DNA of 63,405 nt from positions 1 to 63,405 of the IMG/VR virus record IMGVR_UViG_3300030044_000021; one strand, given 5' to 3'. Shown here piece after piece: positions 1 through 63,405 of the stretch. The notes beneath the pieces were generated by a model. The model saw only the letters and a program-made list of their open reading frames with translations. It was not told where the DNA came from and ran no database searches. A program made the translations under genes and the position numbers. This DNA comes from a virus. Within the stretch, counting starts at the first letter, position 1; each line of letters opens with the position of its first letter.

Positions 1-29
1 TGTGTCTCTAGCTCGGGATTCTAGGGGAT

Positions 30-512
30 TCATACCAATTCCTTCCACTCAGGAGCTTTTGCTCCAGTCCACTTAGGAGGTCTTTTATCATTTTTCCATT
101 TTTCATTAAGATAAAGCCTATAAGCTTTGGTAGTTTCTTTAATGTCTTTAAACGAGGTGCAATTAGGGAAAGTTGTAAGCTTATTCTCTGGATAACACAA
201 ATCTGTAGAGGAATTGTAAAATAATTCCGTATATTGTTCACACTTATGAATCTTGTGGAATCTAGAGGTGTACTCATTGCAAAGGTGAACAAAATGCCCA
301 CAAAGCCAAAGATAGTTGTCGTGAGAGGTTCTAGCCCAAATCGTAGAAGGATGATTTTGATGGGTAGTTTTGTAGGGGCCTTGACGTAAACCAGCCAAGT
401 TTATATTTGTAGACAAAATTTGTGCTGTTTCTAGAATCATCTTAATCAAGCGCTTGTCGTCTAGGGCTTGGGCGGATTCTTTAGCATCAAAAGAAGAAGT
501 GAAAATGTTCAT
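30..512 (-). CDS. conserved phage protein, possibly DNA-repair glycosylase-like
   Basis: 160 residues. Visible motifs are an N-terminal DDKRLIKMILETAQ helix, then YKTTHQNHPSTIWARTS and NYLWLCGHFVHLCNEYTSRF. This spacing of HPS..W, NY.WL and EYT.RF matches a widespread phage family that I recall as distantly related to pyrimidine-dimer glycosylase-like proteins; that function is inference. The start is ATG at 510-512, with no Shine-Dalgarno. A TTGACT-N17-TAGAGT promoter (519-547) has its -10 box ending 6 bases before the ATG, so the mRNA is probably leaderless. It is separated from the upstream minus-strand operon by the terminator at 549-585. Confidence 0.7.
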   Translation of the reverse strand: MNIFTSSFDAKESAQALDDKRLIKMILETAQILSTNINLAGLRQGPYKTTHQNHPSTIWARTSHDNYLWLCGHFVHLCNEYTSRFHKIHKCEQYTELFYNSSTDLCYPENKLTTFPNCTSFKDIKETTKAYRLYLNEKWKNDKRPPKWTGAKAPEWKELV

Positions 513-518
513 AATACG

Positions 519-547
519 ACTCTACTTTAGAGTTACATAAAAGTCAA
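519..547 (-). promoter_or_regulatory. sigma70-type promoter for the 30-512 gene (leaderless)
   Basis: On the minus strand, TTGACT (547-542), a 17-base spacer and TAGAGT (524-519). The ATG begins at 512, 6 bases past the -10 box, so the predicted transcript starts at or next to the A of the start codon. Confidence 0.65.
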
Positions 548-548
548 G

Positions 549-585
549 TAAAAAAGCCCAAACCCTAATTAAAGGATCTGGGCTC
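549..585 (-). terminator. Rho-independent terminator ending the minus-strand operon
   Basis: On the minus strand AGCCCAGAUCC (584-574) pairs with GGGUUUGGGCU (565-555) over 11 positions including G-U pairs, with loop UUUAAUUA, followed by a U-run. It sits between the operon ending at 710 and the promoter of the 30-512 gene. Confidence 0.8.
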
Positions 586-709
586 CAAACAGGCCGATAG
601 TGTGTCCACGTCTCGTTTACCCTAAGCATCCTTAAGGCACCTGTTTCCAATGGGGCTGGTTAAGGCCATTTAACAGCGATCCCAACGAATTGCGCTTTGC
701 ACCCCTATG
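586..709 (-). ncRNA. structured 3' UTR or small RNA ending in the terminator
   Basis: About 124 bases with no gene, on the minus-strand transcript between the stop of the phosphoesterase gene and the terminator. Visible helices are AAACAGG/CCUGUUU (640-646 with 587-593), GUUAA/UUAAC closing a 6-base loop (659-674), and GGGG/CCCC (652-655 with 702-705). I recognise no RNA family. It could be a processed 3' UTR RNA or an independent small RNA. A weak TTGACT inside the preceding gene is the only promoter candidate. Confidence 0.4.
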
Positions 710-1270
710 CTACTCTTTAAATCCTTCTGGATATTTTGCCATAAGTTCTTGGATGAAGTCAATGGAAATCGGTGTATAGTTCCAACAGTCTACTCCAACA
801 TCAATCATTTTTCTTTTCATTTTGCCGTTATTGCCGTGGCTATGGCCATGAAGCAACCAGGCTCCTCTGTCTTCGTACCTACGATCGAGATATCTTACGT
901 CGTACTGATCAGAATTTTCTTCTGGTCTAGGCGGATATGGATAGTGGCTTAGTAACACTGAAGTGTCGCCGATTTTAGTAGAGGTGTTACCGGTAATCAC
1001 CTCGTCAAATCCCCATAAATGACTCTTTTTATCATGGTTCCCCAAAACAAGCCTCTTGTAACCATTAAGTCTTTTTACGATCTCAGCAGTCTTATCTGGC
1101 TTGCCAAACGAAAAATCTCCCAGAACCCAGATCTCGTCTTCAGGCTTCACAACCGAATTCCAATTTTGGATTAGAGCTTCATTCATGTGCTCGATATCTT
1201 TAAACGGCCTATTAGTATAGGTAATGATGTTTCGGTGAAAATAATGAGAATCACTACTGAAGTAAATCAC
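710..1270 (-). CDS. calcineurin-like metallophosphoesterase
   Basis: 186 residues, likely a two-metal phosphodiesterase or phosphatase. Metal-binding motifs appear in family order: DSH at 7-9 (D7, H9), GDF at 51-53, GNHD at 77-80, SHYP from H109 and HGHSHG at 141-146. Its length and the opening resemble small phage and bacterial YfcE-like phosphoesterases. The start is GTG at 1270, directly after the TGA of the 1271-1417 gene, so translation is probably coupled. It is the last gene of its operon, followed by structured RNA and a terminator. The substrate is unknown. Confidence 0.85.
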   Translation of the reverse strand: MIYFSSDSHYFHRNIITYTNRPFKDIEHMNEALIQNWNSVVKPEDEIWVLGDFSFGKPDKTAEIVKRLNGYKRLVLGNHDKKSHLWGFDEVITGNTSTKIGDTSVLLSHYPYPPRPEENSDQYDVRYLDRRYEDRGAWLLHGHSHGNNGKMKRKMIDVGVDCWNYTPISIDFIQELMAKYPEGFKE

Positions 1271-1417
1271 TCAACTATTACCCTTCTTATTGTAACACTT
1301 AAAACAATAGTACTCACTGTAAACCACTCCGTCTTTAACCCAATGAGTGCCAACGTCCGATTCTTCAGTGCACGCGCAATTTGAAACTTGAACTTCAATT
1401 TCCATATTAACTTCCAT
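1271..1417 (-). CDS. 48-residue zinc-knuckle-like protein
   Basis: A short gene in the operon. The protein starts MEVNMEIEVQVSNCACTEES and ends with YYCFKCYNKKGNS. The pairs C-A-C and C-F-K-C could hold one metal ion. Its ATG overlaps the end of the 1407-1583 gene, and its TGA abuts the GTG of the phosphoesterase gene. Unrecognised family. Confidence 0.6.
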   Translation of the reverse strand: MEVNMEIEVQVSNCACTEESDVGTHWVKDGVVYSEYYCFKCYNKKGNS

Positions 1418-1583
1418 AACCTAGATATTCTCTCCACCCTTCGGTACCAAAGAAATCGTCCATAGCTAGTTCGTCTAACTTTTCCATAAGATCCTTAAGA
1501 AGAGCCCTTGCTTGAGCTGGTGTTAGTTGATCAACAACATCGGTTTCTGGACACATGATTTTCTTTTGTTTAGTTTTTGCCAT
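1407..1583 (-). CDS. small hypothetical protein (58 residues)
   Basis: Reads MAKTKQKKIMCPETDVV, then LTPAQARALLKDLMEKLDE, a likely amphipathic helix, and an acidic C-terminus. I chose the ATG at 1583, which follows the previous stop codon after one base. An in-frame ATG at 1601 would overlap that gene. Neither has a clear ribosome site. No family recognised. Confidence 0.55.
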   Translation of the reverse strand: MAKTKQKKIMCPETDVVDQLTPAQARALLKDLMEKLDELAMDDFFGTEGWREYLGYGS

Positions 1584-1584
1584 A

Positions 1585-1800
1585 TTAAAATTTATATCCA
1601 TTTTGTATATTACTTACGATTTCGCCTGAATCTAGGATGCCCACCGCTCCTGCAAGACTGTCCACCAGATCCGTAAAATTATTGAAGTGTCTGCTTTTCC
1701 AGCCCGTAACATTGGTGTTATTGTTTACAAGTAGAAAACCATTGTTGGTCACTTCAACTGTAAAAATCCGCCCCTCATAGTCTTCGTCATGGTCTTTCAT
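1585..1800 (-). CDS. hypothetical protein (71 residues)
   Basis: The sequence opens MKDHDEDYEGRIFTVEV and looks like a small alpha/beta protein. It has a segment NFTDLVDSLAGAVGIL that may form a helix. ATGA overlap with the 1797-2090 gene indicates coupled translation. No recognised family. Confidence 0.6.
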   Translation of the reverse strand: MKDHDEDYEGRIFTVEVTNNGFLLVNNNTNVTGWKSRHFNNFTDLVDSLAGAVGILDSGEIVSNIQNGYKF

Positions 1801-2090
1801 GTTCCTATCTTCTCCTCTAAAAGCAAATCTTGTAGTGATATTTCTTCGTTTGTATCTGAATCGAAGAATTTTACGGATACGCTTCTGTCCACATTGTTAG
1901 ACTTAACCCTAACTACTGGCAATTTAGGATTGGAGACGATCCCCCTACTAATTAGGTCGTGAAGCTGCATTAGGATAACGTGTTCTATATCTACTAATGC
2001 TGCTGACGTAAGCTTTTCACCTATAAAACTCTCCATACTTTTTGCGAGAGCTTCCCTTACAATACTTAGCTCGTTCTCGTAGTCTTTCAT
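1797..2090 (-). CDS. hypothetical protein (97 residues)
   Basis: A helical N-terminal half (VREALAKSMESFIGEKL, VDIEHVILMQLHDLI) is followed by a beta-rich, charged C-terminus. It overlaps its neighbours at both ends by one to four bases, so it is embedded in the operon. Function unknown. Confidence 0.65.
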   Translation of the reverse strand: MKDYENELSIVREALAKSMESFIGEKLTSAALVDIEHVILMQLHDLISRGIVSNPKLPVVRVKSNNVDRSVSVKFFDSDTNEEISLQDLLLEEKIGT

Positions 2091-2311
2091 TAGTGATTCC
2101 TCGATAGCGATTTAACGCCCCACATGACAGTCTGCTCCAAAGAAGTCTTGGCCAAACTAATCAAACGCATCCCTTCAGAATTACCAGGATAAACAGAAAT
2201 GTTATCTAGTTCGTCCCAAAGTACTTCCGCAGCAGCTTTAATGCGAGCCATGTGCTCTTCCTGACCATCTAACCCACGACTTTCGAATACTTTCTTTGCA
2301 CGTTCTGACAT
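2090..2311 (-). CDS. hypothetical protein (73 residues)
   Basis: Starts MSERAKKVFESRG after a clear AAGGAG ribosome site, so this start is firm. The protein looks all-helical, with helix KAAAEVLWDELDNI in the middle. No known domain seen. Confidence 0.65.
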   Translation of the reverse strand: MSERAKKVFESRGLDGQEEHMARIKAAAEVLWDELDNISVYPGNSEGMRLISLAKTSLEQTVMWGVKSLSRNH

Positions 2312-2323
2312 ATTTACTCCTTT

Positions 2324-2635
2324 TTAACAAACTGTAGAGATGAAAGGTAATGTACCACTATCGAGAATATTTCCACAAGAGATAGTAGTGGTACCAGATG
2401 TAGGCCCACCATAACCAGGAAGGTAGGGAGAAGCTGGAGGTGTTGCAATAGTTACAGTGGTTGGAACATGGACTGTGTTAAATACATATCCAAGATGGTC
2501 TTTGATTTGTTTTACTTGTTTTTCGGTTAATGCTACCGTATCTGTCAGCTCAAATAGGCCTTGAAGCCAATAGCAAAAATTTTCCGGACTGAGCTTAGCT
2601 GGGGTAGTTGTCATTTGTGTATTGTTAGTGATCAT
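2324..2635 (-). CDS. conserved phage protein with FCYWLQG motif
   Basis: 103 residues. The segment LSPENFCYWLQGLFEL and then ALTEKQVKQIKDHLGYVF matches a small family common in phage genomes but of unknown function. The C-terminal 45 residues are low-complexity (Pro, Gly, Thr, Ser). I chose the ATG at 2635, one base after the TAA of the upstream gene; a longer frame starting inside that gene is less likely. Confidence 0.7.
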   Translation of the reverse strand: MITNNTQMTTTPAKLSPENFCYWLQGLFELTDTVALTEKQVKQIKDHLGYVFNTVHVPTTVTIATPPASPYLPGYGGPTSGTTTISCGNILDSGTLPFISTVC

Positions 2636-2636
2636 A

Positions 2637-2882
2637 TTACTTAAACTCCACACCTAGATTTTCGGTTTCTACTGCAAGTGCGTCTAAAGCCTTATTCTTA
2701 GACTTCTTGTTAGGCTTAGGCACCGTCCCTACCTTGGTTAGAAGCCTATTGTACTCCCTAGAACCAGGAGTAGCTTTAGCCAGCTTTTGTTCTGTAGTGA
2801 GCTTATCTGAGGCTTCTTGTCTAGTTTGTGCTGATGCTTTACGGGCTTCTTTACGATTTGGAAAGTTGTATCTGCGTGCCAT
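2637..2882 (-). CDS. small basic protein (81 residues)
   Basis: Starts MARRYNFPNRKEARKAS after AAAGGAG with good spacing. It is rich in Lys and Arg and contains a helix RQEASDKLTTEQKLAKA and a KPNKKSKNKALDAL stretch, suggesting nucleic-acid contact. That is inference from charge only. Confidence 0.65.
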   Translation of the reverse strand: MARRYNFPNRKEARKASAQTRQEASDKLTTEQKLAKATPGSREYNRLLTKVGTVPKPNKKSKNKALDALAVETENLGVEFK

Positions 2883-2883
2883 T

Positions 2884-3096
2884 TTATTCTCCTTTAATGT
2901 TTCTTTGTTCATGTAAACTTACGAATGGATACTCTGGATCGGTTTCGTTATTTACGTAAGCTCTACCTACTTTAGCCATATGATAATCAAAAGTTCTAGC
3001 TTCAGTATCGAGCAGGACTTCCGCTTCACCATAACCATCATGTACTACTTGTTCTAAAAAGTCAAGAAGTTCTTTTGCGGTTGTTGTTTTGGCCAT
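2884..3096 (-). CDS. hypothetical protein (70 residues)
   Basis: Opens MAKTTTAKELLDFLEQVV and continues with GEAEVLLDTEARTFDYHMA. It is acidic and probably mixed alpha/beta. The stop TAA is one base from the next ATG. Family not recognised. Confidence 0.65.
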   Translation of the reverse strand: MAKTTTAKELLDFLEQVVHDGYGEAEVLLDTEARTFDYHMAKVGRAYVNNETDPEYPFVSLHEQRNIKGE

Positions 3097-3098
3097 AT

Positions 3099-3245
3099 CT
3101 ATTTCCTATCCAACAGCGAATATACGCATGTCAGCACTGGATTTAGAATTATAATAGCTAGCCATAAGCGAGGATTTGACTCGAATAGACCCTGAATACC
3201 TACGCCTAACAAAATACCTTGTGTCGCAATTACTAGTGTTTTCAT
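3099..3245 (-). CDS. small two-helix membrane protein (48 residues)
   Basis: The protein reads MKTLVIATQGILLGVGIQG, a hydrophobic helix, a short polar loop ESNPR, then LWLAIIILNPVLTCVYSLL, a second helix, and ends DRK. It sits between two genes of the same operon with 2-3 base spacing. It may be an inner-membrane host-takeover protein or a small holin-like protein; nothing distinguishes these. Confidence 0.6.
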   Translation of the reverse strand: MKTLVIATQGILLGVGIQGLFESNPRLWLAIIILNPVLTCVYSLLDRK

Positions 3246-3248
3246 ATA

Positions 3249-3491
3249 TTATAAACATCCTTTAGCTGGCCTAAGATCCAAACTTATAAAACTTTCAATT
3301 GTGGAATGTCCTTTGCACTGCAACTCTACACTGTAGGTAACTTCACCCACATAGCGCCAACTTACCGTTTTGCCTTTACATCCTTCAAAAAATCCACTCA
3401 CAACCTTAACACAGTCCATGTAGTGGTAGTATCGTTCTTCGGCAAGAACCGGCATAGACACTAAAATAATAAACAAAATTAGTTTATTCAT
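3249..3491 (-). CDS. secreted protein with signal peptide (80 residues)
   Basis: Starts MNKLILFIILVSMPVLAEE, a typical Sec signal peptide with a cleavage site near VLA-EE. The mature part is about 60 residues with four cysteines (MDCVKV, EGCKG, LQCKG, KGCL) that could form two disulfides in the periplasm. The GGGAGG ribosome site fixes the start at 3491. An upstream in-frame ATG at 3509 lies before that site and is rejected. Function unknown. Confidence 0.7.
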   Translation of the reverse strand: MNKLILFIILVSMPVLAEERYYHYMDCVKVVSGFFEGCKGKTVSWRYVGEVTYSVELQCKGHSTIESFISLDLRPAKGCL

Positions 3492-3616
3492 TTCTTCCTC
3501 CCAAGACACTTCTTACACGTTACGTTGGTCCAATGAAGAGTAATCCAAATTGGCTTTGTTCCTAAGCCCAGCATACAATGAGTTATTCCAGAAGTCAAGT
3601 GTTTATGTACTTTCAT
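3488..3616 (-). CDS. 42-residue Cys/His protein
   Basis: MKVHKHLTSGITHCMLGLGT followed by TNVTCKKCLGRKK. The HC and CKKC elements resemble a tiny zinc knuckle. ATGA overlaps at both ends with its neighbours support it as a coupled gene. Confidence 0.55.
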   Translation of the reverse strand: MKVHKHLTSGITHCMLGLGTKPIWITLHWTNVTCKKCLGRKK

Positions 3617-3789
3617 TCCCATTCAATCACCATTTCTTTGGTTACCGGGTCTTGGTAGTACTCTATATACGTTTTCCAGTCAATCCCTAGCATATGCCAA
3701 AAACGAGTATTGATGGCGAACATTAAGTGTTCATATACTTCATGGTCCATCTTACCCAAGTCTTCTTGAGTATACACGAGTCTAGGCAT
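3613..3789 (-). CDS. hypothetical protein (58 residues)
   Basis: MPRLVYTQEDLGKMDHEVYE then INTRFWHMLGIDWKTYIEYY, rich in aromatic residues and probably helical. Its ATG overlaps the end of the 3782-4030 gene and its TGA overlaps the next ATG. No family recognised. Confidence 0.55.
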   Translation of the reverse strand: MPRLVYTQEDLGKMDHEVYEHLMFAINTRFWHMLGIDWKTYIEYYQDPVTKEMVIEWE

Positions 3790-4030
3790 TCTCTACCTTT
3801 TGAAGCCTTTTAACTTCTTCTACCAATTTCGGTAGGAACTCACGGGCGACAGCTATAAACACAGCGTCTTCTATACGCCAGTACGTAGGTCTTTCGTGGT
3901 CGTGCTTGGACATGCTAGGAGCAGGTTTGGTAACGTCCGCATAGAAAGGGTAATTAGACGTGTAAGGTCCAAATTTAGGAGATGCCTTGGAGATCACTTC
4001 TTCTAGAAACTTTAGGTCTTCTTGGGTCAT
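3782..4030 (-). CDS. hypothetical protein (82 residues)
   Basis: Begins MTQEDLKFLEEVISKA and carries a middle part with HDHERPTYWRIEDAVFIAVA. It ends in a charged helix KLVEEVKRLQKVENA. It starts in an ATGA overlap with the upstream gene. Unknown function. Confidence 0.6.
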   Translation of the reverse strand: MTQEDLKFLEEVISKASPKFGPYTSNYPFYADVTKPAPSMSKHDHERPTYWRIEDAVFIAVAREFLPKLVEEVKRLQKVENA

Positions 4031-4233
4031 TTTGAATCCTTCGGAGGAAAGTTTTCTTCTCTTGCGGCTGATATGAACTGAAATACTTTGTGCGCACGTC
4101 CCACATCAACCATCTGTTTTGGACTAACATTTCCAAAATTCGAATTAGGTAAAGTATACCAAAGCTCTGCATATCTCTTTGTCCAACCCATAAGCTCTCT
4201 AACTTCTAGAAGGATTTGGTCTTCTTCACTCAT
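4027..4233 (-). CDS. hypothetical protein (68 residues)
   Basis: MSEEDQILLEVRELMGWTKR, then AELWYTLPNSNFGN, then SPKQMVDVGRAHKVFQFI. Predicted mainly helical and soluble. It overlaps its upstream neighbour by 8 bases. No domain recognised. Confidence 0.6.
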   Translation of the reverse strand: MSEEDQILLEVRELMGWTKRYAELWYTLPNSNFGNVSPKQMVDVGRAHKVFQFISAAREENFPPKDSK

Positions 4234-4423
4234 GTGTGTCTAGCCAGTTTAAGGTATCGTATAATCCAGCTAATTCCAAATCAATTTCTTCTTGGGTAGG
4301 CTCTCTGCCATTTATTGACTTAAAGTGACCATACCACAAAGAAGGTTGCTTGTCCATATTCTCTATATCTGCTATAGTTTGCATCAGATTAAGCTTCTGT
4401 AGTTGGTCTAAGATGCTGGTCAT
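4226..4423 (-). CDS. hypothetical protein (65 residues)
   Basis: Helical protein: MTSILDQLQKLNLMQTIADI, then REPTQEEIDLELAGLYDTLN. Acidic. It is coupled to its neighbours by short overlaps. No known relative recognised. Confidence 0.6.
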   Translation of the reverse strand: MTSILDQLQKLNLMQTIADIENMDKQPSLWYGHFKSINGREPTQEEIDLELAGLYDTLNWLDTHE

Positions 4424-4650
4424 TTCTTAACCTTCCAGCTCCTGTTTTCAGTGAAACGTCGCTCGAACCAGTTCATGGTACAGAACTCCACGCGCACGCT
4501 AGCTGGAGCAAAACCTGTTAAATAGATAACGTCGTGGGCTAGCATAGGTCCATCCACTTTAACTGTAATAGTATTAGTCTTCTGATTCTCAGTTACGGAC
4601 CATTTCTTGAAGATATTCCCTAAAAACATAGTAAAGTCATTTTTTGTCAT
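4420..4650 (-). CDS. hypothetical protein (76 residues)
   Basis: Starts MTKNDFTMFLGNIFKKW and ends with FERRFTENRSWKVKK, a basic tail. I chose the ATG at 4650, one base after the stop of the 4652-5017 gene. The open frame extends further upstream, but that extension lies inside the well-supported neighbouring gene. Confidence 0.6.
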   Translation of the reverse strand: MTKNDFTMFLGNIFKKWSVTENQKTNTITVKVDGPMLAHDVIYLTGFAPASVRVEFCTMNWFERRFTENRSWKVKK

Positions 4651-4651
4651 A

Positions 4652-5017
4652 TTAGAACCTCTTTGGCCAATTCTTCTTTTCTGGGTCATCCAAACTGTAA
4701 AATGTAGTTCCACCGTCCTCTGAGAAGAAGCCAGGATCTCTAGTGGATTGCCAAACTCCCGCTCTGCCCATTTGTTCAGCAGAAACTTCCATCCAATATT
4801 GAGGATCTGAATTGATGGGTTCAAGAACCTTATATCTTAGGACTCTTTCTAGAATGGAAGTTACAATAGAAGCAGACATGCCGGAATGTCCTTGAGCTGC
4901 GAATACCTTGACAATTTCTACGACAGCATCTGGAATCATGCCATCATAATCAGCGCCTTCATCATAAAGGCCAGCGATTCGCATTTCTTGTTCTGCATGT
5001 TTGACTAGATTAGACAT
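4652..5017 (-). CDS. hypothetical protein (121 residues)
   Basis: First gene of the operon transcribed from the promoter at 5108-5135. It starts MSNLVKHAEQEMRIAGLYDE after a GGAGG ribosome site. The middle (MIPDAVVEIVKVFAAQGHSG, ASIVTSILERVLRYKVL) looks helical; the C-terminus contains GRAGVWQSTRDPGFFSEDGG. The layout resembles a phage protein type I have seen only as hypothetical, and no function is assigned. Confidence 0.65.
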   Translation of the reverse strand: MSNLVKHAEQEMRIAGLYDEGADYDGMIPDAVVEIVKVFAAQGHSGMSASIVTSILERVLRYKVLEPINSDPQYWMEVSAEQMGRAGVWQSTRDPGFFSEDGGTTFYSLDDPEKKNWPKRF

Positions 5018-5037
5018 ACTACCTCCAAAAATTTACA

Positions 5038-5076
5038 CAGCGGACACCCAAGGATGCGGGCCAAGGACATCCGCTG
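5038..5076 (-). promoter_or_regulatory. leader hairpin upstream of the 4652-5017 gene
   Basis: CAGCGGA (5076-5070) pairs with UCCGCUG (5044-5038) on the minus-strand transcript. An alternative pairing GGAUG/CAUCC uses part of the same stem, so two exclusive folds are possible. It lies in the roughly 80-base leader before the GGAGG ribosome site. Confidence 0.4.
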
Positions 5077-5107
5077 CTTTGTTGTGGTCTTCCATGATCA
5101 CAAAACT

Positions 5108-5135
5108 ACGATACCATACTATTTTTAAAAGTCAA
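5108..5135 (-). promoter_or_regulatory. sigma70-type promoter for the 5017-710 operon
   Basis: TTGACT (5135-5130), 16-base spacer, TATCGT (5113-5108) on the minus strand. The TGA inside the -35 box is also the stop codon of the 5132-5386 gene. Confidence 0.65.
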
Positions 5136-5386
5136 CTATTTTTATCTCTAACTTCCACGAATTCTTGTCTGTGGAGTCTGACGATTCCGCCTGTTCCGTA
5201 GATAGTGCCCGATATCGTAGGAGTCATATCAGAAGGAGTTCCAGGATTATAGATCATTATAGGACGCATACTGTGATTCCAGGCTTCCAAAACTGTTCCA
5301 GGTAAGAGAAGATCTAATTCTATTCGTTCAGAAGTGTTCAGGGCACAGTAATTTGTAAGCTCTTCCAAAATTTCTATTAGGGTCAT
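5132..5386 (-). CDS. hypothetical protein with a structured leader (84 residues)
   Basis: Begins MTLIEILEELTNYCALNTS and continues through ELDLLLPGTVLEAWNHSMR to a basic, Gly-rich C-terminus. I do not recognise it. It is the only gene between its own promoter and the next, and it follows a leader of about 200 bases with extensive base pairing. Expression is therefore probably controlled at the RNA level. The ribosome site AAAGGAAG lies just after the closing helix of that leader. Confidence 0.6.
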   Translation of the reverse strand: MTLIEILEELTNYCALNTSERIELDLLLPGTVLEAWNHSMRPIMIYNPGTPSDMTPTISGTIYGTGGIVRLHRQEFVEVRDKNS

Positions 5387-5399
5387 GTTTCTTCCTTTA

Positions 5400-5591
5400 A
5401 AAGCGAGATGGGCTAGTCGCTACGCTAGCTTTGATAGGTATTCAGTAGGCGCCAATTATTCCCTATCGCCGACAATGGCCGGTGAGTATTTCCAGTGAGC
5501 TGTTTACGGCCGTCAAGTAATTACTCTTGAACCTGAGGGCTTTAACCTCTTTAACGCCGTCCCGCTCTCACATCTAACATTCCGCTCATCT
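5400..5591 (-). ncRNA. long structured 5' leader (riboswitch-like)
   Basis: The closing helix AGCGGGA/UCUCGCU (5566-5560 with 5408-5402, one G-U) ends immediately before the ribosome site of the 5132-5386 gene. Inside are hairpins UCAAG/CUUGA (5530-5526 with 5517-5513), GGCCG/CGGCC (5511-5507 with 5481-5477) and AUAGG/CCUAU (5466-5462 with 5438-5434). I could not match it to a known riboswitch class; conserved cores of cobalamin and lysine riboswitches are absent. Confidence 0.5.
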
Positions 5592-5598
5592 CTAGTAC

Positions 5599-5627
5599 AG
5601 GATATCCTTATATGTTGCATTTGTCAA
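5599..5627 (-). promoter_or_regulatory. sigma70-type promoter for the structured leader
   Basis: On the minus strand TTGACA (5627-5622), 17-base spacer and TATCCT (5604-5599). The predicted start near 5591 gives a leader of about 200 bases. Confidence 0.7.
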
Positions 5628-5641
5628 CCTTTATTTTAAGC

Positions 5642-5670
5642 TTGACTTTTTGGTTCACTTAGTGGAATAT
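5642..5670 (+). promoter_or_regulatory. promoter for the plus-strand gene block (leaderless)
   Basis: TTGACT (5642-5647), 17-base spacer, GAATAT (5665-5670), a weak -10 box. The first ATG (5677) is 6 bases downstream. The adjacent GGGGG could instead act in ribosome binding. Confidence 0.5.
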
Positions 5671-5676
5671 GGGGGT

Positions 5677-5889
5677 ATGACTACTGAACAAATTGAACAT
5701 TACTACCGTAATACATCCTTTAATGACTCGATGGAGTACAATATGATTGGAGATTTGCTAAAGGAAATTAAAGTACTTAACCAAAATAATGAGGAGCTGG
5801 AAACCCTTTGCATATCCTGGATGCGTGAGTATGACAAACTTAAAGAAAAGTACGAACCTCTCACATTGGTAGTGAGCGAAGATGCTTGA
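5677..5889 (+). CDS. coiled-coil-like hypothetical protein (70 residues)
   Basis: First gene of the plus-strand block. It starts MTTEQIEHYYRNTSFNDS and has a helical middle, MIGDLLKEIKVLNQNNEEL. I chose the ATG at 5677 because the promoter covers earlier in-frame starts. It overlaps the next gene by 8 bases. Function unknown. Confidence 0.6.
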   Translation: MTTEQIEHYYRNTSFNDSMEYNMIGDLLKEIKVLNQNNEELETLCISWMREYDKLKEKYEPLTLVVSEDA

Positions 5890-6154
5890 ATTTCACTGTC
5901 ACCATTGTAAGGAAGAGATGCCTGGTCAAATGGTCCAACAGGGTGGCTGTCATTTGCATTGTTACGAAGACTATTATTACGCCGTAATTCCTGCTTGGCG
6001 TATATCCAATGACGAAGACTCTTATCTGGAAACCAATGCAGAAGGTGTATTCGAAATGATCCAACAAATGGATGTAGGTACGCAGTACACAGTAACTCGG
6101 GTTGAGATCAAACGATGTGAATATGAAAAACTCGAAGAATTTCAGGGGTTTTAG
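5882..6154 (+). CDS. zinc-finger-containing small protein (90 residues)
   Basis: N-terminal cysteines C6-x2-C9 and C23-x3-C27 with nearby histidines look like a LIM or treble-clef zinc site. The rest, about 60 residues, is acidic and has no recognised domain. It overlaps the gene before and abuts the one after. Confidence 0.65.
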   Translation: MLEFHCHHCKEEMPGQMVQQGGCHLHCYEDYYYAVIPAWRISNDEDSYLETNAEGVFEMIQQMDVGTQYTVTRVEIKRCEYEKLEEFQGF

Positions 6155-6778
6155 ATGAGCACAGAAGTAAGTCATTGGTGCAGTGATCATGGAATATCCT
6201 TCGATGAAAGATGCATGTGTTGCAAAGAAGCCAAGGCACTAAACACGATGGCTAAAATGCAGGAACTCAATAGGAGGTTTAGAGTTATGGGAGTAAGCAT
6301 ACACGAAGCAACTATTGATGATCATAAACAAGAAGTTGACCGACTCAATCAAGAGATCGAAGCCTTGACTCACAAAGGTCGCCAAGGGGAATTGGAACAA
6401 ACCAATGTAAAGTTTGCTCAAGAAAATGAAGATCTCAAGAATCAGCTCGAAGTTCAAATTGGTTTGGCCTTGGCTTGGAAAGAAAAGTGCGAAAAAGCCC
6501 AAAAAGAAGTCAAGAACTGGCGCTGGGTACCAGAAACGCTAGCTGGCCAAAAGTTTGCAGATGAAAATGAGGCTCACTCCTATCTCAGGAAGGAACTGCG
6601 GGCTTATCGGGTTGAAATTGCCAATAAAGATGAGGAGAATAGAGAACTTGCTAAACAACTTAGCCTTTTAAATAAGGCGGCTAGAGAGGCCTTTGATATT
6701 GTGGATAACGATTCTCAGGACGGCGCTTTGGCTTATAAGGTTCTGGAGAAAGTATTGTGTCCAAAGGAGAAAGAATGA
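6155..6778 (+). CDS. zinc-motif plus coiled-coil protein (207 residues)
   Basis: A short N-terminal Cys/His cluster (C9, H12, C20, C22, C23) is followed by long heptad-like helices: KQEVDRLNQEIEALTHKG, KFAQENEDLKNQLEVQ and YRVEIANKDEENRELAKQL. Such layouts are frequent in phage genomes and usually annotated as hypothetical. It may be a DNA- or protein-binding scaffold, which is inference. The 6775-7155 gene has a similar N-terminal cluster. Confidence 0.65.
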   Translation: MSTEVSHWCSDHGISFDERCMCCKEAKALNTMAKMQELNRRFRVMGVSIHEATIDDHKQEVDRLNQEIEALTHKGRQGELEQTNVKFAQENEDLKNQLEVQIGLALAWKEKCEKAQKEVKNWRWVPETLAGQKFADENEAHSYLRKELRAYRVEIANKDEENRELAKQLSLLNKAAREAFDIVDNDSQDGALAYKVLEKVLCPKEKE

Positions 6779-7155
6779 GTTGCTTCCATAACAAAGATAT
6801 CGTGGGTGTTTGTTCGATTTGCGCCCAATCACTGGACGAATACTACCACCCTAAAACGTTGGCAGATGAGAATGCTGAGCTAAAGGCCAAGTGCCAAGAT
6901 CTCGAAAATGCAGGTAAATTTATTGCAGAACAATACGATGCTGCTCTCAAAAACGCTTTGTGGGATAGAGATCAGCTGAGAGGGCTTTTAAAAGAAGCGG
7001 AGAGCGCCCTTAAGATTTGGAATGACCCAGCCCTTGTTTGTGCAGAATTTGAGATGGGATGTGCTTGCACTTGGGACGGCAAAGAATGGGGTTACTGTGA
7101 CGGACATAAGATCACCCTGAAAGTTCTGGCTAAACTTGGAAAGGAAATAGGATGA
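6775..7155 (+). CDS. Cys-rich coiled-coil protein (126 residues)
   Basis: Starts MSCFHNKDIVGVCSICAQSL, with C3, H5, C13 and C16 forming a likely zinc site. A coiled coil (DENAELKAKCQDLEN) follows, then a second Cys-rich patch, MGCACTWDGKEWGYCDGH. The start is the ATG overlapping the previous stop; an upstream in-frame ATG lies inside the previous gene. It resembles the preceding gene in arrangement, so the two may be diverged duplicates. Confidence 0.65.
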   Translation: MSCFHNKDIVGVCSICAQSLDEYYHPKTLADENAELKAKCQDLENAGKFIAEQYDAALKNALWDRDQLRGLLKEAESALKIWNDPALVCAEFEMGCACTWDGKEWGYCDGHKITLKVLAKLGKEIG

Positions 7156-7415
7156 AAGTCATTAGAGAATATTCAACGCATCATTACGAAGAAGTATGGG
7201 AAAAGACAGAGTATTATTGTCCTATGTGTGGCACCAGAGAAGTGTATGAGGAACAAGGCCCAAGGGATTACTATGCTGGGAATGATGCCGTGTGTTTGGC
7301 ATGCGATAATTGCTTCAGCATCCATGAGATTGGATTTCATATGTCAACTTTAGGTATCGTAGAACAACTTAAAACAGGTGTTACCACTACGCCAACGACT
7401 AAGAAGGGGAATTGA
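7152..7415 (+). CDS. zinc-ribbon protein (87 residues)
   Basis: CPMC followed about 25 residues later by CLACDNC gives a four-cysteine zinc ribbon of the rubredoxin-knuckle type. The N-terminus MKVIREYSTHHYEEVWEKTE is charged. Family not recognised. It starts in an ATGA overlap with the previous gene. Confidence 0.7.
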   Translation: MKVIREYSTHHYEEVWEKTEYYCPMCGTREVYEEQGPRDYYAGNDAVCLACDNCFSIHEIGFHMSTLGIVEQLKTGVTTTPTTKKGN

Positions 7416-7416
7416 T

Positions 7417-7773
7417 ATGGTTTATAAAAAGGGTAAGAAGAATAAGTTGAAGGTTGAAGATAAGGTTCAGGCCAAACCAGAATTGGTTAAGTGGTACGTA
7501 GAACATCTTAATGAGTTGAATCTAGTTCCAGGACACACGGAACTCATGGAAAAAGACTACGGGGACGTAGCCAATTGGCTATCTCATTACTTGACCAAAA
7601 AGATGCCTGTAGGCAAAGTATTAGCCTATGGAGCTGCTGATATTGAACCCTCCAAGGAAGACCCCAACAAATGGGTTGATGCGAAAGACCTAAACAACGT
7701 TTATGTTGAGTTCAAGATGCGCTATGGTAAGTATAGGACTTATGTGTCTGAGCGGAGCTTGAAGAAGGTATGA
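7417..7773 (+). CDS. hypothetical protein with basic N-terminus (118 residues)
   Basis: Starts MVYKKGKKNKLKVEDKVQ, Lys-rich, one base after the previous stop. It contains PELVKWYVEHLNELN and DYGDVANWLSHYLTKKMPVG. It looks like a soluble alpha/beta protein. A longer frame starting at 7378 lies inside the upstream gene and is rejected. Confidence 0.65.
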   Translation: MVYKKGKKNKLKVEDKVQAKPELVKWYVEHLNELNLVPGHTELMEKDYGDVANWLSHYLTKKMPVGKVLAYGAADIEPSKEDPNKWVDAKDLNNVYVEFKMRYGKYRTYVSERSLKKV

Positions 7774-8036
7774 ATAAATTCTTTGATAAAAAAGGTCGGG
7801 AAATTAAAGAATACGACGTTCTCAAGGTATTCCATTATGTAGCCGCTCTGCGAAGGAAGAAGGTTTACATGTATAAGTGGGTTAGAATTGACAACGAAGG
7901 ATATTTTACAGGTAACTCGCTAAGCCACTGCGGTCATACCTATCGATTACGGGCTTGTGCTAATAGCGAAGGTATTCTAGAAGACTCGGAGATAGTTCAA
8001 CGGGGTGGTAAATTTGATCCGGAGGAAGACTTGTGA
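7770..8036 (+). CDS. conserved phage protein, YopX-like style (88 residues)
   Basis: FFDKKGREIKEYDVLKVFHY and then RRKKVYMYKWVRID match a small phage family I know as hypothetical. Sequences of this style open with a D-x-G-x-x-I-x-x-x-D motif, as YopX-like proteins do. The function of such proteins is unknown. It is embedded in overlapping genes. Confidence 0.65.
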   Translation: MNKFFDKKGREIKEYDVLKVFHYVAALRRKKVYMYKWVRIDNEGYFTGNSLSHCGHTYRLRACANSEGILEDSEIVQRGGKFDPEEDL

Positions 8037-8239
8037 AGCGTGACGAAATGGTCCAAATTCTTTGGTCTGAGACTGTAGAACATATGAATTGCATGTGCTG
8101 TAATACAGATTATGAAATATATTCTAAAGTTCTCCAAAAACTGGAAGACCATGGAATGCTTCCGCCCTTCAGCCATGAAATCCACCAGAAAGTGTGGCGC
8201 GATGGTGGATCAGGATATCGGTGGGATGAGGAAGAATAA
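8033..8239 (+). CDS. hypothetical protein with CxCC motif (68 residues)
   Basis: The start is GTG at 8033, overlapping the TGA of the upstream gene. It carries HMNCMCCNTDYEIYSKVLQK and an aromatic, acidic C-terminus. The Cys cluster near residue 20 resembles those of neighbouring genes. No recognised family. Confidence 0.6.
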   Translation: MKRDEMVQILWSETVEHMNCMCCNTDYEIYSKVLQKLEDHGMLPPFSHEIHQKVWRDGGSGYRWDEEE

Positions 8240-8240
8240 T

Positions 8241-8546
8241 ATGGAAGACAAAAGAACTTTAGCTCAGCGTTGGTCCGATCATATCGCAGAATTTTGCGGT
8301 TCATGGGGGTTCGTATTTTGGTTCTCCCTAGGCATTTTCGTATGGGTACTACTTAACACCTGCTTGGTACTATTCCACAAGTTTGATGAATATCCGTTTA
8401 TTTTACTTAACTTATTTTTGACTGTTGTAAGTACCATGCAGAGTCCAATTATTATGATGTCTCAAAATCGTCAAGTTGACCGGGATAGAGAGAATGTGGC
8501 CGGATTGCATGCTAAGCTGGATATTTTGTTGAAGGAGAGCGAATGA
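8241..8546 (+). CDS. DUF1003-family membrane protein
   Basis: 101 residues with two transmembrane helices: GSWGFVFWFSLGIFVWVLL and then FILLNLFLTVVSTMQSPIIM. The motif SPIIMMSQNRQ with FDEYPFILLN is characteristic of DUF1003, a family of inner-membrane proteins of unknown function that are mostly chromosomal. It overlaps the next gene by four bases. I know of no established phage role; alteration of the host membrane is a guess. Confidence 0.85.
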   Translation: MEDKRTLAQRWSDHIAEFCGSWGFVFWFSLGIFVWVLLNTCLVLFHKFDEYPFILLNLFLTVVSTMQSPIIMMSQNRQVDRDRENVAGLHAKLDILLKESE

Positions 8547-8788
8547 GTAGTTTAGAACCATTCCGTTACAGACAGAAGCTCATGGATGAGCATGAAGTTG
8601 CCAATAAAGAGGCTCAAGAGATGCTACTTGACGCCCTAGCAAACGGACATCATCTCACATACAAAGCCTGTTTGTATGGACCCTACATGAATTACGTAAG
8701 TTATTGGTTATCGAATGGAGAAAAGATCGACATGGTTGAACCAGCAAGCTTACATTGGGTACCGCTGGATATCATATCGCCCTATTAA
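8543..8788 (+). CDS. hypothetical protein (81 residues)
   Basis: Starts MSSLEPFRYRQKLMDEHEVA, helical, then GPYMNYVSYWLSNGEKIDM. It is the last plus-strand gene before the lone minus-strand gene, with the two stop codons overlapping by 4 bases. Family unknown. Confidence 0.6.
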   Translation: MSSLEPFRYRQKLMDEHEVANKEAQEMLLDALANGHHLTYKACLYGPYMNYVSYWLSNGEKIDMVEPASLHWVPLDIISPY

Positions 8789-9504
8789 GGCTCGTCTATT
8801 TCGTAAGTTTTAACACAAATTACGGGATTTCCGAACCAACTAATTCTGATCCTAGGTTTGTTTACAGGTGCACAAGGATAGCCAGGTTTGTTCCTACCGT
8901 AGCCAGGGTTGAGCAAACCCCAGCCCTGACCGTAGTAACCCCGATTAAAGAAGTCGCCAGTACCCCAAAAATAGTCGTAGTTAGTCTGGTAATCGCGCCA
9001 GTTCACCGCGTAGAACTGGTAACCCAAAGCTTCGAAATAAGCACGCATTGTCTTAGGGTTCGCGCGTAGGGGCAAGTCAACGTCCACCCAGTACATTCCG
9101 AGTTGTTGATTATTTGCGATCATCTGTGTTGTGGCAGCTACAAAATTCTTCTCGTAGAAGTTCATCAAAGCAACCAAGTCGGTAGCTGAGGTGGTATTAG
9201 ATACAGGGGCTACTGTAGGGATATCAGTAATGGTAATGATAAGAGAACAAGTCAGCACCGTAGTATCTGGTAAGGTATCGCTAATGACCACGTTAGAAAC
9301 AACCAGAGCCGTTGGTGTACCCGAAATCACTCCTGTGGTTGGATTCAAAGTCAATCCAGCTGGTAAACTCCCAGAAGCTATAGCAAAGTTGCTCCCGCCT
9401 GTTCCTGGCACCGGAGAAATGACTGTTGCTTGACCCATTTGAAAGAATGATGGGTTTGGAGTATAGGTCAGGGTCGGAAAGGGGTAAGCAATTGGGAATG
9501 TCAT
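8785..9504 (-). CDS. putative Ig-fold structural protein (239 residues)
   Basis: The N-terminal 90 residues hold a putative-Ig repeat: YTPNPSFFQMGQATVI, then GSLPAGLTLNPTTGVISGTP, the hallmark of He_PIG/cadherin-like domains in phage and surface proteins. The C-terminal half is aromatic- and Gly-rich (FWGTGDFFNRGYYGQGWG) and unrecognised. It is the only minus-strand gene in this plus-strand block. The octamer AATCTTTA ends 4 bases before its ATG, which matches the late genes, so it is probably a virion protein expressed late. Confidence 0.65.
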   Translation of the reverse strand: MTFPIAYPFPTLTYTPNPSFFQMGQATVISPVPGTGGSNFAIASGSLPAGLTLNPTTGVISGTPTALVVSNVVISDTLPDTTVLTCSLIITITDIPTVAPVSNTTSATDLVALMNFYEKNFVAATTQMIANNQQLGMYWVDVDLPLRANPKTMRAYFEALGYQFYAVNWRDYQTNYDYFWGTGDFFNRGYYGQGWGLLNPGYGRNKPGYPCAPVNKPRIRISWFGNPVICVKTYEIDEP

Positions 9505-9508
9505 ACCT

Positions 9509-9516
9509 TAAAGATT
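9509..9516 (-). promoter_or_regulatory. late-type AATCTTTA element
   Basis: AATCTTTA on the minus strand, with the ATG of the 8785-9504 gene starting 4 bases later. The same octamer precedes tail and baseplate genes elsewhere in the window. No ribosome site lies between them. Confidence 0.5.
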
Positions 9517-9628
9517 GCATTATTTATGCCATAAGTATCTATCTATTTGATTTCTAACATCAATTTATCAATATTAGCTCCAGATCCTAATATTAGGACT
9601 TCTTAGTTCTTTCCCCTAATATTTTCTA

Positions 9629-9657
9629 TTGACATTTCTATTAACCTTCTATAGACT
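9629..9657 (+). promoter_or_regulatory. sigma70-type promoter upstream of a structured leader
   Basis: TTGACA (9629-9634), 17-base spacer, TAGACT (9652-9657). The predicted start is near 9664, just before the structured segment at 9674-9743. Confidence 0.7.
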
Positions 9658-9673
9658 ACTTCAATGGCTATGA

Positions 9674-9743
9674 GCAGGGAGTAGCTCTGAAACACTACTT
9701 TAAACGCGCCTGCACAATGCCCAGGCCAAAGTGGCCGCCCTGC
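9674..9743 (+). ncRNA. structured leader, possible RNA switch
   Basis: Outer helix GCAGGG/CCCUGC (9674-9679 with 9738-9743) encloses hairpin AGUAG/CUACU (9680-9684 with 9695-9699). It also encloses two mutually exclusive hairpins, GCCUG/CAGGC (9708-9712 with 9722-9726) and GGCCA/UGGCC (9724-9728 with 9732-9736). The ribosome site AAGGAG follows at once. No known class recognised. Confidence 0.5.
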
Positions 9744-9759
9744 AATTTAAGGAGAATGT

Positions 9760-9987
9760 ATGTATTTTATTCCAAGTGATCTTTTAACAACAGTCCCCAA
9801 AGAGTTGGCTGCATTGCTAACAAATAAGAACATTAAGGCCGTTTTGGTGCTAACCGATGGTAACCATGTAGAGTGTTTTGCTTTTAATCAAAGCGACACT
9901 GAAGCGAATTTCTTACTGGACCAAGGTAAGAATAGGATTCTAAATGGGTATACAAACTATAAGGGTCGCGGACCCGTACTAGATTAA
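9760..9987 (+). CDS. hypothetical protein behind a structured leader (75 residues)
   Basis: MYFIPSDLLTTVPKELAALL, then KNIKAVLVLTDGNHVECFAF; a small alpha/beta fold. It starts at the ATG 5 bases after AAGGAG. An ATG 4 bases earlier is out of frame. It begins a run of about ten overlapping genes that share the promoter at 9629-9657. Function unknown. Confidence 0.65.
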   Translation: MYFIPSDLLTTVPKELAALLTNKNIKAVLVLTDGNHVECFAFNQSDTEANFLLDQGKNRILNGYTNYKGRGPVLD

Positions 9988-9996
9988 GGAGGAAGT

Positions 9997-10176
9997 ATGG
10001 TTTTTGAAGTACAAGACACGATTCCAGTAACGGGTGAAGTGGTTACCATTACCAAGAAAGAGTACGAAGAACTTGTAAAAGATTCGGAATTTCTGAATGC
10101 TCTTAGAGCGCAAGGAGTAGATAATTGGGATGGTTATGGTGACGCACTTAGTAGTATTTGGGGAGATGACGAATGA
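9997..10176 (+). CDS. small conserved phage protein with GVDNW motif (59 residues)
   Basis: Reads TGEVVTITKKEYEELVKDS, then LNALRAQGVDNWDGYGDAL. The LxxLxxxGVDNWxGY signature belongs to a small family found across phage genomes with no known function; it is often acidic, as here. GGAGG precedes the ATG. It couples to the next gene by an ATGA overlap. Confidence 0.65.
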   Translation: MVFEVQDTIPVTGEVVTITKKEYEELVKDSEFLNALRAQGVDNWDGYGDALSSIWGDDE

Positions 10177-10454
10177 ACGAGAAATTTTTAGCTTTAGCTT
10201 ATGAAATTGAACGATACGAAGAACTCTTAGTGGCAAGGAAAAAGGAACTTCACGCCGTCATGGTAGATCTTAAGGAAGGGTCTTATATCCAAGACCCAGC
10301 TACTTTGGTAGTTTATAAGATCGTAAAGCCTAACGGCAGATTCGTTTATTATTCAGACTTGGATTACAAGCGCACAGCTTTACCGGGTGAAAAGGGTGGA
10401 ACTGTTCTAAGTAAGAAGGAAGCTCAAGAAGCTGGATTCGACCTAGGAGTATAA
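10173..10454 (+). CDS. hypothetical protein (93 residues)
   Basis: Helical start MNEKFLALAYEIERYEELLV, then a beta-rich part, QDPATLVVYKIVKPNGRFVY. Small and charged. No recognised family. It starts inside the stop of the previous gene. Confidence 0.65.
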   Translation: MNEKFLALAYEIERYEELLVARKKELHAVMVDLKEGSYIQDPATLVVYKIVKPNGRFVYYSDLDYKRTALPGEKGGTVLSKKEAQEAGFDLGV

Positions 10455-10455
10455 A

Positions 10456-10608
10456 ATGAAAAACTTTTTAGTTTCTTCGGTTTCAGCAGCAATATATTCT
10501 GCAGGGTACTGGTTCGCAACCCACAATTCTGATGGTACTTGTTTAGTTTATATTATTACGCAATTGATTGAATACAACTATCTCCATATTATGGATGAAC
10601 TCGAATGA
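10456..10608 (+). CDS. small protein, possibly membrane-associated (50 residues)
   Basis: MKNFLVSSVSAAIYSAGYWF is a mildly hydrophobic N-terminus that may be a signal or membrane helix; DGTCLVYIITQLIEYNYLHI follows. It overlaps the next gene by an ATGA. Unknown. Confidence 0.5.
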   Translation: MKNFLVSSVSAAIYSAGYWFATHNSDGTCLVYIITQLIEYNYLHIMDELE

Positions 10609-10802
10609 AATACTTGCTTCTACTCCTAATATTTACAGGTTGTTCTACAGCAAATAGATGCAATAGTGATTATTGCACTGTAGAGGGCTGTAGTGACTTG
10701 TGTGAAAGTCTCGCCCGTGATATGGATTTTTATACCGGAAGTCCTTACAGAGGAATTTGCGTGTGTAGCCCAAATCTGTGGCACGGTAAGGAAATAAAAT
10801 GA
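10605..10802 (+). CDS. Cys-rich lipoprotein with defensin-like cysteine pattern
   Basis: 65 residues. A signal peptide ends in the lipobox FTGC, predicting lipidation at C13 and export. Six further cysteines lie at 19, 24, 29, 33, 52 and 54. The spacing C29-x3-C33 and C52-x-C54, with Gly at 50 before C52, is the pattern of cysteine-stabilised alpha-beta peptides (defensins, scorpion toxins). The likely location is the periplasmic face of a membrane. A superinfection-exclusion or envelope-targeting role is inference. The fold itself needs modelling. Confidence 0.65.
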   Translation: MKYLLLLLIFTGCSTANRCNSDYCTVEGCSDLCESLARDMDFYTGSPYRGICVCSPNLWHGKEIK

Positions 10803-11149
10803 CTAACCAAGAAATAAACGCCCTAGTCGCAGAAAAAGTATTGGGACTAGAAGTAGTTCGCAATAAAAAAGGTGATTGGAGCCTAGGTGAGGCGGATTAT
10901 TATGATGATCGCGGAGAGTCGATTTTGTTTAATCCACTGCCCAATTTTTGGGAAGATATTGAGTACGCTTGGGTGGTAGTTGGGCATGTGTATGGTGTTT
11001 GGGATATTGGATCGGTGTCGGATGGCTGGGTAGTTAGATTAGCAACTCCCCAAGGACCTTATTCGGATAAATTTGTGAATGCAAAAGCCACAACAGTAAC
11101 GGAGGCTATTTGTCGCGCAGCCCTCAAATCTGTGGGTGTAGAAGTATGA
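10799..11149 (+). CDS. Phage_ABA_S-like protein (116 residues)
   Basis: Starts MTNQEINALVAEKVLGLE. The mid-region EDIEYAWVVVGHVYGVWDI and the ending TVTEAICRAALKSVG fit the phage ABA-sandwich family, whose members share the N-terminal INxLVAEKV and C-terminal AICRAALK signatures. The role of this family is unknown. It is embedded in overlapping genes. Confidence 0.75.
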   Translation: MTNQEINALVAEKVLGLEVVRNKKGDWSLGEADYYDDRGESILFNPLPNFWEDIEYAWVVVGHVYGVWDIGSVSDGWVVRLATPQGPYSDKFVNAKATTVTEAICRAALKSVGVEV

Positions 11150-11376
11150 TCCACTACCTAAGCCAGTGGTTCCACGTATATTTAGTACACTTTGGGCTCT
11201 GGGTAGTTTTTGGTTTTGGCTGCACCATCTACAACTCAGGTTTGCCAGCGCCACAGAATATTTGGCCAACGCTTAAAACAGCCTTGATAGTTTCGGCCAT
11301 CTTGAGTGTGTTTAGTAGTCATAGTCATGTACATTATTTGAACTATTTTAGTTTGACAAGTCTAATCAAGAAGTAG
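11146..11376 (+). CDS. two-helix membrane protein (76 residues)
   Basis: VYLVHFGLWVVFGFGCTIY and TLKTALIVSAILSVFSS are probable membrane helices, with a His-rich loop and a basic end. The start is the ATG inside the previous stop codon. An upstream frame from 11110 lies within the upstream gene. Function unknown. Confidence 0.65.
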   Translation: MIHYLSQWFHVYLVHFGLWVVFGFGCTIYNSGLPAPQNIWPTLKTALIVSAILSVFSSHSHVHYLNYFSLTSLIKK

Positions 11377-11383
11377 GAGATTT

Positions 11384-11998
11384 ATGGGTAAGATTTTTAT
11401 GATTTTTAGAGTGTCGCACACACTCGGATTTGTGGCCGGCGATGCCGGAGTTCCTTTTAAGGAGTTGCAGCAAATGATAAATTCTTTGCCAGGAGAAACT
11501 CGTATAACTAATATTGAAGATATGCCAACTATTTCATTGTCCAAAGTGTATAAAGTAGAAGCCGAAAACGATGACTTTGCAGATGGAACCGAGATCGAAG
11601 GTAATTGGAAAAGACACGTCATTCCTATTAACGGGTTTTTGAAGCAATTTAATACTTTTCAGGGCATTACTATAATCGATCCTCCGGGTGGCGCTACTGT
11701 TGGGAATGCTCATAACCACAACACTAGTTTAGGACCTCCGACACCCTCCCAGCCTGCACATCCTTCACCTAATAGCTACAATCCAACCGCAACGGGCTAC
11801 ACTTTGCCTACAGCTGCTTCAGCAACCTATAAATACAAAGTTACCTATGGAAGTGTTCCAATAACTTCATATGGAATTACTGATGTGCCCGTAACCATTA
11901 GCATTAAAAATCCTGGGGTCAAAGACAAATGCACTTGTGGAGCCGACAAAGTAGCAGGACTTCATTCGAATTGGTGCGATAAGGCTAGCCTAGTATGA
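11384..11998 (+). CDS. hypothetical protein with C-terminal CxC...C tail (204 residues)
   Basis: N-terminal part FRVSHTLGFVAGDAGVP and LSKVYKVEAENDDFADG may be enzymatic or binding, but I recognise no domain. A Pro-rich stretch (residues about 118-145) precedes a probable beta domain. The C-terminus KCTCGADKVAGLHSNWCDK carries three cysteines and a His, similar to a short tail found at the ends of several phage proteins. It could hold a metal. Confidence 0.6.
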   Translation: MGKIFMIFRVSHTLGFVAGDAGVPFKELQQMINSLPGETRITNIEDMPTISLSKVYKVEAENDDFADGTEIEGNWKRHVIPINGFLKQFNTFQGITIIDPPGGATVGNAHNHNTSLGPPTPSQPAHPSPNSYNPTATGYTLPTAASATYKYKVTYGSVPITSYGITDVPVTISIKNPGVKDKCTCGADKVAGLHSNWCDKASLV

Positions 11999-12285
11999 TT
12001 GGATGGTTAGGTTCCATCGCACTTGCATTTTGTGCCTGCCCTCAGGCTTTAAGAGCCTACAGGGATGGACATGCTAAGGGATTAGATCCCACTTTCTTGA
12101 TATTGTGGACTCTAGGTGAACTTTTTACGTTATTGGCGGTTCTAAAAGATGCTAGTTTCGCTTACTTGGTGTTTAATTATAGTGCTAACCTTGTATTTTT
12201 ACTTGTAATTTGGCGATACAAGTTATTTCCAAAAAAGGTTGACTTTTCAAAGAATACCTTATACTATTTAAATAGGAGATCATAA
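11995..12285 (+). CDS. PQ-loop (SemiSWEET-like) membrane protein
   Basis: 96 residues with about three hydrophobic helices: IGWLGSIALAFCACPQALRA with the Pro-Gln pair at 16-17, then LDPTFLILWTLGELFTLLAV and FNYSANLVFLLVIWRYK. Length and the PQ motif fit the single-repeat PQ-loop family, which includes sugar and amino-acid transporters that work as dimers. Substrate unknown. The promoter of the next gene lies within its 3' end. Confidence 0.7.
   Translation: MIGWLGSIALAFCACPQALRAYRDGHAKGLDPTFLILWTLGELFTLLAVLKDASFAYLVFNYSANLVFLLVIWRYKLFPKKVDFSKNTLYYLNRRS
12239..12267 (+). promoter_or_regulatory. sigma70-type promoter inside the 3' end of the PQ-loop gene
   Basis: TTGACT (12239-12244), 17-base spacer, TACTAT (12262-12267). 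It is followed by AGGAG (12274-12278) and the ATG at 12287, so this one has a short leader. Confidence 0.7.
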
Positions 12286-12286
12286 G

Positions 12287-12454
12287 ATGCTTAAGATGCT
12301 TAAAGTTAAAATTGAAGTAGAACTTAAAGGAGATCCCACAGATTTGGATGATCTTAAATATCGTCTTTTTGACTACCTTGAAGGCTGTATCGAGGAGGAT
12401 GACCTTGATTTTTCACTGGATGATGAGAACTCAGAAGAGGTGGACGAGGAATGA
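12287..12454 (+). CDS. small acidic protein (55 residues)
   Basis: MLKMLKVKIEVELKGDPTDL, then a very acidic C-terminus, LDDENSEEVDEE. Promoter and AGGAG site are correctly placed, and the TGA overlaps the next ATG, so it is a real gene. The charge suggests DNA mimicry or protein binding, which is speculation. Confidence 0.65.
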   Translation: MLKMLKVKIEVELKGDPTDLDDLKYRLFDYLEGCIEEDDLDFSLDDENSEEVDEE

Positions 12455-12864
12455 CAAAAGAAGAAGCTCCTGAATTTCCCAAAAAGCAGTCATCGTCATC
12501 TGGAACTACGCCAGCCTATTCGGTAGAAGCTCGTGTAAACTTTAGGGAACCCAAAGAAGTAGGTGGAGTTATTTTCCACAAAGAATGGAAAAGGGTCACT
12601 TTTGAAGAAGCAAAAGTTGGGGTTCCAAATCAAATATTTTGTAATAGAGCCAAAGAACTTGGTCTTCTGAGTTATTCCGCAGCGCAGGCTTTGCGTTGGT
12701 GGTTCCATGCTAGTTTAGTGTTTGACTCAGTTTTCTTTGAAACTCGTATATTAAAGCATGTAATTACTTATTCGCAGTCAGAAGAAGTAGTAGGAGCTTT
12801 TGATTTGATAGGCACAGAAGACCGAAGTTCTATGATGCCAGATTATGACTTGGGGAAGAAGTAA
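12451..12864 (+). CDS. hypothetical protein (137 residues)
   Basis: Low-complexity start (PKKQSSSSGTTPA), then VNFREPKEVGGVIFHKEWKR, a helix LGLLSYSAAQALRWWFHA, and a mixed C-terminus. I do not recognise it. It lies between a small acidic gene and a small basic one and starts in an ATGA overlap. Confidence 0.6.
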   Translation: MTKEEAPEFPKKQSSSSGTTPAYSVEARVNFREPKEVGGVIFHKEWKRVTFEEAKVGVPNQIFCNRAKELGLLSYSAAQALRWWFHASLVFDSVFFETRILKHVITYSQSEEVVGAFDLIGTEDRSSMMPDYDLGKK

Positions 12865-13094
12865 TGGCCAAAAGATATTTGGTTATGCCCGGTAAGGTGG
12901 CGTCTAAGAATGATGGGAATGTTCATTACGTAAACGCTCGGCAGCTTATGGATCTCTACAATGTAGATCCAAAGGAATGTATTATTTATAAAGGTGATCA
13001 GCCGCTTGGGTATAGAAATTTGATAGTGCTAAGGCCAAGGTACGACGGTAACTATAGTTTGACAGAAGGAGTTAAGAATGAAGATCAGAATTAA
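12864..13094 (+). CDS. hypothetical protein (76 residues)
   Basis: MAKRYLVMPGKVASKNDGNV, then VNARQLMDLYNVDPKECIIY, a compact alpha/beta layout typical of conserved phage hypotheticals. It overlaps the dUTPase gene by 17 bases; that gene's ribosome site lies inside it. Confidence 0.65.
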   Translation: MAKRYLVMPGKVASKNDGNVHYVNARQLMDLYNVDPKECIIYKGDQPLGYRNLIVLRPRYDGNYSLTEGVKNEDQN

Positions 13095-13518
13095 GAAGTT
13101 GCACGAAGACGCGGTAATTCCTAAGTATGCTATGCCAGGGGACGCCGGATTCGATTTTTATGCCCTAGAAGACGTGACAATTGCTGTAGGAGAAACTAAA
13201 CTAGTTCGCACAGGCCTGGCTTTTGATGTGGGCTACGGGTATGAACTCCAAGTAAGACCTAGATCTGGACTTTCATTGAAAACCTCACTGCGTGTGGCCA
13301 ACAGTCCAGGAACGGTTGATTCGTCGTTTCGCGGCGAGGTTTGTGCCATTATGCATCTAGCCGCAAACAGCTATGGAACCATTTCTTACACTATTAAAAA
13401 GGGTGACCGCATTGCTCAAGGTGTGGTTTGCCCCGTAGTCCAAGCTGATATTGAGGTGGTAGACTATCTAAGTGAAACAGAACGTTCTACTGGCGGATTC
13501 GGGAGCACTGGCCTATGA
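13078..13518 (+). CDS. dut: dUTPase (deoxyuridine triphosphatase)
   Basis: 146 residues, the usual size of a trimeric dUTPase. It hydrolyses dUTP to dUMP and pyrophosphate, keeping uracil out of phage DNA and feeding dTMP synthesis. All five motifs are visible: PGDAGFDFYA (20-29), PRSGLSLK (61-68), NSPGTVDSSFRG (75-86, catalytic D81), KGDRIAQG (108-115) and STGGFGSTG (137-145). The start follows AGAAGGAG. It works with the ribonucleotide reductase encoded 2 kb downstream. Confidence 0.95.
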   Translation: MKIRIKKLHEDAVIPKYAMPGDAGFDFYALEDVTIAVGETKLVRTGLAFDVGYGYELQVRPRSGLSLKTSLRVANSPGTVDSSFRGEVCAIMHLAANSYGTISYTIKKGDRIAQGVVCPVVQADIEVVDYLSETERSTGGFGSTGL

Positions 13519-13757
13519 CTAGAACCATCACCGAACTACTGCATGACATCACCCAATTAGACTATGAAGTTCAATTCTGCAGCGATTTCAACGGCATGAT
13601 TAGAGTTGAATACAGGAAAGAATGGGATAAAGACTATTATCACCATGAACACAGAGGCTTTCCAGGAGCAACAATGAAACACCTAGAAGAACAGGTCTAC
13701 CATTCGCTTATTAACTTTTTAGAAGATCATAACGAGGAACTTTACAATGGTGTTTGA
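13515..13757 (+). CDS. hypothetical protein (80 residues)
   Basis: MTRTITELLHDITQLDYEVQ, acidic, with a His-rich patch, YYHHEHRGFPG, and a helix NFLEDHNEEL. It starts inside the dUTPase stop codon. Function unknown. Confidence 0.65.
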   Translation: MTRTITELLHDITQLDYEVQFCSDFNGMIRVEYRKEWDKDYYHHEHRGFPGATMKHLEEQVYHSLINFLEDHNEELYNGV

Positions 13758-13962
13758 AATACACTCAGATCGATTTGGTCATCCCTTCCTAAAGAAGGTA
13801 GATCGCCGTAGGACTAATCAGGATGGTCGCGGTCATTGGGTTGAAATTGGCAGGGCAGACCAAAAGGGCATTGAAAAATATGTTAAGGTGAACCAAAAAA
13901 CAGGACATGTCGTACTTTTGGATGAAGATGGTGTCTACAGAATGCTAGTGCTGACAGATTGA
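13747..13962 (+). CDS. hypothetical protein (71 residues)
   Basis: MVFEIHSDRFGHPFLKKVDR, then WVEIGRADQKGIEKYVKV and a beta-rich end. Small and basic. It overlaps the upstream gene by 11 bases. No family seen. Confidence 0.6.
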   Translation: MVFEIHSDRFGHPFLKKVDRRRTNQDGRGHWVEIGRADQKGIEKYVKVNQKTGHVVLLDEDGVYRMLVLTD

Positions 13963-13970
13963 GGTGATAT

Positions 13971-14147
13971 TTGAGCGACAGAATTAGACTTACAAAAAAG
14001 CAGATAGATTTCGTCATGGAGCATACCATGGAACTAGACCCCGAAAAAGCAGTTGAAAGATTCGCTGATTTGATGATTATGGAACGCGTCGATCCTACGG
14101 ACATGGTTATTCTAATCGATAAATTGATACAAAGGATGAAGAAATGA
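13971..14147 (+). CDS. small helical protein starting with TTG (58 residues)
   Basis: The start TTG at 13971 is preceded by GAGGTG with correct spacing. The protein (SDRIRLTKKQIDFVMEHTM, then PEKAVERFADLMIMERV) looks all-helical and has an acidic middle. Its TGA overlaps the next ATG. Function unknown. Confidence 0.6.
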   Translation: MSDRIRLTKKQIDFVMEHTMELDPEKAVERFADLMIMERVDPTDMVILIDKLIQRMKK

Positions 14148-14449
14148 GTAAACGAAGCTTTTGGGTACAGATTGATGAAGGAAGTGGAAATCCTGTAGAT
14201 GTTTGCTGGGGCTACTACGAATCAGATCGACCAACGATAGGCGATTGGGTCTTGGCAAGTGAAACTGATGAACCCAAAGAGCGAAGAGGCAAGAGTCGTA
14301 GGGCTCAACTCCGCCAGATGCAGAAGGCATTGGCCGAGAGATGGACAAAGTTGAGTAGAGCTGAGCTTTTGAATTCAGAACTAATTAGAGAAAATGTAGA
14401 ACTCAGATCCCAACTTACCACTTTGAGGAGTCAAGATGTTAAATTCTAA
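14144..14449 (+). CDS. hypothetical protein with coiled-coil end (101 residues)
   Basis: N-terminal beta part MSKRSFWVQIDEGSGNPVDV, then basic KERRGKSRRAQLRQMQKAL and a helical end, RENVELRSQLTTLRSQ. The basic helix could contact nucleic acid. Unrecognised. Confidence 0.65.
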   Translation: MSKRSFWVQIDEGSGNPVDVCWGYYESDRPTIGDWVLASETDEPKERRGKSRRAQLRQMQKALAERWTKLSRAELLNSELIRENVELRSQLTTLRSQDVKF

Positions 14450-15086
14450 AGCTCTAAAAGAACGCAAGCCCCGCTGGCTCGCAATGGATTGTGGTTGCCC
14501 AATGGGAGTTGATACTGATTGTAATTTGTTCCAGAAGGGGCTTCACCATGTTCTACAGTTCATTATGTTTAAGGTTGTTTATCCAATTGAAAGCTTTTTT
14601 GATGTAAAGATAGATAGAACTCGCAGAGCTTGGGATTACGCTCGTTTTGGATGGAAAAACTACGATTTCGATTTTGCTTGCGCTTATGATCTTCTTAATT
14701 TTAAGCTTAAGAGAATCCGTAAGGCGCTAGAGAACGGCCATGCTGTTCAAGAAGACGAGGATATGAAAGCGTTGAGCGATCTAATTAAGATCACTTGGAG
14801 GCTTCAAAGAGGTAGATATGAAGATAAGTATTATCGCCAGCACGAGAGACGCTGGGGTAAGCTTGAAACTAAGACTATTCCTGAAAAGTTCGATAAGAAT
14901 GGAGAGCCCACTCTCTTTAAATGGGAATCTTGGCGTTCCGGTACCCTAAATGCAACCGAAGAAGTCAAGAATCAAGAAATGGAAGAGCGTCAGGAGATGT
15001 ATAAAAAAGCTGATCAGGATTATTTGAACGACGTTGATAAGCTGGCACATATACTTAAAGCGCACGCAAGAAAATGGTGGGACTGA
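14436..15086 (+). CDS. conserved phage protein (216 residues)
   Basis: Helical protein carrying RRAWDYARFGWKNYDFDFAC and LLNFKLKRIRKALENG. This signature belongs to a family I know only as uncharacterised from several phage genomes. A C-terminal stretch (WRLQRGRYEDKYYRQHERRW) is rich in aromatic and basic residues, so an RNA or DNA contact is possible. GAGGAG precedes the ATG. Confidence 0.7.
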   Translation: MLNSKALKERKPRWLAMDCGCPMGVDTDCNLFQKGLHHVLQFIMFKVVYPIESFFDVKIDRTRRAWDYARFGWKNYDFDFACAYDLLNFKLKRIRKALENGHAVQEDEDMKALSDLIKITWRLQRGRYEDKYYRQHERRWGKLETKTIPEKFDKNGEPTLFKWESWRSGTLNATEEVKNQEMEERQEMYKKADQDYLNDVDKLAHILKAHARKWWD

Positions 15087-15385
15087 TGGGATTTAATATC
15101 GATGATCTAGATATTACCGATGAGCAGAAGACCAAATTGAAAAGGCTGAGCCGTTGGGCCATTTGGAATGGAGCCTGGATAGCATTCAAGAATTTTAGTT
15201 TACTAGTAGCCGCCACGATTTTAATTGGATATTTAAATTTTAAATATTTGAATTCCGAAGCCTTTGTTACTGTTTCAAGCTTCCTAAACGGAATCATGTT
15301 TGTACTGCAAATTAGGCTTGACTTTCGTAAGGGAAATGCTAAGCTGGTAGAAGAAATTAACAAGATACTTGAACCACAAGAATAA
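15086..15385 (+). CDS. two-helix membrane protein (99 residues)
   Basis: Starts MGFNIDDLDITDEQKTKLKR. Probable membrane segments are WIAFKNFSLLVAATILIGYL and VTVSSFLNGIMFVLQI; the tail is charged. The ATG overlaps the previous TGA. The role is unknown. Confidence 0.6.
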   Translation: MGFNIDDLDITDEQKTKLKRLSRWAIWNGAWIAFKNFSLLVAATILIGYLNFKYLNSEAFVTVSSFLNGIMFVLQIRLDFRKGNAKLVEEINKILEPQE

Positions 15386-15400
15386 TAGAGGACACCGTAA

Positions 15401-17026
15401 ATGAAGAGTTCGTTCGATGTTTTTTCGTCTAAGTTTTCACAAGACATTTATCTGCAAAAATACTCCAAAGACGGAGTTGAAACATGGGCTGATACAGCCA
15501 AACGAGTAACTGAAGCAGTTTGTTCTCAGTTACTTGATGCCAAGACTAAAGAAAAGATCTACAATATCATCCTAGATCGTAAATTCATTCCAGGTGGACG
15601 CTACCTGTACGCTGCCGGAAGAGAGTTCCATCAAGTTAATAATTGCTTTCTATTCAGAGCAGAAGATTCCAGAGAGTCCTGGGCTGAAGTTCAACACAAG
15701 GTTACTGCAGCGTTGATGACTGGTGGTGGTATTGGAGTAGAATACTCTAAGTTGCGTGGCGAAGGCGAAAAGATCGCTCGAACAGGTGGGACTTCTACAG
15801 GACCGATTGCCTTGATGAAAATGGTTAACGAGTCTGGGCGCTATATTATGCAGGGAGGACAACGTAGATCTGCAATCTGGGCTGGACTCAATTGGTCACA
15901 TAAGGATGTTTTTAAATTTATCCACCTCAAGGACTACACGGATTTCCTTAAGCAGGCTAAACTATCAGACCTAACGTTCCCACTCCCAATGGAACTCACC
16001 AATATTTCTGTGGTCTATGATACGGAATTCTTCATTGCTATAGAGAACGAGAACCACGACAAGCACCAACTGGCCAAGAAGGTTTGGTTGGAAAATTGTA
16101 AGCAAGCATTTTCTTCTGCTGAACCAGGCATGAGCTTTAACTTCCGTAAGGATGCGGAATCATTGAGAAATGCATGTACGGAAGTGACGAGCGAAGATGA
16201 TTCTGATAAGTGTAATCTAGGAACAGTTTGGATTAATAGGATTAAGGATAAGAAGGATCTTGCAGAAACCGTTAAGTACGCTACCTTGTTCTTGCTTTGT
16301 GGTGGTATCTACAGTGACGTTCCTACAGCCAAGATTAAGGAAGTGGGCGTTAAGAACAACCGCATTGGATTGGGTCTAGGTGGAATCCATGAATGGCTCA
16401 TGGCCAGAGGTTTGGGATATGAAGTAAGCCCAGAACTCCACAAGTGGCTGTCTATTTATGAACAAGAATCAGACTCCGCAGCCTTCATTGGAGCTAAGCA
16501 ATTGGGAGTATCTGTGCCAAAGGGGGTTCGTGCAATCGCTCCAACAGGAACCATCGGGATCATTGCAGAATCTACTACAGGGATTGAACCACTCTTCTGT
16601 AAGGCTTATAAGAGGCGTTACTTCAAGGACAACAAGTGGATGTATCAATATGTAGTGGACGGATCTGTCAAGAGGCTCCTAGAACAAGGTGTCAAACTTG
16701 AAAATATCAAGGATTCTTACGACTTGACATTTAAGCAACGGGTTAAGTTCCAGGCCGATGTTCAAAACTATGTGGATATGTCTATTTCTAGTACTTGTAA
16801 CATGCCGTCATGGGGATCTGAGACTAATAATGAAGATAACTATGAGAAGAATGCTAATGTTCTTCTGAAGTACGCTAAGCGTCTTAGGGGATTCACCGTT
16901 TATCCAGATGGATGCCGTGGTGGACAGCCATTGACACGAGTTACTCTGGAAGAAGCTCTTCAAGATGAAGGCAAGGTGTTTGAGGAAATGGAAAATAGTT
17001 GTGTTAACGGGGTTTGTGGGATATGA
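15401..17026 (+). CDS. nrdJ: adenosylcobalamin-dependent (class II) ribonucleotide reductase
   Basis: 541 residues. Reduces ribonucleotides to deoxyribonucleotides with a 5'-deoxyadenosyl radical from coenzyme B12, so it needs no oxygen and no separate radical subunit. Visible residues are C82 (NNCFLF), the N-x-C-x-E catalytic site NACTE at 257-261, C271 in CNLG (the partner disulfide, 12 residues after C259), APTGTIG near residue 380 and a C-terminal redox pair C534/C539. No ATP-cone domain precedes the catalytic core. The ribosome site is AGAGGA. It lies in a block with dUTPase and RNA-repair genes and overlaps the next gene. Confidence 0.9.
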   Translation: MKSSFDVFSSKFSQDIYLQKYSKDGVETWADTAKRVTEAVCSQLLDAKTKEKIYNIILDRKFIPGGRYLYAAGREFHQVNNCFLFRAEDSRESWAEVQHKVTAALMTGGGIGVEYSKLRGEGEKIARTGGTSTGPIALMKMVNESGRYIMQGGQRRSAIWAGLNWSHKDVFKFIHLKDYTDFLKQAKLSDLTFPLPMELTNISVVYDTEFFIAIENENHDKHQLAKKVWLENCKQAFSSAEPGMSFNFRKDAESLRNACTEVTSEDDSDKCNLGTVWINRIKDKKDLAETVKYATLFLLCGGIYSDVPTAKIKEVGVKNNRIGLGLGGIHEWLMARGLGYEVSPELHKWLSIYEQESDSAAFIGAKQLGVSVPKGVRAIAPTGTIGIIAESTTGIEPLFCKAYKRRYFKDNKWMYQYVVDGSVKRLLEQGVKLENIKDSYDLTFKQRVKFQADVQNYVDMSISSTCNMPSWGSETNNEDNYEKNANVLLKYAKRLRGFTVYPDGCRGGQPLTRVTLEEALQDEGKVFEEMENSCVNGVCGI

Positions 17027-18003
17027 ATGAAATATTACGCATTAAGTTCGGCAGTCATCTTTACGGGACAGATACCCCAGAATCCGATTTGGACTACAAA
17101 GCTATATACCTTCCAAGTCCAAGAGAAATCGTATTAGGAAACTATAAGAAGACCATTCAAAAAACTCGACCAAAAGCTGATTGTGAGCGTAATACGAAAG
17201 ACGACATTGATATTGAGATCTTTAGCTTAGATCGTTTTTTAGAATTATTAATGGAAGGCCAAACCGTAGCCCTGGATGTTTTGTTTTCTCCAGAATTTAG
17301 AGCTTCTAAATATAGCTCCATAGGAGCCAATTCTTTCATAATTTCTCCTATCTATGAAAATAGAGAAAAGCTTCTGACTAGAAACGTTTGTGCTTTCATC
17401 GGTTACGCGAAAACTCAAGCTCAAAAATATGGGCTAAAAGGCTTTAGAATTCATGCACTTAGAGCCACCCTAGAATGGCTAAAAGATCTCCCAGAATATA
17501 TGGAATTAGGCGCAACTGACGTAGATAACTTTATTAAAACTTGCCAGAATGAGTACATAAAGGTAACACAATGTAAAGCACCTAATGGAACTCTAGAGCC
17601 TCATCTAGAGGTATGTGATAAAAAGTATCCCTATCATGCTAGCGTGAAGTATGTGAAATCACAAATTCAACGTAAATTTGATGAATACGGCAAGAGAGCG
17701 CTACTCGCTGAGAACAACCAGGGCGTGGATCAAAAAGCGTGTAGTCATGCCATTCGTGTAAATAGTGAAGCTTTGGAACTACTCCAGACAGGACATATTA
17801 CGTTCCCTAGACCAGATAGAGAACTTTTGCTCAAGGTTAAATTGGGACAGATTCCATATAAAGAAACTGCAGAAATCATTGAGAACGGTCTAGAACTACT
17901 TAAAGAAACTCAGCTAAAATCTACCCTCCGCGACACACCAGACAAGGAATGGGCCGACAACTTTATTTATGAAGTTTATTCAGATATCGTAAAAAGAGGT
18001 TGA
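17023..18003 (+). CDS. RlaP-like nucleotidyltransferase
   Basis: 326 residues. N-terminal GSHLYGTDTPESDLD (residues 10-24) gives the GS...DxD site of polymerase-beta-fold nucleotidyltransferases; DIDIEIFSLDRFLELLMEG adds the third acidic position. The pattern GSxxYGTxTPxSDxD matches the RlaP family, linked by others to RNA repair. The neighbouring kinase/phosphatase and ligase genes support that role. The start is the ATG overlapping the previous TGA; an earlier in-frame ATG lies within the reductase gene. The substrate remains unknown. Confidence 0.8.
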   Translation: MNEILRIKFGSHLYGTDTPESDLDYKAIYLPSPREIVLGNYKKTIQKTRPKADCERNTKDDIDIEIFSLDRFLELLMEGQTVALDVLFSPEFRASKYSSIGANSFIISPIYENREKLLTRNVCAFIGYAKTQAQKYGLKGFRIHALRATLEWLKDLPEYMELGATDVDNFIKTCQNEYIKVTQCKAPNGTLEPHLEVCDKKYPYHASVKYVKSQIQRKFDEYGKRALLAENNQGVDQKACSHAIRVNSEALELLQTGHITFPRPDRELLLKVKLGQIPYKETAEIIENGLELLKETQLKSTLRDTPDKEWADNFIYEVYSDIVKRG

Positions 18004-18027
18004 CTTTTATAAAAGTTTGGGTAGGAT
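18000..18027 (+). promoter_or_regulatory. promoter for the Pnkp gene (leaderless)
   Basis: TTGACT (18000-18005), 16-base spacer, TAGGAT (18022-18027). The ATG at 18035 is 7 bases after the -10 box and lacks a ribosome site. The TGA in the -35 box is the stop codon of the RlaP-like gene. Confidence 0.7.
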
Positions 18028-18034
18028 GGTATGT

Positions 18035-18898
18035 ATGAGCAAGTTAATCCTAATGGTAGGCCCACCTGGCAGCGGTAAGAGTTCTAAGGCTAAAGCCCTA
18101 GCTCGCAACGAAGGCTATATCTACATCAATCAAGATTCCCAACAAAAAGAACATCTGGTTCTATTCCATCAAGCCATCCAAGACGGCAAAGATATTGTGA
18201 TCGATAGGCTCAACTTTAATAAAATCCAGAGAGATCGCTATCTTAATCCAGCCAAAGGAAAGGGCTATCAGACTGAAATTATCGTTCTCCATGAGTCTTT
18301 TAAGACCTGCTTTGATCGTTGTCTAGCCCGTAAGGACCATGAAACGATTAAAGTAGAAGCTGATGCTAGCAATGCTCTAAACATGTTCTTTTCCAAGTAT
18401 GAGCGCGTGCAAGATTCGGAAGCGGACACCGTGACTAGGGTGTGGCCTGAGGGTTTTAAAGAACCAGTGATTTGGTCAGATTTAGACGGGACTCTATGCG
18501 ATGTGGAACATAGACGTCATTTTGTTCGAGGAGAATGCAAAAAAGACTGGAACGGTTTTTTTAAAGGAATGGCAGACGACACAGTAAATTGGCCTGTAAT
18601 GGACCTACTAAAGAACTTTTCTAAGAGCCACGGAGTTGTATATTGCTCTGGTAGACCGGATAACTGGCGTAAGCAGACGCAAGATTGGCTAAAAGATAAT
18701 AGCGCTCCGCATGGTCTTTTGTTTATGCGGCCTAGAAGTGATTCTAGGCCGGATAATATTGTGAAGGAAATAATGCTTGATTTTGAAGTGTTGACCCGCT
18801 TCGATGTTTATTTTTGTTTAGATGATCGAAACCAAGTAGTTAAAATGTTACGTCAACGTGGGCTAACGGTTTTTCAAGTAGCAGAAGGTAATTTCTAA
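18035..18898 (+). CDS. polynucleotide 5'-kinase/3'-phosphatase (Pnkp)
   Basis: 287 residues with the T4 Pnkp arrangement. The N-terminal kinase has the Walker A loop GPPGSGKS (9-16) and the second kinase motif DIVIDRLNFNKIQRDRY (53-69). The C-terminal HAD-type phosphatase has DLDGT (149-153), where D149 would form the phospho-enzyme. It heals RNA ends by phosphorylating 5'-OH and removing 3'-phosphate or 2',3'-cyclic phosphate, so the ligase encoded next can seal them. In T4 this pair repairs tRNA cut by the host nuclease PrrC. The start at 18035 rather than 18017 is set by the promoter. Confidence 0.92.
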   Translation: MSKLILMVGPPGSGKSSKAKALARNEGYIYINQDSQQKEHLVLFHQAIQDGKDIVIDRLNFNKIQRDRYLNPAKGKGYQTEIIVLHESFKTCFDRCLARKDHETIKVEADASNALNMFFSKYERVQDSEADTVTRVWPEGFKEPVIWSDLDGTLCDVEHRRHFVRGECKKDWNGFFKGMADDTVNWPVMDLLKNFSKSHGVVYCSGRPDNWRKQTQDWLKDNSAPHGLLFMRPRSDSRPDNIVKEIMLDFEVLTRFDVYFCLDDRNQVVKMLRQRGLTVFQVAEGNF

Positions 18899-18904
18899 AG
18901 AATT

Positions 18905-18987
18905 GGAAGGTAGTCCTTCCCGTGGCGCAATCCCGTTGATGGACATGGCTGGTTGACATGCCTGGAGGGATCTCAAACCGGCCCACG
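18905..18987 (+). ncRNA. predicted pseudoknot RNA upstream of the RNA ligase gene
   Basis: Five helices read by eye: GGAAGG/CCUUCC (18905-18910 with 18915-18920); CGUGG/CCACG (18921-18925 with 18983-18987); AUCCC/GGGAU (18930-18934 with 18967-18971); GG-A-CAUG/CAUGCC (18941-18947 with 18957-18962); and a loop-to-tail pseudoknot GCUGGUU/AACCGGC (18948-18954 with 18976-18982, one G-U). No known riboswitch or ribozyme matches. The ligase ribosome site AGGAG (19013-19017) follows. Confidence 0.55.
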
Positions 18988-19022
18988 TAAAAATGATGTT
19001 AGAATGTTGAATAGGAGCAAAT

Positions 19023-20153
19023 ATGTCTGAAACTGATTTTAAAGTACCATTGACCAAGATTTTGGAAATTAACCCGCATAATAACGCGGAAAAACTTGAG
19101 GTCGCAGTTGTGTACGGATTCCAGATTGTAGTCAGAAAGTCCCAATATAAAGTGGGAGATAGCGTAATTCTAATTCCGATTGACTCTGTGCTCCCGAAAT
19201 GGCTAGAGGATCGAATCTTCCCCCCAGAATCTAAAGTAAAATTAAATGGAAGCAGGGTGCGTCAGATACGGTTGAGAGGGCTCGCTTCGCAAGGAATGCT
19301 GCTGGACACTACTGATGTAAGAGATAAGGTAGATTTTAAGAAGGTTCGTTTCGAAGACAACTTAGCAGAAGCTTTGGGTGTTATCAAGTACGAACCTCCA
19401 GTTAAGGGTCCTTCAACAACTATAGGTAAAGATAAGCAAAGGAATAAGCCTTACGAACACCCATTATTCCACAAATATAACGGGCTTGATTCCATACGCT
19501 GGCTACCTAATTTGTTTAAAGAAGGTGAAGAAGTCGTTATTCAGTGCAAATTGCACGGTACGAATGCACGGGCATCCTTACTGCCTTACCAAACCAACAC
19601 TCTGTGGCGTAAGATAGTTAAGTTCCTTGGTCTGGCCCCTAAACAGGAACAATGTTATGGGTCTAATAATGTCCAAAAAGCTGTAGGTCGCGACAATAAG
19701 CATTTCTATTCAGAAGATGTTTGGGGACAAACGTTCAGATCAATTGACGTGTTTAGTAAACTTAAACTAGGTGAAACGGTCTACGGAGAGATTATTGGGC
19801 CAGGGATTCAGGCCAATTACGACTATAGCCTCAAGGAATACCATTTTGTGCTGTTTGATGTCAAAGTACTTCAACCAGATGGCAAGCAAACCTGGCTTAA
19901 TCCAGGGGACGTAGAAGTCTTTGCTAAAGAACGTGGGTTTGAGTACGTTCCAGTCCTGCACAAAGGTCCGTACAACAAGGAACTTGCCTATGGGTTAACC
20001 AAAGGTCCTAGCGTATACGACCCTAATACCAAGGTCAGGGAAGGTATTGTAATTAAGGCTGCCACTGATTATAGTATTGAGGGCAACAAGAAGGCTTTGA
20101 AGTGGATAAGTGAGGATTATTTGGATGACAAAACCAATAGCGACAACCATTAA
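19023..20153 (+). CDS. RNA ligase, DRB0094 (Rnl5) type
   Basis: 376 residues. Seals 5'-phosphate to 3'-OH RNA ends through a lysyl-AMP intermediate. As in the Deinococcus DRB0094 family, an N-terminal OB-like domain (residues about 1-120) precedes the nucleotidyltransferase domain. Motif I is CKLHGTNAR (175-183) with K176 as the likely nucleophile. Later motifs are YGEIIGPGIQANYDY, REGIVIKAA and LKWISEDYL. Two genes upstream is the RlaP-like protein and one upstream is Pnkp, forming a repair set. A structured RNA and an AGGAG site precede the ATG. Confidence 0.9.
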   Translation: MSETDFKVPLTKILEINPHNNAEKLEVAVVYGFQIVVRKSQYKVGDSVILIPIDSVLPKWLEDRIFPPESKVKLNGSRVRQIRLRGLASQGMLLDTTDVRDKVDFKKVRFEDNLAEALGVIKYEPPVKGPSTTIGKDKQRNKPYEHPLFHKYNGLDSIRWLPNLFKEGEEVVIQCKLHGTNARASLLPYQTNTLWRKIVKFLGLAPKQEQCYGSNNVQKAVGRDNKHFYSEDVWGQTFRSIDVFSKLKLGETVYGEIIGPGIQANYDYSLKEYHFVLFDVKVLQPDGKQTWLNPGDVEVFAKERGFEYVPVLHKGPYNKELAYGLTKGPSVYDPNTKVREGIVIKAATDYSIEGNKKALKWISEDYLDDKTNSDNH

Positions 20154-20361
20154 AGTACCCTCCACCGGAAAAGTTCTTCTGAGTAAGTTCAAAAATCTGA
20201 TTGACATTTCCAAAGTAGTATATTACTCTTTAGATATAAATGAGGATAAGACTCTCACTTTAAAGTTTTTCGACAAAAATAAGAAGTTGATCAAACCGAA
20301 GGAAAATAAAGATGGCAAAGAAAAAGCTAAAAGCAAAAAAGACAATAAAGCCAAGCGGTAA
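20125..20361 (+). CDS. hypothetical protein with Lys-rich tail (78 residues)
   Basis: MTKPIATTIKVPSTGKVLLS, a beta-rich body, then a tail KDGKEKAKSKKDNKAKR. It overlaps the ligase gene by 29 bases and the next gene by 50, so part of its tail-coding DNA is used in two frames. The start at 20125 follows GAGGA. Confidence 0.55.
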   Translation: MTKPIATTIKVPSTGKVLLSKFKNLIDISKVVYYSLDINEDKTLTLKFFDKNKKLIKPKENKDGKEKAKSKKDNKAKR

Positions 20362-20557
20362 GAATATTGTCGTATATGTTGACAACAGCATTCAAAAAGT
20401 AAAAGTGTTTAAAGACCTTAAAAAAGCTCTCTCTTTCGTAGAAACTTACACGAAGGAGAATCCAGATCCCATGGATGGGTACTGGATAGATTTGCTAGTC
20501 ACAAATATTAATGGCAAAGTTGTTGCTATGGACCAAATGGAAATCGAGAAGGGATAA
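20312..20557 (+). CDS. basic hypothetical protein (81 residues)
   Basis: Starts MAKKKLKAKKTIKPSGKNIV, strongly basic, then DLKKALSFVETYTKENPDP. Nucleic-acid binding is plausible from charge but unproven. It has a 50-base out-of-phase overlap with the previous gene. Confidence 0.6.
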   Translation: MAKKKLKAKKTIKPSGKNIVVYVDNSIQKVKVFKDLKKALSFVETYTKENPDPMDGYWIDLLVTNINGKVVAMDQMEIEKG

Positions 20558-20558
20558 T

Positions 20559-20888
20559 ATGAGTACAATTAAGATTCACGAAGCAGTTCTAGATGTAACA
20601 CCTACAGAATTTAAGAACTTGCCAGCTGACGCGACTTATAAGTTGACCAAAACAGGAAGTAAACTATACAACTTCTATGTTTCAGATGGCGATACTATGA
20701 CTGGATCGCTTCAAATCGTAAATGTCAAGGAATTGGGACTGCCAGGTGTTAAAGTGAATAGTCGGAATTATACGGATTACATTCGAACCAGTCCTATTGT
20801 GAAAGTTCTGGATGCCACTAGCGATACGATCACTTTTGAGACTGAGGGTGGTTTTTATAAGCTTGAGAAGCTCCCATATGAAGCATAA
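20559..20888 (+). CDS. hypothetical protein (109 residues)
   Basis: MSTIKIHEAVLDVTPTEFKN, mostly beta strands, ending EGGFYKLEKLPYEA. It begins one base after the previous stop; a longer frame from 20511 lies inside the previous gene. No family recognised. Confidence 0.6.
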   Translation: MSTIKIHEAVLDVTPTEFKNLPADATYKLTKTGSKLYNFYVSDGDTMTGSLQIVNVKELGLPGVKVNSRNYTDYIRTSPIVKVLDATSDTITFETEGGFYKLEKLPYEA

Positions 20889-21213
20889 ACTACACGGTGA
20901 TGTACCAGAAGAGCATCTCAAAATAGCTGAAGAACTCATTGGACTTGAAGAATATTTTGAATCTAAGGCTGTTACTTTTCCGAGTGATTTGATGGCCAAA
21001 GGATACGTCTGCCTTGCTGCAGACTGGTATGCTATGGGAGATGAAGATAAAGGAAGAGACCTACTCGATAAAGCAGTTAAGGTATGTCCTACCTATTTTG
21101 ATAGAGAGATCAAGATACAAACTCAGGAAGACCCAACTTTCAATCTTTTGGTTAGAACCTTGTCCGCTAATATTGTTGCCCTTTTTAGCGACATAGTCTA
21201 TGGTGAAAACTAA
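20878..21213 (+). CDS. helical, TPR-like hypothetical protein (111 residues)
   Basis: EHLKIAEELIGLEEYFES, then KGYVCLAADWYAMGDEDKG and LLDKAVKVCPTYFDREI. The AADWYAMGD..KG..LLDKAVK stretch looks like one tetratricopeptide repeat. Overlaps with both neighbours support it. A protein-binding role is plausible. Confidence 0.6.
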   Translation: MKHKLHGDVPEEHLKIAEELIGLEEYFESKAVTFPSDLMAKGYVCLAADWYAMGDEDKGRDLLDKAVKVCPTYFDREIKIQTQEDPTFNLLVRTLSANIVALFSDIVYGEN

Positions 21214-21452
21214 TGGATGTAGAAATTATTTGTAAGTATTGTGGCCATAGAACTGAAAAGCACATCTATAGCGCTGCTTCTTTAGAAGGCATTAAGTGCA
21301 GCGTGTGTGGTGACAAGGAAATGTCTGTTAAGGATCTTTCTAAAACGAAAATAGACACTTATGCCGGCGCTCCTCCTTTTACGAAAAGTGAAGAAGATGA
21401 TCCAGAAGATATGAGAATGAAGGGTATGTCTTGGAATATGGGGAATGACTGA
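21213..21452 (+). CDS. zinc-ribbon protein (79 residues)
   Basis: CKYC at residues 7-10 and CSVC about 20 residues later form a four-cysteine ribbon. The tail is acidic and Met-rich. The start overlaps the TAA of the upstream gene. Binding partner unknown. Confidence 0.7.
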   Translation: MDVEIICKYCGHRTEKHIYSAASLEGIKCSVCGDKEMSVKDLSKTKIDTYAGAPPFTKSEEDDPEDMRMKGMSWNMGND

Positions 21453-21677
21453 ATGTGTAAAATTTGCTCGGAGTGGCAACTTGGAAAAATGACTGATAAA
21501 GAGGCTTTTAGAGCTATTGGAGAAACAATCCAAGACGAAAATGATGACAACAGACAGCACCTATTCGAGTTATCTGAGCGTATTGTAAGTAAAGGCGATA
21601 CGTACAAAGAATGGTCTGAAGATTCGGAATCCCTTTATTTGGATGATCTTGACGAAGAAGTATTCCAGGAGGACTAA
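21453..21677 (+). CDS. acidic helical protein (74 residues)
   Basis: Begins MCKICSEWQLGKMTDKEAFR, with a CxxC pair, then DKEAFRAIGETIQDEND and a long acidic tail, LYLDDLDEEVFQED. It abuts the previous gene. Function unknown; the single CxxC may be half of a shared metal site. Confidence 0.6.
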   Translation: MCKICSEWQLGKMTDKEAFRAIGETIQDENDDNRQHLFELSERIVSKGDTYKEWSEDSESLYLDDLDEEVFQED

Positions 21678-22024
21678 TGTCTTTAGTAGCTGTGGCCATC
21701 AGCTTAGCGTGCACCGATCTGAGTCCTGGGCACATGGATGCGTGCTCCAAAGCTTTAGAAGCTAGTACTAAACAAGTTCAGTTGTTTCAAACTGATGAAA
21801 AACTTGAAAACTACATGACTAACTATGCTACCAAGACATCTGTAAAGTATCTGGGGCAAGAAACCGTTGGGGCTATTGGTAGTGTAGCTTATGTCTATAA
21901 AGTAGTCAGAGACCGTAGTATAGAGTTCAGGCTACCCACATTTGGAGTTTGCGAGTCTGCTAGCAACAGGATAACTACCAATTCCTACAGCTTGAATCTC
22001 AAGTGGAGCATGCCCTGGAAATAG
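21677..22024 (+). CDS. hypothetical protein with hydrophobic N-terminus (115 residues)
   Basis: The first 12 residues, MSLVAVAISLAC, are hydrophobic but lack a basic start, so a weak signal peptide or simply a buried strand. The rest ends SYSLNLKWSMPWK, suggesting beta strands. The ending on aromatic residues is compatible with a small outer-membrane protein, but evidence is thin. Confidence 0.5.
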   Translation: MSLVAVAISLACTDLSPGHMDACSKALEASTKQVQLFQTDEKLENYMTNYATKTSVKYLGQETVGAIGSVAYVYKVVRDRSIEFRLPTFGVCESASNRITTNSYSLNLKWSMPWK

Positions 22025-22027
22025 TTC

Positions 22028-22055
22028 TTGACAAATTCGATTTAATATGTAAATG
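22028..22055 (+). promoter_or_regulatory. promoter for the IMPDH/GMPR-family gene
   Basis: TTGACA (22028-22033) and a weaker TAAATG (22050-22055) with 16-base spacing. The ribosome site GAGGA (22065-22069) and the ATG at 22077 follow. Confidence 0.5.
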
Positions 22056-22076
22056 TTGATATATGAGGATTACTTA

Positions 22077-23222
22077 ATGAAAGAACTATTGACTTTTGAC
22101 GATGTTCTGATTACACCTAAATTTTCTACCATTACTAGCCGAAAAGACGTGGATTTAACCTCTAGTCCAGATGGATTGCCCTACTTGAGATTGCCAATCA
22201 TTTCAGCTAACATGGATTCTGTAACAGGCCCGGAAATGGCGAGAGCGATGCTAAAGGGCGGTGGAATTGGATGTCTTCATAGATTCTGTTCTATAGAAGA
22301 CAATGTAACAATGTTCAAGGACAGCTATCTAGTAGAGCCCCGTGATCGTATGGGACCTCAATTACCCATGGTTTCGATTGGATTGGGCAATGCGGAGCTT
22401 GAAAGAGCTGAAGCTTTATCTCATGCCGGAGCTTATACTGTGGTGATTGATGTGGCTCATGGAGCGAGTATGAGCGTGGTGAATCAGGTTAAAGAGCTTC
22501 GAAAACTTTTTAAAAAAGATTTGTCCATTATTGTCGGTAATTTTGCCACCGCAGATAGCGTGGAAGATTTCATGCACCATTTAGACGGTGGATATGAGAT
22601 TGAAGGGATAAAAGTTGGTATCGGACCAGGAAGCGCCTGTTCTACACGCACTCAGACTGGCTGCGGATATCCCCAATTGAGTGCAATTTTGGAAATTTCT
22701 GAAGTACTTTTTGATACCAATATTTCTGTCATCGCTGACGGAGGAATGAAAAATTCTGGGGATGTTGCAAAAGCCCTAGCCGCAGGTGCTCACATGGTTA
22801 TGAGCGGCTCTTTCTTTGCTGGGACTGACGAGAGTCCTGGAGAGAAAGTTTGGAAAAGCAAAGGTTTCTATTATCCTGAAAAGTCGGTGTACCCAGTAAG
22901 AATGACTGATGGCCTGCAAGTTTTGGATAAAACCTACCCGATTGATCTGCCAGCTTTCAAGAAATACCGTGGATCAGCCTCCAAGGAATCCTATGAAGCA
23001 CAAGGGAAGGAAGCTCAATGGCGTACTGCTGAAGGTGAAGCTTTTTATGTACCTTATAAAGGATCTGTTAAGGACATACTCCAGAATATTGAGGGTGGAC
23101 TAAGAAGCGCGTTCTCTTATGTGGGAGCGACCAATTTGAAGGAGTTCCAAGAAAAGGCACAATTTGTAAGAGTTTCTGGTGCGGGATATTTCGAAGGAAC
23201 ACCGCATGGAAAGAAGTCATGA
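22077..23222 (+). CDS. IMP dehydrogenase/GMP reductase family enzyme without CBS domain
   Basis: 381 residues. TIM-barrel purine enzyme. Motifs are MKELLTFDDVLITPKFSTI at the N-terminus, PIISANMDSVT, and GIGPGSACSTRTQTGCGYPQ with catalytic C188. Further motifs are DGGMKNSGDVAKALAAGA and the phosphate loop, then the mobile-flap region and EGEAFYVPYKG. The TGCGYPQ and YRGSASKES features lean to GMP reductase (GMP to IMP); the ending VRVSGAGYFEGTPH leans to IMP dehydrogenase. No room exists for the usual CBS pair. The start is set at 22077 by GAGGA; an earlier ATG at 22053 falls in the promoter. Its role is probably to shift guanine and adenine nucleotide pools. Confidence 0.85.
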   Translation: MKELLTFDDVLITPKFSTITSRKDVDLTSSPDGLPYLRLPIISANMDSVTGPEMARAMLKGGGIGCLHRFCSIEDNVTMFKDSYLVEPRDRMGPQLPMVSIGLGNAELERAEALSHAGAYTVVIDVAHGASMSVVNQVKELRKLFKKDLSIIVGNFATADSVEDFMHHLDGGYEIEGIKVGIGPGSACSTRTQTGCGYPQLSAILEISEVLFDTNISVIADGGMKNSGDVAKALAAGAHMVMSGSFFAGTDESPGEKVWKSKGFYYPEKSVYPVRMTDGLQVLDKTYPIDLPAFKKYRGSASKESYEAQGKEAQWRTAEGEAFYVPYKGSVKDILQNIEGGLRSAFSYVGATNLKEFQEKAQFVRVSGAGYFEGTPHGKKS

Positions 23223-23482
23223 AAGTTAATATCGATGATTATAAGGTAGGAAGAGCTTTCGTTCAAAAGTGGTATTTGGAAAAAGGGAACGGAAAACCTG
23301 CAGAAGCAGCTTCTATTATAGCCACGGCCATTCACACTCCAATTATAGTGGTTGCTTTTTGGATCGGTGAAGTGGATGGATGGTCTCCAGAGACCTTGAA
23401 CACCATAGCTAGAATGGTACAATTTTACAAATACACTGAGGTTTTGGGAAAACCCGACACTTACCCTGGAGATGCGATATGA
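23219..23482 (+). CDS. hypothetical protein (87 residues)
   Basis: MKVNIDDYKVGRAFVQKWYL, then EAASIIATAIHTPIIVVAFW, then VDGWSPETLNTIARMVQFY. The middle stretch is hydrophobic but short for a membrane span. It is coupled by ATGA overlaps to a purine enzyme gene and a HAD gene. Unknown. Confidence 0.6.
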   Translation: MKVNIDDYKVGRAFVQKWYLEKGNGKPAEAASIIATAIHTPIIVVAFWIGEVDGWSPETLNTIARMVQFYKYTEVLGKPDTYPGDAI

Positions 23483-23886
23483 AAATATGCTTCTGTGATT
23501 TTGACGGTGTCCTACGAATCGGAGACAAGTTTTCTCCATCTGCTATAAAGAATCTAAATAGGCTTCTTAAGAAGGAACCTGATCTTAAGATCGTCGTTTC
23601 CTCTAGTTGGCGCCATAGAGGTTTGAAATTCTGCAAAGGGATGTTGGAAAAACAGGGTGTAGATTCAGAACGAGTCGTTGACACCACAGATGGAGCAAAA
23701 AGAAACAACAGAGGGCATCACATCGAAAGATGGATCAAGGACCATAAGCCAGAAGCTTTCGTTATCCTAGACAACAAGGCAGATATGGATAAAGTGCTAG
23801 ATCATCTAGTTCAAACGAATTCTTTTATTGGACTAACCGAATCAGATGTAAAGAAATCCCTTGACATCTTGAAAAAGACCAAGTAG
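23479..23886 (+). CDS. HAD-type phosphatase (HAD_SAK-like)
   Basis: 135 residues. DFDGV at 8-12 (MKICFCDFDGVL) carries the nucleophile aspartate. VVSSSWRHRG near residue 40 and VILDNKADMDKVL near residue 92 supply motifs II and III/IV. The short DFDGV...SSSWR pattern matches the HAD_SAK group, found in RNA-repair proteins, and the RNA-repair genes 4-6 kb upstream support a 2',3'-cyclic or 3'-phosphatase role. Its stop codon lies inside the -10 box of the next promoter. Confidence 0.75.
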   Translation: MKICFCDFDGVLRIGDKFSPSAIKNLNRLLKKEPDLKIVVSSSWRHRGLKFCKGMLEKQGVDSERVVDTTDGAKRNNRGHHIERWIKDHKPEAFVILDNKADMDKVLDHLVQTNSFIGLTESDVKKSLDILKKTK

Positions 23887-23889
23887 AGT
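23861..23889 (+). promoter_or_regulatory. sigma70-type promoter for the Rrf2-family gene
   Basis: TTGACA (23861-23866), 17-base spacer, TAGAGT (23884-23889). A leader with AAAGGAG precedes the ATG at 23922. The promoter is inside the 3' end of the HAD gene. Confidence 0.75.
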
Positions 23890-23921
23890 GTGAGATAGGT
23901 AATTAAACAAAGGAGAATAGT

Positions 23922-24260
23922 ATGAAATTGGGACGAGATTTGGAAATTGCAGTAGAAACAGTAAGTTATCTTAAGGACAAGGAAAATCCAGTGACAGTTG
24001 TAGAGATTTCTAGGAAGCTAAACGTTTCCTTTCATTTTCTTCAACAGATCACACGTAAACTGCGTCTTGCAGGACTTGTGAATGTGAGGCGTGGGCGCGG
24101 AGGTGGTCTTATCCTGAATAAGGATAATGGTTCTGTTACAACCTATGCAGTAGCCAGGGCTTTGAATAAGCTCACCGAAGGGCTTGATGCTGGTGACCTT
24201 AGCTCACTCAACAAACTTCGCCAATCTATTGTGGATGCCTACACCAATACGGTGATTTGA
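23922..24260 (+). CDS. Rrf2-family winged-helix regulator
   Basis: 112 residues. Helix-turn-helix VVEISRKLNVSFHFLQQITR (recognition helix near residues 40-50), then RLAGLVNVRRGRGGGLIL, the typical Rrf2 wing. Rrf2 proteins bind DNA as dimers. The three cysteines that hold an iron-sulfur cluster in IscR and NsrR are absent, so it may sense nothing or something else. It may control its own operon, including a lipoprotein and a PagL-like gene, from the promoter at 23861-23889. Confidence 0.85.
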   Translation: MKLGRDLEIAVETVSYLKDKENPVTVVEISRKLNVSFHFLQQITRKLRLAGLVNVRRGRGGGLILNKDNGSVTTYAVARALNKLTEGLDAGDLSSLNKLRQSIVDAYTNTVI

Positions 24261-24634
24261 TGTCTTTTAAGTGGATAAATAAGATCAAATTGTTGCTTGT
24301 ACCCCCTAAAAAGGGAGAAATCTATTACGGAAATCCGCTTCATTTTGTGATTGGTAGAGGATTTGAACAAGTGCTCCATTCATTAAAAGATAGAAATGGA
24401 GTATCTGTTTTGACTCCAGTCCCCAGTAATGATTGTTATCGACTCAGAATACAACTGGACGCTGTAACGTACTATGTTTGTGAAGCAGAAGTCTTTTGTA
24501 AAGCAACGAATGATTTATATGTAACCAACACATTATCGGGACAATGGATGCACCGATCTCAACCTAGAAGAGTTAAAAAAGAGCTTTTCAATCAGTGGAT
24601 TTTAGACGGTGTTATAGAAAAGGAAAAAATATGA
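24260..24634 (+). CDS. hypothetical protein (124 residues)
   Basis: MSFKWINKIKLLLVPPKKGE, then HFVIGRGFEQVLHSLKDRNG and VTYYVCEAEVFCKATND. A compact mixed fold; no domain recognised. The ATG lies within the stop of the Rrf2 gene, preceded by an in-frame TTG that could also start it. Confidence 0.6.
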   Translation: MSFKWINKIKLLLVPPKKGEIYYGNPLHFVIGRGFEQVLHSLKDRNGVSVLTPVPSNDCYRLRIQLDAVTYYVCEAEVFCKATNDLYVTNTLSGQWMHRSQPRRVKKELFNQWILDGVIEKEKI

Positions 24635-24777
24635 AAAATGTTATTATTTTTATCGCACTACTTTTTGTAGTTGCTTGTTCTAGTGTGACAAAGATCAAAG
24701 CAAAGAATTGCGTGGCCATTGGTAACGATTTATACGAATGTGAAGAATTGCCAAACTATAACTATAATCGTCGGTAA
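24631..24777 (+). CDS. small lipoprotein (48 residues)
   Basis: MKNVIIFIALLFVVACSSVT is a signal peptide ending in the lipobox VVAC, so C16 would be lipidated. The mature part, about 30 residues, has two more cysteines (C27, C37). Located between an unknown gene and the PagL-like gene. Possible envelope role such as superinfection exclusion; inference. Confidence 0.7.
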   Translation: MKNVIIFIALLFVVACSSVTKIKAKNCVAIGNDLYECEELPNYNYNRR

Positions 24778-24780
24778 TAA

Positions 24781-25269
24781 ATGAAGTTATTTATATGTCT
24801 TTTGCTATTGTTTTCTACTATATGCCAATCAGACGAAGGATTCGTTGGTTATGGCGTAGGAATGGGTCCTAGCGCTTCAACTTTCTTCGCCGAAACTAAA
24901 GTGGCAGAACTTGGACTAAGAAATTTTTTGTGGGATGGACTTTATTGGCAAAACAAAATAGGTTTCTGGAAAGACGGAAGCAATGATCCAACTAGAAGTA
25001 GTAGTCTTTACGCGTCATCAGGAATTGGATTGGAAGTCGATCTCCATCCAGTAGAACTTAGGAGTGGTTCTGGGTTGACTATTATCTCCAGCCCAGACAG
25101 CTATCTTGGGGGTAGATTTCCACAATTCAGTACAGATTTTTACGCTGGTGTTAGAGATAGGCACGGAAATGGGATTGGGTTGGATTACAGTCACACATCA
25201 AGTGCCGGTATATTTGATCAAAATGTGGGTAGAGACTTTTTAACGTTGCAACTAAGTATGAAATGGTAG
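24781..25269 (+). CDS. PagL-like outer-membrane lipid A deacylase
   Basis: 162 residues. Signal peptide MKLFICLLLLFSTICQSDEG, then an eight-stranded-barrel-like sequence ending in Trp. The C-terminal motif YSHTSSAGIFDQNVGRDF aligns by eye with PagL HYSNAGLKQPNDGIES. The catalytic His and Ser (H-x-S) and the AG are kept, while the third catalytic residue, Glu in PagL, would be Asp. PagL removes a 3-O-acyl chain from lipid A in the outer membrane. In a phage it could remodel LPS to block superinfection or lower host signalling. Activity is unproven because of the Asp. Confidence 0.6.
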   Translation: MKLFICLLLLFSTICQSDEGFVGYGVGMGPSASTFFAETKVAELGLRNFLWDGLYWQNKIGFWKDGSNDPTRSSSLYASSGIGLEVDLHPVELRSGSGLTIISSPDSYLGGRFPQFSTDFYAGVRDRHGNGIGLDYSHTSSAGIFDQNVGRDFLTLQLSMKW

Positions 25270-25272
25270 GAT

Positions 25273-25458
25273 ATGACTAAAAAGAAAATCAAAAAGTCTA
25301 AAAAGAAACTAACTCCAAAACCTTCCAATGAAACTCTTCATATAATGGCCATGATAGAATTAACGAAAAGAAATATTACTAACGATGACTCTCCTCTGGA
25401 TTTACTGTTTAGGGGTCAATTAAAGAAACTTGAGAGTAGACTAAAAGAGGGTGTATGA
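25273..25458 (+). CDS. small basic protein (61 residues)
   Basis: MTKKKIKKSKKKLTPKPSNE is highly basic; a helix, LHIMAMIELTKRNI, follows. No recognised family. It couples by ATGA to a small membrane protein. Confidence 0.6.
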   Translation: MTKKKIKKSKKKLTPKPSNETLHIMAMIELTKRNITNDDSPLDLLFRGQLKKLESRLKEGV

Positions 25459-25628
25459 ATTTTTTAAGAGCCTATTTCGGAGCATTATACTATATATTGA
25501 GCTTTTTAGGCTTTTTTTATCTTATCTTTGCGCTCGCGTTCCAGCAGGAATTCGCCCCTTTATATTTTCTTTACATAGGATTTGTGGCAGCTCTGGGAGG
25601 CCCCCTTAGAATTTGGTTTCGTTTGTAG
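25455..25628 (+). CDS. two-helix membrane protein (57 residues)
   Basis: MNFLRAYFGALYYILSFLGF continues into a long hydrophobic helix; a second helix is LYFLYIGFVAALGGPLRIW. It is the last gene before the late structural block. Size and topology would suit a holin, but the lytic enzyme is 18 kb away and no gene linkage supports that role. Confidence 0.6.
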   Translation: MNFLRAYFGALYYILSFLGFFYLIFALAFQQEFAPLYFLYIGFVAALGGPLRIWFRL

Positions 25629-25659
25629 ATACGTGATTTTATAGACTTATTTAGTTTAA

Positions 25660-25667
25660 TGATATAA
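25660..25667 (+). promoter_or_regulatory. TGATATAA element
   Basis: TGATATAA, 33 bases before the AATCTTTA at 25693. The same pair with the same 33-base offset occurs at 51588/51621. Possibly the -35-side or an upstream part of a late promoter. Confidence 0.35.
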
Positions 25668-25675
25668 TAGGGATA

Positions 25676-25708
25676 TCTAGGGTTAAAGTCGGAATCTTTA
25701 ACCTAGGA
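25676..25708 (+). promoter_or_regulatory. late-type AATCTTTA element within an inverted repeat
   Basis: AATCTTTA at 25693-25700 lies in a hairpin-forming repeat, CTAGGGTTAAAG to CTTTAACCTAG. The hairpin could also act as a terminator for the upstream operon, though only a short T-stretch follows. The tape measure gene starts at 25753. Confidence 0.5.
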
Positions 25709-25752
25709 TGTTCCTATTTTTATTAATTGTTTACTAAACGTAAGGTCTTGAA

Positions 25753-28110
25753 ATGGCTGAGAAAAAACTCAAAATATCACTTGATCTAGACGATAAGCAG
25801 TTCAATGCTACTATCAAAAAAATGCAGGAACAGCTGAATCAAATGTATTCTGGTCCTCAGCAAATGACCCAACTTAGGCAAATATCGCAAAAAATGCAAC
25901 AGCATGGGCTAGGTACGATGCCTGGAGCCCCTTCTCAACAGCAATACGAACAATCTCAGAAGAAATATAGAGATGATTTGGTTAAAGATCTCAATTTAAC
26001 TAAGGGCAAGTATACTGAACTTTTGAATGAAAAAAACAAGATTCTCCAAAAAGAAAAGGAGATGAGTTACGAAGCGAAGCAGGCTTTGGGCAACGATGAA
26101 AAAAAGCTGAAGATACAAGAACAAATAACGGAGACAATGGCTAAAGCTGCTGCTATTACAACAAGAATTGCTAGTATGGATGAAGAATCCAATAAAAAAA
26201 TTAGAAATTCTGCGGCAGATATACCTAAAATGGGAGCCGCGATAGCTGCCATAATCACTGGTGTTGGGGCTGCTGTGGCTGGAATAAGTAGGCTTCCATT
26301 AGATGCGGCTTCTGCTATGGGGAGTTCCAACAATGCGCTTGTTGGCGATCAATTAAAAGCCGCCGCTGATCCTTATCACTTAGCTTTTATGCCTGAAAGA
26401 GCGGCAGCAATGGCTAATGCTAGGAAGGCTTGGCAAGGCCAAAGAACTTTCGACACCGCCCAACAGTGGGCTGGAAATGCTTTGGTAGGGGCAGGTGCAG
26501 TCGGCTTGGGAGCTGCGGGACTTTTAGGTGCAACTGGCGTAGGGATTCCAGCAGGATTGGTGGCAGGCGGCCTAGGAGTAGCCGCTGGCGGTATTGGCAT
26601 GAAATTGCTCGATTCGAAACAAAGAGCCAAGACACTCGGCGATACGGAATCTTATGAAAAGCTTTCCTCTCAGGATTTAGCCGAGTTCGTAAAACGGTCG
26701 CAAGAAGCCGAAGAGAATGCTGACCCTCTTAAAAAAGCGGCTGCAGAGTATAATGCTCATAATTATCAAAGAAATCTTGGTGCTCAAAGAGGGTTAGGCC
26801 TTTCTGATCAAGGTTTTATGGGTAAGAGTGGTTTCCTGCAAAGAAATATGTCATATGGGGGAACTACTCAATTTACTGAAGAGCAAGTTACTCAAATGCA
26901 GCAAGCTATAATGGGAGCTGGTGGATCTGCTAGAGTTGGCAGAGAATCGGGTTACGGGCTTCAGTTGCAAAAAGATTATAATTTAACTAACGCTCCCCAG
27001 ATGCTGGCCAATATTAGTAAGACTATGGGTGGAGCACAAGAGACTAAAGAAGCTTCCGCCAAGATTATCGGAGAAGCTTTTAAGATAGGTCTGAATGATA
27101 GCGACTTAGTTGACTTATTAAGAGATTTTACGCAAACTACTAGTGAATATGTATCTAGAAGTGGTGCTAAAACCCCAGGAGATGTTTCTCGCATTAGCGA
27201 GCAATTCGGCAGAGGATTTGTAGAAAATACGTCTGCAGGTATGGAAGCCGCAAAGACTGCTTATGAGGCTTATCAAAAACTCGGTAGTCAGCAGGGTGGT
27301 CCTTTTAGCGTAATGCAAAGAGCTGCGATGTTGAGAAATCCTGTAGGCAGACGCCTAGCGGGCATGGGCGACGAAGGGGCCATGCTATTTGAGCAGTTGA
27401 AAAAGATATCACCAGCAGATTTAACAGAACAGCATCCAGTTGTTCAGGAAGCCATGTATCAGCTCAATAAGCGCGGTGGCAAGCAAGTCACGGCACAAGA
27501 TATAATGGGAATGAAGGATTCCACAACTGCTGCCGGTTCAGATATCACGGGACATACACAAGAGAATGCCAAGGCAGTTAGATCCTGGTTAGAAAAAGCC
27601 GGATACAACTCTATGTCTGAGGCTAAACGTTTGGGAGCCGATATTCCTGCCGAAATAGAATCTGCTGCCAGACAAACAGGTTTGTGGTATACGGCTACCG
27701 GTACAGGCGCTGCTCCAGAAATAACTAAAGCACAGGAAATGAATGCGGCTGGTGCATCTCTTACTCCAAAAGGTAAGGGTTTCTTCCCTCGCCCACTAGC
27801 TCCAGAAGAACCTAAAACGCCCAAATTGGCGGATCAAGAGAATGCTGCCATAGCGGCAGGTCAATTAAAATTTATACAAAATTTCGAATCTTTCGGTAAA
27901 AATTTAGTTCCAACAGCCACAGATGTAGACAAACTTACTGTATCTATACTTACGTTGGGCGCCGCCGCAGCAGCCGTTAAAGAAGGAAAAATGAAAGCCG
28001 AAGACTACAATGCCATGGCAGCTAAACTGGGCAAATCTCAGCCTCAAGCCAATTCTTCATCTGCTGGCAAAAGCTCACCCATGATTGGGCCATCTGGTGG
28101 TAAATGGTAA
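25753..28110 (+). CDS. tail tape measure protein
   Basis: 785 residues. N-terminal helical part with KKMQEQLNQMYSG and long coiled-coil stretches, two Gly/Ala-rich hydrophobic segments (residues about 158-178 and 245-290), and a Pro/Gly-rich low-complexity C-terminus. This composition is typical of a tape measure, which spans the tail lumen and sets tail length. It is the first gene of the structural block and is followed by hub and spike genes. No lytic domain was seen, and no sheath or tube gene is next to it. Confidence 0.75.
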   Translation: MAEKKLKISLDLDDKQFNATIKKMQEQLNQMYSGPQQMTQLRQISQKMQQHGLGTMPGAPSQQQYEQSQKKYRDDLVKDLNLTKGKYTELLNEKNKILQKEKEMSYEAKQALGNDEKKLKIQEQITETMAKAAAITTRIASMDEESNKKIRNSAADIPKMGAAIAAIITGVGAAVAGISRLPLDAASAMGSSNNALVGDQLKAAADPYHLAFMPERAAAMANARKAWQGQRTFDTAQQWAGNALVGAGAVGLGAAGLLGATGVGIPAGLVAGGLGVAAGGIGMKLLDSKQRAKTLGDTESYEKLSSQDLAEFVKRSQEAEENADPLKKAAAEYNAHNYQRNLGAQRGLGLSDQGFMGKSGFLQRNMSYGGTTQFTEEQVTQMQQAIMGAGGSARVGRESGYGLQLQKDYNLTNAPQMLANISKTMGGAQETKEASAKIIGEAFKIGLNDSDLVDLLRDFTQTTSEYVSRSGAKTPGDVSRISEQFGRGFVENTSAGMEAAKTAYEAYQKLGSQQGGPFSVMQRAAMLRNPVGRRLAGMGDEGAMLFEQLKKISPADLTEQHPVVQEAMYQLNKRGGKQVTAQDIMGMKDSTTAAGSDITGHTQENAKAVRSWLEKAGYNSMSEAKRLGADIPAEIESAARQTGLWYTATGTGAAPEITKAQEMNAAGASLTPKGKGFFPRPLAPEEPKTPKLADQENAAIAAGQLKFIQNFESFGKNLVPTATDVDKLTVSILTLGAAAAAVKEGKMKAEDYNAMAAKLGKSQPQANSSSAGKSSPMIGPSGGKW

Positions 28111-29999
28111 TGAATGGAGTAAGTGCATACACCGTAGACTTACTGCCTAATTCCCAGCAAGCTGTGGTTGATTCGGCCATCAATCCTAATTTTTCAAACG
28201 ATTCTACATCTAATGATCCTGAATCATTTGTGAACCAAAGCAGTCCTACTTGGGTTCTAACCTTCATTAGATTTGAGAATAGAGACACTTTTAGAAATAA
28301 TAACAATTCGGCTCTAGAAGTTAAACAAAACGATCCTTTAGTCATTGAAAGTGATTGCATAGCTGTAACAACAGGTATGAATAAAGGCACTTTGACTCCT
28401 TCTATGGAAGCTACATTCAAAGAAACCGATGTCAATTATCTGACCGCTGTAGCCCCAGGTGACTTTGTATTCGTAAACATCCTAAACTGGGAGTCTGATG
28501 CCCGCAGAGTAGCCCAAAATGCCAGAAATGGTTCTCCAATAAATGGACCAGATGATGGTTTTAAGGGTCTTTACAAGATACAAAGAGTCAGTAAAAATAT
28601 TTCTATTAACGAGCAATCGGGCACTAAACAAGTCATCTATAAAATAGATGGTTATGGTTTTACAGAATTTAATAATACCATCTATTTCAATCAAAATCTA
28701 CTGGCATCAGGGTCAGAGTCTAATTTTGGTATCTTCATAAGAAAGCTATCTTCTGATTGGGCTCAGTTGGCTAATAGTAAAGGTTATTTTCAATTACGTG
28801 ATATAGTAGCCCTTCTGATCACCAGTTTTATCGGAAATGGAATAAACACCACAAATTACAGTGATGATTTTAAAGCTTTTTTACCTACAGCCAACACGCA
28901 ATTTTTAATACCTGCTTTGGTAGGCAAGCTAATGGGAATATCTAACGCAAAAGCCGCAAAAGATATCTACAACTACAATTTTGGAGTTCAGGGGTATTCG
29001 GGAAGCAGTAACCAGACAATGGCCCAAGGCTTGAATCCAAAATTCAACTCTAATTTCAGTGGTCCTGGCTTTCATTTTACTCCTACCCAACTGCAGGGTC
29101 TGTCATTTTTCATGCCAGAGTATTGGAATTCCGTAAAAGCTTGGTCCATTCTCAATCAATATACTAATGCACCGCTTAATGAAATTTTTACTTGCTATAA
29201 ATTAGGAACAGATAATAAGATTTACCCTACTGTAGTTTTTAGACAAATTCCGTTCACTACTCAAGATTTTAAAGCTAGAACAAATGTTACCATACCTGTG
29301 ACACAATTTTTAACGATCCCACGCTGGAAAGTGGACTCTGCTTTGGTTTATAGTTACGATATTGGAAGAGACGAGGTGGCTAGAATCAATTTTTATCAGT
29401 ATTATTCCAGAGCTGCCATAAATGACAAACAGGGATCGGGACCGGCCCAAGAAGTGGGTGCTGGTAATTACGCATTTGATTCCGAAGATGTAACCAGAAG
29501 TGGTCTAAGACCGTCAATAGTAAGCAACATGTTCGATCCTTATGTACAAACAGGCCCACTTAGCCCGTCGTGGGCCAAAATTATGGGGGATGCCACCATA
29601 GGTGGTCAGCTCAAATTGAACGGCACCATAGAAATGCTTGGCGTGTCCCAACCAATCTGCATTGGGGATAACTTACAATTTGAAGGCGTTGTGTTTCATA
29701 TAGAAAGCATCATTCATTCTTGTAACATAGACCCAAGTAGCGGTATAAAAAGATTCAAGACTACTTTGAAATTAAGCCAAGGAGTGGCCTTGGATAGTCC
29801 TAGCAGTGTGACACAATACTCTGAAATGACTAATACTAGTGGCTACTTAGACAGACAAAATGACTACAACAATTTGGACCAAATACTGCCTGGGGTATCT
29901 GAATCGCAGGATGTTCTTGATAGAAGCAATAATATTGATATAGATCCTAGCCAAATTAAAAACTTTCCCTTTCCTCAACCCACTGACCCAGAGAGCTGA
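28110..29999 (+). CDS. baseplate hub protein
   Basis: 629 residues. The C-terminal part (GQLKLNGTIEMLG, then GDNLQFEGVVFHIESIIHSC) resembles the OB-like domain of hub proteins such as gp27 and Mu gp44, which forms a trimeric ring around the spike. The N-terminal domain is Asn/Ser-rich and unrecognised. The start at 28110 overlaps the tape-measure stop. It is followed at once by the spike gene, the usual hub-spike order. Confidence 0.65.
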   Translation: MNGVSAYTVDLLPNSQQAVVDSAINPNFSNDSTSNDPESFVNQSSPTWVLTFIRFENRDTFRNNNNSALEVKQNDPLVIESDCIAVTTGMNKGTLTPSMEATFKETDVNYLTAVAPGDFVFVNILNWESDARRVAQNARNGSPINGPDDGFKGLYKIQRVSKNISINEQSGTKQVIYKIDGYGFTEFNNTIYFNQNLLASGSESNFGIFIRKLSSDWAQLANSKGYFQLRDIVALLITSFIGNGINTTNYSDDFKAFLPTANTQFLIPALVGKLMGISNAKAAKDIYNYNFGVQGYSGSSNQTMAQGLNPKFNSNFSGPGFHFTPTQLQGLSFFMPEYWNSVKAWSILNQYTNAPLNEIFTCYKLGTDNKIYPTVVFRQIPFTTQDFKARTNVTIPVTQFLTIPRWKVDSALVYSYDIGRDEVARINFYQYYSRAAINDKQGSGPAQEVGAGNYAFDSEDVTRSGLRPSIVSNMFDPYVQTGPLSPSWAKIMGDATIGGQLKLNGTIEMLGVSQPICIGDNLQFEGVVFHIESIIHSCNIDPSSGIKRFKTTLKLSQGVALDSPSSVTQYSEMTNTSGYLDRQNDYNNLDQILPGVSESQDVLDRSNNIDIDPSQIKNFPFPQPTDPES

Positions 30000-30001
30000 A
30001 A

Positions 30002-30964
30002 ATGAGCAATCATCTTGAAAATGGAACAGTTTTGCCGTTTGGAGTTTTGGGACTAGATGTAGAGTCCGAAACGGCTGCTTTTAATAAATCCTATAAAAAT
30101 ACACAAATGAGAATGGGTGTGGTCCTGAAGTCTTACGCAGTGGGTGATCCCAATAATTTCTCTCGTTTGTCAACCGAATATGATGTACAAGTTTTTGAAC
30201 AAAATGAAAATATTAGCTGCACCAATATTATCTACAGAAACTGTCTTTCATCAGATGGACTGGGTTCTGTAGCTGATTTTTTTGAAAAGAATTTGCGTTA
30301 TCAGATCCAAGACAATAATAAAAATGGTGAAGCAAATACATCAGATCAGAACGGCGCTATAGTTCTTATCCTTTGTTTGGATGGTTTTACTAACAAAGCT
30401 GTTATTCTGGGTGGCTATCCACATCCTGACAGGGATACTACATTAAAAGATACCGATCCTCATCTTGAGGGTGAATATAACGGTGTCAATATAGTAGTCA
30501 ATAGCGATGGTTCTACGGCCCTTACGTGGAATAGCGCTACCGATAATGACGGCAAGGTAATAGACGATTCTCATGGAACCACCGTCCTGGCCATAGATGT
30601 AGACGGGACCTTCACAATTACCAATAATGCAATTATGTTTAAGCTGGACAATACCAATCAAGAAGTCAATGTAACTTCTGCTGGGGATTGGACACTTACC
30701 GTACAAGGCAATATCAATATCACTGCACAAGGCAATACTACGATTACAACTACCGGAAACACTAGCATCACTTCCAGCGGCAATACTGTGATAGACGGGA
30801 CTCTAATAGATTTAGGTGCTAACGCGGTAGAGTCTGTGATTAAGGGTACTTCTTTTATGGCCTATTTTAATACACATACACATGCCACAGTTTTAGGACC
30901 CAGCTCTCCTCCTATAGTTCCTATGCCTCCTAATACATTGAGTACAAAGGTATTTACTGAATGA
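30002..30964 (+). CDS. baseplate spike (gp5/gpV-like)
   Basis: 320 residues. An N-terminal OB-fold-like part contains LILCLDGFTNKAVILGGYPH. A run of beta-helix repeats (QGNINITAQGNTTITTTGNT and following, residues about 232-270) forms a needle-like C-terminal stalk. The end carries HTHATVLGPSSPPIVP, as in gpV and gp45 spikes, where His residues bind an iron ion at the tip. It pierces the outer membrane during infection. No lysozyme domain is present, unlike T4 gp5. Confidence 0.8.
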   Translation: MSNHLENGTVLPFGVLGLDVESETAAFNKSYKNTQMRMGVVLKSYAVGDPNNFSRLSTEYDVQVFEQNENISCTNIIYRNCLSSDGLGSVADFFEKNLRYQIQDNNKNGEANTSDQNGAIVLILCLDGFTNKAVILGGYPHPDRDTTLKDTDPHLEGEYNGVNIVVNSDGSTALTWNSATDNDGKVIDDSHGTTVLAIDVDGTFTITNNAIMFKLDNTNQEVNVTSAGDWTLTVQGNINITAQGNTTITTTGNTSITSSGNTVIDGTLIDLGANAVESVIKGTSFMAYFNTHTHATVLGPSSPPIVPMPPNTLSTKVFTE

Positions 30965-31500
30965 CGTTATCCACTGCTGCTGACTTTAAAAGTCAACTAC
31001 TAGCTTTAAGCCCAACAACTGATCCAGCATCGGGGGCCGCAGCTTTTGTTGGAGCTTTAGCTGGATTCATGAATCAAACACAGGCAGGAAGCACAGGAAG
31101 TCCCGGTATATTTACATTTAATAATGCCGTAATGATTCCCTTAATGCTAGCCATGCTACCAGTACCGGACAATTCTTGGATACCAATTTTTGTCACTAAT
31201 TGGACCACTGCTGTAACCGCTAGTATTATAACTCCCGGCACCGTAATGAACCCTATATGGATAGGATCAGCAAGCTTGGACTCCAACACACTCCCTACGG
31301 CTGCGGCCACAATTATCACAATCCCAGCTGCAACAGCGGCGCTCAGTGCTGGATTAGTGAGCGTTCCCACTGCCAGCGACAAAACACTTCAATTTGCTAC
31401 ATCGATTAGAGACGCTACCCTTGCGTTCACCTTTCTTTGTATTGGTTTAGCGGCCCCACCTGCACTAACCCCTATCCCAATACCTATATCGGCACAATAA
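30961..31500 (+). CDS. conserved baseplate-region protein (179 residues)
   Basis: Ala/Thr/Pro-rich: TAADFKSQLLALSPTTDPAS, AAAFVGALAGFMNQTQAGST, then mildly hydrophobic stretches. Its place between spike and wedge genes suggests a virion component; the sequence itself gives no further clue. It starts in an ATGA overlap with the spike gene. Confidence 0.6.
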   Translation: MTLSTAADFKSQLLALSPTTDPASGAAAFVGALAGFMNQTQAGSTGSPGIFTFNNAVMIPLMLAMLPVPDNSWIPIFVTNWTTAVTASIITPGTVMNPIWIGSASLDSNTLPTAAATIITIPAATAALSAGLVSVPTASDKTLQFATSIRDATLAFTFLCIGLAAPPALTPIPIPISAQ

Positions 31501-31503
31501 TTT

Positions 31504-31767
31504 ATGATAAAACAAAAAAGTCCATTTAAAGGGTTTACCGTAGAAGAAGTACTTAAGATTGAAAGGAATTCTTTTGTCATCCAGCTTGGGAATGACTTTT
31601 ACAATAAGGATGGAAATTTTACATTTAGTGAAAGTCAGGTCAACAAATACTACAATAGTATATTGAATAAAATTCTGTACGCCATCAGCAATGGGACTGA
31701 TAAACAAAAGAGAGACGCGATAAAATGCTTGTCTACTTTTAGGGTTTTTTCGTTACGGATTCAGTGA
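31504..31767 (+). CDS. hypothetical protein in baseplate cluster (87 residues)
   Basis: MIKQKSPFKGFTVEEVLKIE, then FYNKDGNFTFSESQVNKYYN, helical and rich in Asn and Lys. It converges with the minus-strand gene 31753-32112, sharing 15 bases. Function unknown. Confidence 0.55.
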   Translation: MIKQKSPFKGFTVEEVLKIERNSFVIQLGNDFYNKDGNFTFSESQVNKYYNSILNKILYAISNGTDKQKRDAIKCLSTFRVFSLRIQ

Positions 31768-32112
31768 TTCTACTATATACCCATTTTGACAAAGCACTAC
31801 ATAATAGTCTAGTATGTACCTATTTTTGGTGTGCAGATTGTTAGTTTCTTCATAAAGTTCCAGGATTGATTCGACCGCTTCTAGTATATTTTCTACAAAA
31901 CACGCAGTGCTTGGCTTATGCATATGAGGACAGCCCATATTTTTACTTTTGTGATAAGAATATAGTACCTCGCATTCTCTATAAAGCTGGTCGTCGCTTA
32001 GCCACTCCATTATTTCCAATAGATCGTCTACAGTATCCCAACCTTTGTCTTCGGTTTCCATGAGTTTATTGTAAACGTAAGTGATATTTTTAATTTGTTC
32101 TGTAGTTAGCAT
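31753..32112 (-). CDS. hypothetical protein (119 residues)
   Basis: MLTTEQIKNITYVYNKLMET, then VDDLLEIMEWLSDDQLYREC. A helical, acidic protein with a few cysteines and the patch CPHMHKPSTAC. Read from the minus strand after the HExxH gene, with one base between them, so the two form a small operon. Unknown. Confidence 0.6.
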   Translation of the reverse strand: MLTTEQIKNITYVYNKLMETEDKGWDTVDDLLEIMEWLSDDQLYRECEVLYSYHKSKNMGCPHMHKPSTACFVENILEAVESILELYEETNNLHTKNRYILDYYVVLCQNGYIVESLNP

Positions 32113-32113
32113 T

Positions 32114-32683
32114 TTAGTATGGGATACACCTTTGAAACATTTCTTTTAAATAATCGTCGCGATGAATTAAGAAACAGTAATCGTCAAAAATAGCGGGATA
32201 TAGAAGAGATAAAGGGCACTCATCTTTATAATATCCAGGAGTTATGCAGCTTTCCTTCCGGCATTTCTTTTTTTGGTCACTCCTGGCTTCCTCGCTTACT
32301 GGATACGGCACGCCGTCCCCATAGTCGTGGCCTCTGTCACAAAAAGCATGTGTGAGTTCGTGGTACAGAACCATGGTTTTGGACTCGTCAGTTGCATCTT
32401 CCCAATAGTCACTGTCTACGTCTATTTCTCTCCAGTTTCTTCCATAAGTGGTTAGCCCTATCGCATCTCCCATATTAATCCTTTTAAATCCAATAGTTAT
32501 ATCATGTTTAAAAGTTATGCCCTCATTTTTGGCTAGCCTTTTATACTCATCATAGTATGGTTTAGCGGCTGGAGCGACCCCTACGTATTCTGGAGCTTTT
32601 TTAGGTCGATTTTGATGGGAGAGCAAGTGCGCTCCACAAAAAAATCCAATAAAAACAAACACTACGGTAAGAAAATTAGTCAT
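32114..32683 (-). CDS. membrane-anchored HExxH metalloprotease-like protein
   Basis: 189 residues. Hydrophobic N-terminus MTNFLTVVFVFIGFFCGAHL, either a signal peptide or anchor. The zinc motif HELTH at 108-112 is followed by FCDRGHDYGDG, which may supply the third ligand. The C-terminus is Cys-rich. It probably acts in the periplasm or on the envelope; the substrate is unknown. It is read on the minus strand inside the baseplate cluster. I chose the ATG at 32683 with AGG upstream; an in-frame ATG at 32719 gives a less convincing N-terminus. Confidence 0.7.
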   Translation of the reverse strand: MTNFLTVVFVFIGFFCGAHLLSHQNRPKKAPEYVGVAPAAKPYYDEYKRLAKNEGITFKHDITIGFKRINMGDAIGLTTYGRNWREIDVDSDYWEDATDESKTMVLYHELTHAFCDRGHDYGDGVPYPVSEEARSDQKKKCRKESCITPGYYKDECPLSLLYPAIFDDYCFLIHRDDYLKEMFQRCIPY

Positions 32684-32691
32684 ATTACCTA

Positions 32692-32702
32692 TATTTATAT
32701 CA
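32692..32702 (-). promoter_or_regulatory. TGATATAAATA element, T4-late-like
   Basis: TGATATAAATA on the minus strand, ending 8 bases before the ATG at 32683. It contains TATAAATA, the T4 late promoter consensus. The plus-strand AATCTTTA at 32718 lies close on the other side. Confidence 0.4.
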
Positions 32703-32717
32703 TAATCCCTAAACTGC

Positions 32718-32725
32718 AATCTTTA
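32718..32725 (+). promoter_or_regulatory. late-type AATCTTTA element
   Basis: AATCTTTA within CTAAACTGCAATCTTTAG, a 5-bp inverted repeat. It is followed by GAGGG (32731-32735) and the ATG of the LysM-gp25 gene at 32741. Confidence 0.5.
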
Positions 32726-32740
32726 GCTATGAGGGTTTTA

Positions 32741-35389
32741 ATGGGAATTTTTGACAATGGCACTGGAAATTTGGGGTATGGAGACGTTGTAGACAGCTTA
32801 TCTAATGCTGCTAAAAACGGAGCACAGATCATTTCCGGTTTACAAACTGTTAAAAGTCCTAACCCAGTACCTTGGAGTGCAGCGGGTGGATTTCCGGTCA
32901 ATAGTCCATTTTATACTTATGTTGACATAGATCCAAACAGATGGAATCAGCTTTACCCCTACAGACTATTGGTGATCGATACTAGCCAAGGTAATAGGCT
33001 GGTGGGTAACTTTAGTACAAATAGTACCGTTAAAATAGTCACCCCAGTTGGGCAAGGAACTCCCACGTTAATTTTCGAGCCACTAGGCTATAATTGGGTA
33101 TTTAATTTACCCATAACTCCACAACAGATGAGTATTGTTGATCAATTTGCGATAAACACTTCCGCCACCCTAAGAGGAGTGGTAGAAGAGCATAATGGCA
33201 TCAAATTTAAGATGATTAGCGCTTCTGGAACTATGGGTGTGTGGCCCTACAGAGAAAGCGTATCCAAAGCTCCTGGTAGCGCAGGGATTCTGCAATCTGT
33301 ACTAGGTGGAACGATTCAGGCTGCATCAGGATTGATTAGTCAAGTTGTTACTACTGTGAATAGTTTTACGAATAACTATCCAGTTAGTAAACCATCCACG
33401 ATTAGCCCAACCGATTTGGGATCTCAGTTTGGCGGAAGCAGCACTGGCTATTATCAAGCCATGTATCTCCAGCAATTTTTGGAACAATATGCAGAAGCAA
33501 AGAAAGATCCTAAAAACTATGGTTGGCGTTTAGTTTTTGATATCCCTAAGCAAAACCAATCCTTCGTAGTAACTCCAATGCAGTTTACGTGGCAACAGTC
33601 CGTGAACAGACCTATGGAAATTACTTATCAAATGCAGTTCAAGGCTTGGAGAAGAATAAATCTAAACGAAGTTCCGCAAAAACCTTCTCCAGCTCAAGCG
33701 TACACCGTGACTCCAGGTATCTTACAAAGAGTTCTGGCCAGTATCATGGAAGCTAGGCTGATTTGTAGTTCTGCTATAGCGGTTATCGGAGCTGTTAGAT
33801 CAGACGTAGACGGCGTTTTCAATGTATTAAGACAAACAGCTCTCTTTGTAAAAGATGCGCTGGGTGTAATAGCCACCGCTTCTGATCTGCCGTCTAGTAT
33901 TCAGCAAGATTTTGCTTCTGCTACCCAAGCCTACACTGCTCAAAATGCTGCAACGATTCTAGGAGCCGTCACTACTGCTGCTGGTGCTGCCGCTGCAATA
34001 GCTATTAAGTCAGGCTCAAACAGAAATAATGGACTTTCTACCACCGCCGTTTCGGGTGGTGCGCTCGGACCAACAGCAGCTAATGCTCAGCAAGTTAGCA
34101 ATGCTACTTCAGTTACTAATAATCCCAACTCAAATGTTGATTTATTCGATCAAGTTCCCGTTAATGAGTTAGCTTTAAACGCAGCACAACAGAAGAAATT
34201 AAATCAGATTTTATCTAATACGTCATTGACTGTTACTCAACTTAAAAATAACGCCAACGTTCTGTTGACATTAACGGTTCAGTTGAGCGACTACTATGGA
34301 GCTGGCAACGCTCTGTACAACAGCACATATGGACTAACCCCTCCACCTACATTGATTCAGCCCATGACAATCAATCAGTATTTAATTCTTGATGTTCTTT
34401 ATGAAGCTATTCAGGGGATAAATTTTTTAACGGCCACTACTCAAGTAACTGATGTGGCATTGCAAAATTCTTTAGAGTTTATTGCAGGATTAGCTAATCA
34501 ATCCAATATAACTTTCAATATTCCAACATCTAAGGTAATAGTTCCAGTCCCCTATAATGCAAATATTGAACAAATAGCGGCCCGTTATTTGGGAGATGCG
34601 ACTAGATGGTTAGAGATTGCGACTTTGAATAATCTAGAAGAACCGTATATAGATGAAAATGGCTTTCAGTTGACATTGCTCAGCAATGCTATAGGTAGAC
34701 AGGTAATAGTTTCCAGTAACGCAAACCTATATTTGGGGCAAACTGTTATTTTAAAAAGTTCTACTCAGATTCAGGTTGCTAGAAATATTACGAACATTAC
34801 CCCTCTACCCAATGGCAATGGCTATTTGTTAACATTAAACGGAGAACCTAATCTAGGTATTTTTGTAACTGCTGATGGGGCTTATGTACAAGCCTATCTT
34901 CCTAATACAACCAATTCTCAGCAAAAGATTTTCATTCCATCGGATTTGGCCCCCCCGACTTATCCTGGGCAATTGAATATTTTACCACCTTCTGTTGCCG
35001 CTTCCGACCCTTTGACAGGATTGTCGGGAACCGATCTGCTACTTACAGACGACGGCGATTTGGCATTGAATAGCTACGGTGATTTTTTAATTAGTTATGG
35101 GTTGACTAATCTTATCCAAGCATTAAGAATTTTATTTACAACTACTCTGAATTCTTTTCTAATACACCCAGAGTATGGTCTTGGCGTGCAACCAGGAACT
35201 TCCATCAGCGATCTTAATGTTCAAGAATTATTTAAGCAAATAAATAGTCAGGTTACTCAAGATCCGAGGTTCGCGAGCGTTACTTCTTTGCAAATTCAAG
35301 CTAATCCACCTAACCTAACGATATCGTTAGGAGTTTCATTGCCAAATATGCAAGGAACTCTTCCGGTTTCATTCCAGTTGGCTGCTTAA
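32741..35389 (+). CDS. baseplate wedge fusion: LysM-like plus gp25-like domain
   Basis: 882 residues. The N-terminal part has strands including DIDPNRWNQLYPYRLLVID. A LysM-like segment (IVPVPYNANIEQIAARYLGD, then RWLEIATLNNL) lies near residues 600-640. The C-terminal 110 residues match gp25/W: TNLIQALRILFTTTLNSFLI, then PEYGLGVQPG. The LysM-like part probably mediates structural contacts, as in several tail proteins, not peptidoglycan binding. The two functions are usually separate genes. I chose the ATG at 32741 after GAGGG; the open frame extends far upstream but overlaps the minus-strand gene. Confidence 0.75.
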   Translation: MGIFDNGTGNLGYGDVVDSLSNAAKNGAQIISGLQTVKSPNPVPWSAAGGFPVNSPFYTYVDIDPNRWNQLYPYRLLVIDTSQGNRLVGNFSTNSTVKIVTPVGQGTPTLIFEPLGYNWVFNLPITPQQMSIVDQFAINTSATLRGVVEEHNGIKFKMISASGTMGVWPYRESVSKAPGSAGILQSVLGGTIQAASGLISQVVTTVNSFTNNYPVSKPSTISPTDLGSQFGGSSTGYYQAMYLQQFLEQYAEAKKDPKNYGWRLVFDIPKQNQSFVVTPMQFTWQQSVNRPMEITYQMQFKAWRRINLNEVPQKPSPAQAYTVTPGILQRVLASIMEARLICSSAIAVIGAVRSDVDGVFNVLRQTALFVKDALGVIATASDLPSSIQQDFASATQAYTAQNAATILGAVTTAAGAAAAIAIKSGSNRNNGLSTTAVSGGALGPTAANAQQVSNATSVTNNPNSNVDLFDQVPVNELALNAAQQKKLNQILSNTSLTVTQLKNNANVLLTLTVQLSDYYGAGNALYNSTYGLTPPPTLIQPMTINQYLILDVLYEAIQGINFLTATTQVTDVALQNSLEFIAGLANQSNITFNIPTSKVIVPVPYNANIEQIAARYLGDATRWLEIATLNNLEEPYIDENGFQLTLLSNAIGRQVIVSSNANLYLGQTVILKSSTQIQVARNITNITPLPNGNGYLLTLNGEPNLGIFVTADGAYVQAYLPNTTNSQQKIFIPSDLAPPTYPGQLNILPPSVAASDPLTGLSGTDLLLTDDGDLALNSYGDFLISYGLTNLIQALRILFTTTLNSFLIHPEYGLGVQPGTSISDLNVQELFKQINSQVTQDPRFASVTSLQIQANPPNLTISLGVSLPNMQGTLPVSFQLAA

Positions 35390-35394
35390 AGTAA

Positions 35395-35404
35395 TGATAT
35401 ATAA
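35395..35404 (+). promoter_or_regulatory. TGATATATAA element before the gpJ-like gene
   Basis: TGATATATAA, about 22 bases before the ATG at 35427 and followed by an AAGAGGA ribosome site. The identical 10-mer occurs at 56692. Confidence 0.4.
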
Positions 35405-35426
35405 AGGTAAATAAGAGGATATCTAA

Positions 35427-38400
35427 ATGGCAACGACACCTACTCTCCCACAGCCACAGTCATACGATGCAATTTTGGGAGCAATGCTGGCAACATTCGC
35501 TAGTAAGACCGGAATCCCTTCCGTATCAGTTGGGTCCGCCTCCCTTTCACTATTGGAAACCGTGGCTCTTGCTGTTAGTCGTTCAAGCGGTGACGTTTTT
35601 CAGACCATATTGAATGCAAGTATTGATTATGCCACGGGAAATTCGCTTCAAGCCATAGCAGCTGAGTTTGGTATAACTCCCACCATTGAACAACCGGCCA
35701 CTGGGTTCGTAAATGTTACGGACTCTTCCTTCCTAAAAGTTTCAACCTCAGTTTACCCTGGCGCAGCTGCTGTTAACCAAGGATCTGTCATAGTTTATGC
35801 AGGGTCAAATGTAGGTTTTCCCGCAACGGGCAGTATTTATGTTGGTAGAGGAACGAATGACTCAGAAGGCCCACTTCCTTACACCTCCATCGTACCGATT
35901 GGTAACTATTTTCAATTTAATCTTTCAAGTCCTACCCAAAAATTTCATAATGTAAACGAATCCATTATTTTATCGCAGGGAGGTAATCGGATTGTTGGAG
36001 TTAACACCGTAGTTATCGCTCCTTCAAATGGTTTGCAGCCAGATACCCAGTATTCAGTTACACAGCAAGGCGTAATATTAGACGGTGAAGTCACGGTAAA
36101 TAACGTGCCTATCACAGCTCTCGTTCCAGGTGCCAACGGGAATGTCTCTCCTTCTGCTATTAGCACTTTTTCAAGTGCCCCATTTAACGGCGCCGTAGTT
36201 ACAAATTCACTTGCGACTAGCGGCGGAAAAGATCCAGAAACAGCCGATCAGCTCAGAACTCAAATTAAACTAGTTTTATCATCAATTGGACTCGGTACGG
36301 CTACTGCAATTAAAAATTCGCTTATAGGCGCTAGTTCTACAGAAGAATCCGCTACAATTGCATCAGATTCCCTGATTACAAATGCAGATGGATCTTCTAC
36401 GGTATTCATTAATACGGGATCTAGTCTTCCTTATGAAGCTAAGACGGCAGGTGTAGCTATCGAGCACATCATAGATTCCGCTATTGGAGGAGAGGATTAC
36501 TTTCAATTGGCTACAGGCGGTACCCAAGCCCCAGTTGCAAAAGCTTTTTTGCAATCAACAGATGCAAGTCCATTTGCCGTTCTAGGGGGATATGTTCTAG
36601 CGGTAACAGTTGGTGGAGTCACCACTCAACATACATTTTTGACCAGTGACTTCCAGGCTCCTGGTGCTGCTACGGCATACGAAATTTGTGCCTCTATAAA
36701 TGCTGATTTTAATTTGAATTACGAAGCTACTACTGCTGGAAGTGGAGCCTATGTAGTCATAAGAGCGATAGCAGAATCAAATGAAGAAATTCAAATCGCA
36801 ACTCCAGATCCCTCTACCCTCACAGACGCGAATAATTTCTTAGGATTTCCTACAACATTGAATGAGACACTAAGACTTTACAAAAATAGCACACTTCTTA
36901 GCGAAGATGGGAATACGGCCTCTGTGTTTTCTCAGCCACAAGGGTTGTGGTCTAATTCCATCGCCAATGGCGATACCCTGATTGTTTCAGTGGACGGAAC
37001 TGCACCGATCACCTACACTATTTTGGATACCGATTTTATCGCTACTGGTTTATACACCACGGTGAGCCCATCCAATTCGTTGGCTTCGTGGGCAGAAGTT
37101 TTCAATAACAAAATTACAGGCGTAACGGCTACCGTAGTAGGCACAGAAATCGAATTGTCGAGCAATCTCGGCAAGAATAATAGAGCCCAAGTTACTATAG
37201 GTTCCGGTTCTACTTTAGTTACCAAAAGCATGTTCGGTGGTTCCCAAGCCCTGTCTTCTCACGGCGCAGCAGCAGATTATACACTTGACAGAAATACTGC
37301 ACAAATACAATTAGCCACCCCTTTGGTTGCCGGTGACAATCTCGTTGCTGGGAGCACCAATACTAAGGGTACCATAGAAAGCTCTTCTTTTGCAGGCTCT
37401 TCAGTGACCCTTGCTTCCGAAGGATATATCTGGCTTTCTATAGATGAACCCGTAACATTTATTCCTTCTGGGGCTTCTCCTGGAGGACTATTGTCCGTAA
37501 CTGCCAATACGGGTGCGCATACAGTTAGTTACACCTCATCTATAGCAAATTCTTTTTCAAATGTAAATCCCGGAGACTACCTGATCGTCTGGTCCTTGGA
37601 GTTGGACGCCCCCAATAGATTGGAAGGTAGAGTTCATTCTATCTCTACTACCACACTAACTAATGATACTCTGACCGTTCTAGTTACTGCTGCCGAAGCA
37701 GCAGCTGTGGTCCCTCAAACTAACGTTTTGTACAAGGCTGGTTTTGTAATAGTTAGAACGTCCTATGTACCTCAAAAATTCAATGTTCCTGCAGGCACCC
37801 TGACTTTGGATGCTATTGCGGCATATCTACAGCTACAAACCGATTCTTTGAACTTCAGCGTTTATGCAGAGCAGTTCCTATTAATTGGAACTAACACTCT
37901 TAATACGGACGGTTCTGTTACCGTAGTTACTTTCGATAATGTTGGGGGTCAACTAGGCTTTACCGTAGCTCAAACTAGCACTAGTAGCTATCCTATCATA
38001 GCTCATCAAGACACAGCAAGTGCTTATTTGCCTGCTTTCTTCCATAGCAAGATCACATCTGATACCGTTGCCTATCCACCTGATACTTCCCTTACAACAT
38101 TTACGTCTCAAATCAGCGTTGCTGGCAGAGAACCAGACGAAATAGTCACTTTTCTTAACCCATACGGTGGCATAGATGATGAGCAGCCCGATAATGAAGT
38201 GGTTCAAGAAACGGTCATAGCCGGAACATCGATTTCTATTACTTACGATCCAGACGTAAGAAGACTCAGAACTAATGATCGGTATTTCTTGTCCAACCCG
38301 CTGTCATTTGGGAACAATGACTCGTTGGTAGCTATTATTGACAATAACCCAGTCAACAATACGTTCCAGGTACCTCTCTACAGAAGAGCTTTAACCAACA

Positions 38401-41150
38401 CCTCTTATGCGGTTAATTCCCACAATTTCAATGCTTACGATAAGGATTACGCACCAACCGGTAACTTCGCCACTTCCTTTGGTCCAAATTTTGTTTTCAA
38501 TAACTACAGAGTTTTGATGCAAGCCAAGAAAACTTTGAGTAGCACTACCCAACAAAGCTCTATCTTGTATAGGTCCGTTCCATGGGGCACAACGGGTCAA
38601 GAAATTATAGTCAGCTATATTTTCAATGGTGCCGCAAGTTCTATTACCAATTCTGTCACTATAACAAATACTGTAAATATTACGATTACTGTCCCACCCG
38701 CCACTACGGCTACAGCAGTTGCAGCATATGTAACCACTAATTTGCCCACATATATTACGGCTACTGTTGTTGACGATGGTTCTGGAGGAACACCGGGAGC
38801 AGGTATCATCACGGCTAACGCAAGTGCTCAGCTCCTCGATGGCATGAATTGGCTTTTGTATAGCAATTTAATCAATAATACTACTGTTGTCGATGGAACC
38901 ACTTCTACTGGTAGCAACATTTTAACTGACATATCTCCAACCAATGGAATTAGGCCTGGTGCCGCAGTATCCGGTGCTGGCATTTCAGGCGGCACAACAG
39001 TAGTGAGTGTTAATGGGCCTGCTGTTACTATTTCTCCAGCTGCTACTGGTAACAATACTCAAACTACACTAACGTTTGTGAATACCGGCTCACCTCAGTT
39101 TGTATTGAAGAATCCGCTTTCTTTGCCGACAGATGTGGGATACGCTTTCAATAATGGCGAAACTATCATGTTCTCGCCTACTACCATAGATCAAGTATAT
39201 CAATTTGTGAATGTTCTTCCCGTAAGCGGAATAACAACGACGAGCCTTATCAATACAGCCAATAGAGATTCCGAACTAGAAATATCCTCTGATACCTTCG
39301 GTTCTGGTGGATACGTAGATGTTGTTGGAGGTGCTGCAAATGGATATACTTTCCCTGTTATCAACGGCGCTTTAAATATAGATAATACTTACGCAGCGAT
39401 ATCGGCATCCATCATTCCTTCTGGTTATGTGCTAAGCGACCAATGGTTTAGGTTACAAGCTACGTACACACAACAAAAAGACACTTTGTTTGGCAACAAT
39501 ACTGATGTAACAATTCTACCTAATACGCCATCTGCTGGATTTAGTCAAATTTCTTTGTCTGGAATAAACTCAACTCAGAGATACTTTGGACAGCCCCGTG
39601 TGATTAGTGGATTGACAGGACTTACATTCAGGGTAGAAAATCAGGGGAATTTAGTTTGTTTTAGCTATGTAGGTTCTACTAGTAGTCCTCAGTTTTTGAC
39701 AGTTCCAGTCAATTTTAATAGTACAAATGGAGACATTTTTAATGTAGCCTTGGTTCCTGGAACTAATGATTCTAAATACACTATTTTACTGGGCAGTACT
39801 GTTTTTAGCGGCTTATCGATCGGCGAATTGGTTACGATAGATATGCCATCATCAGCTCCTAACAGCGGTACTTTTATTGTAACTGGGGTTAGTTCCAATA
39901 TATTACAGGTAACCAACCCTAATGCCGTGGCTACGGGAGCTGAAATGGTAACTGCTGGGGTTACTTTTCAGGCTTCTACTGGTGTTATGGAAGGTGATAC
40001 GGTAGTAGTAGCTGGCCCGTTCTCAGGACCTAATCAGGGATCTTACAGAGTTATAAGAACGTTCAATGATAGTTTCTGGATTCAAAATGCCGACGCTTTA
40101 GAAGAAGAAGTCGTATTGAGTTCCGGATCTCTTACTTTTTATGAATATGAAGATACTGTAGTAGGGGACGATTTGGTCATATCTGGCACGGCTTTTGATG
40201 GTCAACAATACACTTTCACGGTGACCACGGCGAGTGCTACTGAAGGGGCTACTTACACAAACAATAGTCAGACTTTTGTGGTAACTAATACCATCGCGGG
40301 CGCCAATACGTTGGTGACTGCGGGTACTGGAACTCCAACGAATACGGGTACTTTGACAAAAACTAGCGGTACCGGAGATGCAACCATTACTTTTACTGCT
40401 TTTACAAGTTCCATAGGCACTTCCAATGCTGGGACTTATCCGGTCACCCAACTAATCGATGAAAATAACATCATTGTCAAAGGTGTCCTAACAGCTGCCA
40501 GCACGGTAAATCTTACTGGCTTGTTATCGTCCTTCTATATCGAAGAAGGCGTTCCCTACTCTGGTTACAAGCATACCTATCTAGTAGCGCCACAACCTGG
40601 ATCACCTGCTTTAAACGAGATTCTTTTTGATACAGTTGCTCAATACGAAAAGATAAATCAGGCTGCCGGAGTAGTAGTAACCTCTCTAGACAAGCTAAAC
40701 TTCCCGACTACGGTTAGCCAGGGATTGGATGGATATAAGTATAATACTGGACTCATTCAGGAAGCCAATAGAATTTTATATGGAGATCCTACAGATCCTT
40801 TGACATTTCCCGGAGTAGTCGCTGCCGGAACTGATGTGTTTGTGAGAGAGCCTTTAGCGCTGGTAGTTAATCTGGCTTTGGAAGTGAGACTTCAAACTGG
40901 GGCTCCATTCTCATCCATTTCACAACAAGTTAGAAATAACGTGGCTGCTTTGATAAGCTCAAATCCCGTTGGGCAATCCATAGCGATATCAAATATAATA
41001 GCTGTATGCACTACGATACCTGGGGTTATAAGTGTTGCAATTTCTAGTCCACTTTATAATGAGAACAACGATTTGATCGTAGTACAGCCTAGTGAACAAA
41101 CTTTTATTTTGGACCCAAGCCAGAATATTTCAGTCTCTTTGATTACGTAA
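35427..41150 (+). CDS. giant baseplate J-like wedge protein
   Basis: 1907 residues; gpJ and gp6 relatives are usually 300-700. The N-terminal about 100 residues (LETVALAVSRSSGDVFQTIL, then GNSLQAIAAEFGITPTI) and the C-terminal about 150 (PFSSISQQVRNNVAALISS, then QSIAISNIIAVCTTIPGV) are baseplate-J-like. Between them lie more than 1500 residues of Ser/Thr/Val/Gly-rich beta modules, probably Ig-like or receptor-facing decorations. It would form the wedge hub of the contractile baseplate. It lies between the LysM-gp25 gene and a second J-like gene. Confidence 0.75.
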   Translation: MATTPTLPQPQSYDAILGAMLATFASKTGIPSVSVGSASLSLLETVALAVSRSSGDVFQTILNASIDYATGNSLQAIAAEFGITPTIEQPATGFVNVTDSSFLKVSTSVYPGAAAVNQGSVIVYAGSNVGFPATGSIYVGRGTNDSEGPLPYTSIVPIGNYFQFNLSSPTQKFHNVNESIILSQGGNRIVGVNTVVIAPSNGLQPDTQYSVTQQGVILDGEVTVNNVPITALVPGANGNVSPSAISTFSSAPFNGAVVTNSLATSGGKDPETADQLRTQIKLVLSSIGLGTATAIKNSLIGASSTEESATIASDSLITNADGSSTVFINTGSSLPYEAKTAGVAIEHIIDSAIGGEDYFQLATGGTQAPVAKAFLQSTDASPFAVLGGYVLAVTVGGVTTQHTFLTSDFQAPGAATAYEICASINADFNLNYEATTAGSGAYVVIRAIAESNEEIQIATPDPSTLTDANNFLGFPTTLNETLRLYKNSTLLSEDGNTASVFSQPQGLWSNSIANGDTLIVSVDGTAPITYTILDTDFIATGLYTTVSPSNSLASWAEVFNNKITGVTATVVGTEIELSSNLGKNNRAQVTIGSGSTLVTKSMFGGSQALSSHGAAADYTLDRNTAQIQLATPLVAGDNLVAGSTNTKGTIESSSFAGSSVTLASEGYIWLSIDEPVTFIPSGASPGGLLSVTANTGAHTVSYTSSIANSFSNVNPGDYLIVWSLELDAPNRLEGRVHSISTTTLTNDTLTVLVTAAEAAAVVPQTNVLYKAGFVIVRTSYVPQKFNVPAGTLTLDAIAAYLQLQTDSLNFSVYAEQFLLIGTNTLNTDGSVTVVTFDNVGGQLGFTVAQTSTSSYPIIAHQDTASAYLPAFFHSKITSDTVAYPPDTSLTTFTSQISVAGREPDEIVTFLNPYGGIDDEQPDNEVVQETVIAGTSISITYDPDVRRLRTNDRYFLSNPLSFGNNDSLVAIIDNNPVNNTFQVPLYRRALTNTSYAVNSHNFNAYDKDYAPTGNFATSFGPNFVFNNYRVLMQAKKTLSSTTQQSSILYRSVPWGTTGQEIIVSYIFNGAASSITNSVTITNTVNITITVPPATTATAVAAYVTTNLPTYITATVVDDGSGGTPGAGIITANASAQLLDGMNWLLYSNLINNTTVVDGTTSTGSNILTDISPTNGIRPGAAVSGAGISGGTTVVSVNGPAVTISPAATGNNTQTTLTFVNTGSPQFVLKNPLSLPTDVGYAFNNGETIMFSPTTIDQVYQFVNVLPVSGITTTSLINTANRDSELEISSDTFGSGGYVDVVGGAANGYTFPVINGALNIDNTYAAISASIIPSGYVLSDQWFRLQATYTQQKDTLFGNNTDVTILPNTPSAGFSQISLSGINSTQRYFGQPRVISGLTGLTFRVENQGNLVCFSYVGSTSSPQFLTVPVNFNSTNGDIFNVALVPGTNDSKYTILLGSTVFSGLSIGELVTIDMPSSAPNSGTFIVTGVSSNILQVTNPNAVATGAEMVTAGVTFQASTGVMEGDTVVVAGPFSGPNQGSYRVIRTFNDSFWIQNADALEEEVVLSSGSLTFYEYEDTVVGDDLVISGTAFDGQQYTFTVTTASATEGATYTNNSQTFVVTNTIAGANTLVTAGTGTPTNTGTLTKTSGTGDATITFTAFTSSIGTSNAGTYPVTQLIDENNIIVKGVLTAASTVNLTGLLSSFYIEEGVPYSGYKHTYLVAPQPGSPALNEILFDTVAQYEKINQAAGVVVTSLDKLNFPTTVSQGLDGYKYNTGLIQEANRILYGDPTDPLTFPGVVAAGTDVFVREPLALVVNLALEVRLQTGAPFSSISQQVRNNVAALISSNPVGQSIAISNIIAVCTTIPGVISVAISSPLYNENNDLIVVQPSEQTFILDPSQNISVSLIT

Positions 41151-41160
41151 AGGGATATAT

Positions 41161-43104
41161 ATGGCAATAGCAACACAACAGTCCGAATATGAAAGACTTC
41201 GCAGTTATCTAAATCCTGCCATCCATGGGAAAAATACTGATGCTGTCTTAAATTCTATTGCAAGTTCTACCAGTTATTTGGTCAATTCAGTTTACGCCGT
41301 AAATCAAAACCTTTTCATTACTACCGCTTCCGCTCAATATCTCGATCTTTTGTTGGCCCAATACGGAATAACTCGCCCGCCCAGCCTTGGTTTGGGTGAC
41401 GATGTGTTCAGAGAAATTGGTCTTCAAGTCAAGAATCGTAAGCAAGTTAGGGATCTTATAAATAATCTTCTCGACATCATTTTTGGAGATGAATTCTGTA
41501 AGGCAACCGATTCTTGTACGATGATTGAGCCATACAATCTCCAGGATGGCGATACGTTAATTGTGAATTTTGATGGTGGTAAAACGGTTACTATTCCTTT
41601 TCAGGCCGCAAGCTTCACAAATATAAATAGCGCCAAAGCTATCGAGGTTGCCGATGCTATCGTTGCTTATTTGACTAGCCAAAATCTAACTGGGCTGGCC
41701 ACAATAAAAAATGATGGTTCTGGTAATTATGTAGAACTTGTAAGTAATACCATAGGACCCAGATCCTCTGTTACCGTATTGGGTGGTAGCGCCCAAAACG
41801 TACTGATCTTCCCCTCCCCAGCAGCAGCCGGTGGAAATGCCTCAACCCAATGGACCCTTAGCGTACAATCCGCTGGTAAAATTAGATTTACTTGGTCTGG
41901 CGGAGCAAATCCAAACTTAGGCAAATTAATACCAAACGATTATGTCAACATTTATGGAGGAGGATTCTCTTCTTCTTCTAATGTGGGCACTTATACGGTG
42001 ACAGATTCTCAAGGTGGAGTGATCGGCAGTTCTTACTTTGAAGTCTACAATCCTTTGGGAACCACGGGAATTGTGACTCAAGGAAGTAATACGGCAGTCC
42101 TATTCTTTAGTCCAATCAAGAGAACTATCCAAAGTAACGGGTATTACGCGGCTCTATATCAAACTACTACCAACGTAATTCACATATTCTTGCCGGCTAC
42201 CACGACAGTTATTAGACGGGGAAGAGCTGGATCAGCTCACCTACACGATCCACCCAGTGGAACGTATGGTTTCAACTCTCAACCTAATTCAGGTGATCAA
42301 TTTGCCGTAACATCGCTTATAACATTAGTTGCTGGAACGAACTTTGTTATTGGGGCGACGATACCACAAACGGTCGCCAATATGGCAGCAGCTATAAACG
42401 CCACGAACACCGGTCTAGTTGGATTGACGAACGTTGTAAATGGTGTTGACACTGTTTATATCCAAAATAACGCCTTGTCAAATACGCTCACAGTTTCTTA
42501 CACCGGCATAGCTGGCATAACGGCTAGCGGTCCTTTAGGGTCCAATATTTCACTGGAGCCCAACCAGCCTGGTCCTTATGTTTACGACACAACTCAATCT
42601 TTCACGGTTGGTGCTGAACATTCTACGATTGAGCAAGATTTCAATGCTTCCACTGGAGATCTCATCCAAGTAGAAAATAGCGTGGGATTCCCCAATAGCC
42701 CTGGTTACGTGGTATTTGATTACGGCGGACCTACTCAAGAAATCGCTAGCTATATAGTAGTTCCTTCAAGTACAACTATACTTTTAAGTCCGGTAAATAA
42801 CTTGCAATTTGATCACCCCGCAGGACAAGAAATAAGACTAGTGTCTAAAAAAGCACCCGTTAGTCTGGCTCTAAATGGGACGGATTACGAGTTCTTCCTC
42901 ACCAATGTAGCTGATGGCAGAGTTTATGCACAAGATTTGATACGCCAAATAACCGCAGCTGGTATCTCGATTGTGTTTACCATTTTGTACCCCAATGATA
43001 TTGGCACGGGAAAAGCTGGGACACAGTATTCGGAAATAGCCTATCTGTACGGCGCAGATCCTGTAGCCGGGAACAATTTGATTTGGCCACAATTTAGTAC
43101 GTAA
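41161..43104 (+). CDS. baseplate protein with J-like N-terminus
   Basis: 647 residues. N-terminus YERLRSYLNPAIHGKNTDAV and ITTASAQYLDLLLAQYGITR echo the J-like opening of the upstream protein, so it may be a second wedge protein. A beta-rich middle follows. The C-terminus RQITAAGISIVFTILYPNDI is also wedge-like. The precise role is not clear; position directly after gpJ suggests a gpI- or gp7-like partner. Confidence 0.55.
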   Translation: MAIATQQSEYERLRSYLNPAIHGKNTDAVLNSIASSTSYLVNSVYAVNQNLFITTASAQYLDLLLAQYGITRPPSLGLGDDVFREIGLQVKNRKQVRDLINNLLDIIFGDEFCKATDSCTMIEPYNLQDGDTLIVNFDGGKTVTIPFQAASFTNINSAKAIEVADAIVAYLTSQNLTGLATIKNDGSGNYVELVSNTIGPRSSVTVLGGSAQNVLIFPSPAAAGGNASTQWTLSVQSAGKIRFTWSGGANPNLGKLIPNDYVNIYGGGFSSSSNVGTYTVTDSQGGVIGSSYFEVYNPLGTTGIVTQGSNTAVLFFSPIKRTIQSNGYYAALYQTTTNVIHIFLPATTTVIRRGRAGSAHLHDPPSGTYGFNSQPNSGDQFAVTSLITLVAGTNFVIGATIPQTVANMAAAINATNTGLVGLTNVVNGVDTVYIQNNALSNTLTVSYTGIAGITASGPLGSNISLEPNQPGPYVYDTTQSFTVGAEHSTIEQDFNASTGDLIQVENSVGFPNSPGYVVFDYGGPTQEIASYIVVPSSTTILLSPVNNLQFDHPAGQEIRLVSKKAPVSLALNGTDYEFFLTNVADGRVYAQDLIRQITAAGISIVFTILYPNDIGTGKAGTQYSEIAYLYGADPVAGNNLIWPQFST

Positions 43105-43115
43105 AGGGATTTAAT

Positions 43116-43541
43116 ATGGCAGCGCCAGTAACGATAACAGGGGCATTAATCACCATTTATTGGAATAATGCTTTATATAAAGAAGTAGCCGACGTTTCTT
43201 TTACCATATCGTATGGGGAGGAAGAGATTTGGGGTATCGATAGTCCGTATCCTCAAGAAATTGCCGGTGGTAAAATCTCAGTTAGCGGAAATATTCGCGG
43301 CTTTCGTTTAAAGATGAGTGGTGGCCTTCAAGGTAAAACTCTACGCCCCCTTTTTACTGATGTGTCAGCTGCACCTTACGTCAGTTTAAGAGTCACCGAT
43401 CGTAGCACGGCAGAAGATATCGTATTTATTCCACAGTGCAAGGTTACTTCTGAAGATCATACCGTTCCTACAAAGGGGACTTATCGCCTTAACTTTTCAT
43501 TTAAGGGCATCGTTCCGTATTTTGCACTAGACCGTTCTTAA
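43116..43541 (+). CDS. tail tube-like or baseplate-junction protein (141 residues)
   Basis: Beta-rich: GALITIYWNNALYKEVADVS, then GGKISVSGNIRGFRLKMSGG and CKVTSEDHTVPTKGTYRLNF. The pattern of a symmetric beta-sandwich with a conserved Gly-rich hairpin resembles tube and tube-initiator proteins. The call is tentative. It is the last plus-strand gene of the baseplate run; its stop abuts that of the minus-strand gene 43542-43916. Confidence 0.45.
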   Translation: MAAPVTITGALITIYWNNALYKEVADVSFTISYGEEEIWGIDSPYPQEIAGGKISVSGNIRGFRLKMSGGLQGKTLRPLFTDVSAAPYVSLRVTDRSTAEDIVFIPQCKVTSEDHTVPTKGTYRLNFSFKGIVPYFALDRS

Positions 43542-43916
43542 TTATTGAATTTCACTATTTTCTCTTTTATAATATTCTAGAGATTTAGTCAATTCTTTGT
43601 CCATATTTTCATTTCTAATAGATTCCACATCTATAATAGCAAATCCAGGTTTGATAGCTTTTTTCAACCCTTCGTTTGGACCAACATTAAGTAGCTCAAA
43701 TTCTACAACGGTCTTGATATGTTTTTCAGTAGCCCAAACCATTTCCTTTTTTATTTTTTTCTTTAAAGAATTTTTCAAAGTTTCATAGTCCTTCTCAGAA
43801 AAATAAACATGACACGGATACACGACTGTTTTGCTATTATTAACTGCTCCTAGTTTAACTAGCAGATCGTCCGGATACATAGCAAGCATTTTTTTAGTTA
43901 ATTTAACGACTTTCAT
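43542..43916 (-). CDS. hypothetical protein (124 residues)
   Basis: MKVVKLTKKMLAMYPDDLLV, then CHVYFSEKDYETLKNSLKKK, basic and helical, ending EYYKRENSEIQ. Follows the lytic transglycosylase with a 14-base overlap, so it may serve lysis, for example as a regulator or chaperone; no sequence evidence supports a specific role. No transmembrane segment was seen, so it is not a holin or spanin. Confidence 0.6.
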   Translation of the reverse strand: MKVVKLTKKMLAMYPDDLLVKLGAVNNSKTVVYPCHVYFSEKDYETLKNSLKKKIKKEMVWATEKHIKTVVEFELLNVGPNEGLKKAIKPGFAIIDVESIRNENMDKELTKSLEYYKRENSEIQ

Positions 43917-44370
43917 AGCTTAACTCCATTTTGTCAATAAAATAATTCGTGTTGTTACTATCTAGTACGTGTTGCAGACGTTTGTCAAGCTTTTGTTTTA
44001 CGAGATTGATGTATTTATGATTCGCAGCAAAACCAGGACGTTTCTTGCTTTCAATAAACGAACCTGCGTTATAGGCCGCAACTGCTTTATATACATTTCC
44101 GCTATAACGATCTAGTTGATATTTTAAATATAGAGCGGCGTACTTTGCTCCAATCATAGGATTTCTAAGTTCCATAGATTTTCCTTTAAAACCTAAAAAT
44201 CTAGCTGTGTCTTCTTTAACTTGGCACACCCCATACGATGGGCTACCATTGTCGTATTCTGCGAAATCTAATGAAAAATCTTTGGATTCGTGTGCACAAA
44301 TTGCATAAAGTAGTGTTGTTGATACATGAGCTGCCTTTGCTGCCGCTGCCATAATGGATAAATAGGTCAT
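43903..44370 (-). CDS. lytic transglycosylase (SLT-type), candidate endolysin
   Basis: 155 residues, a single SLT domain. Catalytic E28 lies in ICAHESKDFS. Motif SPSYGVCQVK (43-52) and AVAAYNAGS (near 96-104) are the conserved lysozyme-like fold elements. It cuts peptidoglycan between MurNAc and GlcNAc. It lacks a signal peptide, so it would need a holin, unless it acts as a virion-associated enzyme. Promoter at 44389-44417 and an AGGAGG site. Transcribed opposite to the late genes around it. Confidence 0.85.
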   Translation of the reverse strand: MTYLSIMAAAAKAAHVSTTLLYAICAHESKDFSLDFAEYDNGSPSYGVCQVKEDTARFLGFKGKSMELRNPMIGAKYAALYLKYQLDRYSGNVYKAVAAYNAGSFIESKKRPGFAANHKYINLVKQKLDKRLQHVLDSNNTNYFIDKMELSYESR

Positions 44371-44388
44371 ATGTATCCTCCTATAACC

Positions 44389-44417
44389 AGACTACCAAGC
44401 TTCTAGCAAAAAGTCAA
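44389..44417 (-). promoter_or_regulatory. sigma70-type promoter for the lytic transglycosylase
   Basis: TTGACT (44417-44412), 17-base spacer, TAGTCT (44394-44389) on the minus strand. The AGGAGG ribosome site lies at 44382-44377, close to the predicted start, so the leader is very short. Confidence 0.7.
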
Positions 44418-44428
44418 CAAAAAAGCGC

Positions 44429-44436
44429 AATCTTTA
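44429..44436 (+). promoter_or_regulatory. late-type AATCTTTA element
   Basis: AATCTTTA with the ATG of the 44442 gene 5 bases later and no ribosome site between them. It suggests a leaderless late transcript. Confidence 0.5.
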
Positions 44437-44441
44437 CAGAT

Positions 44442-45194
44442 ATGGATATTATAGATGATTTTAAGAGCTATATTGACGGTAATGGACTAAATTCGCCCCA
44501 GCCCGGATCTTGGGCATCAAATCAAAGTGGGTCAGATAATGGTACAATGTATACCTCTGAGATGTATATTATTCTTAAGAAAAATGGTCAACTTACTGTA
44601 TCAGACGAACTTAGCTTTGAACATATGATAGATAGGTGTATTGGGCCTGAAGGTTTGCTCAATCGTGTTCCTGTAGGTCAAAATGACGGTCAAGACGGTC
44701 CAGATAATATTTTAGCGGTACTTAATGGTTGCATTGAATTAAAAAATACCGATATCCCCAGAACACTATTTTGGGCTTGCATAAAATACCTAGGTTTTTT
44801 GAATAATGTGAATCCTGGAACGAAGACTTTGCAAAGTTTTCTTGTTAGACAGCCGCAGTTGGTGGCTGCTATGGTATCTGCAGCTTTCCCATCATTGCTA
44901 AATCCTTTTCACTGGTTGATTAGAATCCTGTCTTTTCCAGTTTACTTTGTAGCTGCAGGTTCTATTGCCATTTCTTGCATAGGAACTCCTACTGGAGATA
45001 CCGATTCTAGACGTTTAGCATGGCATTTGCAAAACAACACTAAGAAAACTAGCTTTATGTGTTTGTTAGCTTCTTTGATATGGCTTCGCAGACTGGCTAA
45101 GGATTACCCCAATAAGATGAACGATGTGGCTGCGATCTACTACAATCCTAAAGGATTGGACCAAAATCCGTATTCGAAGTGGTGGGTGACTTAA
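44442..45194 (+). CDS. hypothetical protein with hydrophobic segment (250 residues)
   Basis: Features include MDIIDDFKSYIDGNGLNSPQ, YTSEMYIILKKNGQLTV and NDGQDGPDNILAVLNGC. The residues about 160-185 (HWLIRILSFPVYFVAAGSI) are hydrophobic. The layout suggests an alpha/alpha-barrel-like hydrolase, but I recognise no family. It follows the AATCTTTA element without a ribosome site. Confidence 0.5.
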   Translation: MDIIDDFKSYIDGNGLNSPQPGSWASNQSGSDNGTMYTSEMYIILKKNGQLTVSDELSFEHMIDRCIGPEGLLNRVPVGQNDGQDGPDNILAVLNGCIELKNTDIPRTLFWACIKYLGFLNNVNPGTKTLQSFLVRQPQLVAAMVSAAFPSLLNPFHWLIRILSFPVYFVAAGSIAISCIGTPTGDTDSRRLAWHLQNNTKKTSFMCLLASLIWLRRLAKDYPNKMNDVAAIYYNPKGLDQNPYSKWWVT

Positions 45195-45409
45195 CGCTCC
45201 CTAGTTTCTCTTTTGGTCTCAACACGATCTACGTTTAAAGGGCAGGAATCTAGATCTTCTTGGGATTGAGGAACCCTGATTTGGTAGTCCTGACCTACAA
45301 AAAGGTCTCCGTTTCTCAATAATATCCAGATCTCTTTGCCCGATTTTTGGGCTATAGTTCCACATTGTCCTGTTCCACAAATAACAACTTGGCCTTCTAC
45401 AAATTCCAT
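45191..45409 (-). CDS. hypothetical protein (72 residues)
   Basis: MEFVEGQVVICGTGQCGTIA, then WILLRNGDLFVGQDYQIRV; a small beta-barrel (KOW/SH3-like) style and a charged tail, VDRVETKRETRER. Converges with the 44442 gene and overlaps the stop of the zinc-ribbon gene. Possibly an RNA- or protein-binding module. Confidence 0.55.
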   Translation of the reverse strand: MEFVEGQVVICGTGQCGTIAQKSGKEIWILLRNGDLFVGQDYQIRVPQSQEDLDSCPLNVDRVETKRETRER

Positions 45410-45801
45410 TATTTACTTTCTTCTTTCTTTATGATCCCACGAACACTCGGAGTGTATTTCTTGCTTTTGGTACGATTTGTGCAACCATTACATTTACGAT
45501 AATAATAGGTTTCATTTATTTTATTAAATAGAAAAATCTCCAACAAACCGGTTCTACACTGGTGGCAACGCCACTCTTCTTTCATTTTATCAAGAATCTC
45601 TTGTCCCTCATTTTTCCTTTCGGAATAATGTTCTTCTATGATTTCACGTACTTGATCATAACGATCTAGATCTATGCGAGCTAATAGTTTACGAAGGCGA
45701 CTATTTTCACGCTTAAGTGCTTGATTTTCCTTAACAAATCTCTGTTCCCTACTAATTTCACCAGTACGGTCCTTGGATTTCCCCACTGTGGAATACCTCA
45801 T
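45409..45801 (-). CDS. coiled-coil zinc-ribbon protein, possible regulator
   Basis: 130 residues. A helical, basic N-terminus (RFVKENQALKRENSRLRKLL) looks like a leucine-zipper-type coil. WRCHQCRTG and RKCNGC, about 25 residues apart, form a four-cysteine zinc ribbon with a basic loop (NRTKSKKYTPS). This arrangement is common in transcription factors. It has a leaderless early-type promoter and sits beside two oppositely oriented AATCTTTA elements, so a role in late gene control is an attractive hypothesis. Confidence 0.6.
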   Translation of the reverse strand: MRYSTVGKSKDRTGEISREQRFVKENQALKRENSRLRKLLARIDLDRYDQVREIIEEHYSERKNEGQEILDKMKEEWRCHQCRTGLLEIFLFNKINETYYYRKCNGCTNRTKSKKYTPSVRGIIKKEESK

Positions 45802-45807
45802 GTCTTG

Positions 45808-45837
45808 ACTCTATCATAGGTAAAGATTGGAAGTCAA
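45808..45837 (-). promoter_or_regulatory. promoter for the zinc-ribbon gene (leaderless), with embedded AATCTTTA
   Basis: TTGACT (45837-45832), 18-base spacer, TAGAGT (45813-45808) on the minus strand. The ATG (45801) follows after 6 bases. The spacer contains AATCTTTA at 45828-45821. Confidence 0.6.
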
Positions 45838-45838
45838 G

Positions 45839-45864
45839 TGATATAAAACAAATAGGAATCTTTA
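45839..45864 (+). promoter_or_regulatory. TGATATAA plus late-type AATCTTTA element
   Basis: TGATATAA at 45839-45846 and AATCTTTA at 45857-45864, upstream of the tail-fibre gene at 45930. The intervening leader has no strong ribosome site. Confidence 0.45.
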
Positions 45865-45929
45865 CCTTAGAGTGTATCCTAGAGGGCTAGTATGTCTTTT
45901 CTAATAAACTTACATAAGTTGGTGAAATA

Positions 45930-48656
45930 ATGGCTATTATTAGGAGAGTTAATCAGCTTTCTCAAATGCGAGAAGAAGTCTCGGACATGCGTGCGATCGA
46001 AAGCGCTGCGTCTGCAGACTTTGATCTAGTCGCAGAGGCTCTCATATCTGGACCAGATACCCCCTATATTATCAATGGTTTCGCTATAAACATGTCTGCT
46101 GCCCCTATTACGGGCGCCGCCTCTAATTTGCAGGTCATCGTTGCCAATAGCTCACTACTACATACCACCGCTTCTCAATCAGGTACTTTCTTTCTAGTCC
46201 CAACTGGTACTCCTAATGTCACCCTGAATGCTGCCACAGTCGCCAACGTGATTGGGTCTTTTGTCCCTAATGCCAACAACTATGTTGGGATAGACTATTA
46301 CCGTTTTCAAGATGCTACGACCGATACTCAGCGTTATTTTTGGGACCCCACCAGTGACGAAGAAGACGAGGGTATAGCTCCAGCGGCCATAACCATGAAC
46401 TACAAGTTCGTGATCACGGCCACCCTTTGGGCAACAAATGTTTTGCCTTTGGCTATAATCCAAACAGATTCTAGCAATAACGTCGTTTCTATTACTGATT
46501 CAAGACCACTTCTATTACGCTTAGGAACTGGTGGAGCAAGTCCAAACCCATTCCACACGTTTCCATGGCCTGAAGGTCAGACCGAAAATAACACTACCAC
46601 TACTTCCAATTCCAGCAATCCATTTTTTGGTGGCGATAAAGGCATAACAGATCTCAAGGATTGGATGGACGCCGTAATGACCCAATTGCTGGGCCTTAAT
46701 GGTGGCCCTTATTGGTACTCATTCACATCCAGTAACGTTGGGTCGGTTCCTCTTCTTAGAGAAGATGCTACAGCAACTGTAATGACTGGAACTGGTGCCA
46801 TCACTCATAGCGCTACTACAGCCGGCCTCATAAACTGGTCTAGTCCAATAAATCTGAAGATAATTGGTGCAAATTTAAGTTATCAAATCGCAACCAATCC
46901 TTCTGGTACTACTGTCACTTTAAGTGATAATGAAGTAGCCTACATAGAACTTACCAGAGATGTTCCCGTTGCGCCAAATCTGATTTGGACCAACTCAAGC
47001 GCTGTCGTAACTTCGGTTGGAAATGTTGCTTGGACTTCTGGACTTTATAGCGTCACAGCAAATGGATTTGGTGATTGGATTCGTCTGGCTTCTAGCACTC
47101 ATGCTGGATATTACCAGATTCAAACCATTAACTCTTCTTCTCAAGTAACTTTAACTCAAGTATTTACAGGATCTAGTACAAGCTCTTCAGGTGCTCCCTC
47201 TTTGTACGCCTACGGCTCATATACTTTGCCAGGCGTTACGGGTGGCTTGAGAGATATTCAACTTGCAGGTCGCGGTGCGGTACCAATCAGCCCAAGCACC
47301 TTCTGGCTATTTGTTCGAGAAGATGATGGCGGAGCAATTCCTAGAGTTTATGTTAAATGGCTAGGAACTGATCTTCAACAAGGTGATTCCGAAGAAATTT
47401 CTGGTCCACAGCTCCAAAATGTCTTGACCTACGTTGGTAGCCAAATTGAGTCTTCCACTACTCCTTTTTACGTATCTGCCTACAATATATATGAAGGTAA
47501 CGGTCCTACGGTCTCAAAACAAGTTACCGACGTTACAACTGGCGATGCTAGTACATTGACATCTGATCAGTATTTCTTAATTTATTCTGCTGGCGGCAGA
47601 GAGTATTACGTTTGGGTTAACAAAGATGGAACCGGCATAAATCCAATGCCAGTTGCCAACGCCACTGGAATTGAGTGGGATGTAGCTACTGGGCAAACAT
47701 CTACTCAAACCGCTGCCGCGTTGGTCACAGCTTTAAATGGAACTTTTTTCAAAGATTTCACTGCAACTAACATTGCTAACGCAGTTACTATTACCAACAA
47801 CTCTGCTGGTACTACGTTTTCTCCAGCCGATTTTAATATTGGCCCTCCGTTTGCAATTTTTGTTTCCACATCCGGAACTGGTGTTGGAAACTTCATCATT
47901 CAAGATGGTGATAATCTAACTCTAGCTATTAAAAAGTTAGATCAAGAAATATCAAGCATTATAGAATCGCTAGATAATCCTACTTATGACGAAGTAGTAG
48001 AGATCGTTGCTTCAGGAGCTACTCCCCCAACATCTATAACTGGTCCAGTTACCCCTGGCACGAATATTTTCCTTCCGAACAATACTAGAGAATCCAATGC
48101 AGTCCAGTATTACACGGTAGGAAAAGGAACTCTACAAGTTTTCTTAAATGGCCAGTTCCTAGACTTAGAGAGCGGCGCCTATACCGAAGTCGGCACATTA
48201 GATGCTCCAAGTAACGAAATTCAGATCCATTACGGTCTTGTGGTGGGCGATGAGCTTGAACTTAGATTAAGTGGTGGTGGCGGTGGAGCTGGTGGCGGAG
48301 GCACTCCCGGTCCTCAAGGTCCTCCAGGAGTCGCCGGTCCTACGGGTGCGCCTGGCTTTAATGCAGCTGGCGGTCCCGTGCCAGTTTCTGTTAAGACCAG
48401 TTCATACTCTGTTTTAACCACGGACTGTTTCTTAGCAGCAGATGCGACAACTGGAACTCTGACATTTACGTTACCTACAGCGAGCGGCAACACAGGGAGG
48501 ATTTTTTATATGAAAAAAATCGATTCTTCAGCCAATGCGATGGTTATTCAGGGTAACGGCGGAGACTTGATTGACGGTCTGAGCACCGTATCCACTATGG
48601 TTCAATACGAATCATTCTCAATAATTAGCACTGGAACTGGTTGGTACCTCTTCTAA
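45930..48656 (+). CDS. tail fibre with collagen-like segment
   Basis: 908 residues. N-terminal anchor-like MAIIRRVNQLSQMREEVSD and a first domain of about 200 residues resembling phage fibre heads. Beta-rich Ser/Thr/Asn repeats fill the middle. A collagen-like Gly-x-Y segment (TPGPQGPPGVAGPTGAPG, residues about 791-808) precedes a C-terminal domain of about 100 residues (VKTSSYSVLTTDCFLAADA), probably a trimeric tip. The likely role is host receptor recognition. Start ATG 45930. Confidence 0.7.
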   Translation: MAIIRRVNQLSQMREEVSDMRAIESAASADFDLVAEALISGPDTPYIINGFAINMSAAPITGAASNLQVIVANSSLLHTTASQSGTFFLVPTGTPNVTLNAATVANVIGSFVPNANNYVGIDYYRFQDATTDTQRYFWDPTSDEEDEGIAPAAITMNYKFVITATLWATNVLPLAIIQTDSSNNVVSITDSRPLLLRLGTGGASPNPFHTFPWPEGQTENNTTTTSNSSNPFFGGDKGITDLKDWMDAVMTQLLGLNGGPYWYSFTSSNVGSVPLLREDATATVMTGTGAITHSATTAGLINWSSPINLKIIGANLSYQIATNPSGTTVTLSDNEVAYIELTRDVPVAPNLIWTNSSAVVTSVGNVAWTSGLYSVTANGFGDWIRLASSTHAGYYQIQTINSSSQVTLTQVFTGSSTSSSGAPSLYAYGSYTLPGVTGGLRDIQLAGRGAVPISPSTFWLFVREDDGGAIPRVYVKWLGTDLQQGDSEEISGPQLQNVLTYVGSQIESSTTPFYVSAYNIYEGNGPTVSKQVTDVTTGDASTLTSDQYFLIYSAGGREYYVWVNKDGTGINPMPVANATGIEWDVATGQTSTQTAAALVTALNGTFFKDFTATNIANAVTITNNSAGTTFSPADFNIGPPFAIFVSTSGTGVGNFIIQDGDNLTLAIKKLDQEISSIIESLDNPTYDEVVEIVASGATPPTSITGPVTPGTNIFLPNNTRESNAVQYYTVGKGTLQVFLNGQFLDLESGAYTEVGTLDAPSNEIQIHYGLVVGDELELRLSGGGGGAGGGGTPGPQGPPGVAGPTGAPGFNAAGGPVPVSVKTSSYSVLTTDCFLAADATTGTLTFTLPTASGNTGRIFYMKKIDSSANAMVIQGNGGDLIDGLSTVSTMVQYESFSIISTGTGWYLF

Positions 48657-48674
48657 TGAGGGGAATCTTATAAT

Positions 48675-49121
48675 ATGAGCTATAATCCAAATTTTGTTGG
48701 TAGCCAAGCGAATGGATCAAGTATAGCACTTGTGACTAACTATACTAATGGTAATCCTACAGCTATTCCGCAAGGAACCCCATTAAGCATAACTGGTAGC
48801 TTTGTTTATCCCACCAATGTGAGTAGCGACGTTTCTGTGGCCAGTTTTGTTGGTTACGCGCAAGTCCGGATTGCCGCGAATGCTACCGGACCAGTCATTT
48901 CGGGTGGTCGGTTAGAAAATTTGACCGGATATAGTTTTAGTCTAGGAGATCCTATTTACATGAGCATATCTGGATCACTCCAGAATGTTCGTCCAGATGA
49001 TGGTGTCACAGGTTTTGGGATGGGCGATTTTATAGTGTTTTGTGGGACAATTGTCCCAAACATAGTTAATCCATCAAATCAAGACCTTCAGATACTCTCG
49101 CAAGTCTTCGGTGAATTATAG
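48675..49121 (+). CDS. tail-fibre-linked protein (148 residues)
   Basis: Beta-rich: MSYNPNFVGSQANGSSIALV, then ASFVGYAQVRIAANATGPVI and LGDPIYMSISGSLQ. This GD-x-(V/I)-Y-x-S-x-x-G hairpin with a return strand also appears in the C-terminal domain of the next fibre. It could be a cap or head-decoration-like fold. It is encoded between two fibres. Confidence 0.6.
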   Translation: MSYNPNFVGSQANGSSIALVTNYTNGNPTAIPQGTPLSITGSFVYPTNVSSDVSVASFVGYAQVRIAANATGPVISGGRLENLTGYSFSLGDPIYMSISGSLQNVRPDDGVTGFGMGDFIVFCGTIVPNIVNPSNQDLQILSQVFGEL

Positions 49122-49165
49122 TCCTTTAATATCAATAAATTGTATTGGTTTATAAAACAAGGGAT

Positions 49166-49173
49166 AATCTTTA
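49166..49173 (+). promoter_or_regulatory. late-type AATCTTTA element
   Basis: AATCTTTA upstream of the tail-fibre gene at 49209. A GAGGT ribosome site (49196-49200) lies 8 bases before the ATG, so this transcript has a leader of about 30 bases. Confidence 0.5.
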
Positions 49174-49208
49174 AAGCAACACATAATTAAAAAAAGAGGT
49201 AACACAAC

Positions 49209-51521
49209 ATGTCTACTTACAGTAAGTTTTTAGAATTAGTCAATGGCGTAGCACGAACTATTGACTTGTCAGCAAATACTCTCCAGGTCCAAGCTCTCGA
49301 AGTTGGAACAACACTTCTCTCACAAACAGGAGCCTATAGCTCCTTTACTGGGACGATTCCTGGAACGTCTACTTCCGTAACGATTACGGCAAATAACCCT
49401 GGAGCAGCCGGCAACTCAATTGCCCTAGTGTTCAATGGTTCGACTACGATTGCAGCTCAAATCGCTGCTTGGAACCTAGCACACTCCAACAACATGGCCA
49501 CCCTGACTAGCGGTAGTGGGTCACAAACCCCAACTGCAGGAACAACCACTCTTACTAGTGGGGTTGATGCAGGGTCTTCTCTCATTGGAGATACGGCTAC
49601 TTATAACTTTTTCACCCCTACTGCTCCAACAGTCATGGGCGCATTGGCTGGTATCGATAACGCCCTCGCCAACCTTTCCACGAGTGCTATCACTAGCTTG
49701 ACCGGAGATGGCACAGCGAGTGGTCCGGGAGCCGCTGCCTTTACTTTGGCGACTGTCAACCTAAATGTGGGCAGTTTCGGTTCTTCAACATCCATTCCCA
49801 CCTTTACTGTAAATGCTAAGGGATTGATCACTGCTGCTAGCGGTAATGCCGTAGTTGCTCCTGCTGGAACTCTCACTGGCTCTACTTTGGCATCTAACGT
49901 ACTCTCTTCCAGCTTAACTTCCGTTGGGACAATCACCAGCGGTACTTGGAATGGTACTACGATTGCAATAGCAAACGGCGGTACTGGCCAGACTTCAGCT
50001 GCAGCTGCATTTAACGCACTTGCCCCAGCTACTGCAACTGGTGGATTGATCTTAGGAACCGGTACCAATACTTACGGCAACCTTGCTATAGGTACTTCTG
50101 GGTACGTTCTTACTTCCAATGGGTCGACCGCATCGTGGGTAGCCCCTGCAACGAGCGGTACCGTAACTTCTGTCGGTTTAGCTGATGGTTCTAGTACACC
50201 AATCTACACCATCTCTAACAGTCCTGTTACCAGCACTGGTAATCTGACCTTTACTCTTAACACTCAGTCTGCAAATAAAGTATTTGCTGGTCCATCTAGC
50301 GGATCTGCTGCTCAACCAGGATTCAGATCTTTGGTTTCTGCAGATATCCCAGATTTGTCTGCTACTTACGTAACCCAAACCGAAGTTGGTTCTGCTAACG
50401 GCGTAGCTTCTTTGGATGGTTCCGGTAAAGTTCCTCTTAGCCAATTGCCTTCTAGCGTCATGGAGTACAAAGGAGCATGGGATGCTTCTACCAACACTCC
50501 AACTCTTGCTGACGGCACCGGAACTGCTGGTTGGGTTTATCGCGTATCTGTCGCTGGTACCCAAAATCTTGGTAGCGGTTCACAAAGCTACTATGTTGGC
50601 GATTTCGTCATCTACAATGGCACTATTTGGCAGCGTTCCCCTCTTGCTGACGGCGTTGTTTCCGTAAACGGTGCAACTGGCGCTGTTACTGTTAACGCTA
50701 TCAATCAGTTAACTGGTGACGTTACGACTTCTGCTGCTACTCAGTCGCAATCTGAAGCTGCTACTATCGCAGCCATCCAAGGTAACACGGTTACCGGTAC
50801 GACTGGTACTGGAAACGTTGTTTTCAGTGCAAGCCCTACTCTCACTGGAACCATTACGGCTGCTGCTGCGAACTTCTCTGGTGCAATTTCTGCTTCTAAC
50901 TTCTCCGGAAGTTCAAGCGGAACCAACACTGGCGACCAAACGATCACCTTGACTGGTGATGTAACTGGTTCCGGTACTGGTAGTTTTGCAACTACGATTG
51001 CTGCAAATGCTGTTACTACTTCTAAGATCAACAATGCTGCCGTAACTGCTGCTAAACTCGGCGCTGTCACGGACGGAATTACTACCGATCAAAATGGAGC
51101 TGGAAGCACTATCGAAGTGTTGTCTTCTCCTAAAAATGCCACTTCTGAAATTTCAGATCAGGCTTTGTCGGCAAGTACTTTGTATGCCTTGAGATATGAA
51201 CGTACAACTGATGGCGGCGGCACTGCTGGCCATATGTGGAAAGCTGATAACGATACCACCACTAACGATAACTTCTACGTTATCGGTCTAGCTTACCCAG
51301 CAGGTGCAGTTTCTGCTGGTGGAGCAGTCACTGTGACCGAAGAAGGTTATATCAATGTACCTTCGCATGGATTCACCCCAGGACTTCCACTCTATCTGGG
51401 TGCATCTGGCGCTTGTACCACTACCGCTCCTACAGCAACTCTTTCGGCTGTTGTTAAGGTTGGTATGGTTAAAGATGCCAATAACATCATGGTCCAAGTT
51501 CAAACTATGGGAATAAATTAA
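49209..51521 (+). CDS. tail fibre protein
   Basis: 770 residues. Opens MSTYSKFLELVNGVARTIDL, a conserved anchor also found at the start of the 51690 gene. A long repeat region (GTVTSVGLADGSSTPIYTI and similar) makes up the shaft. A C-terminal domain (residues about 645-770, with ADNDTTTNDNFYVIGLAYPA) recurs near the N-terminus of the next fibre. Function: host attachment. Confidence 0.75.
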   Translation: MSTYSKFLELVNGVARTIDLSANTLQVQALEVGTTLLSQTGAYSSFTGTIPGTSTSVTITANNPGAAGNSIALVFNGSTTIAAQIAAWNLAHSNNMATLTSGSGSQTPTAGTTTLTSGVDAGSSLIGDTATYNFFTPTAPTVMGALAGIDNALANLSTSAITSLTGDGTASGPGAAAFTLATVNLNVGSFGSSTSIPTFTVNAKGLITAASGNAVVAPAGTLTGSTLASNVLSSSLTSVGTITSGTWNGTTIAIANGGTGQTSAAAAFNALAPATATGGLILGTGTNTYGNLAIGTSGYVLTSNGSTASWVAPATSGTVTSVGLADGSSTPIYTISNSPVTSTGNLTFTLNTQSANKVFAGPSSGSAAQPGFRSLVSADIPDLSATYVTQTEVGSANGVASLDGSGKVPLSQLPSSVMEYKGAWDASTNTPTLADGTGTAGWVYRVSVAGTQNLGSGSQSYYVGDFVIYNGTIWQRSPLADGVVSVNGATGAVTVNAINQLTGDVTTSAATQSQSEAATIAAIQGNTVTGTTGTGNVVFSASPTLTGTITAAAANFSGAISASNFSGSSSGTNTGDQTITLTGDVTGSGTGSFATTIAANAVTTSKINNAAVTAAKLGAVTDGITTDQNGAGSTIEVLSSPKNATSEISDQALSASTLYALRYERTTDGGGTAGHMWKADNDTTTNDNFYVIGLAYPAGAVSAGGAVTVTEEGYINVPSHGFTPGLPLYLGASGACTTTAPTATLSAVVKVGMVKDANNIMVQVQTMGIN

Positions 51522-51551
51522 CATTTACCCCAATTAATTAATGATATTAAG

Positions 51552-51583
51552 GGGTTGACTGCCATTGGTGGTCAACCCTTTTT
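51552..51583 (+). terminator. Rho-independent terminator after the first large fibre gene
   Basis: GGGUUGAC (51552-51559) pairs with GUCAACCC (51571-51578), followed by five U. The strong stem sits between two fibre genes, so the downstream fibre probably has its own promoter. Confidence 0.85.
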
Positions 51584-51587
51584 ATTA

Positions 51588-51628
51588 TGATATAAACCCT
51601 TTGAACGCCTCGAAAACGGCAATCTTTA
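51588..51628 (+). promoter_or_regulatory. TGATATAA plus AATCTTTA late-type pair
   Basis: TGATATAA (51588-51595) and AATCTTTA (51621-51628), 33 bases start to start. They follow the terminator directly and precede the second large fibre gene at 51690. GCCUCGAAAACGGC forms a small hairpin in between. Confidence 0.5.
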
Positions 51629-51689
51629 ACTAGGGTTGATAGATGACGAATTTCTCAAAAAAGATTAATGCAGTTAAGAGGAAGATAAC

Positions 51690-54600
51690 ATGAGTGTTTA
51701 TTCGAAATTTCTACAACTCCAAAACGGTGCCCCTAGAACTGTAGATCTATCTCTCAACACCCTAAGTGTGTTGGGATTACAAGTTGACGGAGCTACTTCT
51801 GGAAATCTTACCCAATTTGCTTCCGCCACTACTACCAGCTATGCTGTGTTCTGGCCAAATGCCCAGGGAACAGCCGGGACATTTCTTAAAAACGATGGCT
51901 CTGGGAACTTAAGTTGGTCTTCAGTGGCCACTTCTTCTGCAATATCAAATACTTTTATTGCTGGTGAATCTTTCACGGCAGATACTTCTTACATTGTTCG
52001 ATGGGGAATGAACTCTCTCTCAGAATCAACAGATGAAGTTTACAAAGCCGATTACAATACTGTTACGGCAGACGAGTTTTGGGCGATTGGTATAGCTTTC
52101 TCTACCACCAGCGTATCCGCTGGACAAGGCATAACGGTTTACTCATTCGGTTCTTACACTCTAGGCTCCAGTGATACTGATTTTGCCACAGGCGATATCG
52201 GCAAGCCAGTTTGGCTGACTTCCGCAGGAGCTTTTAGTACGACTGCCCCAACTGGTACTAACGAATCCGATCTAAAAATTGGTATAGTGATGAGCACTAC
52301 TCAAATTTGGATCGATGGCCAAATGATGGGTGTTGGGAACGTCCCAAGTGGCGCTGGTCCAAATCCAGCTTCAGTTTCTGAAGGCGGTACTGGAAACACT
52401 TCTTTTACACCTTACGCGGTACTAGCAGGTGGGTTGACTTCTACAGGCGCCCTACAGCAGGTTTCAGGTTTAGGTACTAGCGGATATGTTCTCACTTCAA
52501 ACGGTCCCGGAGCCCTTCCTACCTGGCAAGCAGGCGGTTCGGCATTAGTCTTCTCAGATTCTTTAGTAAATACTGGTGGAACGGTAACTTTAGTTAACGA
52601 TTCCGCAACCCCAGGTAATACGAAATATTATGGTACGAACGGTTCGGGAACGTTAGGTTACTATTCGATTCCAAGTACTGGGGTCACTTCAGTTGGGTTA
52701 GTTGATTCTACTGGATTGTTTAATGTTACAAATACTCCGATTACTAGCACTGGTAACCTAACTCTTTCTAGTTTTCAAAATCAAGCCGCAAATACGTTTT
52801 TGGCTGCACCTAATGGATCATCAGGAGCACCTACATTTAGAACTATTGTTGTAGCTGATATTCCTACGTTAAATCAAAATACAACGGGTACAGCTGCCAA
52901 TATCACTGCTACTAGTAACAGTACCCTTACTACTCTTTCAAGCCTTTCTTTGCCTGGATCGCAAGTATCTGGAAATATTTCTGGGAATGCTGCTAATATC
53001 ACAGCTACCTCCAATTCCACGCTAACCACCCTTTCTTCTTTGAGTCTGCCAACTTCTCAACTTTCTGGCACAGTTTCTCTTACAACACAAGCATCTGGAA
53101 CTTTGCAAGCAGGTCAATTCCCAACATTAACTGGTGACGTAACGACTACTGCTGGGTCATTAGCTACCAGTTTAGTGGCTACTTCTAACGGAACTCTCAC
53201 TAGTCTGTCTGCTCTTACCACAGCTTCTAGTCTTGCGTCTATCGGAACCATTACGACCGGTGTGTGGAATGGAACTGCAATAGGACCAACACATGGTGGT
53301 ACCGGACTAAGTTCGTACACAACTGGTGACACTTTGTACGCTAGCGCGACCAACGTGTTGTCCAAGTTGGGCATTGGTTCCACAGGACAAATACTTACAG
53401 TGTCTGGCGGAATCCCATCTTGGGCAAGTCCTGCCACTAGTGGTACCGTTACTTCTGTCGCCCTCTCGGACGGAAGTTCAACACCCATTTATTCTATTTC
53501 TGGAAGTCCGGTAACTAGTTCCGGAACTTTAACTTTTACCCTTAGTACTCAAACTGCCAATACTGTGTTTGCGGGGCCATCTACTGGATCGGCAGCTCAG
53601 CCTACCTTTAGGTCTCTCGTTTCCGCAGACATTCCAAGCTTGTCGGCTATATATCTACCTCTTGCTGGTGGAACGATGTCTGGCGCTATCAATCTTGGCG
53701 GATTTACACCTACAAATAGTAGCACTCCTGTTAATCCAAATGATTTGGTCAACAAAAGCTATGTTGACAATTTTATCAACGCTACTTCTTGGAAAAATGC
53801 AGTTTTGGTAGCTACTACGGCTAACATTACCCTGTCCGGTGAGCAAACAATTGATGGGTTCACCACAAGCTCTTCTCGTGTTTTAGTTAAAAATCAGTCC
53901 ACAGCAGCAAATAACGGGATATACGTTTCCGCTTCTGGAGCGTGGGCACGTTCTTCAGATATGAATACTTGGGCTGAAGTCCCAGCGGCTGCTGTATTTG
54001 TACAAGAAGGTACTGTCAATGCCGATTTAGGTTTTGTCTGCACTTCCCAACCAGGCGGGACACTTGGCACGACTGCTATCACTTGGGTCCAGTTTTCTTC
54101 AGCAGGAGCATACTCGGCAGATGGAATAACACTTCAATTAGTAAGTGGAGTTTTCTCCGTTAAAAATGCGGGAATTACTGAAACACAAATCGCTTCCACT
54201 GCATTCTCCACTACCGGCGCTATTTCAGGTGGAAGTGGTACAAAAATTTCAGTTAATGTTGATAATTCTACTATAGATATCAATGGCAGTGATCAGCTAG
54301 AAGTCAAGGCTGGTGGAATTACAAATACTCAGGTATCTGGCTCTGCAGCAATTGCTTTCTCCAAATTAGCATCTCTTCCAAGTGCGGATATCTTGCTCGG
54401 TAATGGATCAAATGTTGCTACAGCAACTGCTGTAACTGGAGACGTGACCATCTCGAATACTGGGGTAACTTCACTAGTAGCGACTACTAATTCCACCCTT
54501 ACCACTCTTAGTGGGCTAACTACGGCTTCGGCTCTGGTGTCCGTTGGAACTATCACAACTGGTACGTGGAATGCTACCACCATCGCTGTGAATCATGGCG

Positions 54601-55520
54601 GTACTGGCCAAACGACACTGACAAATCACGGTGTCCTGATTGGTGCTGGAACCTCTGCCATTACTCAACTGGCTGCGGCTGCTGCTGGAACACTTCTTGC
54701 TGGTCAAGGAACTAGTTCAGATCCTTCGTTTACAGCAACTCCTACTTTAGGTATCAATGCTGTCCAAACAGGTCAACTTAGTTTCGCTGTTACAGGAGTA
54801 GGTGGAGCATCCATCACCGTACAAAACGGTGGTGCAACTTCCGCATACAATTTCAATCTCCCAACAACCGTTGGTAGTGCTGGCCAAGTCCTAACATCCC
54901 AGGCTGGCGGTTCAACGGCCATGACTTGGTCTACTCCGTTCACTAACCCAATGACCACATTGGGTGATATTATATATGAAAATGCAACTCCAGCACCAGC
55001 CAGACTTGCAGGTAATACCACGGCCACAAAACAATTCCTAACTCAAACTGGAACGGGATCGGTATCTGCCGCTCCAGCATGGGGAGCTTTAGCTTCGGGG
55101 GACATTCCGAATAACGCGGCGAATACGTCTGGGACTGCTGCAAGTGTATCTGGAACCAACGTCATTACCAATACTAACTTGGCTCAAATGCCGGCTGATA
55201 CTATCAAAGGTAACAATACTGGTAGTACGGCTAATGCTGCAGATCTAACTGCTGCTCAAGTTCTAACGATGTTAGGGATATTTAGTGGTAAAACGACTTT
55301 GACGAGTGGTGCAACCAGTAAGGCTATCACGCTCAGTACGGCATACGCTAGTACCGCCTATTCTGTGACTGCCAATTTCTTAAATACCACGGATACGAAT
55401 CCGCAATTCCAACCTATCGACGTAACAGCTCAGGCTACTACTGGATTTACTTTGAAATGGAATATGCCAACGGATACGGCAAATTATGTCTTGTCTTGGA
55501 CAGCAATACTGAATAATTAA
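51690..55520 (+). CDS. tail fibre protein (largest, 1276 residues)
   Basis: Opens MSVYSKFLQLQNGAPRTVDL, paralogous to the 49209 anchor. The head (residues about 88-215) resembles the C-terminal domain of the 49209 fibre. The shaft includes two exact 20-residue copies of ANITATSNSTLTTLSSLSLP encoded with mostly different codons. The C-terminus NTTDTNPQFQPIDVTAQA to NMPTDTANYVLSW is a module repeated in the next protein, so it may be the receptor-binding tip. It follows a terminator and an AATCTTTA pair. Confidence 0.8.
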   Translation: MSVYSKFLQLQNGAPRTVDLSLNTLSVLGLQVDGATSGNLTQFASATTTSYAVFWPNAQGTAGTFLKNDGSGNLSWSSVATSSAISNTFIAGESFTADTSYIVRWGMNSLSESTDEVYKADYNTVTADEFWAIGIAFSTTSVSAGQGITVYSFGSYTLGSSDTDFATGDIGKPVWLTSAGAFSTTAPTGTNESDLKIGIVMSTTQIWIDGQMMGVGNVPSGAGPNPASVSEGGTGNTSFTPYAVLAGGLTSTGALQQVSGLGTSGYVLTSNGPGALPTWQAGGSALVFSDSLVNTGGTVTLVNDSATPGNTKYYGTNGSGTLGYYSIPSTGVTSVGLVDSTGLFNVTNTPITSTGNLTLSSFQNQAANTFLAAPNGSSGAPTFRTIVVADIPTLNQNTTGTAANITATSNSTLTTLSSLSLPGSQVSGNISGNAANITATSNSTLTTLSSLSLPTSQLSGTVSLTTQASGTLQAGQFPTLTGDVTTTAGSLATSLVATSNGTLTSLSALTTASSLASIGTITTGVWNGTAIGPTHGGTGLSSYTTGDTLYASATNVLSKLGIGSTGQILTVSGGIPSWASPATSGTVTSVALSDGSSTPIYSISGSPVTSSGTLTFTLSTQTANTVFAGPSTGSAAQPTFRSLVSADIPSLSAIYLPLAGGTMSGAINLGGFTPTNSSTPVNPNDLVNKSYVDNFINATSWKNAVLVATTANITLSGEQTIDGFTTSSSRVLVKNQSTAANNGIYVSASGAWARSSDMNTWAEVPAAAVFVQEGTVNADLGFVCTSQPGGTLGTTAITWVQFSSAGAYSADGITLQLVSGVFSVKNAGITETQIASTAFSTTGAISGGSGTKISVNVDNSTIDINGSDQLEVKAGGITNTQVSGSAAIAFSKLASLPSADILLGNGSNVATATAVTGDVTISNTGVTSLVATTNSTLTTLSGLTTASALVSVGTITTGTWNATTIAVNHGGTGQTTLTNHGVLIGAGTSAITQLAAAAAGTLLAGQGTSSDPSFTATPTLGINAVQTGQLSFAVTGVGGASITVQNGGATSAYNFNLPTTVGSAGQVLTSQAGGSTAMTWSTPFTNPMTTLGDIIYENATPAPARLAGNTTATKQFLTQTGTGSVSAAPAWGALASGDIPNNAANTSGTAASVSGTNVITNTNLAQMPADTIKGNNTGSTANAADLTAAQVLTMLGIFSGKTTLTSGATSKAITLSTAYASTAYSVTANFLNTTDTNPQFQPIDVTAQATTGFTLKWNMPTDTANYVLSWTAILNN
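52896..53051 (+). repeat. two protein-identical, codon-diverged repeats in the fibre gene
   Basis: The 20-residue unit ANITATSNSTLTTLSSLSLP occurs at 52896-52955 and 52992-53051, 96 bases apart. Sixteen of the 20 codons differ between copies. Confidence 0.85.
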
Positions 55521-55531
55521 TAGGGTAATAT

Positions 55532-56629
55532 ATGGCATTTAAACCAATCGATAGTCGCCAAATAGTATTAAGAGGTCTTCTCTCAGAAATAGCCGCGACT
55601 GCAGGTTTGACTCTTCAAGAAGTTCTTACTTCTATTAATTTTCAATTAGAGCCACCTCTAAATGTGGTCCCCTTTATCAACCTGGGTCACGAAGTTCTTA
55701 TAGCCACGAGTCTACCTTCTAATCCAGATTCAAATATCCAGAGAAGCATCTCTTACATTAATAATACGGTACCTTTTTTATCGTCAGCAACTGCAACAAT
55801 ACCAACTTCACCTACTGGAAATGTTACCACTTCTACTGGTGCTAGCGTAGCCCTGTCAGTTACTAGTGGCCAATATCAGCAGGTTTTACTGTGGTTGGAT
55901 ACTTCCTCTAACGTGGGAATATCTGTCGGGCCTTCTTTTTCGGCTGGCTCTCTCGCAGCTGCAGTTAATGAAACTTCTGAACTACCTCTCCCAACGGCAA
56001 ATACTCTTCCATTTGCATACATAACCGTATTCAACAATGCTGGAACGGTCTCAGGTCTAACTCAAAGTAACATAACACAATTGGTCGGTGGTGGTAGCTC
56101 AAGCGGGACTTCAGTTACCCCAGCTAGGGTAGCCGGTACTTTCCCAGTTGGCCTAGGTGCTACTTCCGTGACAGTGCCACTATCGGTGGACCAAATCAGT
56201 AATAGTTTTGTAGTATTGGCCCAATTCACGAATCTTTTAGATCCTTTCAGCGGAGTGGAATACCAGCCTATTACCATAACCGCTAAGACCTCTGGACATC
56301 TTACTAGTAGCTTTACGGCTACCTGGAACTATCCTACAAATACCGGAGATTACGCGATAGATTATGTGGTAAGCGCAGCTATATCTCAAATAGGGGAGTA
56401 TCCTATAGGAAGTGGAGCGACAACGCTTACCATTTCTCTGCCTACCCCTCTAGCCACAGGAGATTATGTGGTTTTGGCAGAATTCACAAATAGTACAGAT
56501 AGCAACCCACAATTTCAACCTATTTTGATTAGGAACAAAAGCTCTTCCTTTTTTACAGTTGACTGGAATATGCCACTAGACACCTCCAATTACAAACTTT
56601 CGTGGCAGTTGGCAAGTTATCAACCATAA
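55532..56629 (+). CDS. tail-fibre tip-like protein (365 residues)
   Basis: The N-terminal portion includes MAFKPIDSRQIVLRGLLSEI and is rich in beta strands. The C-terminal half carries two copies of the NPQFQPI...NM/NYP..TxxYxxSW module also found at the end of the 51690 fibre, such as NSTDSNPQFQPILIRNKSS and DWNMPLDTSNYKLSW. It may be a separately encoded receptor-binding tip or a chaperone for fibre assembly. Confidence 0.65.
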   Translation: MAFKPIDSRQIVLRGLLSEIAATAGLTLQEVLTSINFQLEPPLNVVPFINLGHEVLIATSLPSNPDSNIQRSISYINNTVPFLSSATATIPTSPTGNVTTSTGASVALSVTSGQYQQVLLWLDTSSNVGISVGPSFSAGSLAAAVNETSELPLPTANTLPFAYITVFNNAGTVSGLTQSNITQLVGGGSSSGTSVTPARVAGTFPVGLGATSVTVPLSVDQISNSFVVLAQFTNLLDPFSGVEYQPITITAKTSGHLTSSFTATWNYPTNTGDYAIDYVVSAAISQIGEYPIGSGATTLTISLPTPLATGDYVVLAEFTNSTDSNPQFQPILIRNKSSSFFTVDWNMPLDTSNYKLSWQLASYQP

Positions 56630-56683
56630 GTATGTGAATTTATTTAGTAAAGTAAGCAATTTAGCGTTAAAAGATAAACCGGC

Positions 56684-56701
56684 AATCTTTATGATATATA
56701 A
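56684..56701 (+). promoter_or_regulatory. AATCTTTA followed by TGATATATAA
   Basis: AATCTTTA (56684-56691) and TGATATATAA (56692-56701) adjoin; CTTTATGATATATAAAG also makes a 6-bp hairpin. A ribosome site AGGAG and the ATG at 56719 follow. Confidence 0.5.
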
Positions 56702-56718
56702 AGGTTTAGGAGAATAAA

Positions 56719-59700
56719 ATGGCAACTTTTCAATATGGCGGTCTGATCGAGAGAATTACAACTATTACCGCAGCAGCAGGTACCACAACCCTTACTAACT
56801 TTTCTCCGCAGATTGAGATTCTAACGGGATCAACAACCCAAATATTTCAGTTGCCAGACGCTACAACCTTTTCTCTTCCAACTGCCCCTTCCGGCAATCC
56901 AGGTGGGGCAAAGTTTGAATTCTACAATACTTCAACTGGAATTTTGACTATCAACAATAATGGCGGTACCACTCTTTTTACCGTAAAACCTAGCGCATCT
57001 ATCATAGTAAAACTGGAAAGTAACACGACCACTAATGGCGTTTGGGTAGCTCTTGCTTCCACTATTATCAATGCCTTTACTGATGCTACTTCCTATAGCG
57101 GAACCAATCAGACCCTAACTTCTGGGGACCAGAACTACAACTTTGTTCGTTTGACTACTGTTGCATCTGGAACAACTTTTAGCGGCATTCCTACCGGTAC
57201 CAATGGACAAACGATCACTATTTCAAATCAAAGTTCTAATCTTGCTACCATCGTAAATAACCATTCTCCTACTGGTCCGACCAACATTTTAACTGGAACC
57301 GGGGCAAACGTAACAATGCCAGTGGGCAGTACCTTCATCTTTACGTATGATACTGCTGCTGATAGCGGAAATGGGGCCTGGTTGCTGACTGGTGGTTCAG
57401 GAAGTAGCGGGGGATTAAATCCTTGGGCTGCAAGTTTCCCGTACGTTATCGGAAATTGTGTCACCTATAACAAAGATGTTTGGATCGCTCTAACTTCTTC
57501 GTTCACTTCTTCCTCAGTAAGTTTTGAAGCCGATTATCAAGCTGGGAACTGGCAGTTGTTGAACTTACCAGTTTTGGGTAGAAACTATTTGGCTATCGGA
57601 AATACTTTCGAAGACGACAACGTCAGTGGATGGACTTTGGCCCATTCCTCTCTTAGTTCTACAAATCTACCCACTTCTGTGGGAACGGGGAATGCTGCCT
57701 TTTCTGCTTCTAATGGTGGATCTGGTGCGAATGCCAACACTCACGCCCCTGCAGTTGTAAGTTCTGGCCAGCTTTCTGGTCAATATTCCATGTCTTTTTC
57801 TGCCTCGGGAGCTACCAATGCTGGGGATATGTACATTTCTCCGGCTGTCGCTATAAACATTTGTGATCAATCCAAAACTTTGCAGTTTAGTTTTGCATAC
57901 AGTGCCGTGACCTCCACTGGCACAAATTTTTCCGGAACTTCTAGCAATACTTTTGGGGTAGCCATTTACGATCTCCAAAATAATGCTTGGATCATTCCCG
58001 TAGGAGTATTCAATTTCACTCAAATTTCTGGTGTAGGCTATTGTACGGGATCATTCCAAACTCCAGCAAATATGGGTAGTTTTCAGATAGCAGTTTATAA
58101 TCCAACAGCTGGTCCCGCTGGCGGATTCGCTCTGTATCTTGACGATTTCTACGTTGGTCCTGGAACTAGTGCTGCCGCATCTGCCTCACAAGCTCCAACA
58201 GTTCAAGTTCTTACGTCTGGGACTACCTATACGGCCCCATCCAATCCTTCGCCTTCTTACCTGAGGGTTACTGTGGTCGGCGGTGGTGGTGGCGGTGGCG
58301 GATCAGGCACAACATCAACGGTGGGCGGTTCTGGAGGCGGTACCAGTACGTTTTCTGGCGGAACTGTTTCGTTATCAGCTACGGGCGGAAGTGCTGCTGG
58401 AACAAACGATGGCGGAGCTGGCGGTGCAGGAACCGGTGGTTATTTAAATCTCAGTGGTCAAGTTGGCGGCGCTAAACAAGTGATAACATCAGGTTCAGTA
58501 CCCGTTTTATCTGGAGGTATAGGTGGTAGTTCACCACTTTATGCTGGCGGTGGACTAAATTCTAGTGCAGTTACTGGGCACGGCTTAAATGCCACCGCTA
58601 ATAGCGGCGGTGGTGGTAGCGGTGCACTCGCTAACGTGGCTGGCTTCGCGGCGGGAGCAGGTGGTGGTGGCGGTGGTATGACTGTCGCTATTGTGTCAAA
58701 TCCATTGCCCACATATACGATGGCCATTGGTTCAGGTGGCACTAACGGTAGTGGTGGTGCTGGATCTGGATATGTTGGGGGTACTGGAGCTGCAGGTATC
58801 ATCATCGTGGAAGAATTCTACGGTGCAGGTACTGGCGGAAGCAGTGGGGGAGGTTCCGGAAGTGGGGCTATAGCTGCAAAAGCCACAACTTCGAATACTT
58901 CCATTGCCACAACTGCAACAACCAATGTTATATTTTCTGCTTCTGTTTACGATACGAACGCAGGATATTCGACTAGTACTGGTAAATATACGGTTCCGAT
59001 CACGGGTTATTGGAAGGTCACCGGTATTGTCACAACTCAAAACACTGGGACTATGACCGTGTCTCAGCAAATAAAGCTCACCGCCAATCAGTCTGGGTCT
59101 GTTTCTACGACATCTACACTTGGGGAATTCTCTGCTCAAACTACGTCAGCAGTTGGAGCTTTCCCTAATGGGTCTACGACCTTCTACGCTCAGGCCGGAG
59201 ATTTATTGTGGCTTACAGTTACTAACGGCACCGGCAACACGATTACTCTAGATAATACATCTACGAATAACTATGTAACGTTTGAACTCATTTCTGGTGG
59301 AGGATCGTCTTCAAGTTCTTCTTCAGGGTCCAATACAGTAGCCATGAAGTATAACACGACGAGTTCTTCCGTGAGTGCGGGAATAATTATCCTTACGAAC
59401 AAGATCGAGGATACCACCAATTCGTATAATACGAGCACTGGCGTTTGGACTTGTCCACAAAGTGGCACTTATCATGCAGACGGTACTTTGATTTCTAGTG
59501 CGACTGCTTTTGCTGTGAATGGAAATTATGAGGGATACGCTTCAGTTAATGCTGGTGGAGCTACACCGACTACCAATCTCTTGGGTGGTTCTAGAGCCGA
59601 AACTACGCAAGCAGTGAATAGATACGCTCAAGGCGGTACGATTTTAAAACTAAATGCTGGGGATACAGTTTCTCTTTTCCAAAATAGCTCAGTTACTATT

Positions 59701-59745
59701 GCTCCAGTAGCCGCAACCATAAGCATCTACAGAATCGGTAACTAA
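56719..59745 (+). CDS. glycine-rich tail adhesin with two C1q-like domains
   Basis: 1008 residues. A beta-rich N-terminal half, then a Gly-rich segment (residues about 515-700, for example VVGGGGGGGGSGTTSTVG), which ends AAGIIIVEEFYG, the style of polyglycine-helix receptor-binding domains. Two C1q-like modules follow: ATTNVIFSASVYDTNAGYST, then KYNTTSSSVSAGIIILTNK with NSYNTSTGVWTCPQSGTYHA. It probably binds a host surface polymer. Last gene of the fibre cluster. Confidence 0.7.
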   Translation: MATFQYGGLIERITTITAAAGTTTLTNFSPQIEILTGSTTQIFQLPDATTFSLPTAPSGNPGGAKFEFYNTSTGILTINNNGGTTLFTVKPSASIIVKLESNTTTNGVWVALASTIINAFTDATSYSGTNQTLTSGDQNYNFVRLTTVASGTTFSGIPTGTNGQTITISNQSSNLATIVNNHSPTGPTNILTGTGANVTMPVGSTFIFTYDTAADSGNGAWLLTGGSGSSGGLNPWAASFPYVIGNCVTYNKDVWIALTSSFTSSSVSFEADYQAGNWQLLNLPVLGRNYLAIGNTFEDDNVSGWTLAHSSLSSTNLPTSVGTGNAAFSASNGGSGANANTHAPAVVSSGQLSGQYSMSFSASGATNAGDMYISPAVAINICDQSKTLQFSFAYSAVTSTGTNFSGTSSNTFGVAIYDLQNNAWIIPVGVFNFTQISGVGYCTGSFQTPANMGSFQIAVYNPTAGPAGGFALYLDDFYVGPGTSAAASASQAPTVQVLTSGTTYTAPSNPSPSYLRVTVVGGGGGGGGSGTTSTVGGSGGGTSTFSGGTVSLSATGGSAAGTNDGGAGGAGTGGYLNLSGQVGGAKQVITSGSVPVLSGGIGGSSPLYAGGGLNSSAVTGHGLNATANSGGGGSGALANVAGFAAGAGGGGGGMTVAIVSNPLPTYTMAIGSGGTNGSGGAGSGYVGGTGAAGIIIVEEFYGAGTGGSSGGGSGSGAIAAKATTSNTSIATTATTNVIFSASVYDTNAGYSTSTGKYTVPITGYWKVTGIVTTQNTGTMTVSQQIKLTANQSGSVSTTSTLGEFSAQTTSAVGAFPNGSTTFYAQAGDLLWLTVTNGTGNTITLDNTSTNNYVTFELISGGGSSSSSSSGSNTVAMKYNTTSSSVSAGIIILTNKIEDTTNSYNTSTGVWTCPQSGTYHADGTLISSATAFAVNGNYEGYASVNAGGATPTTNLLGGSRAETTQAVNRYAQGGTILKLNAGDTVSLFQNSSVTIAPVAATISIYRIGN

Positions 59746-59746
59746 T

Positions 59747-59851
59747 GTGAATCGCGGATTAGCATTCCTAGGAGTTATGATGCTCCTAGGAGTATTTTAT
59801 ATGGAAATATACATGCTAGTTAAATTTGTCTTTGACGCTTTAGCTAGTTGA
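59747..59851 (+). CDS. possible 34-residue membrane protein
   Basis: GTG start one base after the fibre stop: MNRGLAFLGVMMLLGVFYME then YMLVKFVFDALAS, a single hydrophobic helix. The reading is weakened because the first half is the terminator hairpin at 59771-59798. Confidence 0.3.
   Translation: MNRGLAFLGVMMLLGVFYMEIYMLVKFVFDALAS
59771..59805 (+). terminator. likely terminator of the tail-fibre operon
   Basis: CCUAGGAG, loop UUAUGAUG and CUCCUAGG form a stem that extends to 10 pairs with flanking bases. It is followed by UAUUUUAU, and the minus-strand genes converge here. The T-tract is short, so terminator strength is uncertain. Confidence 0.55.
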
Positions 59852-60094
59852 TTTTTTAGGCTTTACAGCTCTAATCAACTTACCAGGCATATCGTAGTGA
59901 TGCTCTATCAAGGCTATTAGCTCTTGTTTATACGATCCTGGCAGATCTTCCGCGAAATCATAAAAATCTTTTAATACTATAATATAGTAGTTACACATAG
60001 CTTCACCTACGGGCGTGAGATGAGCGTCATCACCTCTAGCCAAGTTTTTCACCTTGGCCGCTATTCTATATATACTATTTTGTTCATCTTCCAT
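59840..60094 (-). CDS. hypothetical protein (84 residues)
   Basis: MEDEQNSIYRIAAKVKNLAR, then HLTPVGEAMCNYYIIVLKDF and LIALIEHHYDMPGKL. Helical. It overlaps the previous gene by one base and converges with the fibre operon. Unknown. Confidence 0.6.
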   Translation of the reverse strand: MEDEQNSIYRIAAKVKNLARGDDAHLTPVGEAMCNYYIIVLKDFYDFAEDLPGSYKQELIALIEHHYDMPGKLIRAVKPKKSTS

Positions 60095-60342
60095 TATTCA
60101 TCCCAATCCATTTTAAGATCCTTAAAATCTTTTTCAAGTTCTTCGATAGTTTGCTCTAAATTGGCAACCTTTACTTTATGTTTTATTTCTAGATCAAGAT
60201 AGCCTTTTCGCCATTCCTTAGCAATATCTTCAAATTCTTTGACGAGACTGTAAATTTCTTCAATCTGTCGTTCTTGAATCTCGCGAATATCTTGACGATT
60301 GGCTATATTTCCTATTAAACCTACAATTTCTTCAGGAGTCAT
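60094..60342 (-). CDS. coiled-coil protein (82 residues)
   Basis: MTPEEIVGLIGNIANRQDIR, then long heptads REIQERQIEEIYSLVKEFED and VANLEQTIEELEKDFKDLKM. Probably an elongated homo-oligomer. Coupled to its neighbours by short overlaps. Function unknown. Confidence 0.65.
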   Translation of the reverse strand: MTPEEIVGLIGNIANRQDIREIQERQIEEIYSLVKEFEDIAKEWRKGYLDLEIKHKVKVANLEQTIEELEKDFKDLKMDWDE

Positions 60343-60914
60343 TTTCTATACCTTTCAAATAAACTCAGCTTCATTCTTTTCTGTGGAGTAATTCCTATGG
60401 GAGCCAGAAGCTTTTCGTATTTAGAGATGACCTCTCTAGCTTGGTCTTCCGTTAGATCAGCGTCTTCATCGCATTCAATTTCTAAGAAACTAGCGGTTTT
60501 ACCTTCTTCATCTATAACACTATAGTACACTACGTCCCCATCATCAAAGTAGTAAATATCACAAAATTTCTCCACCGAGAAGTTCTTTTCATATCCCAAT
60601 CCCTTACAAAAAGCTTCTACTAATTCTGCACTATTTTTGTCCACTCTCAAATTTACTTCAGTCCTGACAATGTTGTTCGTGCTTATGTGTTTCTTTTTAA
60701 AGGTAAGTTCAGAACGCTCATCGCTCCCAAAATTGGGGCGGTTCCTATGCCTAAGAAACTCATTCTCACCCTTGGTGTAGTACACGTCTTTAGATTCTAC
60801 ATAGAGAAAGTTCTTGGGATTCAATGTCGAAAGAAGTGACTTAAAATCGAGCCTACTGATGTTATCAGCAGAATACTTACTTTCAATTTCAAGATACTTC
60901 TTTTCTTGACTCAT
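60339..60914 (-). CDS. CYTH-domain phosphohydrolase-like protein
   Basis: 191 residues. ExExK at E9, E11 and K13 (LEIESKY), then LRHR, LTFKKKH, VRTEVNLRV and FLEIECDE, in the order of the CYTH tunnel fold. Family members bind triphosphates with divalent metals and act as thiamine triphosphatase, RNA triphosphatase or class IV adenylate cyclase. Which substrate applies is not visible. It sits in an operon with a zinc-protease-like gene. Confidence 0.75.
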   Translation of the reverse strand: MSQEKKYLEIESKYSADNISRLDFKSLLSTLNPKNFLYVESKDVYYTKGENEFLRHRNRPNFGSDERSELTFKKKHISTNNIVRTEVNLRVDKNSAELVEAFCKGLGYEKNFSVEKFCDIYYFDDGDVVYYSVIDEEGKTASFLEIECDEDADLTEDQAREVISKYEKLLAPIGITPQKRMKLSLFERYRK

Positions 60915-61405
60915 GGTCTATATTTCCTTTTTAATTCTTTTCGTTTCTCTCTTTTGTCTTTCTTTGTTGGAAACTTTCCAGTTTCATAATAAGTTTGGTA
61001 CATCCAAAGATCGGAATCACGTTCGATATAAAGTTTATAGATCGGAAATTTTAAGTCAGCGTCTTTGTAAATAGATTCCCACCAACCAGTCCCTTTTACT
61101 TCCCAATCATAAATTCTTTTTCTATAAGATTTTTTCTCTTCTTCTGAAGCTAACGCTTCATCTAATTTCGCATCTACTTTTCTATCGTTCCCGTGAATAA
61201 ATTGACAATGGTGACCAATCTCATGAATTAGACACAAAATTAAAAATACCTTAGATTTTTTAGAAGAATCATAGATATTTATTTCTTTTCCATCGGTTGT
61301 CCAATCAGCGTCGGCATCCACGTTATGCTGGGGCTTAAAAGATACGCGTACGTTCATAGCTTGAGCGTACTTGACTAATCTTTTCAATTCTTCATCTCTT
61401 TTCAA
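60911..61405 (-). CDS. HExxH metalloprotease-like protein
   Basis: 164 residues. HEIGHHCQFIHG carries a gluzincin-type motif, HEIGH at 61-65, as in ImmA/IrrE-like and SprT-like families. No signal or membrane segment, so a cytoplasmic role is likely. The start is TTG at 61405 with AAGGAGGG four bases before it. It overlaps the CYTH gene by 4 bases. Confidence 0.7.
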   Translation of the reverse strand: MKRDEELKRLVKYAQAMNVRVSFKPQHNVDADADWTTDGKEINIYDSSKKSKVFLILCLIHEIGHHCQFIHGNDRKVDAKLDEALASEEEKKSYRKRIYDWEVKGTGWWESIYKDADLKFPIYKLYIERDSDLWMYQTYYETGKFPTKKDKREKRKELKRKYRP

Positions 61406-61417
61406 GATACCCTCCTT

Positions 61418-62269
61418 TTATCCATGCTTGTCGTATGCGCTCTGTGCTATTCTAAGCCATTCTTTTTCTTTAAAATCGAATTCCTCCACGAAGTAGACAC
61501 TTAGAAAGTCGATAGCTTGATCTTTAGGATAACCAGCTAAAGCGAAGTCGCAAAATATACTATGCCACGTGTGATTTCTTCCTTTATCGAATTTTATACC
61601 ATATTTTAGTGCAGTTTTTACCCATGGACTTAGTTTGTCATGGTCTGCTCCGTTTGTCAAGCTTTTTCGTTCACGCTCTTTAGGTCTTAGATGCTCATAT
61701 AGATTTAGCCACACCATCAAGTCTTCTAGTTTCACCTTTTCTTTAAGTTCTAAAAGAGTCTGCTGTTTTCCAGTTTCTGGGCGTGTAGCGCCCGGTATAC
61801 GAATACATCTTGAAGGATTTTTGCAATTTTGATCAAAAAGTGTGCCGATACGTAGTATCCACACATATAAAAGTCTGTAGGTTTTTTCATCAAGAGGAGT
61901 GTCTAAAGCCACTAGAATGTGGGCTGACTTGGAACCGCTAAATATGATTGCAGAATATGGTATACCTAGATTTTTTAGGTACTCTACTTGAGAAGTTATG
62001 GACCCAGTATCGCATTCTAAAAGAAAATTCTGGAGTCTGTAAGCATTTGAATCTAAACGAAATCCTTTGATAGGATTGATAGCTAAAAAAATTAGTTCAG
62101 ATGTTTTAACAATTTGATTAGAAACCTTTTGATTAGAGCTTACTAAGGTAACTTCTCCAGACAAAACGGTTTCTATTGAAACACTATGAGTAGCGAATTT
62201 ATTATTACTAACAACCACCGTATCTTCTGGTAAAAACATTAGGTCTAGGAGGCTTTTTAGATCTTGCAT
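61418..62269 (-). CDS. AEP-type primase (PrimPol-like)
   Basis: 283 residues. Motifs are ECD at 85-87 (catalytic acids in FLLECDTGS), SGSKSAHI at 111-118 (the sGxKGxH-like motif) and NPSRCIRIPGATR at 151-163 (the R-x-PG motif). A helical C-terminal domain of about 100 residues follows. It would make primers for DNA synthesis. It stands next to a RecA-fold ATPase end downstream of the window edge, fitting a replication block. The promoter at 62278-62306 puts the ATG 8 bases after the -10 box. Confidence 0.75.
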   Translation of the reverse strand: MQDLKSLLDLMFLPEDTVVVSNNKFATHSVSIETVLSGEVTLVSSNQKVSNQIVKTSELIFLAINPIKGFRLDSNAYRLQNFLLECDTGSITSQVEYLKNLGIPYSAIIFSGSKSAHILVALDTPLDEKTYRLLYVWILRIGTLFDQNCKNPSRCIRIPGATRPETGKQQTLLELKEKVKLEDLMVWLNLYEHLRPKERERKSLTNGADHDKLSPWVKTALKYGIKFDKGRNHTWHSIFCDFALAGYPKDQAIDFLSVYFVEEFDFKEKEWLRIAQSAYDKHG

Positions 62270-62277
62270 CTGTCACC

Positions 62278-62306
62278 ATCCTAGACCCAATATAATTATA
62301 AGTCAA
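62278..62306 (-). promoter_or_regulatory. promoter for the primase gene (leaderless or nearly so)
   Basis: TTGACT (62306-62301), 17-base spacer, TAGGAT (62283-62278) on the minus strand. The ATG at 62269 follows after 8 bases. Confidence 0.65.
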
Positions 62307-62314
62307 GCTAAATA

Positions 62315-62728
62315 TCAGACTGCACTACCAGAAACTGCTGAAACAGCCTCTGCTACAGCCGCGTTGGCTTCTTCTACTTTCTTGGCTACATCAGCTGCTT
62401 GAGCATCTGCTTGCTGTTTCTTAATCATTTCCATGAACTTATCTCGTTGATCTTTAATATTAAGCATATGCTCTTTTACAGTTTTTTCATCATAACGGTG
62501 CATATAACTTTGACGAAGTTTTCCGCCATTAGGTCCATGATAAATAACGGGTACCGTGATATTTTTTCTTTCACCCTCCCCATTATTAGCTTCAGAATCG
62601 TATTGAACTTCTTCTTCTGTAAGAAGTCTTACTTCTCCCCTTTCGACCAATTTTCGCCATTTGCTAGAAGCTCCGTACACATCCTTGGACAACTGATTTA
62701 GCTCATTGATAGTTTCTCTGCTATACAT
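62315..62728 (-). CDS. hypothetical protein (137 residues)
   Basis: MYSRETINELNQLSKDVYGA, then LVERGEVRLLTEEEVQYDSE, a central GPNGGKLRQSYMHRY and a long Ala-rich helical tail, KQQADAQAADVAKKVEEAN. It starts at the ATG after GGGAGAAG. No recognised function. It may be a replication accessory, from position only. Confidence 0.6.
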   Translation of the reverse strand: MYSRETINELNQLSKDVYGASSKWRKLVERGEVRLLTEEEVQYDSEANNGEGERKNITVPVIYHGPNGGKLRQSYMHRYDEKTVKEHMLNIKDQRDKFMEMIKKQQADAQAADVAKKVEEANAAVAEAVSAVSGSAV

Positions 62729-63020
62729 TTTCTTCTCCCTTTGCTTCGTTTTGCTCTTTCTTACCACAACTACAATCTGTGCAATAACTTTGAGTGCCAC
62801 ACTCCACGGAGTCTTCTCTGACTATGGAAAAATCCATATCATCTAATAGAGACATCCCAAATAAAGCCACCTTTATGCCAGGCAACGCACTTTTAAGGCC
62901 TTTCTTCAGATGATCTAATACTGATTCATCTATATCATCGCTTTTAACTTTAACCAACAAGATATCTCCTGGTTTTAAGTCAAGTTTAACTATTTCGATT
63001 TCTTTAAAAGTTATTTCCAT
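62721..63020 (-). CDS. hypothetical protein with Cys-rich tail (99 residues)
   Basis: MEITFKEIEIVKLDLKPGDI, then VLDHLKKGLKSALPGIKVAL, an alpha/beta half with a KPGDILLVK strand pair. The C-terminus has CGTQSYCTDCSCGKK, four cysteines that may bind zinc. Its ATG overlaps the previous TGA. Unknown family. Confidence 0.6.
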   Translation of the reverse strand: MEITFKEIEIVKLDLKPGDILLVKVKSDDIDESVLDHLKKGLKSALPGIKVALFGMSLLDDMDFSIVREDSVECGTQSYCTDCSCGKKEQNEAKGEENV

Positions 63021-63403
63021 CACTTTTCTTCTTTCTTAGGCTCTTCAATAAGTTTTCCGATGGTGTTATAACGACTAGCTTTTTCTGCGGCATCGGCAAC
63101 ATCCTTTCGCCACTGATCATTTATTGGCTTAAACATACCCCTATCATAGGCTGTTTCTACGAATGTACCTACGGTATGCCCCTTATAACGATTTTTTCTA
63201 ATAATCCACTTAGTGCTAAGTTTTTGATAGTCGGGAACCATTTCTAAAGCCACGGTACACGGTGTAATAATGTCTTTGCAACCTCTTAACCGATCTTGAA
63301 AATCCATCTCATTTTCTGGATCTCCTGCCTTAGCAGAAGATAGCTGAGACATTACGACAATGACAGCTGGATACAAATCTTTATAATAATCGAAAACACC
63401 CAT
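63020..63403 (-). CDS. C-terminal part of a RecA-fold ATPase or DnaB-like helicase (partial)
   Basis: The visible 127 residues include YPAVIVVMSQLSSAKAG, then FQDRLRGCKDIITPCTVALE and WIIRKNRYKGHTVGTFVETA. These resemble motif 3 and later blocks of the RecA core in DnaB-like helicases (SQL..., KNR). The N-terminal Walker motifs must lie beyond the window edge, so this is a fragment, and the first visible ATG at the edge is not necessarily the true start. Confidence 0.55.
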   Translation of the reverse strand: MGVFDYYKDLYPAVIVVMSQLSSAKAGDPENEMDFQDRLRGCKDIITPCTVALEMVPDYQKLSTKWIIRKNRYKGHTVGTFVETAYDRGMFKPINDQWRKDVADAAEKASRYNTIGKLIEEPKKEEK

Positions 63404-63405
63404 AA

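Follow-up and report, generated by a model that had tools for sequence, protein, structure and literature searches.

The window analyzed here is a stretch of 63,405 nt of viral DNA (IMG/VR record IMGVR_UViG_3300030044_000021, positions 1 to 63,405) in which the octamer AATCTTTA recurs close to structural genes. This raises the question of what these copies do and which protein reads them. The original prediction regarded nine of them as likely late promoters, possibly bound by a phage sigma factor or by a modified host polymerase. We conclude that AATCTTTA is very probably the -10 element of phage late promoters, read on the host core polymerase by a phage sigma factor that lacks region 4.2, and giving leaderless mRNAs where an ATG lies about 12 nt away.

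The window corresponds, in reverse orientation, to part of the virus contig IMGVR_UViG_3300029922_000013 (150,858 bp, hereafter G001), and window positions equal 151,444 minus the G001 position. Calling genes on the 63-kb window by itself gave too sparse a set, and whole-genome counts were made on G001, using the output of our own simple gene caller. We compared it with seven further near-complete genomes (155-177 kb), and then with nine more contigs carrying more distant sigma factors and with Mx1, making 18 genomes. Among named phages, the cultured Myxococcus phage Mx1 (OR576727) is closest, with a capsid protein 53% identical.

All nine predicted octamers occur where they had been placed, on the strands given, and a tenth copy lies at 63376. 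Their positions in the window, with the scores of a position weight matrix (PWM), are:

9509..9516 (-), upstream of gene 8785-9438, 17.0 bits; also at the orthologues in G003 and G005
25693..25700 (+), 60 nt before gene 25753-28110, which heads the tail block, 19.7 bits; position kept in G003, G005 and G004, four other relatives having AATCTTAA
32718..32725 (+), 23 nt before the ATG at 32741 of the baseplate gene 32741-35389, 20.0 bits; position kept in G003 and G005
44429..44436 (+), 13 nt before the ATG at 44442 of gene 44442-45194, 20.8 bits; 12 and 13 nt at the G003 and G005 orthologues
45821..45828 (-), in the promoter of the zinc-ribbon gene 45409-45801, between TTGACT and TAGAGT, 17.4 bits
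45857..45864 (+), 73 nt before the tail gene 45930-48656, 24.5 bits; also at the orthologues in five relatives
49166..49173 (+), 43 nt before the tail protein gene 49209-51521, 13.4 bits
51621..51628 (+), 69 nt before gene 51690-55520 (head-decoration/tail-fibre-like), 22.2 bits
56684..56691 (+), 35 nt before gene 56719-59745, 15.9 bits; position kept in G003 and G005
63376..63383 (+), tenth copy, antisense within a DnaB-like helicase gene, below 8 bits

The nine predicted copies thus score 13.4-24.5 bits, whereas we judged the tenth to be a chance match, given its antisense position inside a gene and its low score. The copies at 45821..45828 and 45857..45864 form a divergent pair. The first of these, as predicted, sits inside the promoter of the zinc-ribbon gene (window 45801-45830, (-) strand), an arrangement repeated in G003 at 98202 (-) and in G005 at 106246 (+). 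In these promoters TTGACT or TTGACA and TAGAGT or TATAGT are 18 nt apart with the octamer in between, and they may be readable by both sigma factors.

The number of copies says little in itself. About two had been expected by chance, a figure too low for such AT-rich sequence, since shuffles of the window contain 5.2 copies on average and reach at least ten in 3 of 100 cases. For this reason the raw count is weak evidence, and we dropped it in favor of location and conservation. A whole-genome count with a test of intergenic enrichment, which had been suggested along with the prediction, was strongly positive: 20 of the 27 octamers of G001 are intergenic, in a genome where intergenic DNA makes up 11% of the sequence (binomial p = 3e-14). 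The octamer is found upstream of 20 of the 67 genes of the late blocks (head and tail) and of 1 of the 122 others (Fisher p = 2e-9), the late class resting on homology for a minority of genes and many late-block genes having no assigned function. The single exception outside these blocks is window gene 8785-9438, which codes for an Ig-like domain (He_PIG); this domain fits a virion protein, and the product is probably one. None of the 40 genes in the chaperonin-sigma-replication block of G001, which includes the sigma gene discussed below, is preceded by the octamer.

The motif is conserved at these places in the relatives. It is the most frequent 8-mer upstream of genes in the eight genomes, where it precedes 81 genes in sense and 22 in antisense orientation. 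The orthologues of genes with an octamer kept it in 13 of 17 cases in G003 and 13 of 18 in G005, compared with 2 of 87 and 3 of 90 for the other orthologues. A second clade keeps AATCTTWA in the same manner (G002, 11/16 vs 1/73). Motifs obtained de novo for each clade by expectation maximization agree, clade A giving AATCTTTA and clade B AATCTTWW. In both, T is absent at -5 and A at -1, and offset 12 has purines but no C. The search for a conserved PWM among relatives, also suggested at the outset, was therefore strongly positive. The A-rich stretch and GC-rich step described before the octamer hold as preferences, with A at 60-72% at -7 to -5, and C at 61% and A almost absent at -1. The PWM has no information content at the place of the -35 box.

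Two features escaped the original prediction: in the wider lineage only the core AATCTT is conserved, and this core has a preferred distance of 12 nt to the start codon. Of the 18 sigma-bearing phages, 17 show AATCTT enrichment upstream of genes, Mx1 among them and down to 31% sigma identity. In Mx1 and in all nine contigs with the more distant sigma factors AATCTT is denser upstream than in coding sequence, and across the 18 genomes it is found at 0.8-3.0 per kb upstream of genes vs 0.15-0.86 per kb per strand in coding sequence. It is sense-biased in all of them except G018 (some single-genome p-values are only 0.01-0.2, and p-values count related genomes as independent). Pooled, there are 313 sense and 121 antisense occurrences, which places AATCTT fifth of the 4096 hexamers by sense bias, behind Shine-Dalgarno-like hexamers only. 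In control stretches of unrelated phages we counted 2 sense and 5 antisense copies. Mx1 has AATCTT 12-42 nt before 14 genes of its structural blocks; genes with the 12-nt spacing there include those at 36563, 75289 and 121405. The exception, G018 (IMGVR_UViG_3300023440_000002), has a sigma factor that is 33% identical and no AATCTT enrichment to speak of; its most sense-biased hexamer is TGTATT, perhaps a changed promoter.

Measured from its first base, AATCTT lies exactly 12 nt ahead of the start codon in 30 genes, 11 nt in 8 and 13 nt in 6. Distances of 0-10 nt are almost absent, those of 14-19 nt are rare, and a wide spread begins at 20 nt. Twelve permuted hexamers gave a mean of 0.29 genes per position at 12-13 nt, where AATCTT precedes 36 genes. 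A Shine-Dalgarno-like sequence is present in 5 of these 36, compared with 227 of the 297 genes where the motif is farther away. For many of the genes with the 12-13-nt spacing, the start codon is supported by homologues. Promoters of the host type show a comparable geometry. Over all 18 genomes, TTGACA or TTGACT lies 35 nt before the start codon in 22 genes and TGATAT lies 15 nt before it in 24, which would correspond to a sigma70 promoter with the RNA starting at the AUG, and the host-type promoters of these genomes thus look leaderless too. At the 12-nt spacing AATCTT falls at -12 to -7, exactly where the -10 hexamer would stand, and since the sigma70-type elements give the same +1, this argues for AATCTT as the -10 element at these positions. 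AATCTT promoters have no -35 box: a TTGACA-like box lies upstream of 18 of 325 AATCTT sites, close to the 16 of 324 in controls, vs 14 of 81 TGnTATAnT sites.

The candidate reader is encoded outside the window, in the replication block (G001 64796-65842, 348 aa), with orthologues in all seven full-length relatives (52-72% identity). In Mx1 its orthologue (2071-3078), between the helicase and SbcD genes, is annotated as a putative sigma factor. The protein was recognized only through a family profile and this Mx1 neighborhood: Pfam sigma models gave nothing above cut-off on single sequences, and Sigma70_r2 matched the Mx1 protein with an E-value of 9e-4, below the curated cut-off. Searched against the PDB, the family profile returned sigma factors in 69 of 69 among the matches listed (best E 3e-6), and the PHROG sigma family was matched in 6/9 cases (best E 2e-9). 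A predicted model of the protein (mean pLDDT 63.5) gave SigA/RpoD chains in 50 of 50 among the Foldseek matches listed, with a modest best E-value of 4e-3, and also matched a viral SigBFG-like protein (E 4e-14). These matches point to homology with region 2 of the sigma70 family. We found homologues at 61 loci in virus contigs, and among 50,697 phage records a detectable one in Mx1 only. Most stop within region 4.1, with LPxLHRKVLRLKGVxx as their last residues or nearly so; a few distant ones extend about 10-20 residues further, and two or three reads are broken or cut. Nearly all thus lack region 4.2, whose helix-turn-helix recognizes the -35 box. The next gene, 082, is conserved beside the sigma gene; it has no Pfam match and is not recognizably gp33-like. 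A role as a gp33-like partner is unsupported; the product looks GroES-like, by eye only.

In the mechanism we propose, the phage sigma would join the host RNA polymerase core and its region 2 would read AATCTT at -12 to -7. The A at -11 and the T at -7, the bases captured by sigma70, are retained in AATCTT. The promoter would need no -35 box because the sigma ends in region 4.1, without region 4.2. Counted from the first base of the motif, transcription would begin about 12 nt downstream. If an ATG lies at this start site, the late mRNA would be leaderless, and where the motif is at least 20 nt upstream of the gene, a Shine-Dalgarno sequence would be used. Applied to the window, this predicts a leaderless start at the ATG at 44442. 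Motif, placement and conservation, as well as the homology and truncation of the sigma, can be read in the genomes themselves; that this sigma probably reads this motif, where the RNA starts and that it is made late is what we infer. The original reading, late promoters recognized by a phage sigma, is supported by the enrichment, the conserved PWM and a phage-encoded sigma without region 4.2.

Other explanations account for parts of these observations. An AT-rich octamer could recur in AT-rich intergenic DNA by chance, and the window count is indeed only twice the expectation (10 vs 5.2), but the sense bias, the conservation at orthologues, the permuted-hexamer controls and the exact spacing refute this, and we give it practically no credence. 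AATCTT could instead be a translation signal in the mRNA, a ribosome-binding element of a non-Shine-Dalgarno type and no promoter, as the 36 genes with AATCTT 12-13 nt before the start, mostly without a Shine-Dalgarno sequence, might suggest. We consider this very improbable: the majority of copies are 20-100 nt ahead of the start codon, and a normal Shine-Dalgarno sequence stands in between, the 12-nt place is that of the sigma70-type -10 in these genomes, and the motif is restricted to late blocks.

It is less improbable, though still unlikely, that these are late promoters with another reader, either an unrecognized phage RNA polymerase or a host sigma acting with a phage activator that binds AATCTT. 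The link between sigma and motif is correlative, G018 being the case where the sigma is present and the enrichment absent, and some octamers overlap sigma70-like promoters. Yet a search with PF00940 for a single-subunit RNA polymerase matched 0 of 8 genomes (control genomes likewise gave no match), the motif stands in the exact -10 place with A-11 and T-7 kept, and there is no -35 box for a host sigma. A single-subunit RNA polymerase promoter, suggested by a downstream ctatgaGGG, was set aside, as no polymerase was matched (with the control also silent) and the G-run is mostly Shine-Dalgarno. We therefore retain the -10 element read by the phage sigma as the preferred explanation, and sigma G001 64796-65842 as its probable reader.

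Promoters of this kind have been described in other phages. In the excerpts of a study of phiEco32 (PMC8948821), the middle and late promoters read by gp36 have a single element, tAATGTAtA, with the start 6-8 bp downstream, and the sigma gp36 has no homology to region 4. The system proposed here would work alike, also with a single-element promoter. They differ in the element (AATCTT here) and in the phage lineage, and these excerpts do not report leaderless placement for gp36 promoters. The late promoters of T4 have a -10-like element without -35 conservation, read by gp55, a small member of the sigma family with similarity in domain 2 only (PMC7892883, PMC2988020). As with AATCTT, a conserved element stands in the bacterial -10 place without a -35 box, but the late-promoter sequence of T4 differs and no gp33-like partner was found here. 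Comparison of our sigma profile with T4 gp55 using hhalign gave a probability of 0.7%, outside region 2, a single-sequence template being a weak test. The gp34/gp33 system of SPO1 is comparable: SPO1 too is a large myovirus that encodes a sigma for its late genes, and the capsid proteins are remotely similar. Direct comparison of the phage sigma with SPO1 gp34 gave no detectable similarity, and no kinship to either gp55 or gp34 was thus detected. SPO1 late promoters have two elements. Mx1 is the closest case, with a sigma orthologue (35% identity), the same gene neighbors and AATCTT before structural-block genes; it differs by a higher G+C content and keeps the core AATCTT alone. Its announcement paper mentions no promoter. 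In a literature text search for the octamer, the two phage or promoter papers containing it treat other subjects, judging by their titles and abstracts. What appears new is the promoter sequence, the phage lineage and the widespread leaderless late starts, in a kind of system that resembles those of phiEco32 and T4.

More broadly, we lean towards the view that this lineage of 130-177 kb myoviruses couples promoter to start codon. The -10-only AATCTT of the phage sigma and the sigma70-type early promoters would both set the RNA start at the A of the AUG, giving many leaderless mRNAs, including late structural ones, under a sigma that lost its -35-reading domain. A published paper states that phage transcripts often are leaderless, and in this sense leaderless phage mRNA is already known; our searches found no report of leaderless late starts on this scale. 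The many leaderless late mRNAs predicted here would be relevant to the translation of phage structural genes by host ribosomes. The lineage, uncharacterized and with one cultured member (Mx1, on Myxococcus), would offer a concrete and testable late-transcription system, in which start sites can be predicted with single-base precision across many genomes for which RNA data are absent. It would also provide a naturally occurring set of sigma factors that span 31-100% identity and read one core hexamer without region 4.2.

Several further elements were found around these promoters. About 10 of the 62 octamers in G001, G003 and G005 have the sigma70-like TGATATA 23-33 nt upstream (for example at window 25660 and 51588), a fairly fixed distance that would fit a tandem host promoter or an upstream element. 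TGATATA was rejected as a marker of early genes only, as it also occurs outside early blocks. In Mx1, 7 start codons have TAGATCAAC 24 nt upstream, and this may be a leader element or a second class of promoter. Genome-specific upstream repeats occur in G002, G006 and G010, namely CCTGTCTGGGGCT (8-9 copies), the palindrome GCTATTAGC and GGAATTAAC (10 copies).

Genes for homing endonucleases or similar proteins lie 12-13 nt behind AATCTT in G001 (25511-26539 and 59701-60720), G011 (25470-26171) and Mx1 (48198-48626), as if these mobile genes brought their own late promoter. G001 also encodes a phage chaperonin of the Cpn60/GroEL family (60781-62547). Another of its genes (43228-45066), with an octamer at its head, codes for a protein of 612 aa that has an ice-binding-like domain. 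Finally, the gene at window 22053-23222, which adjoins genes for ribonucleotide reductase, RNA ligase and polynucleotide kinase, matches a phage 'dehydrogenase' family and resembles, by eye, IMPDH/GMP reductase.
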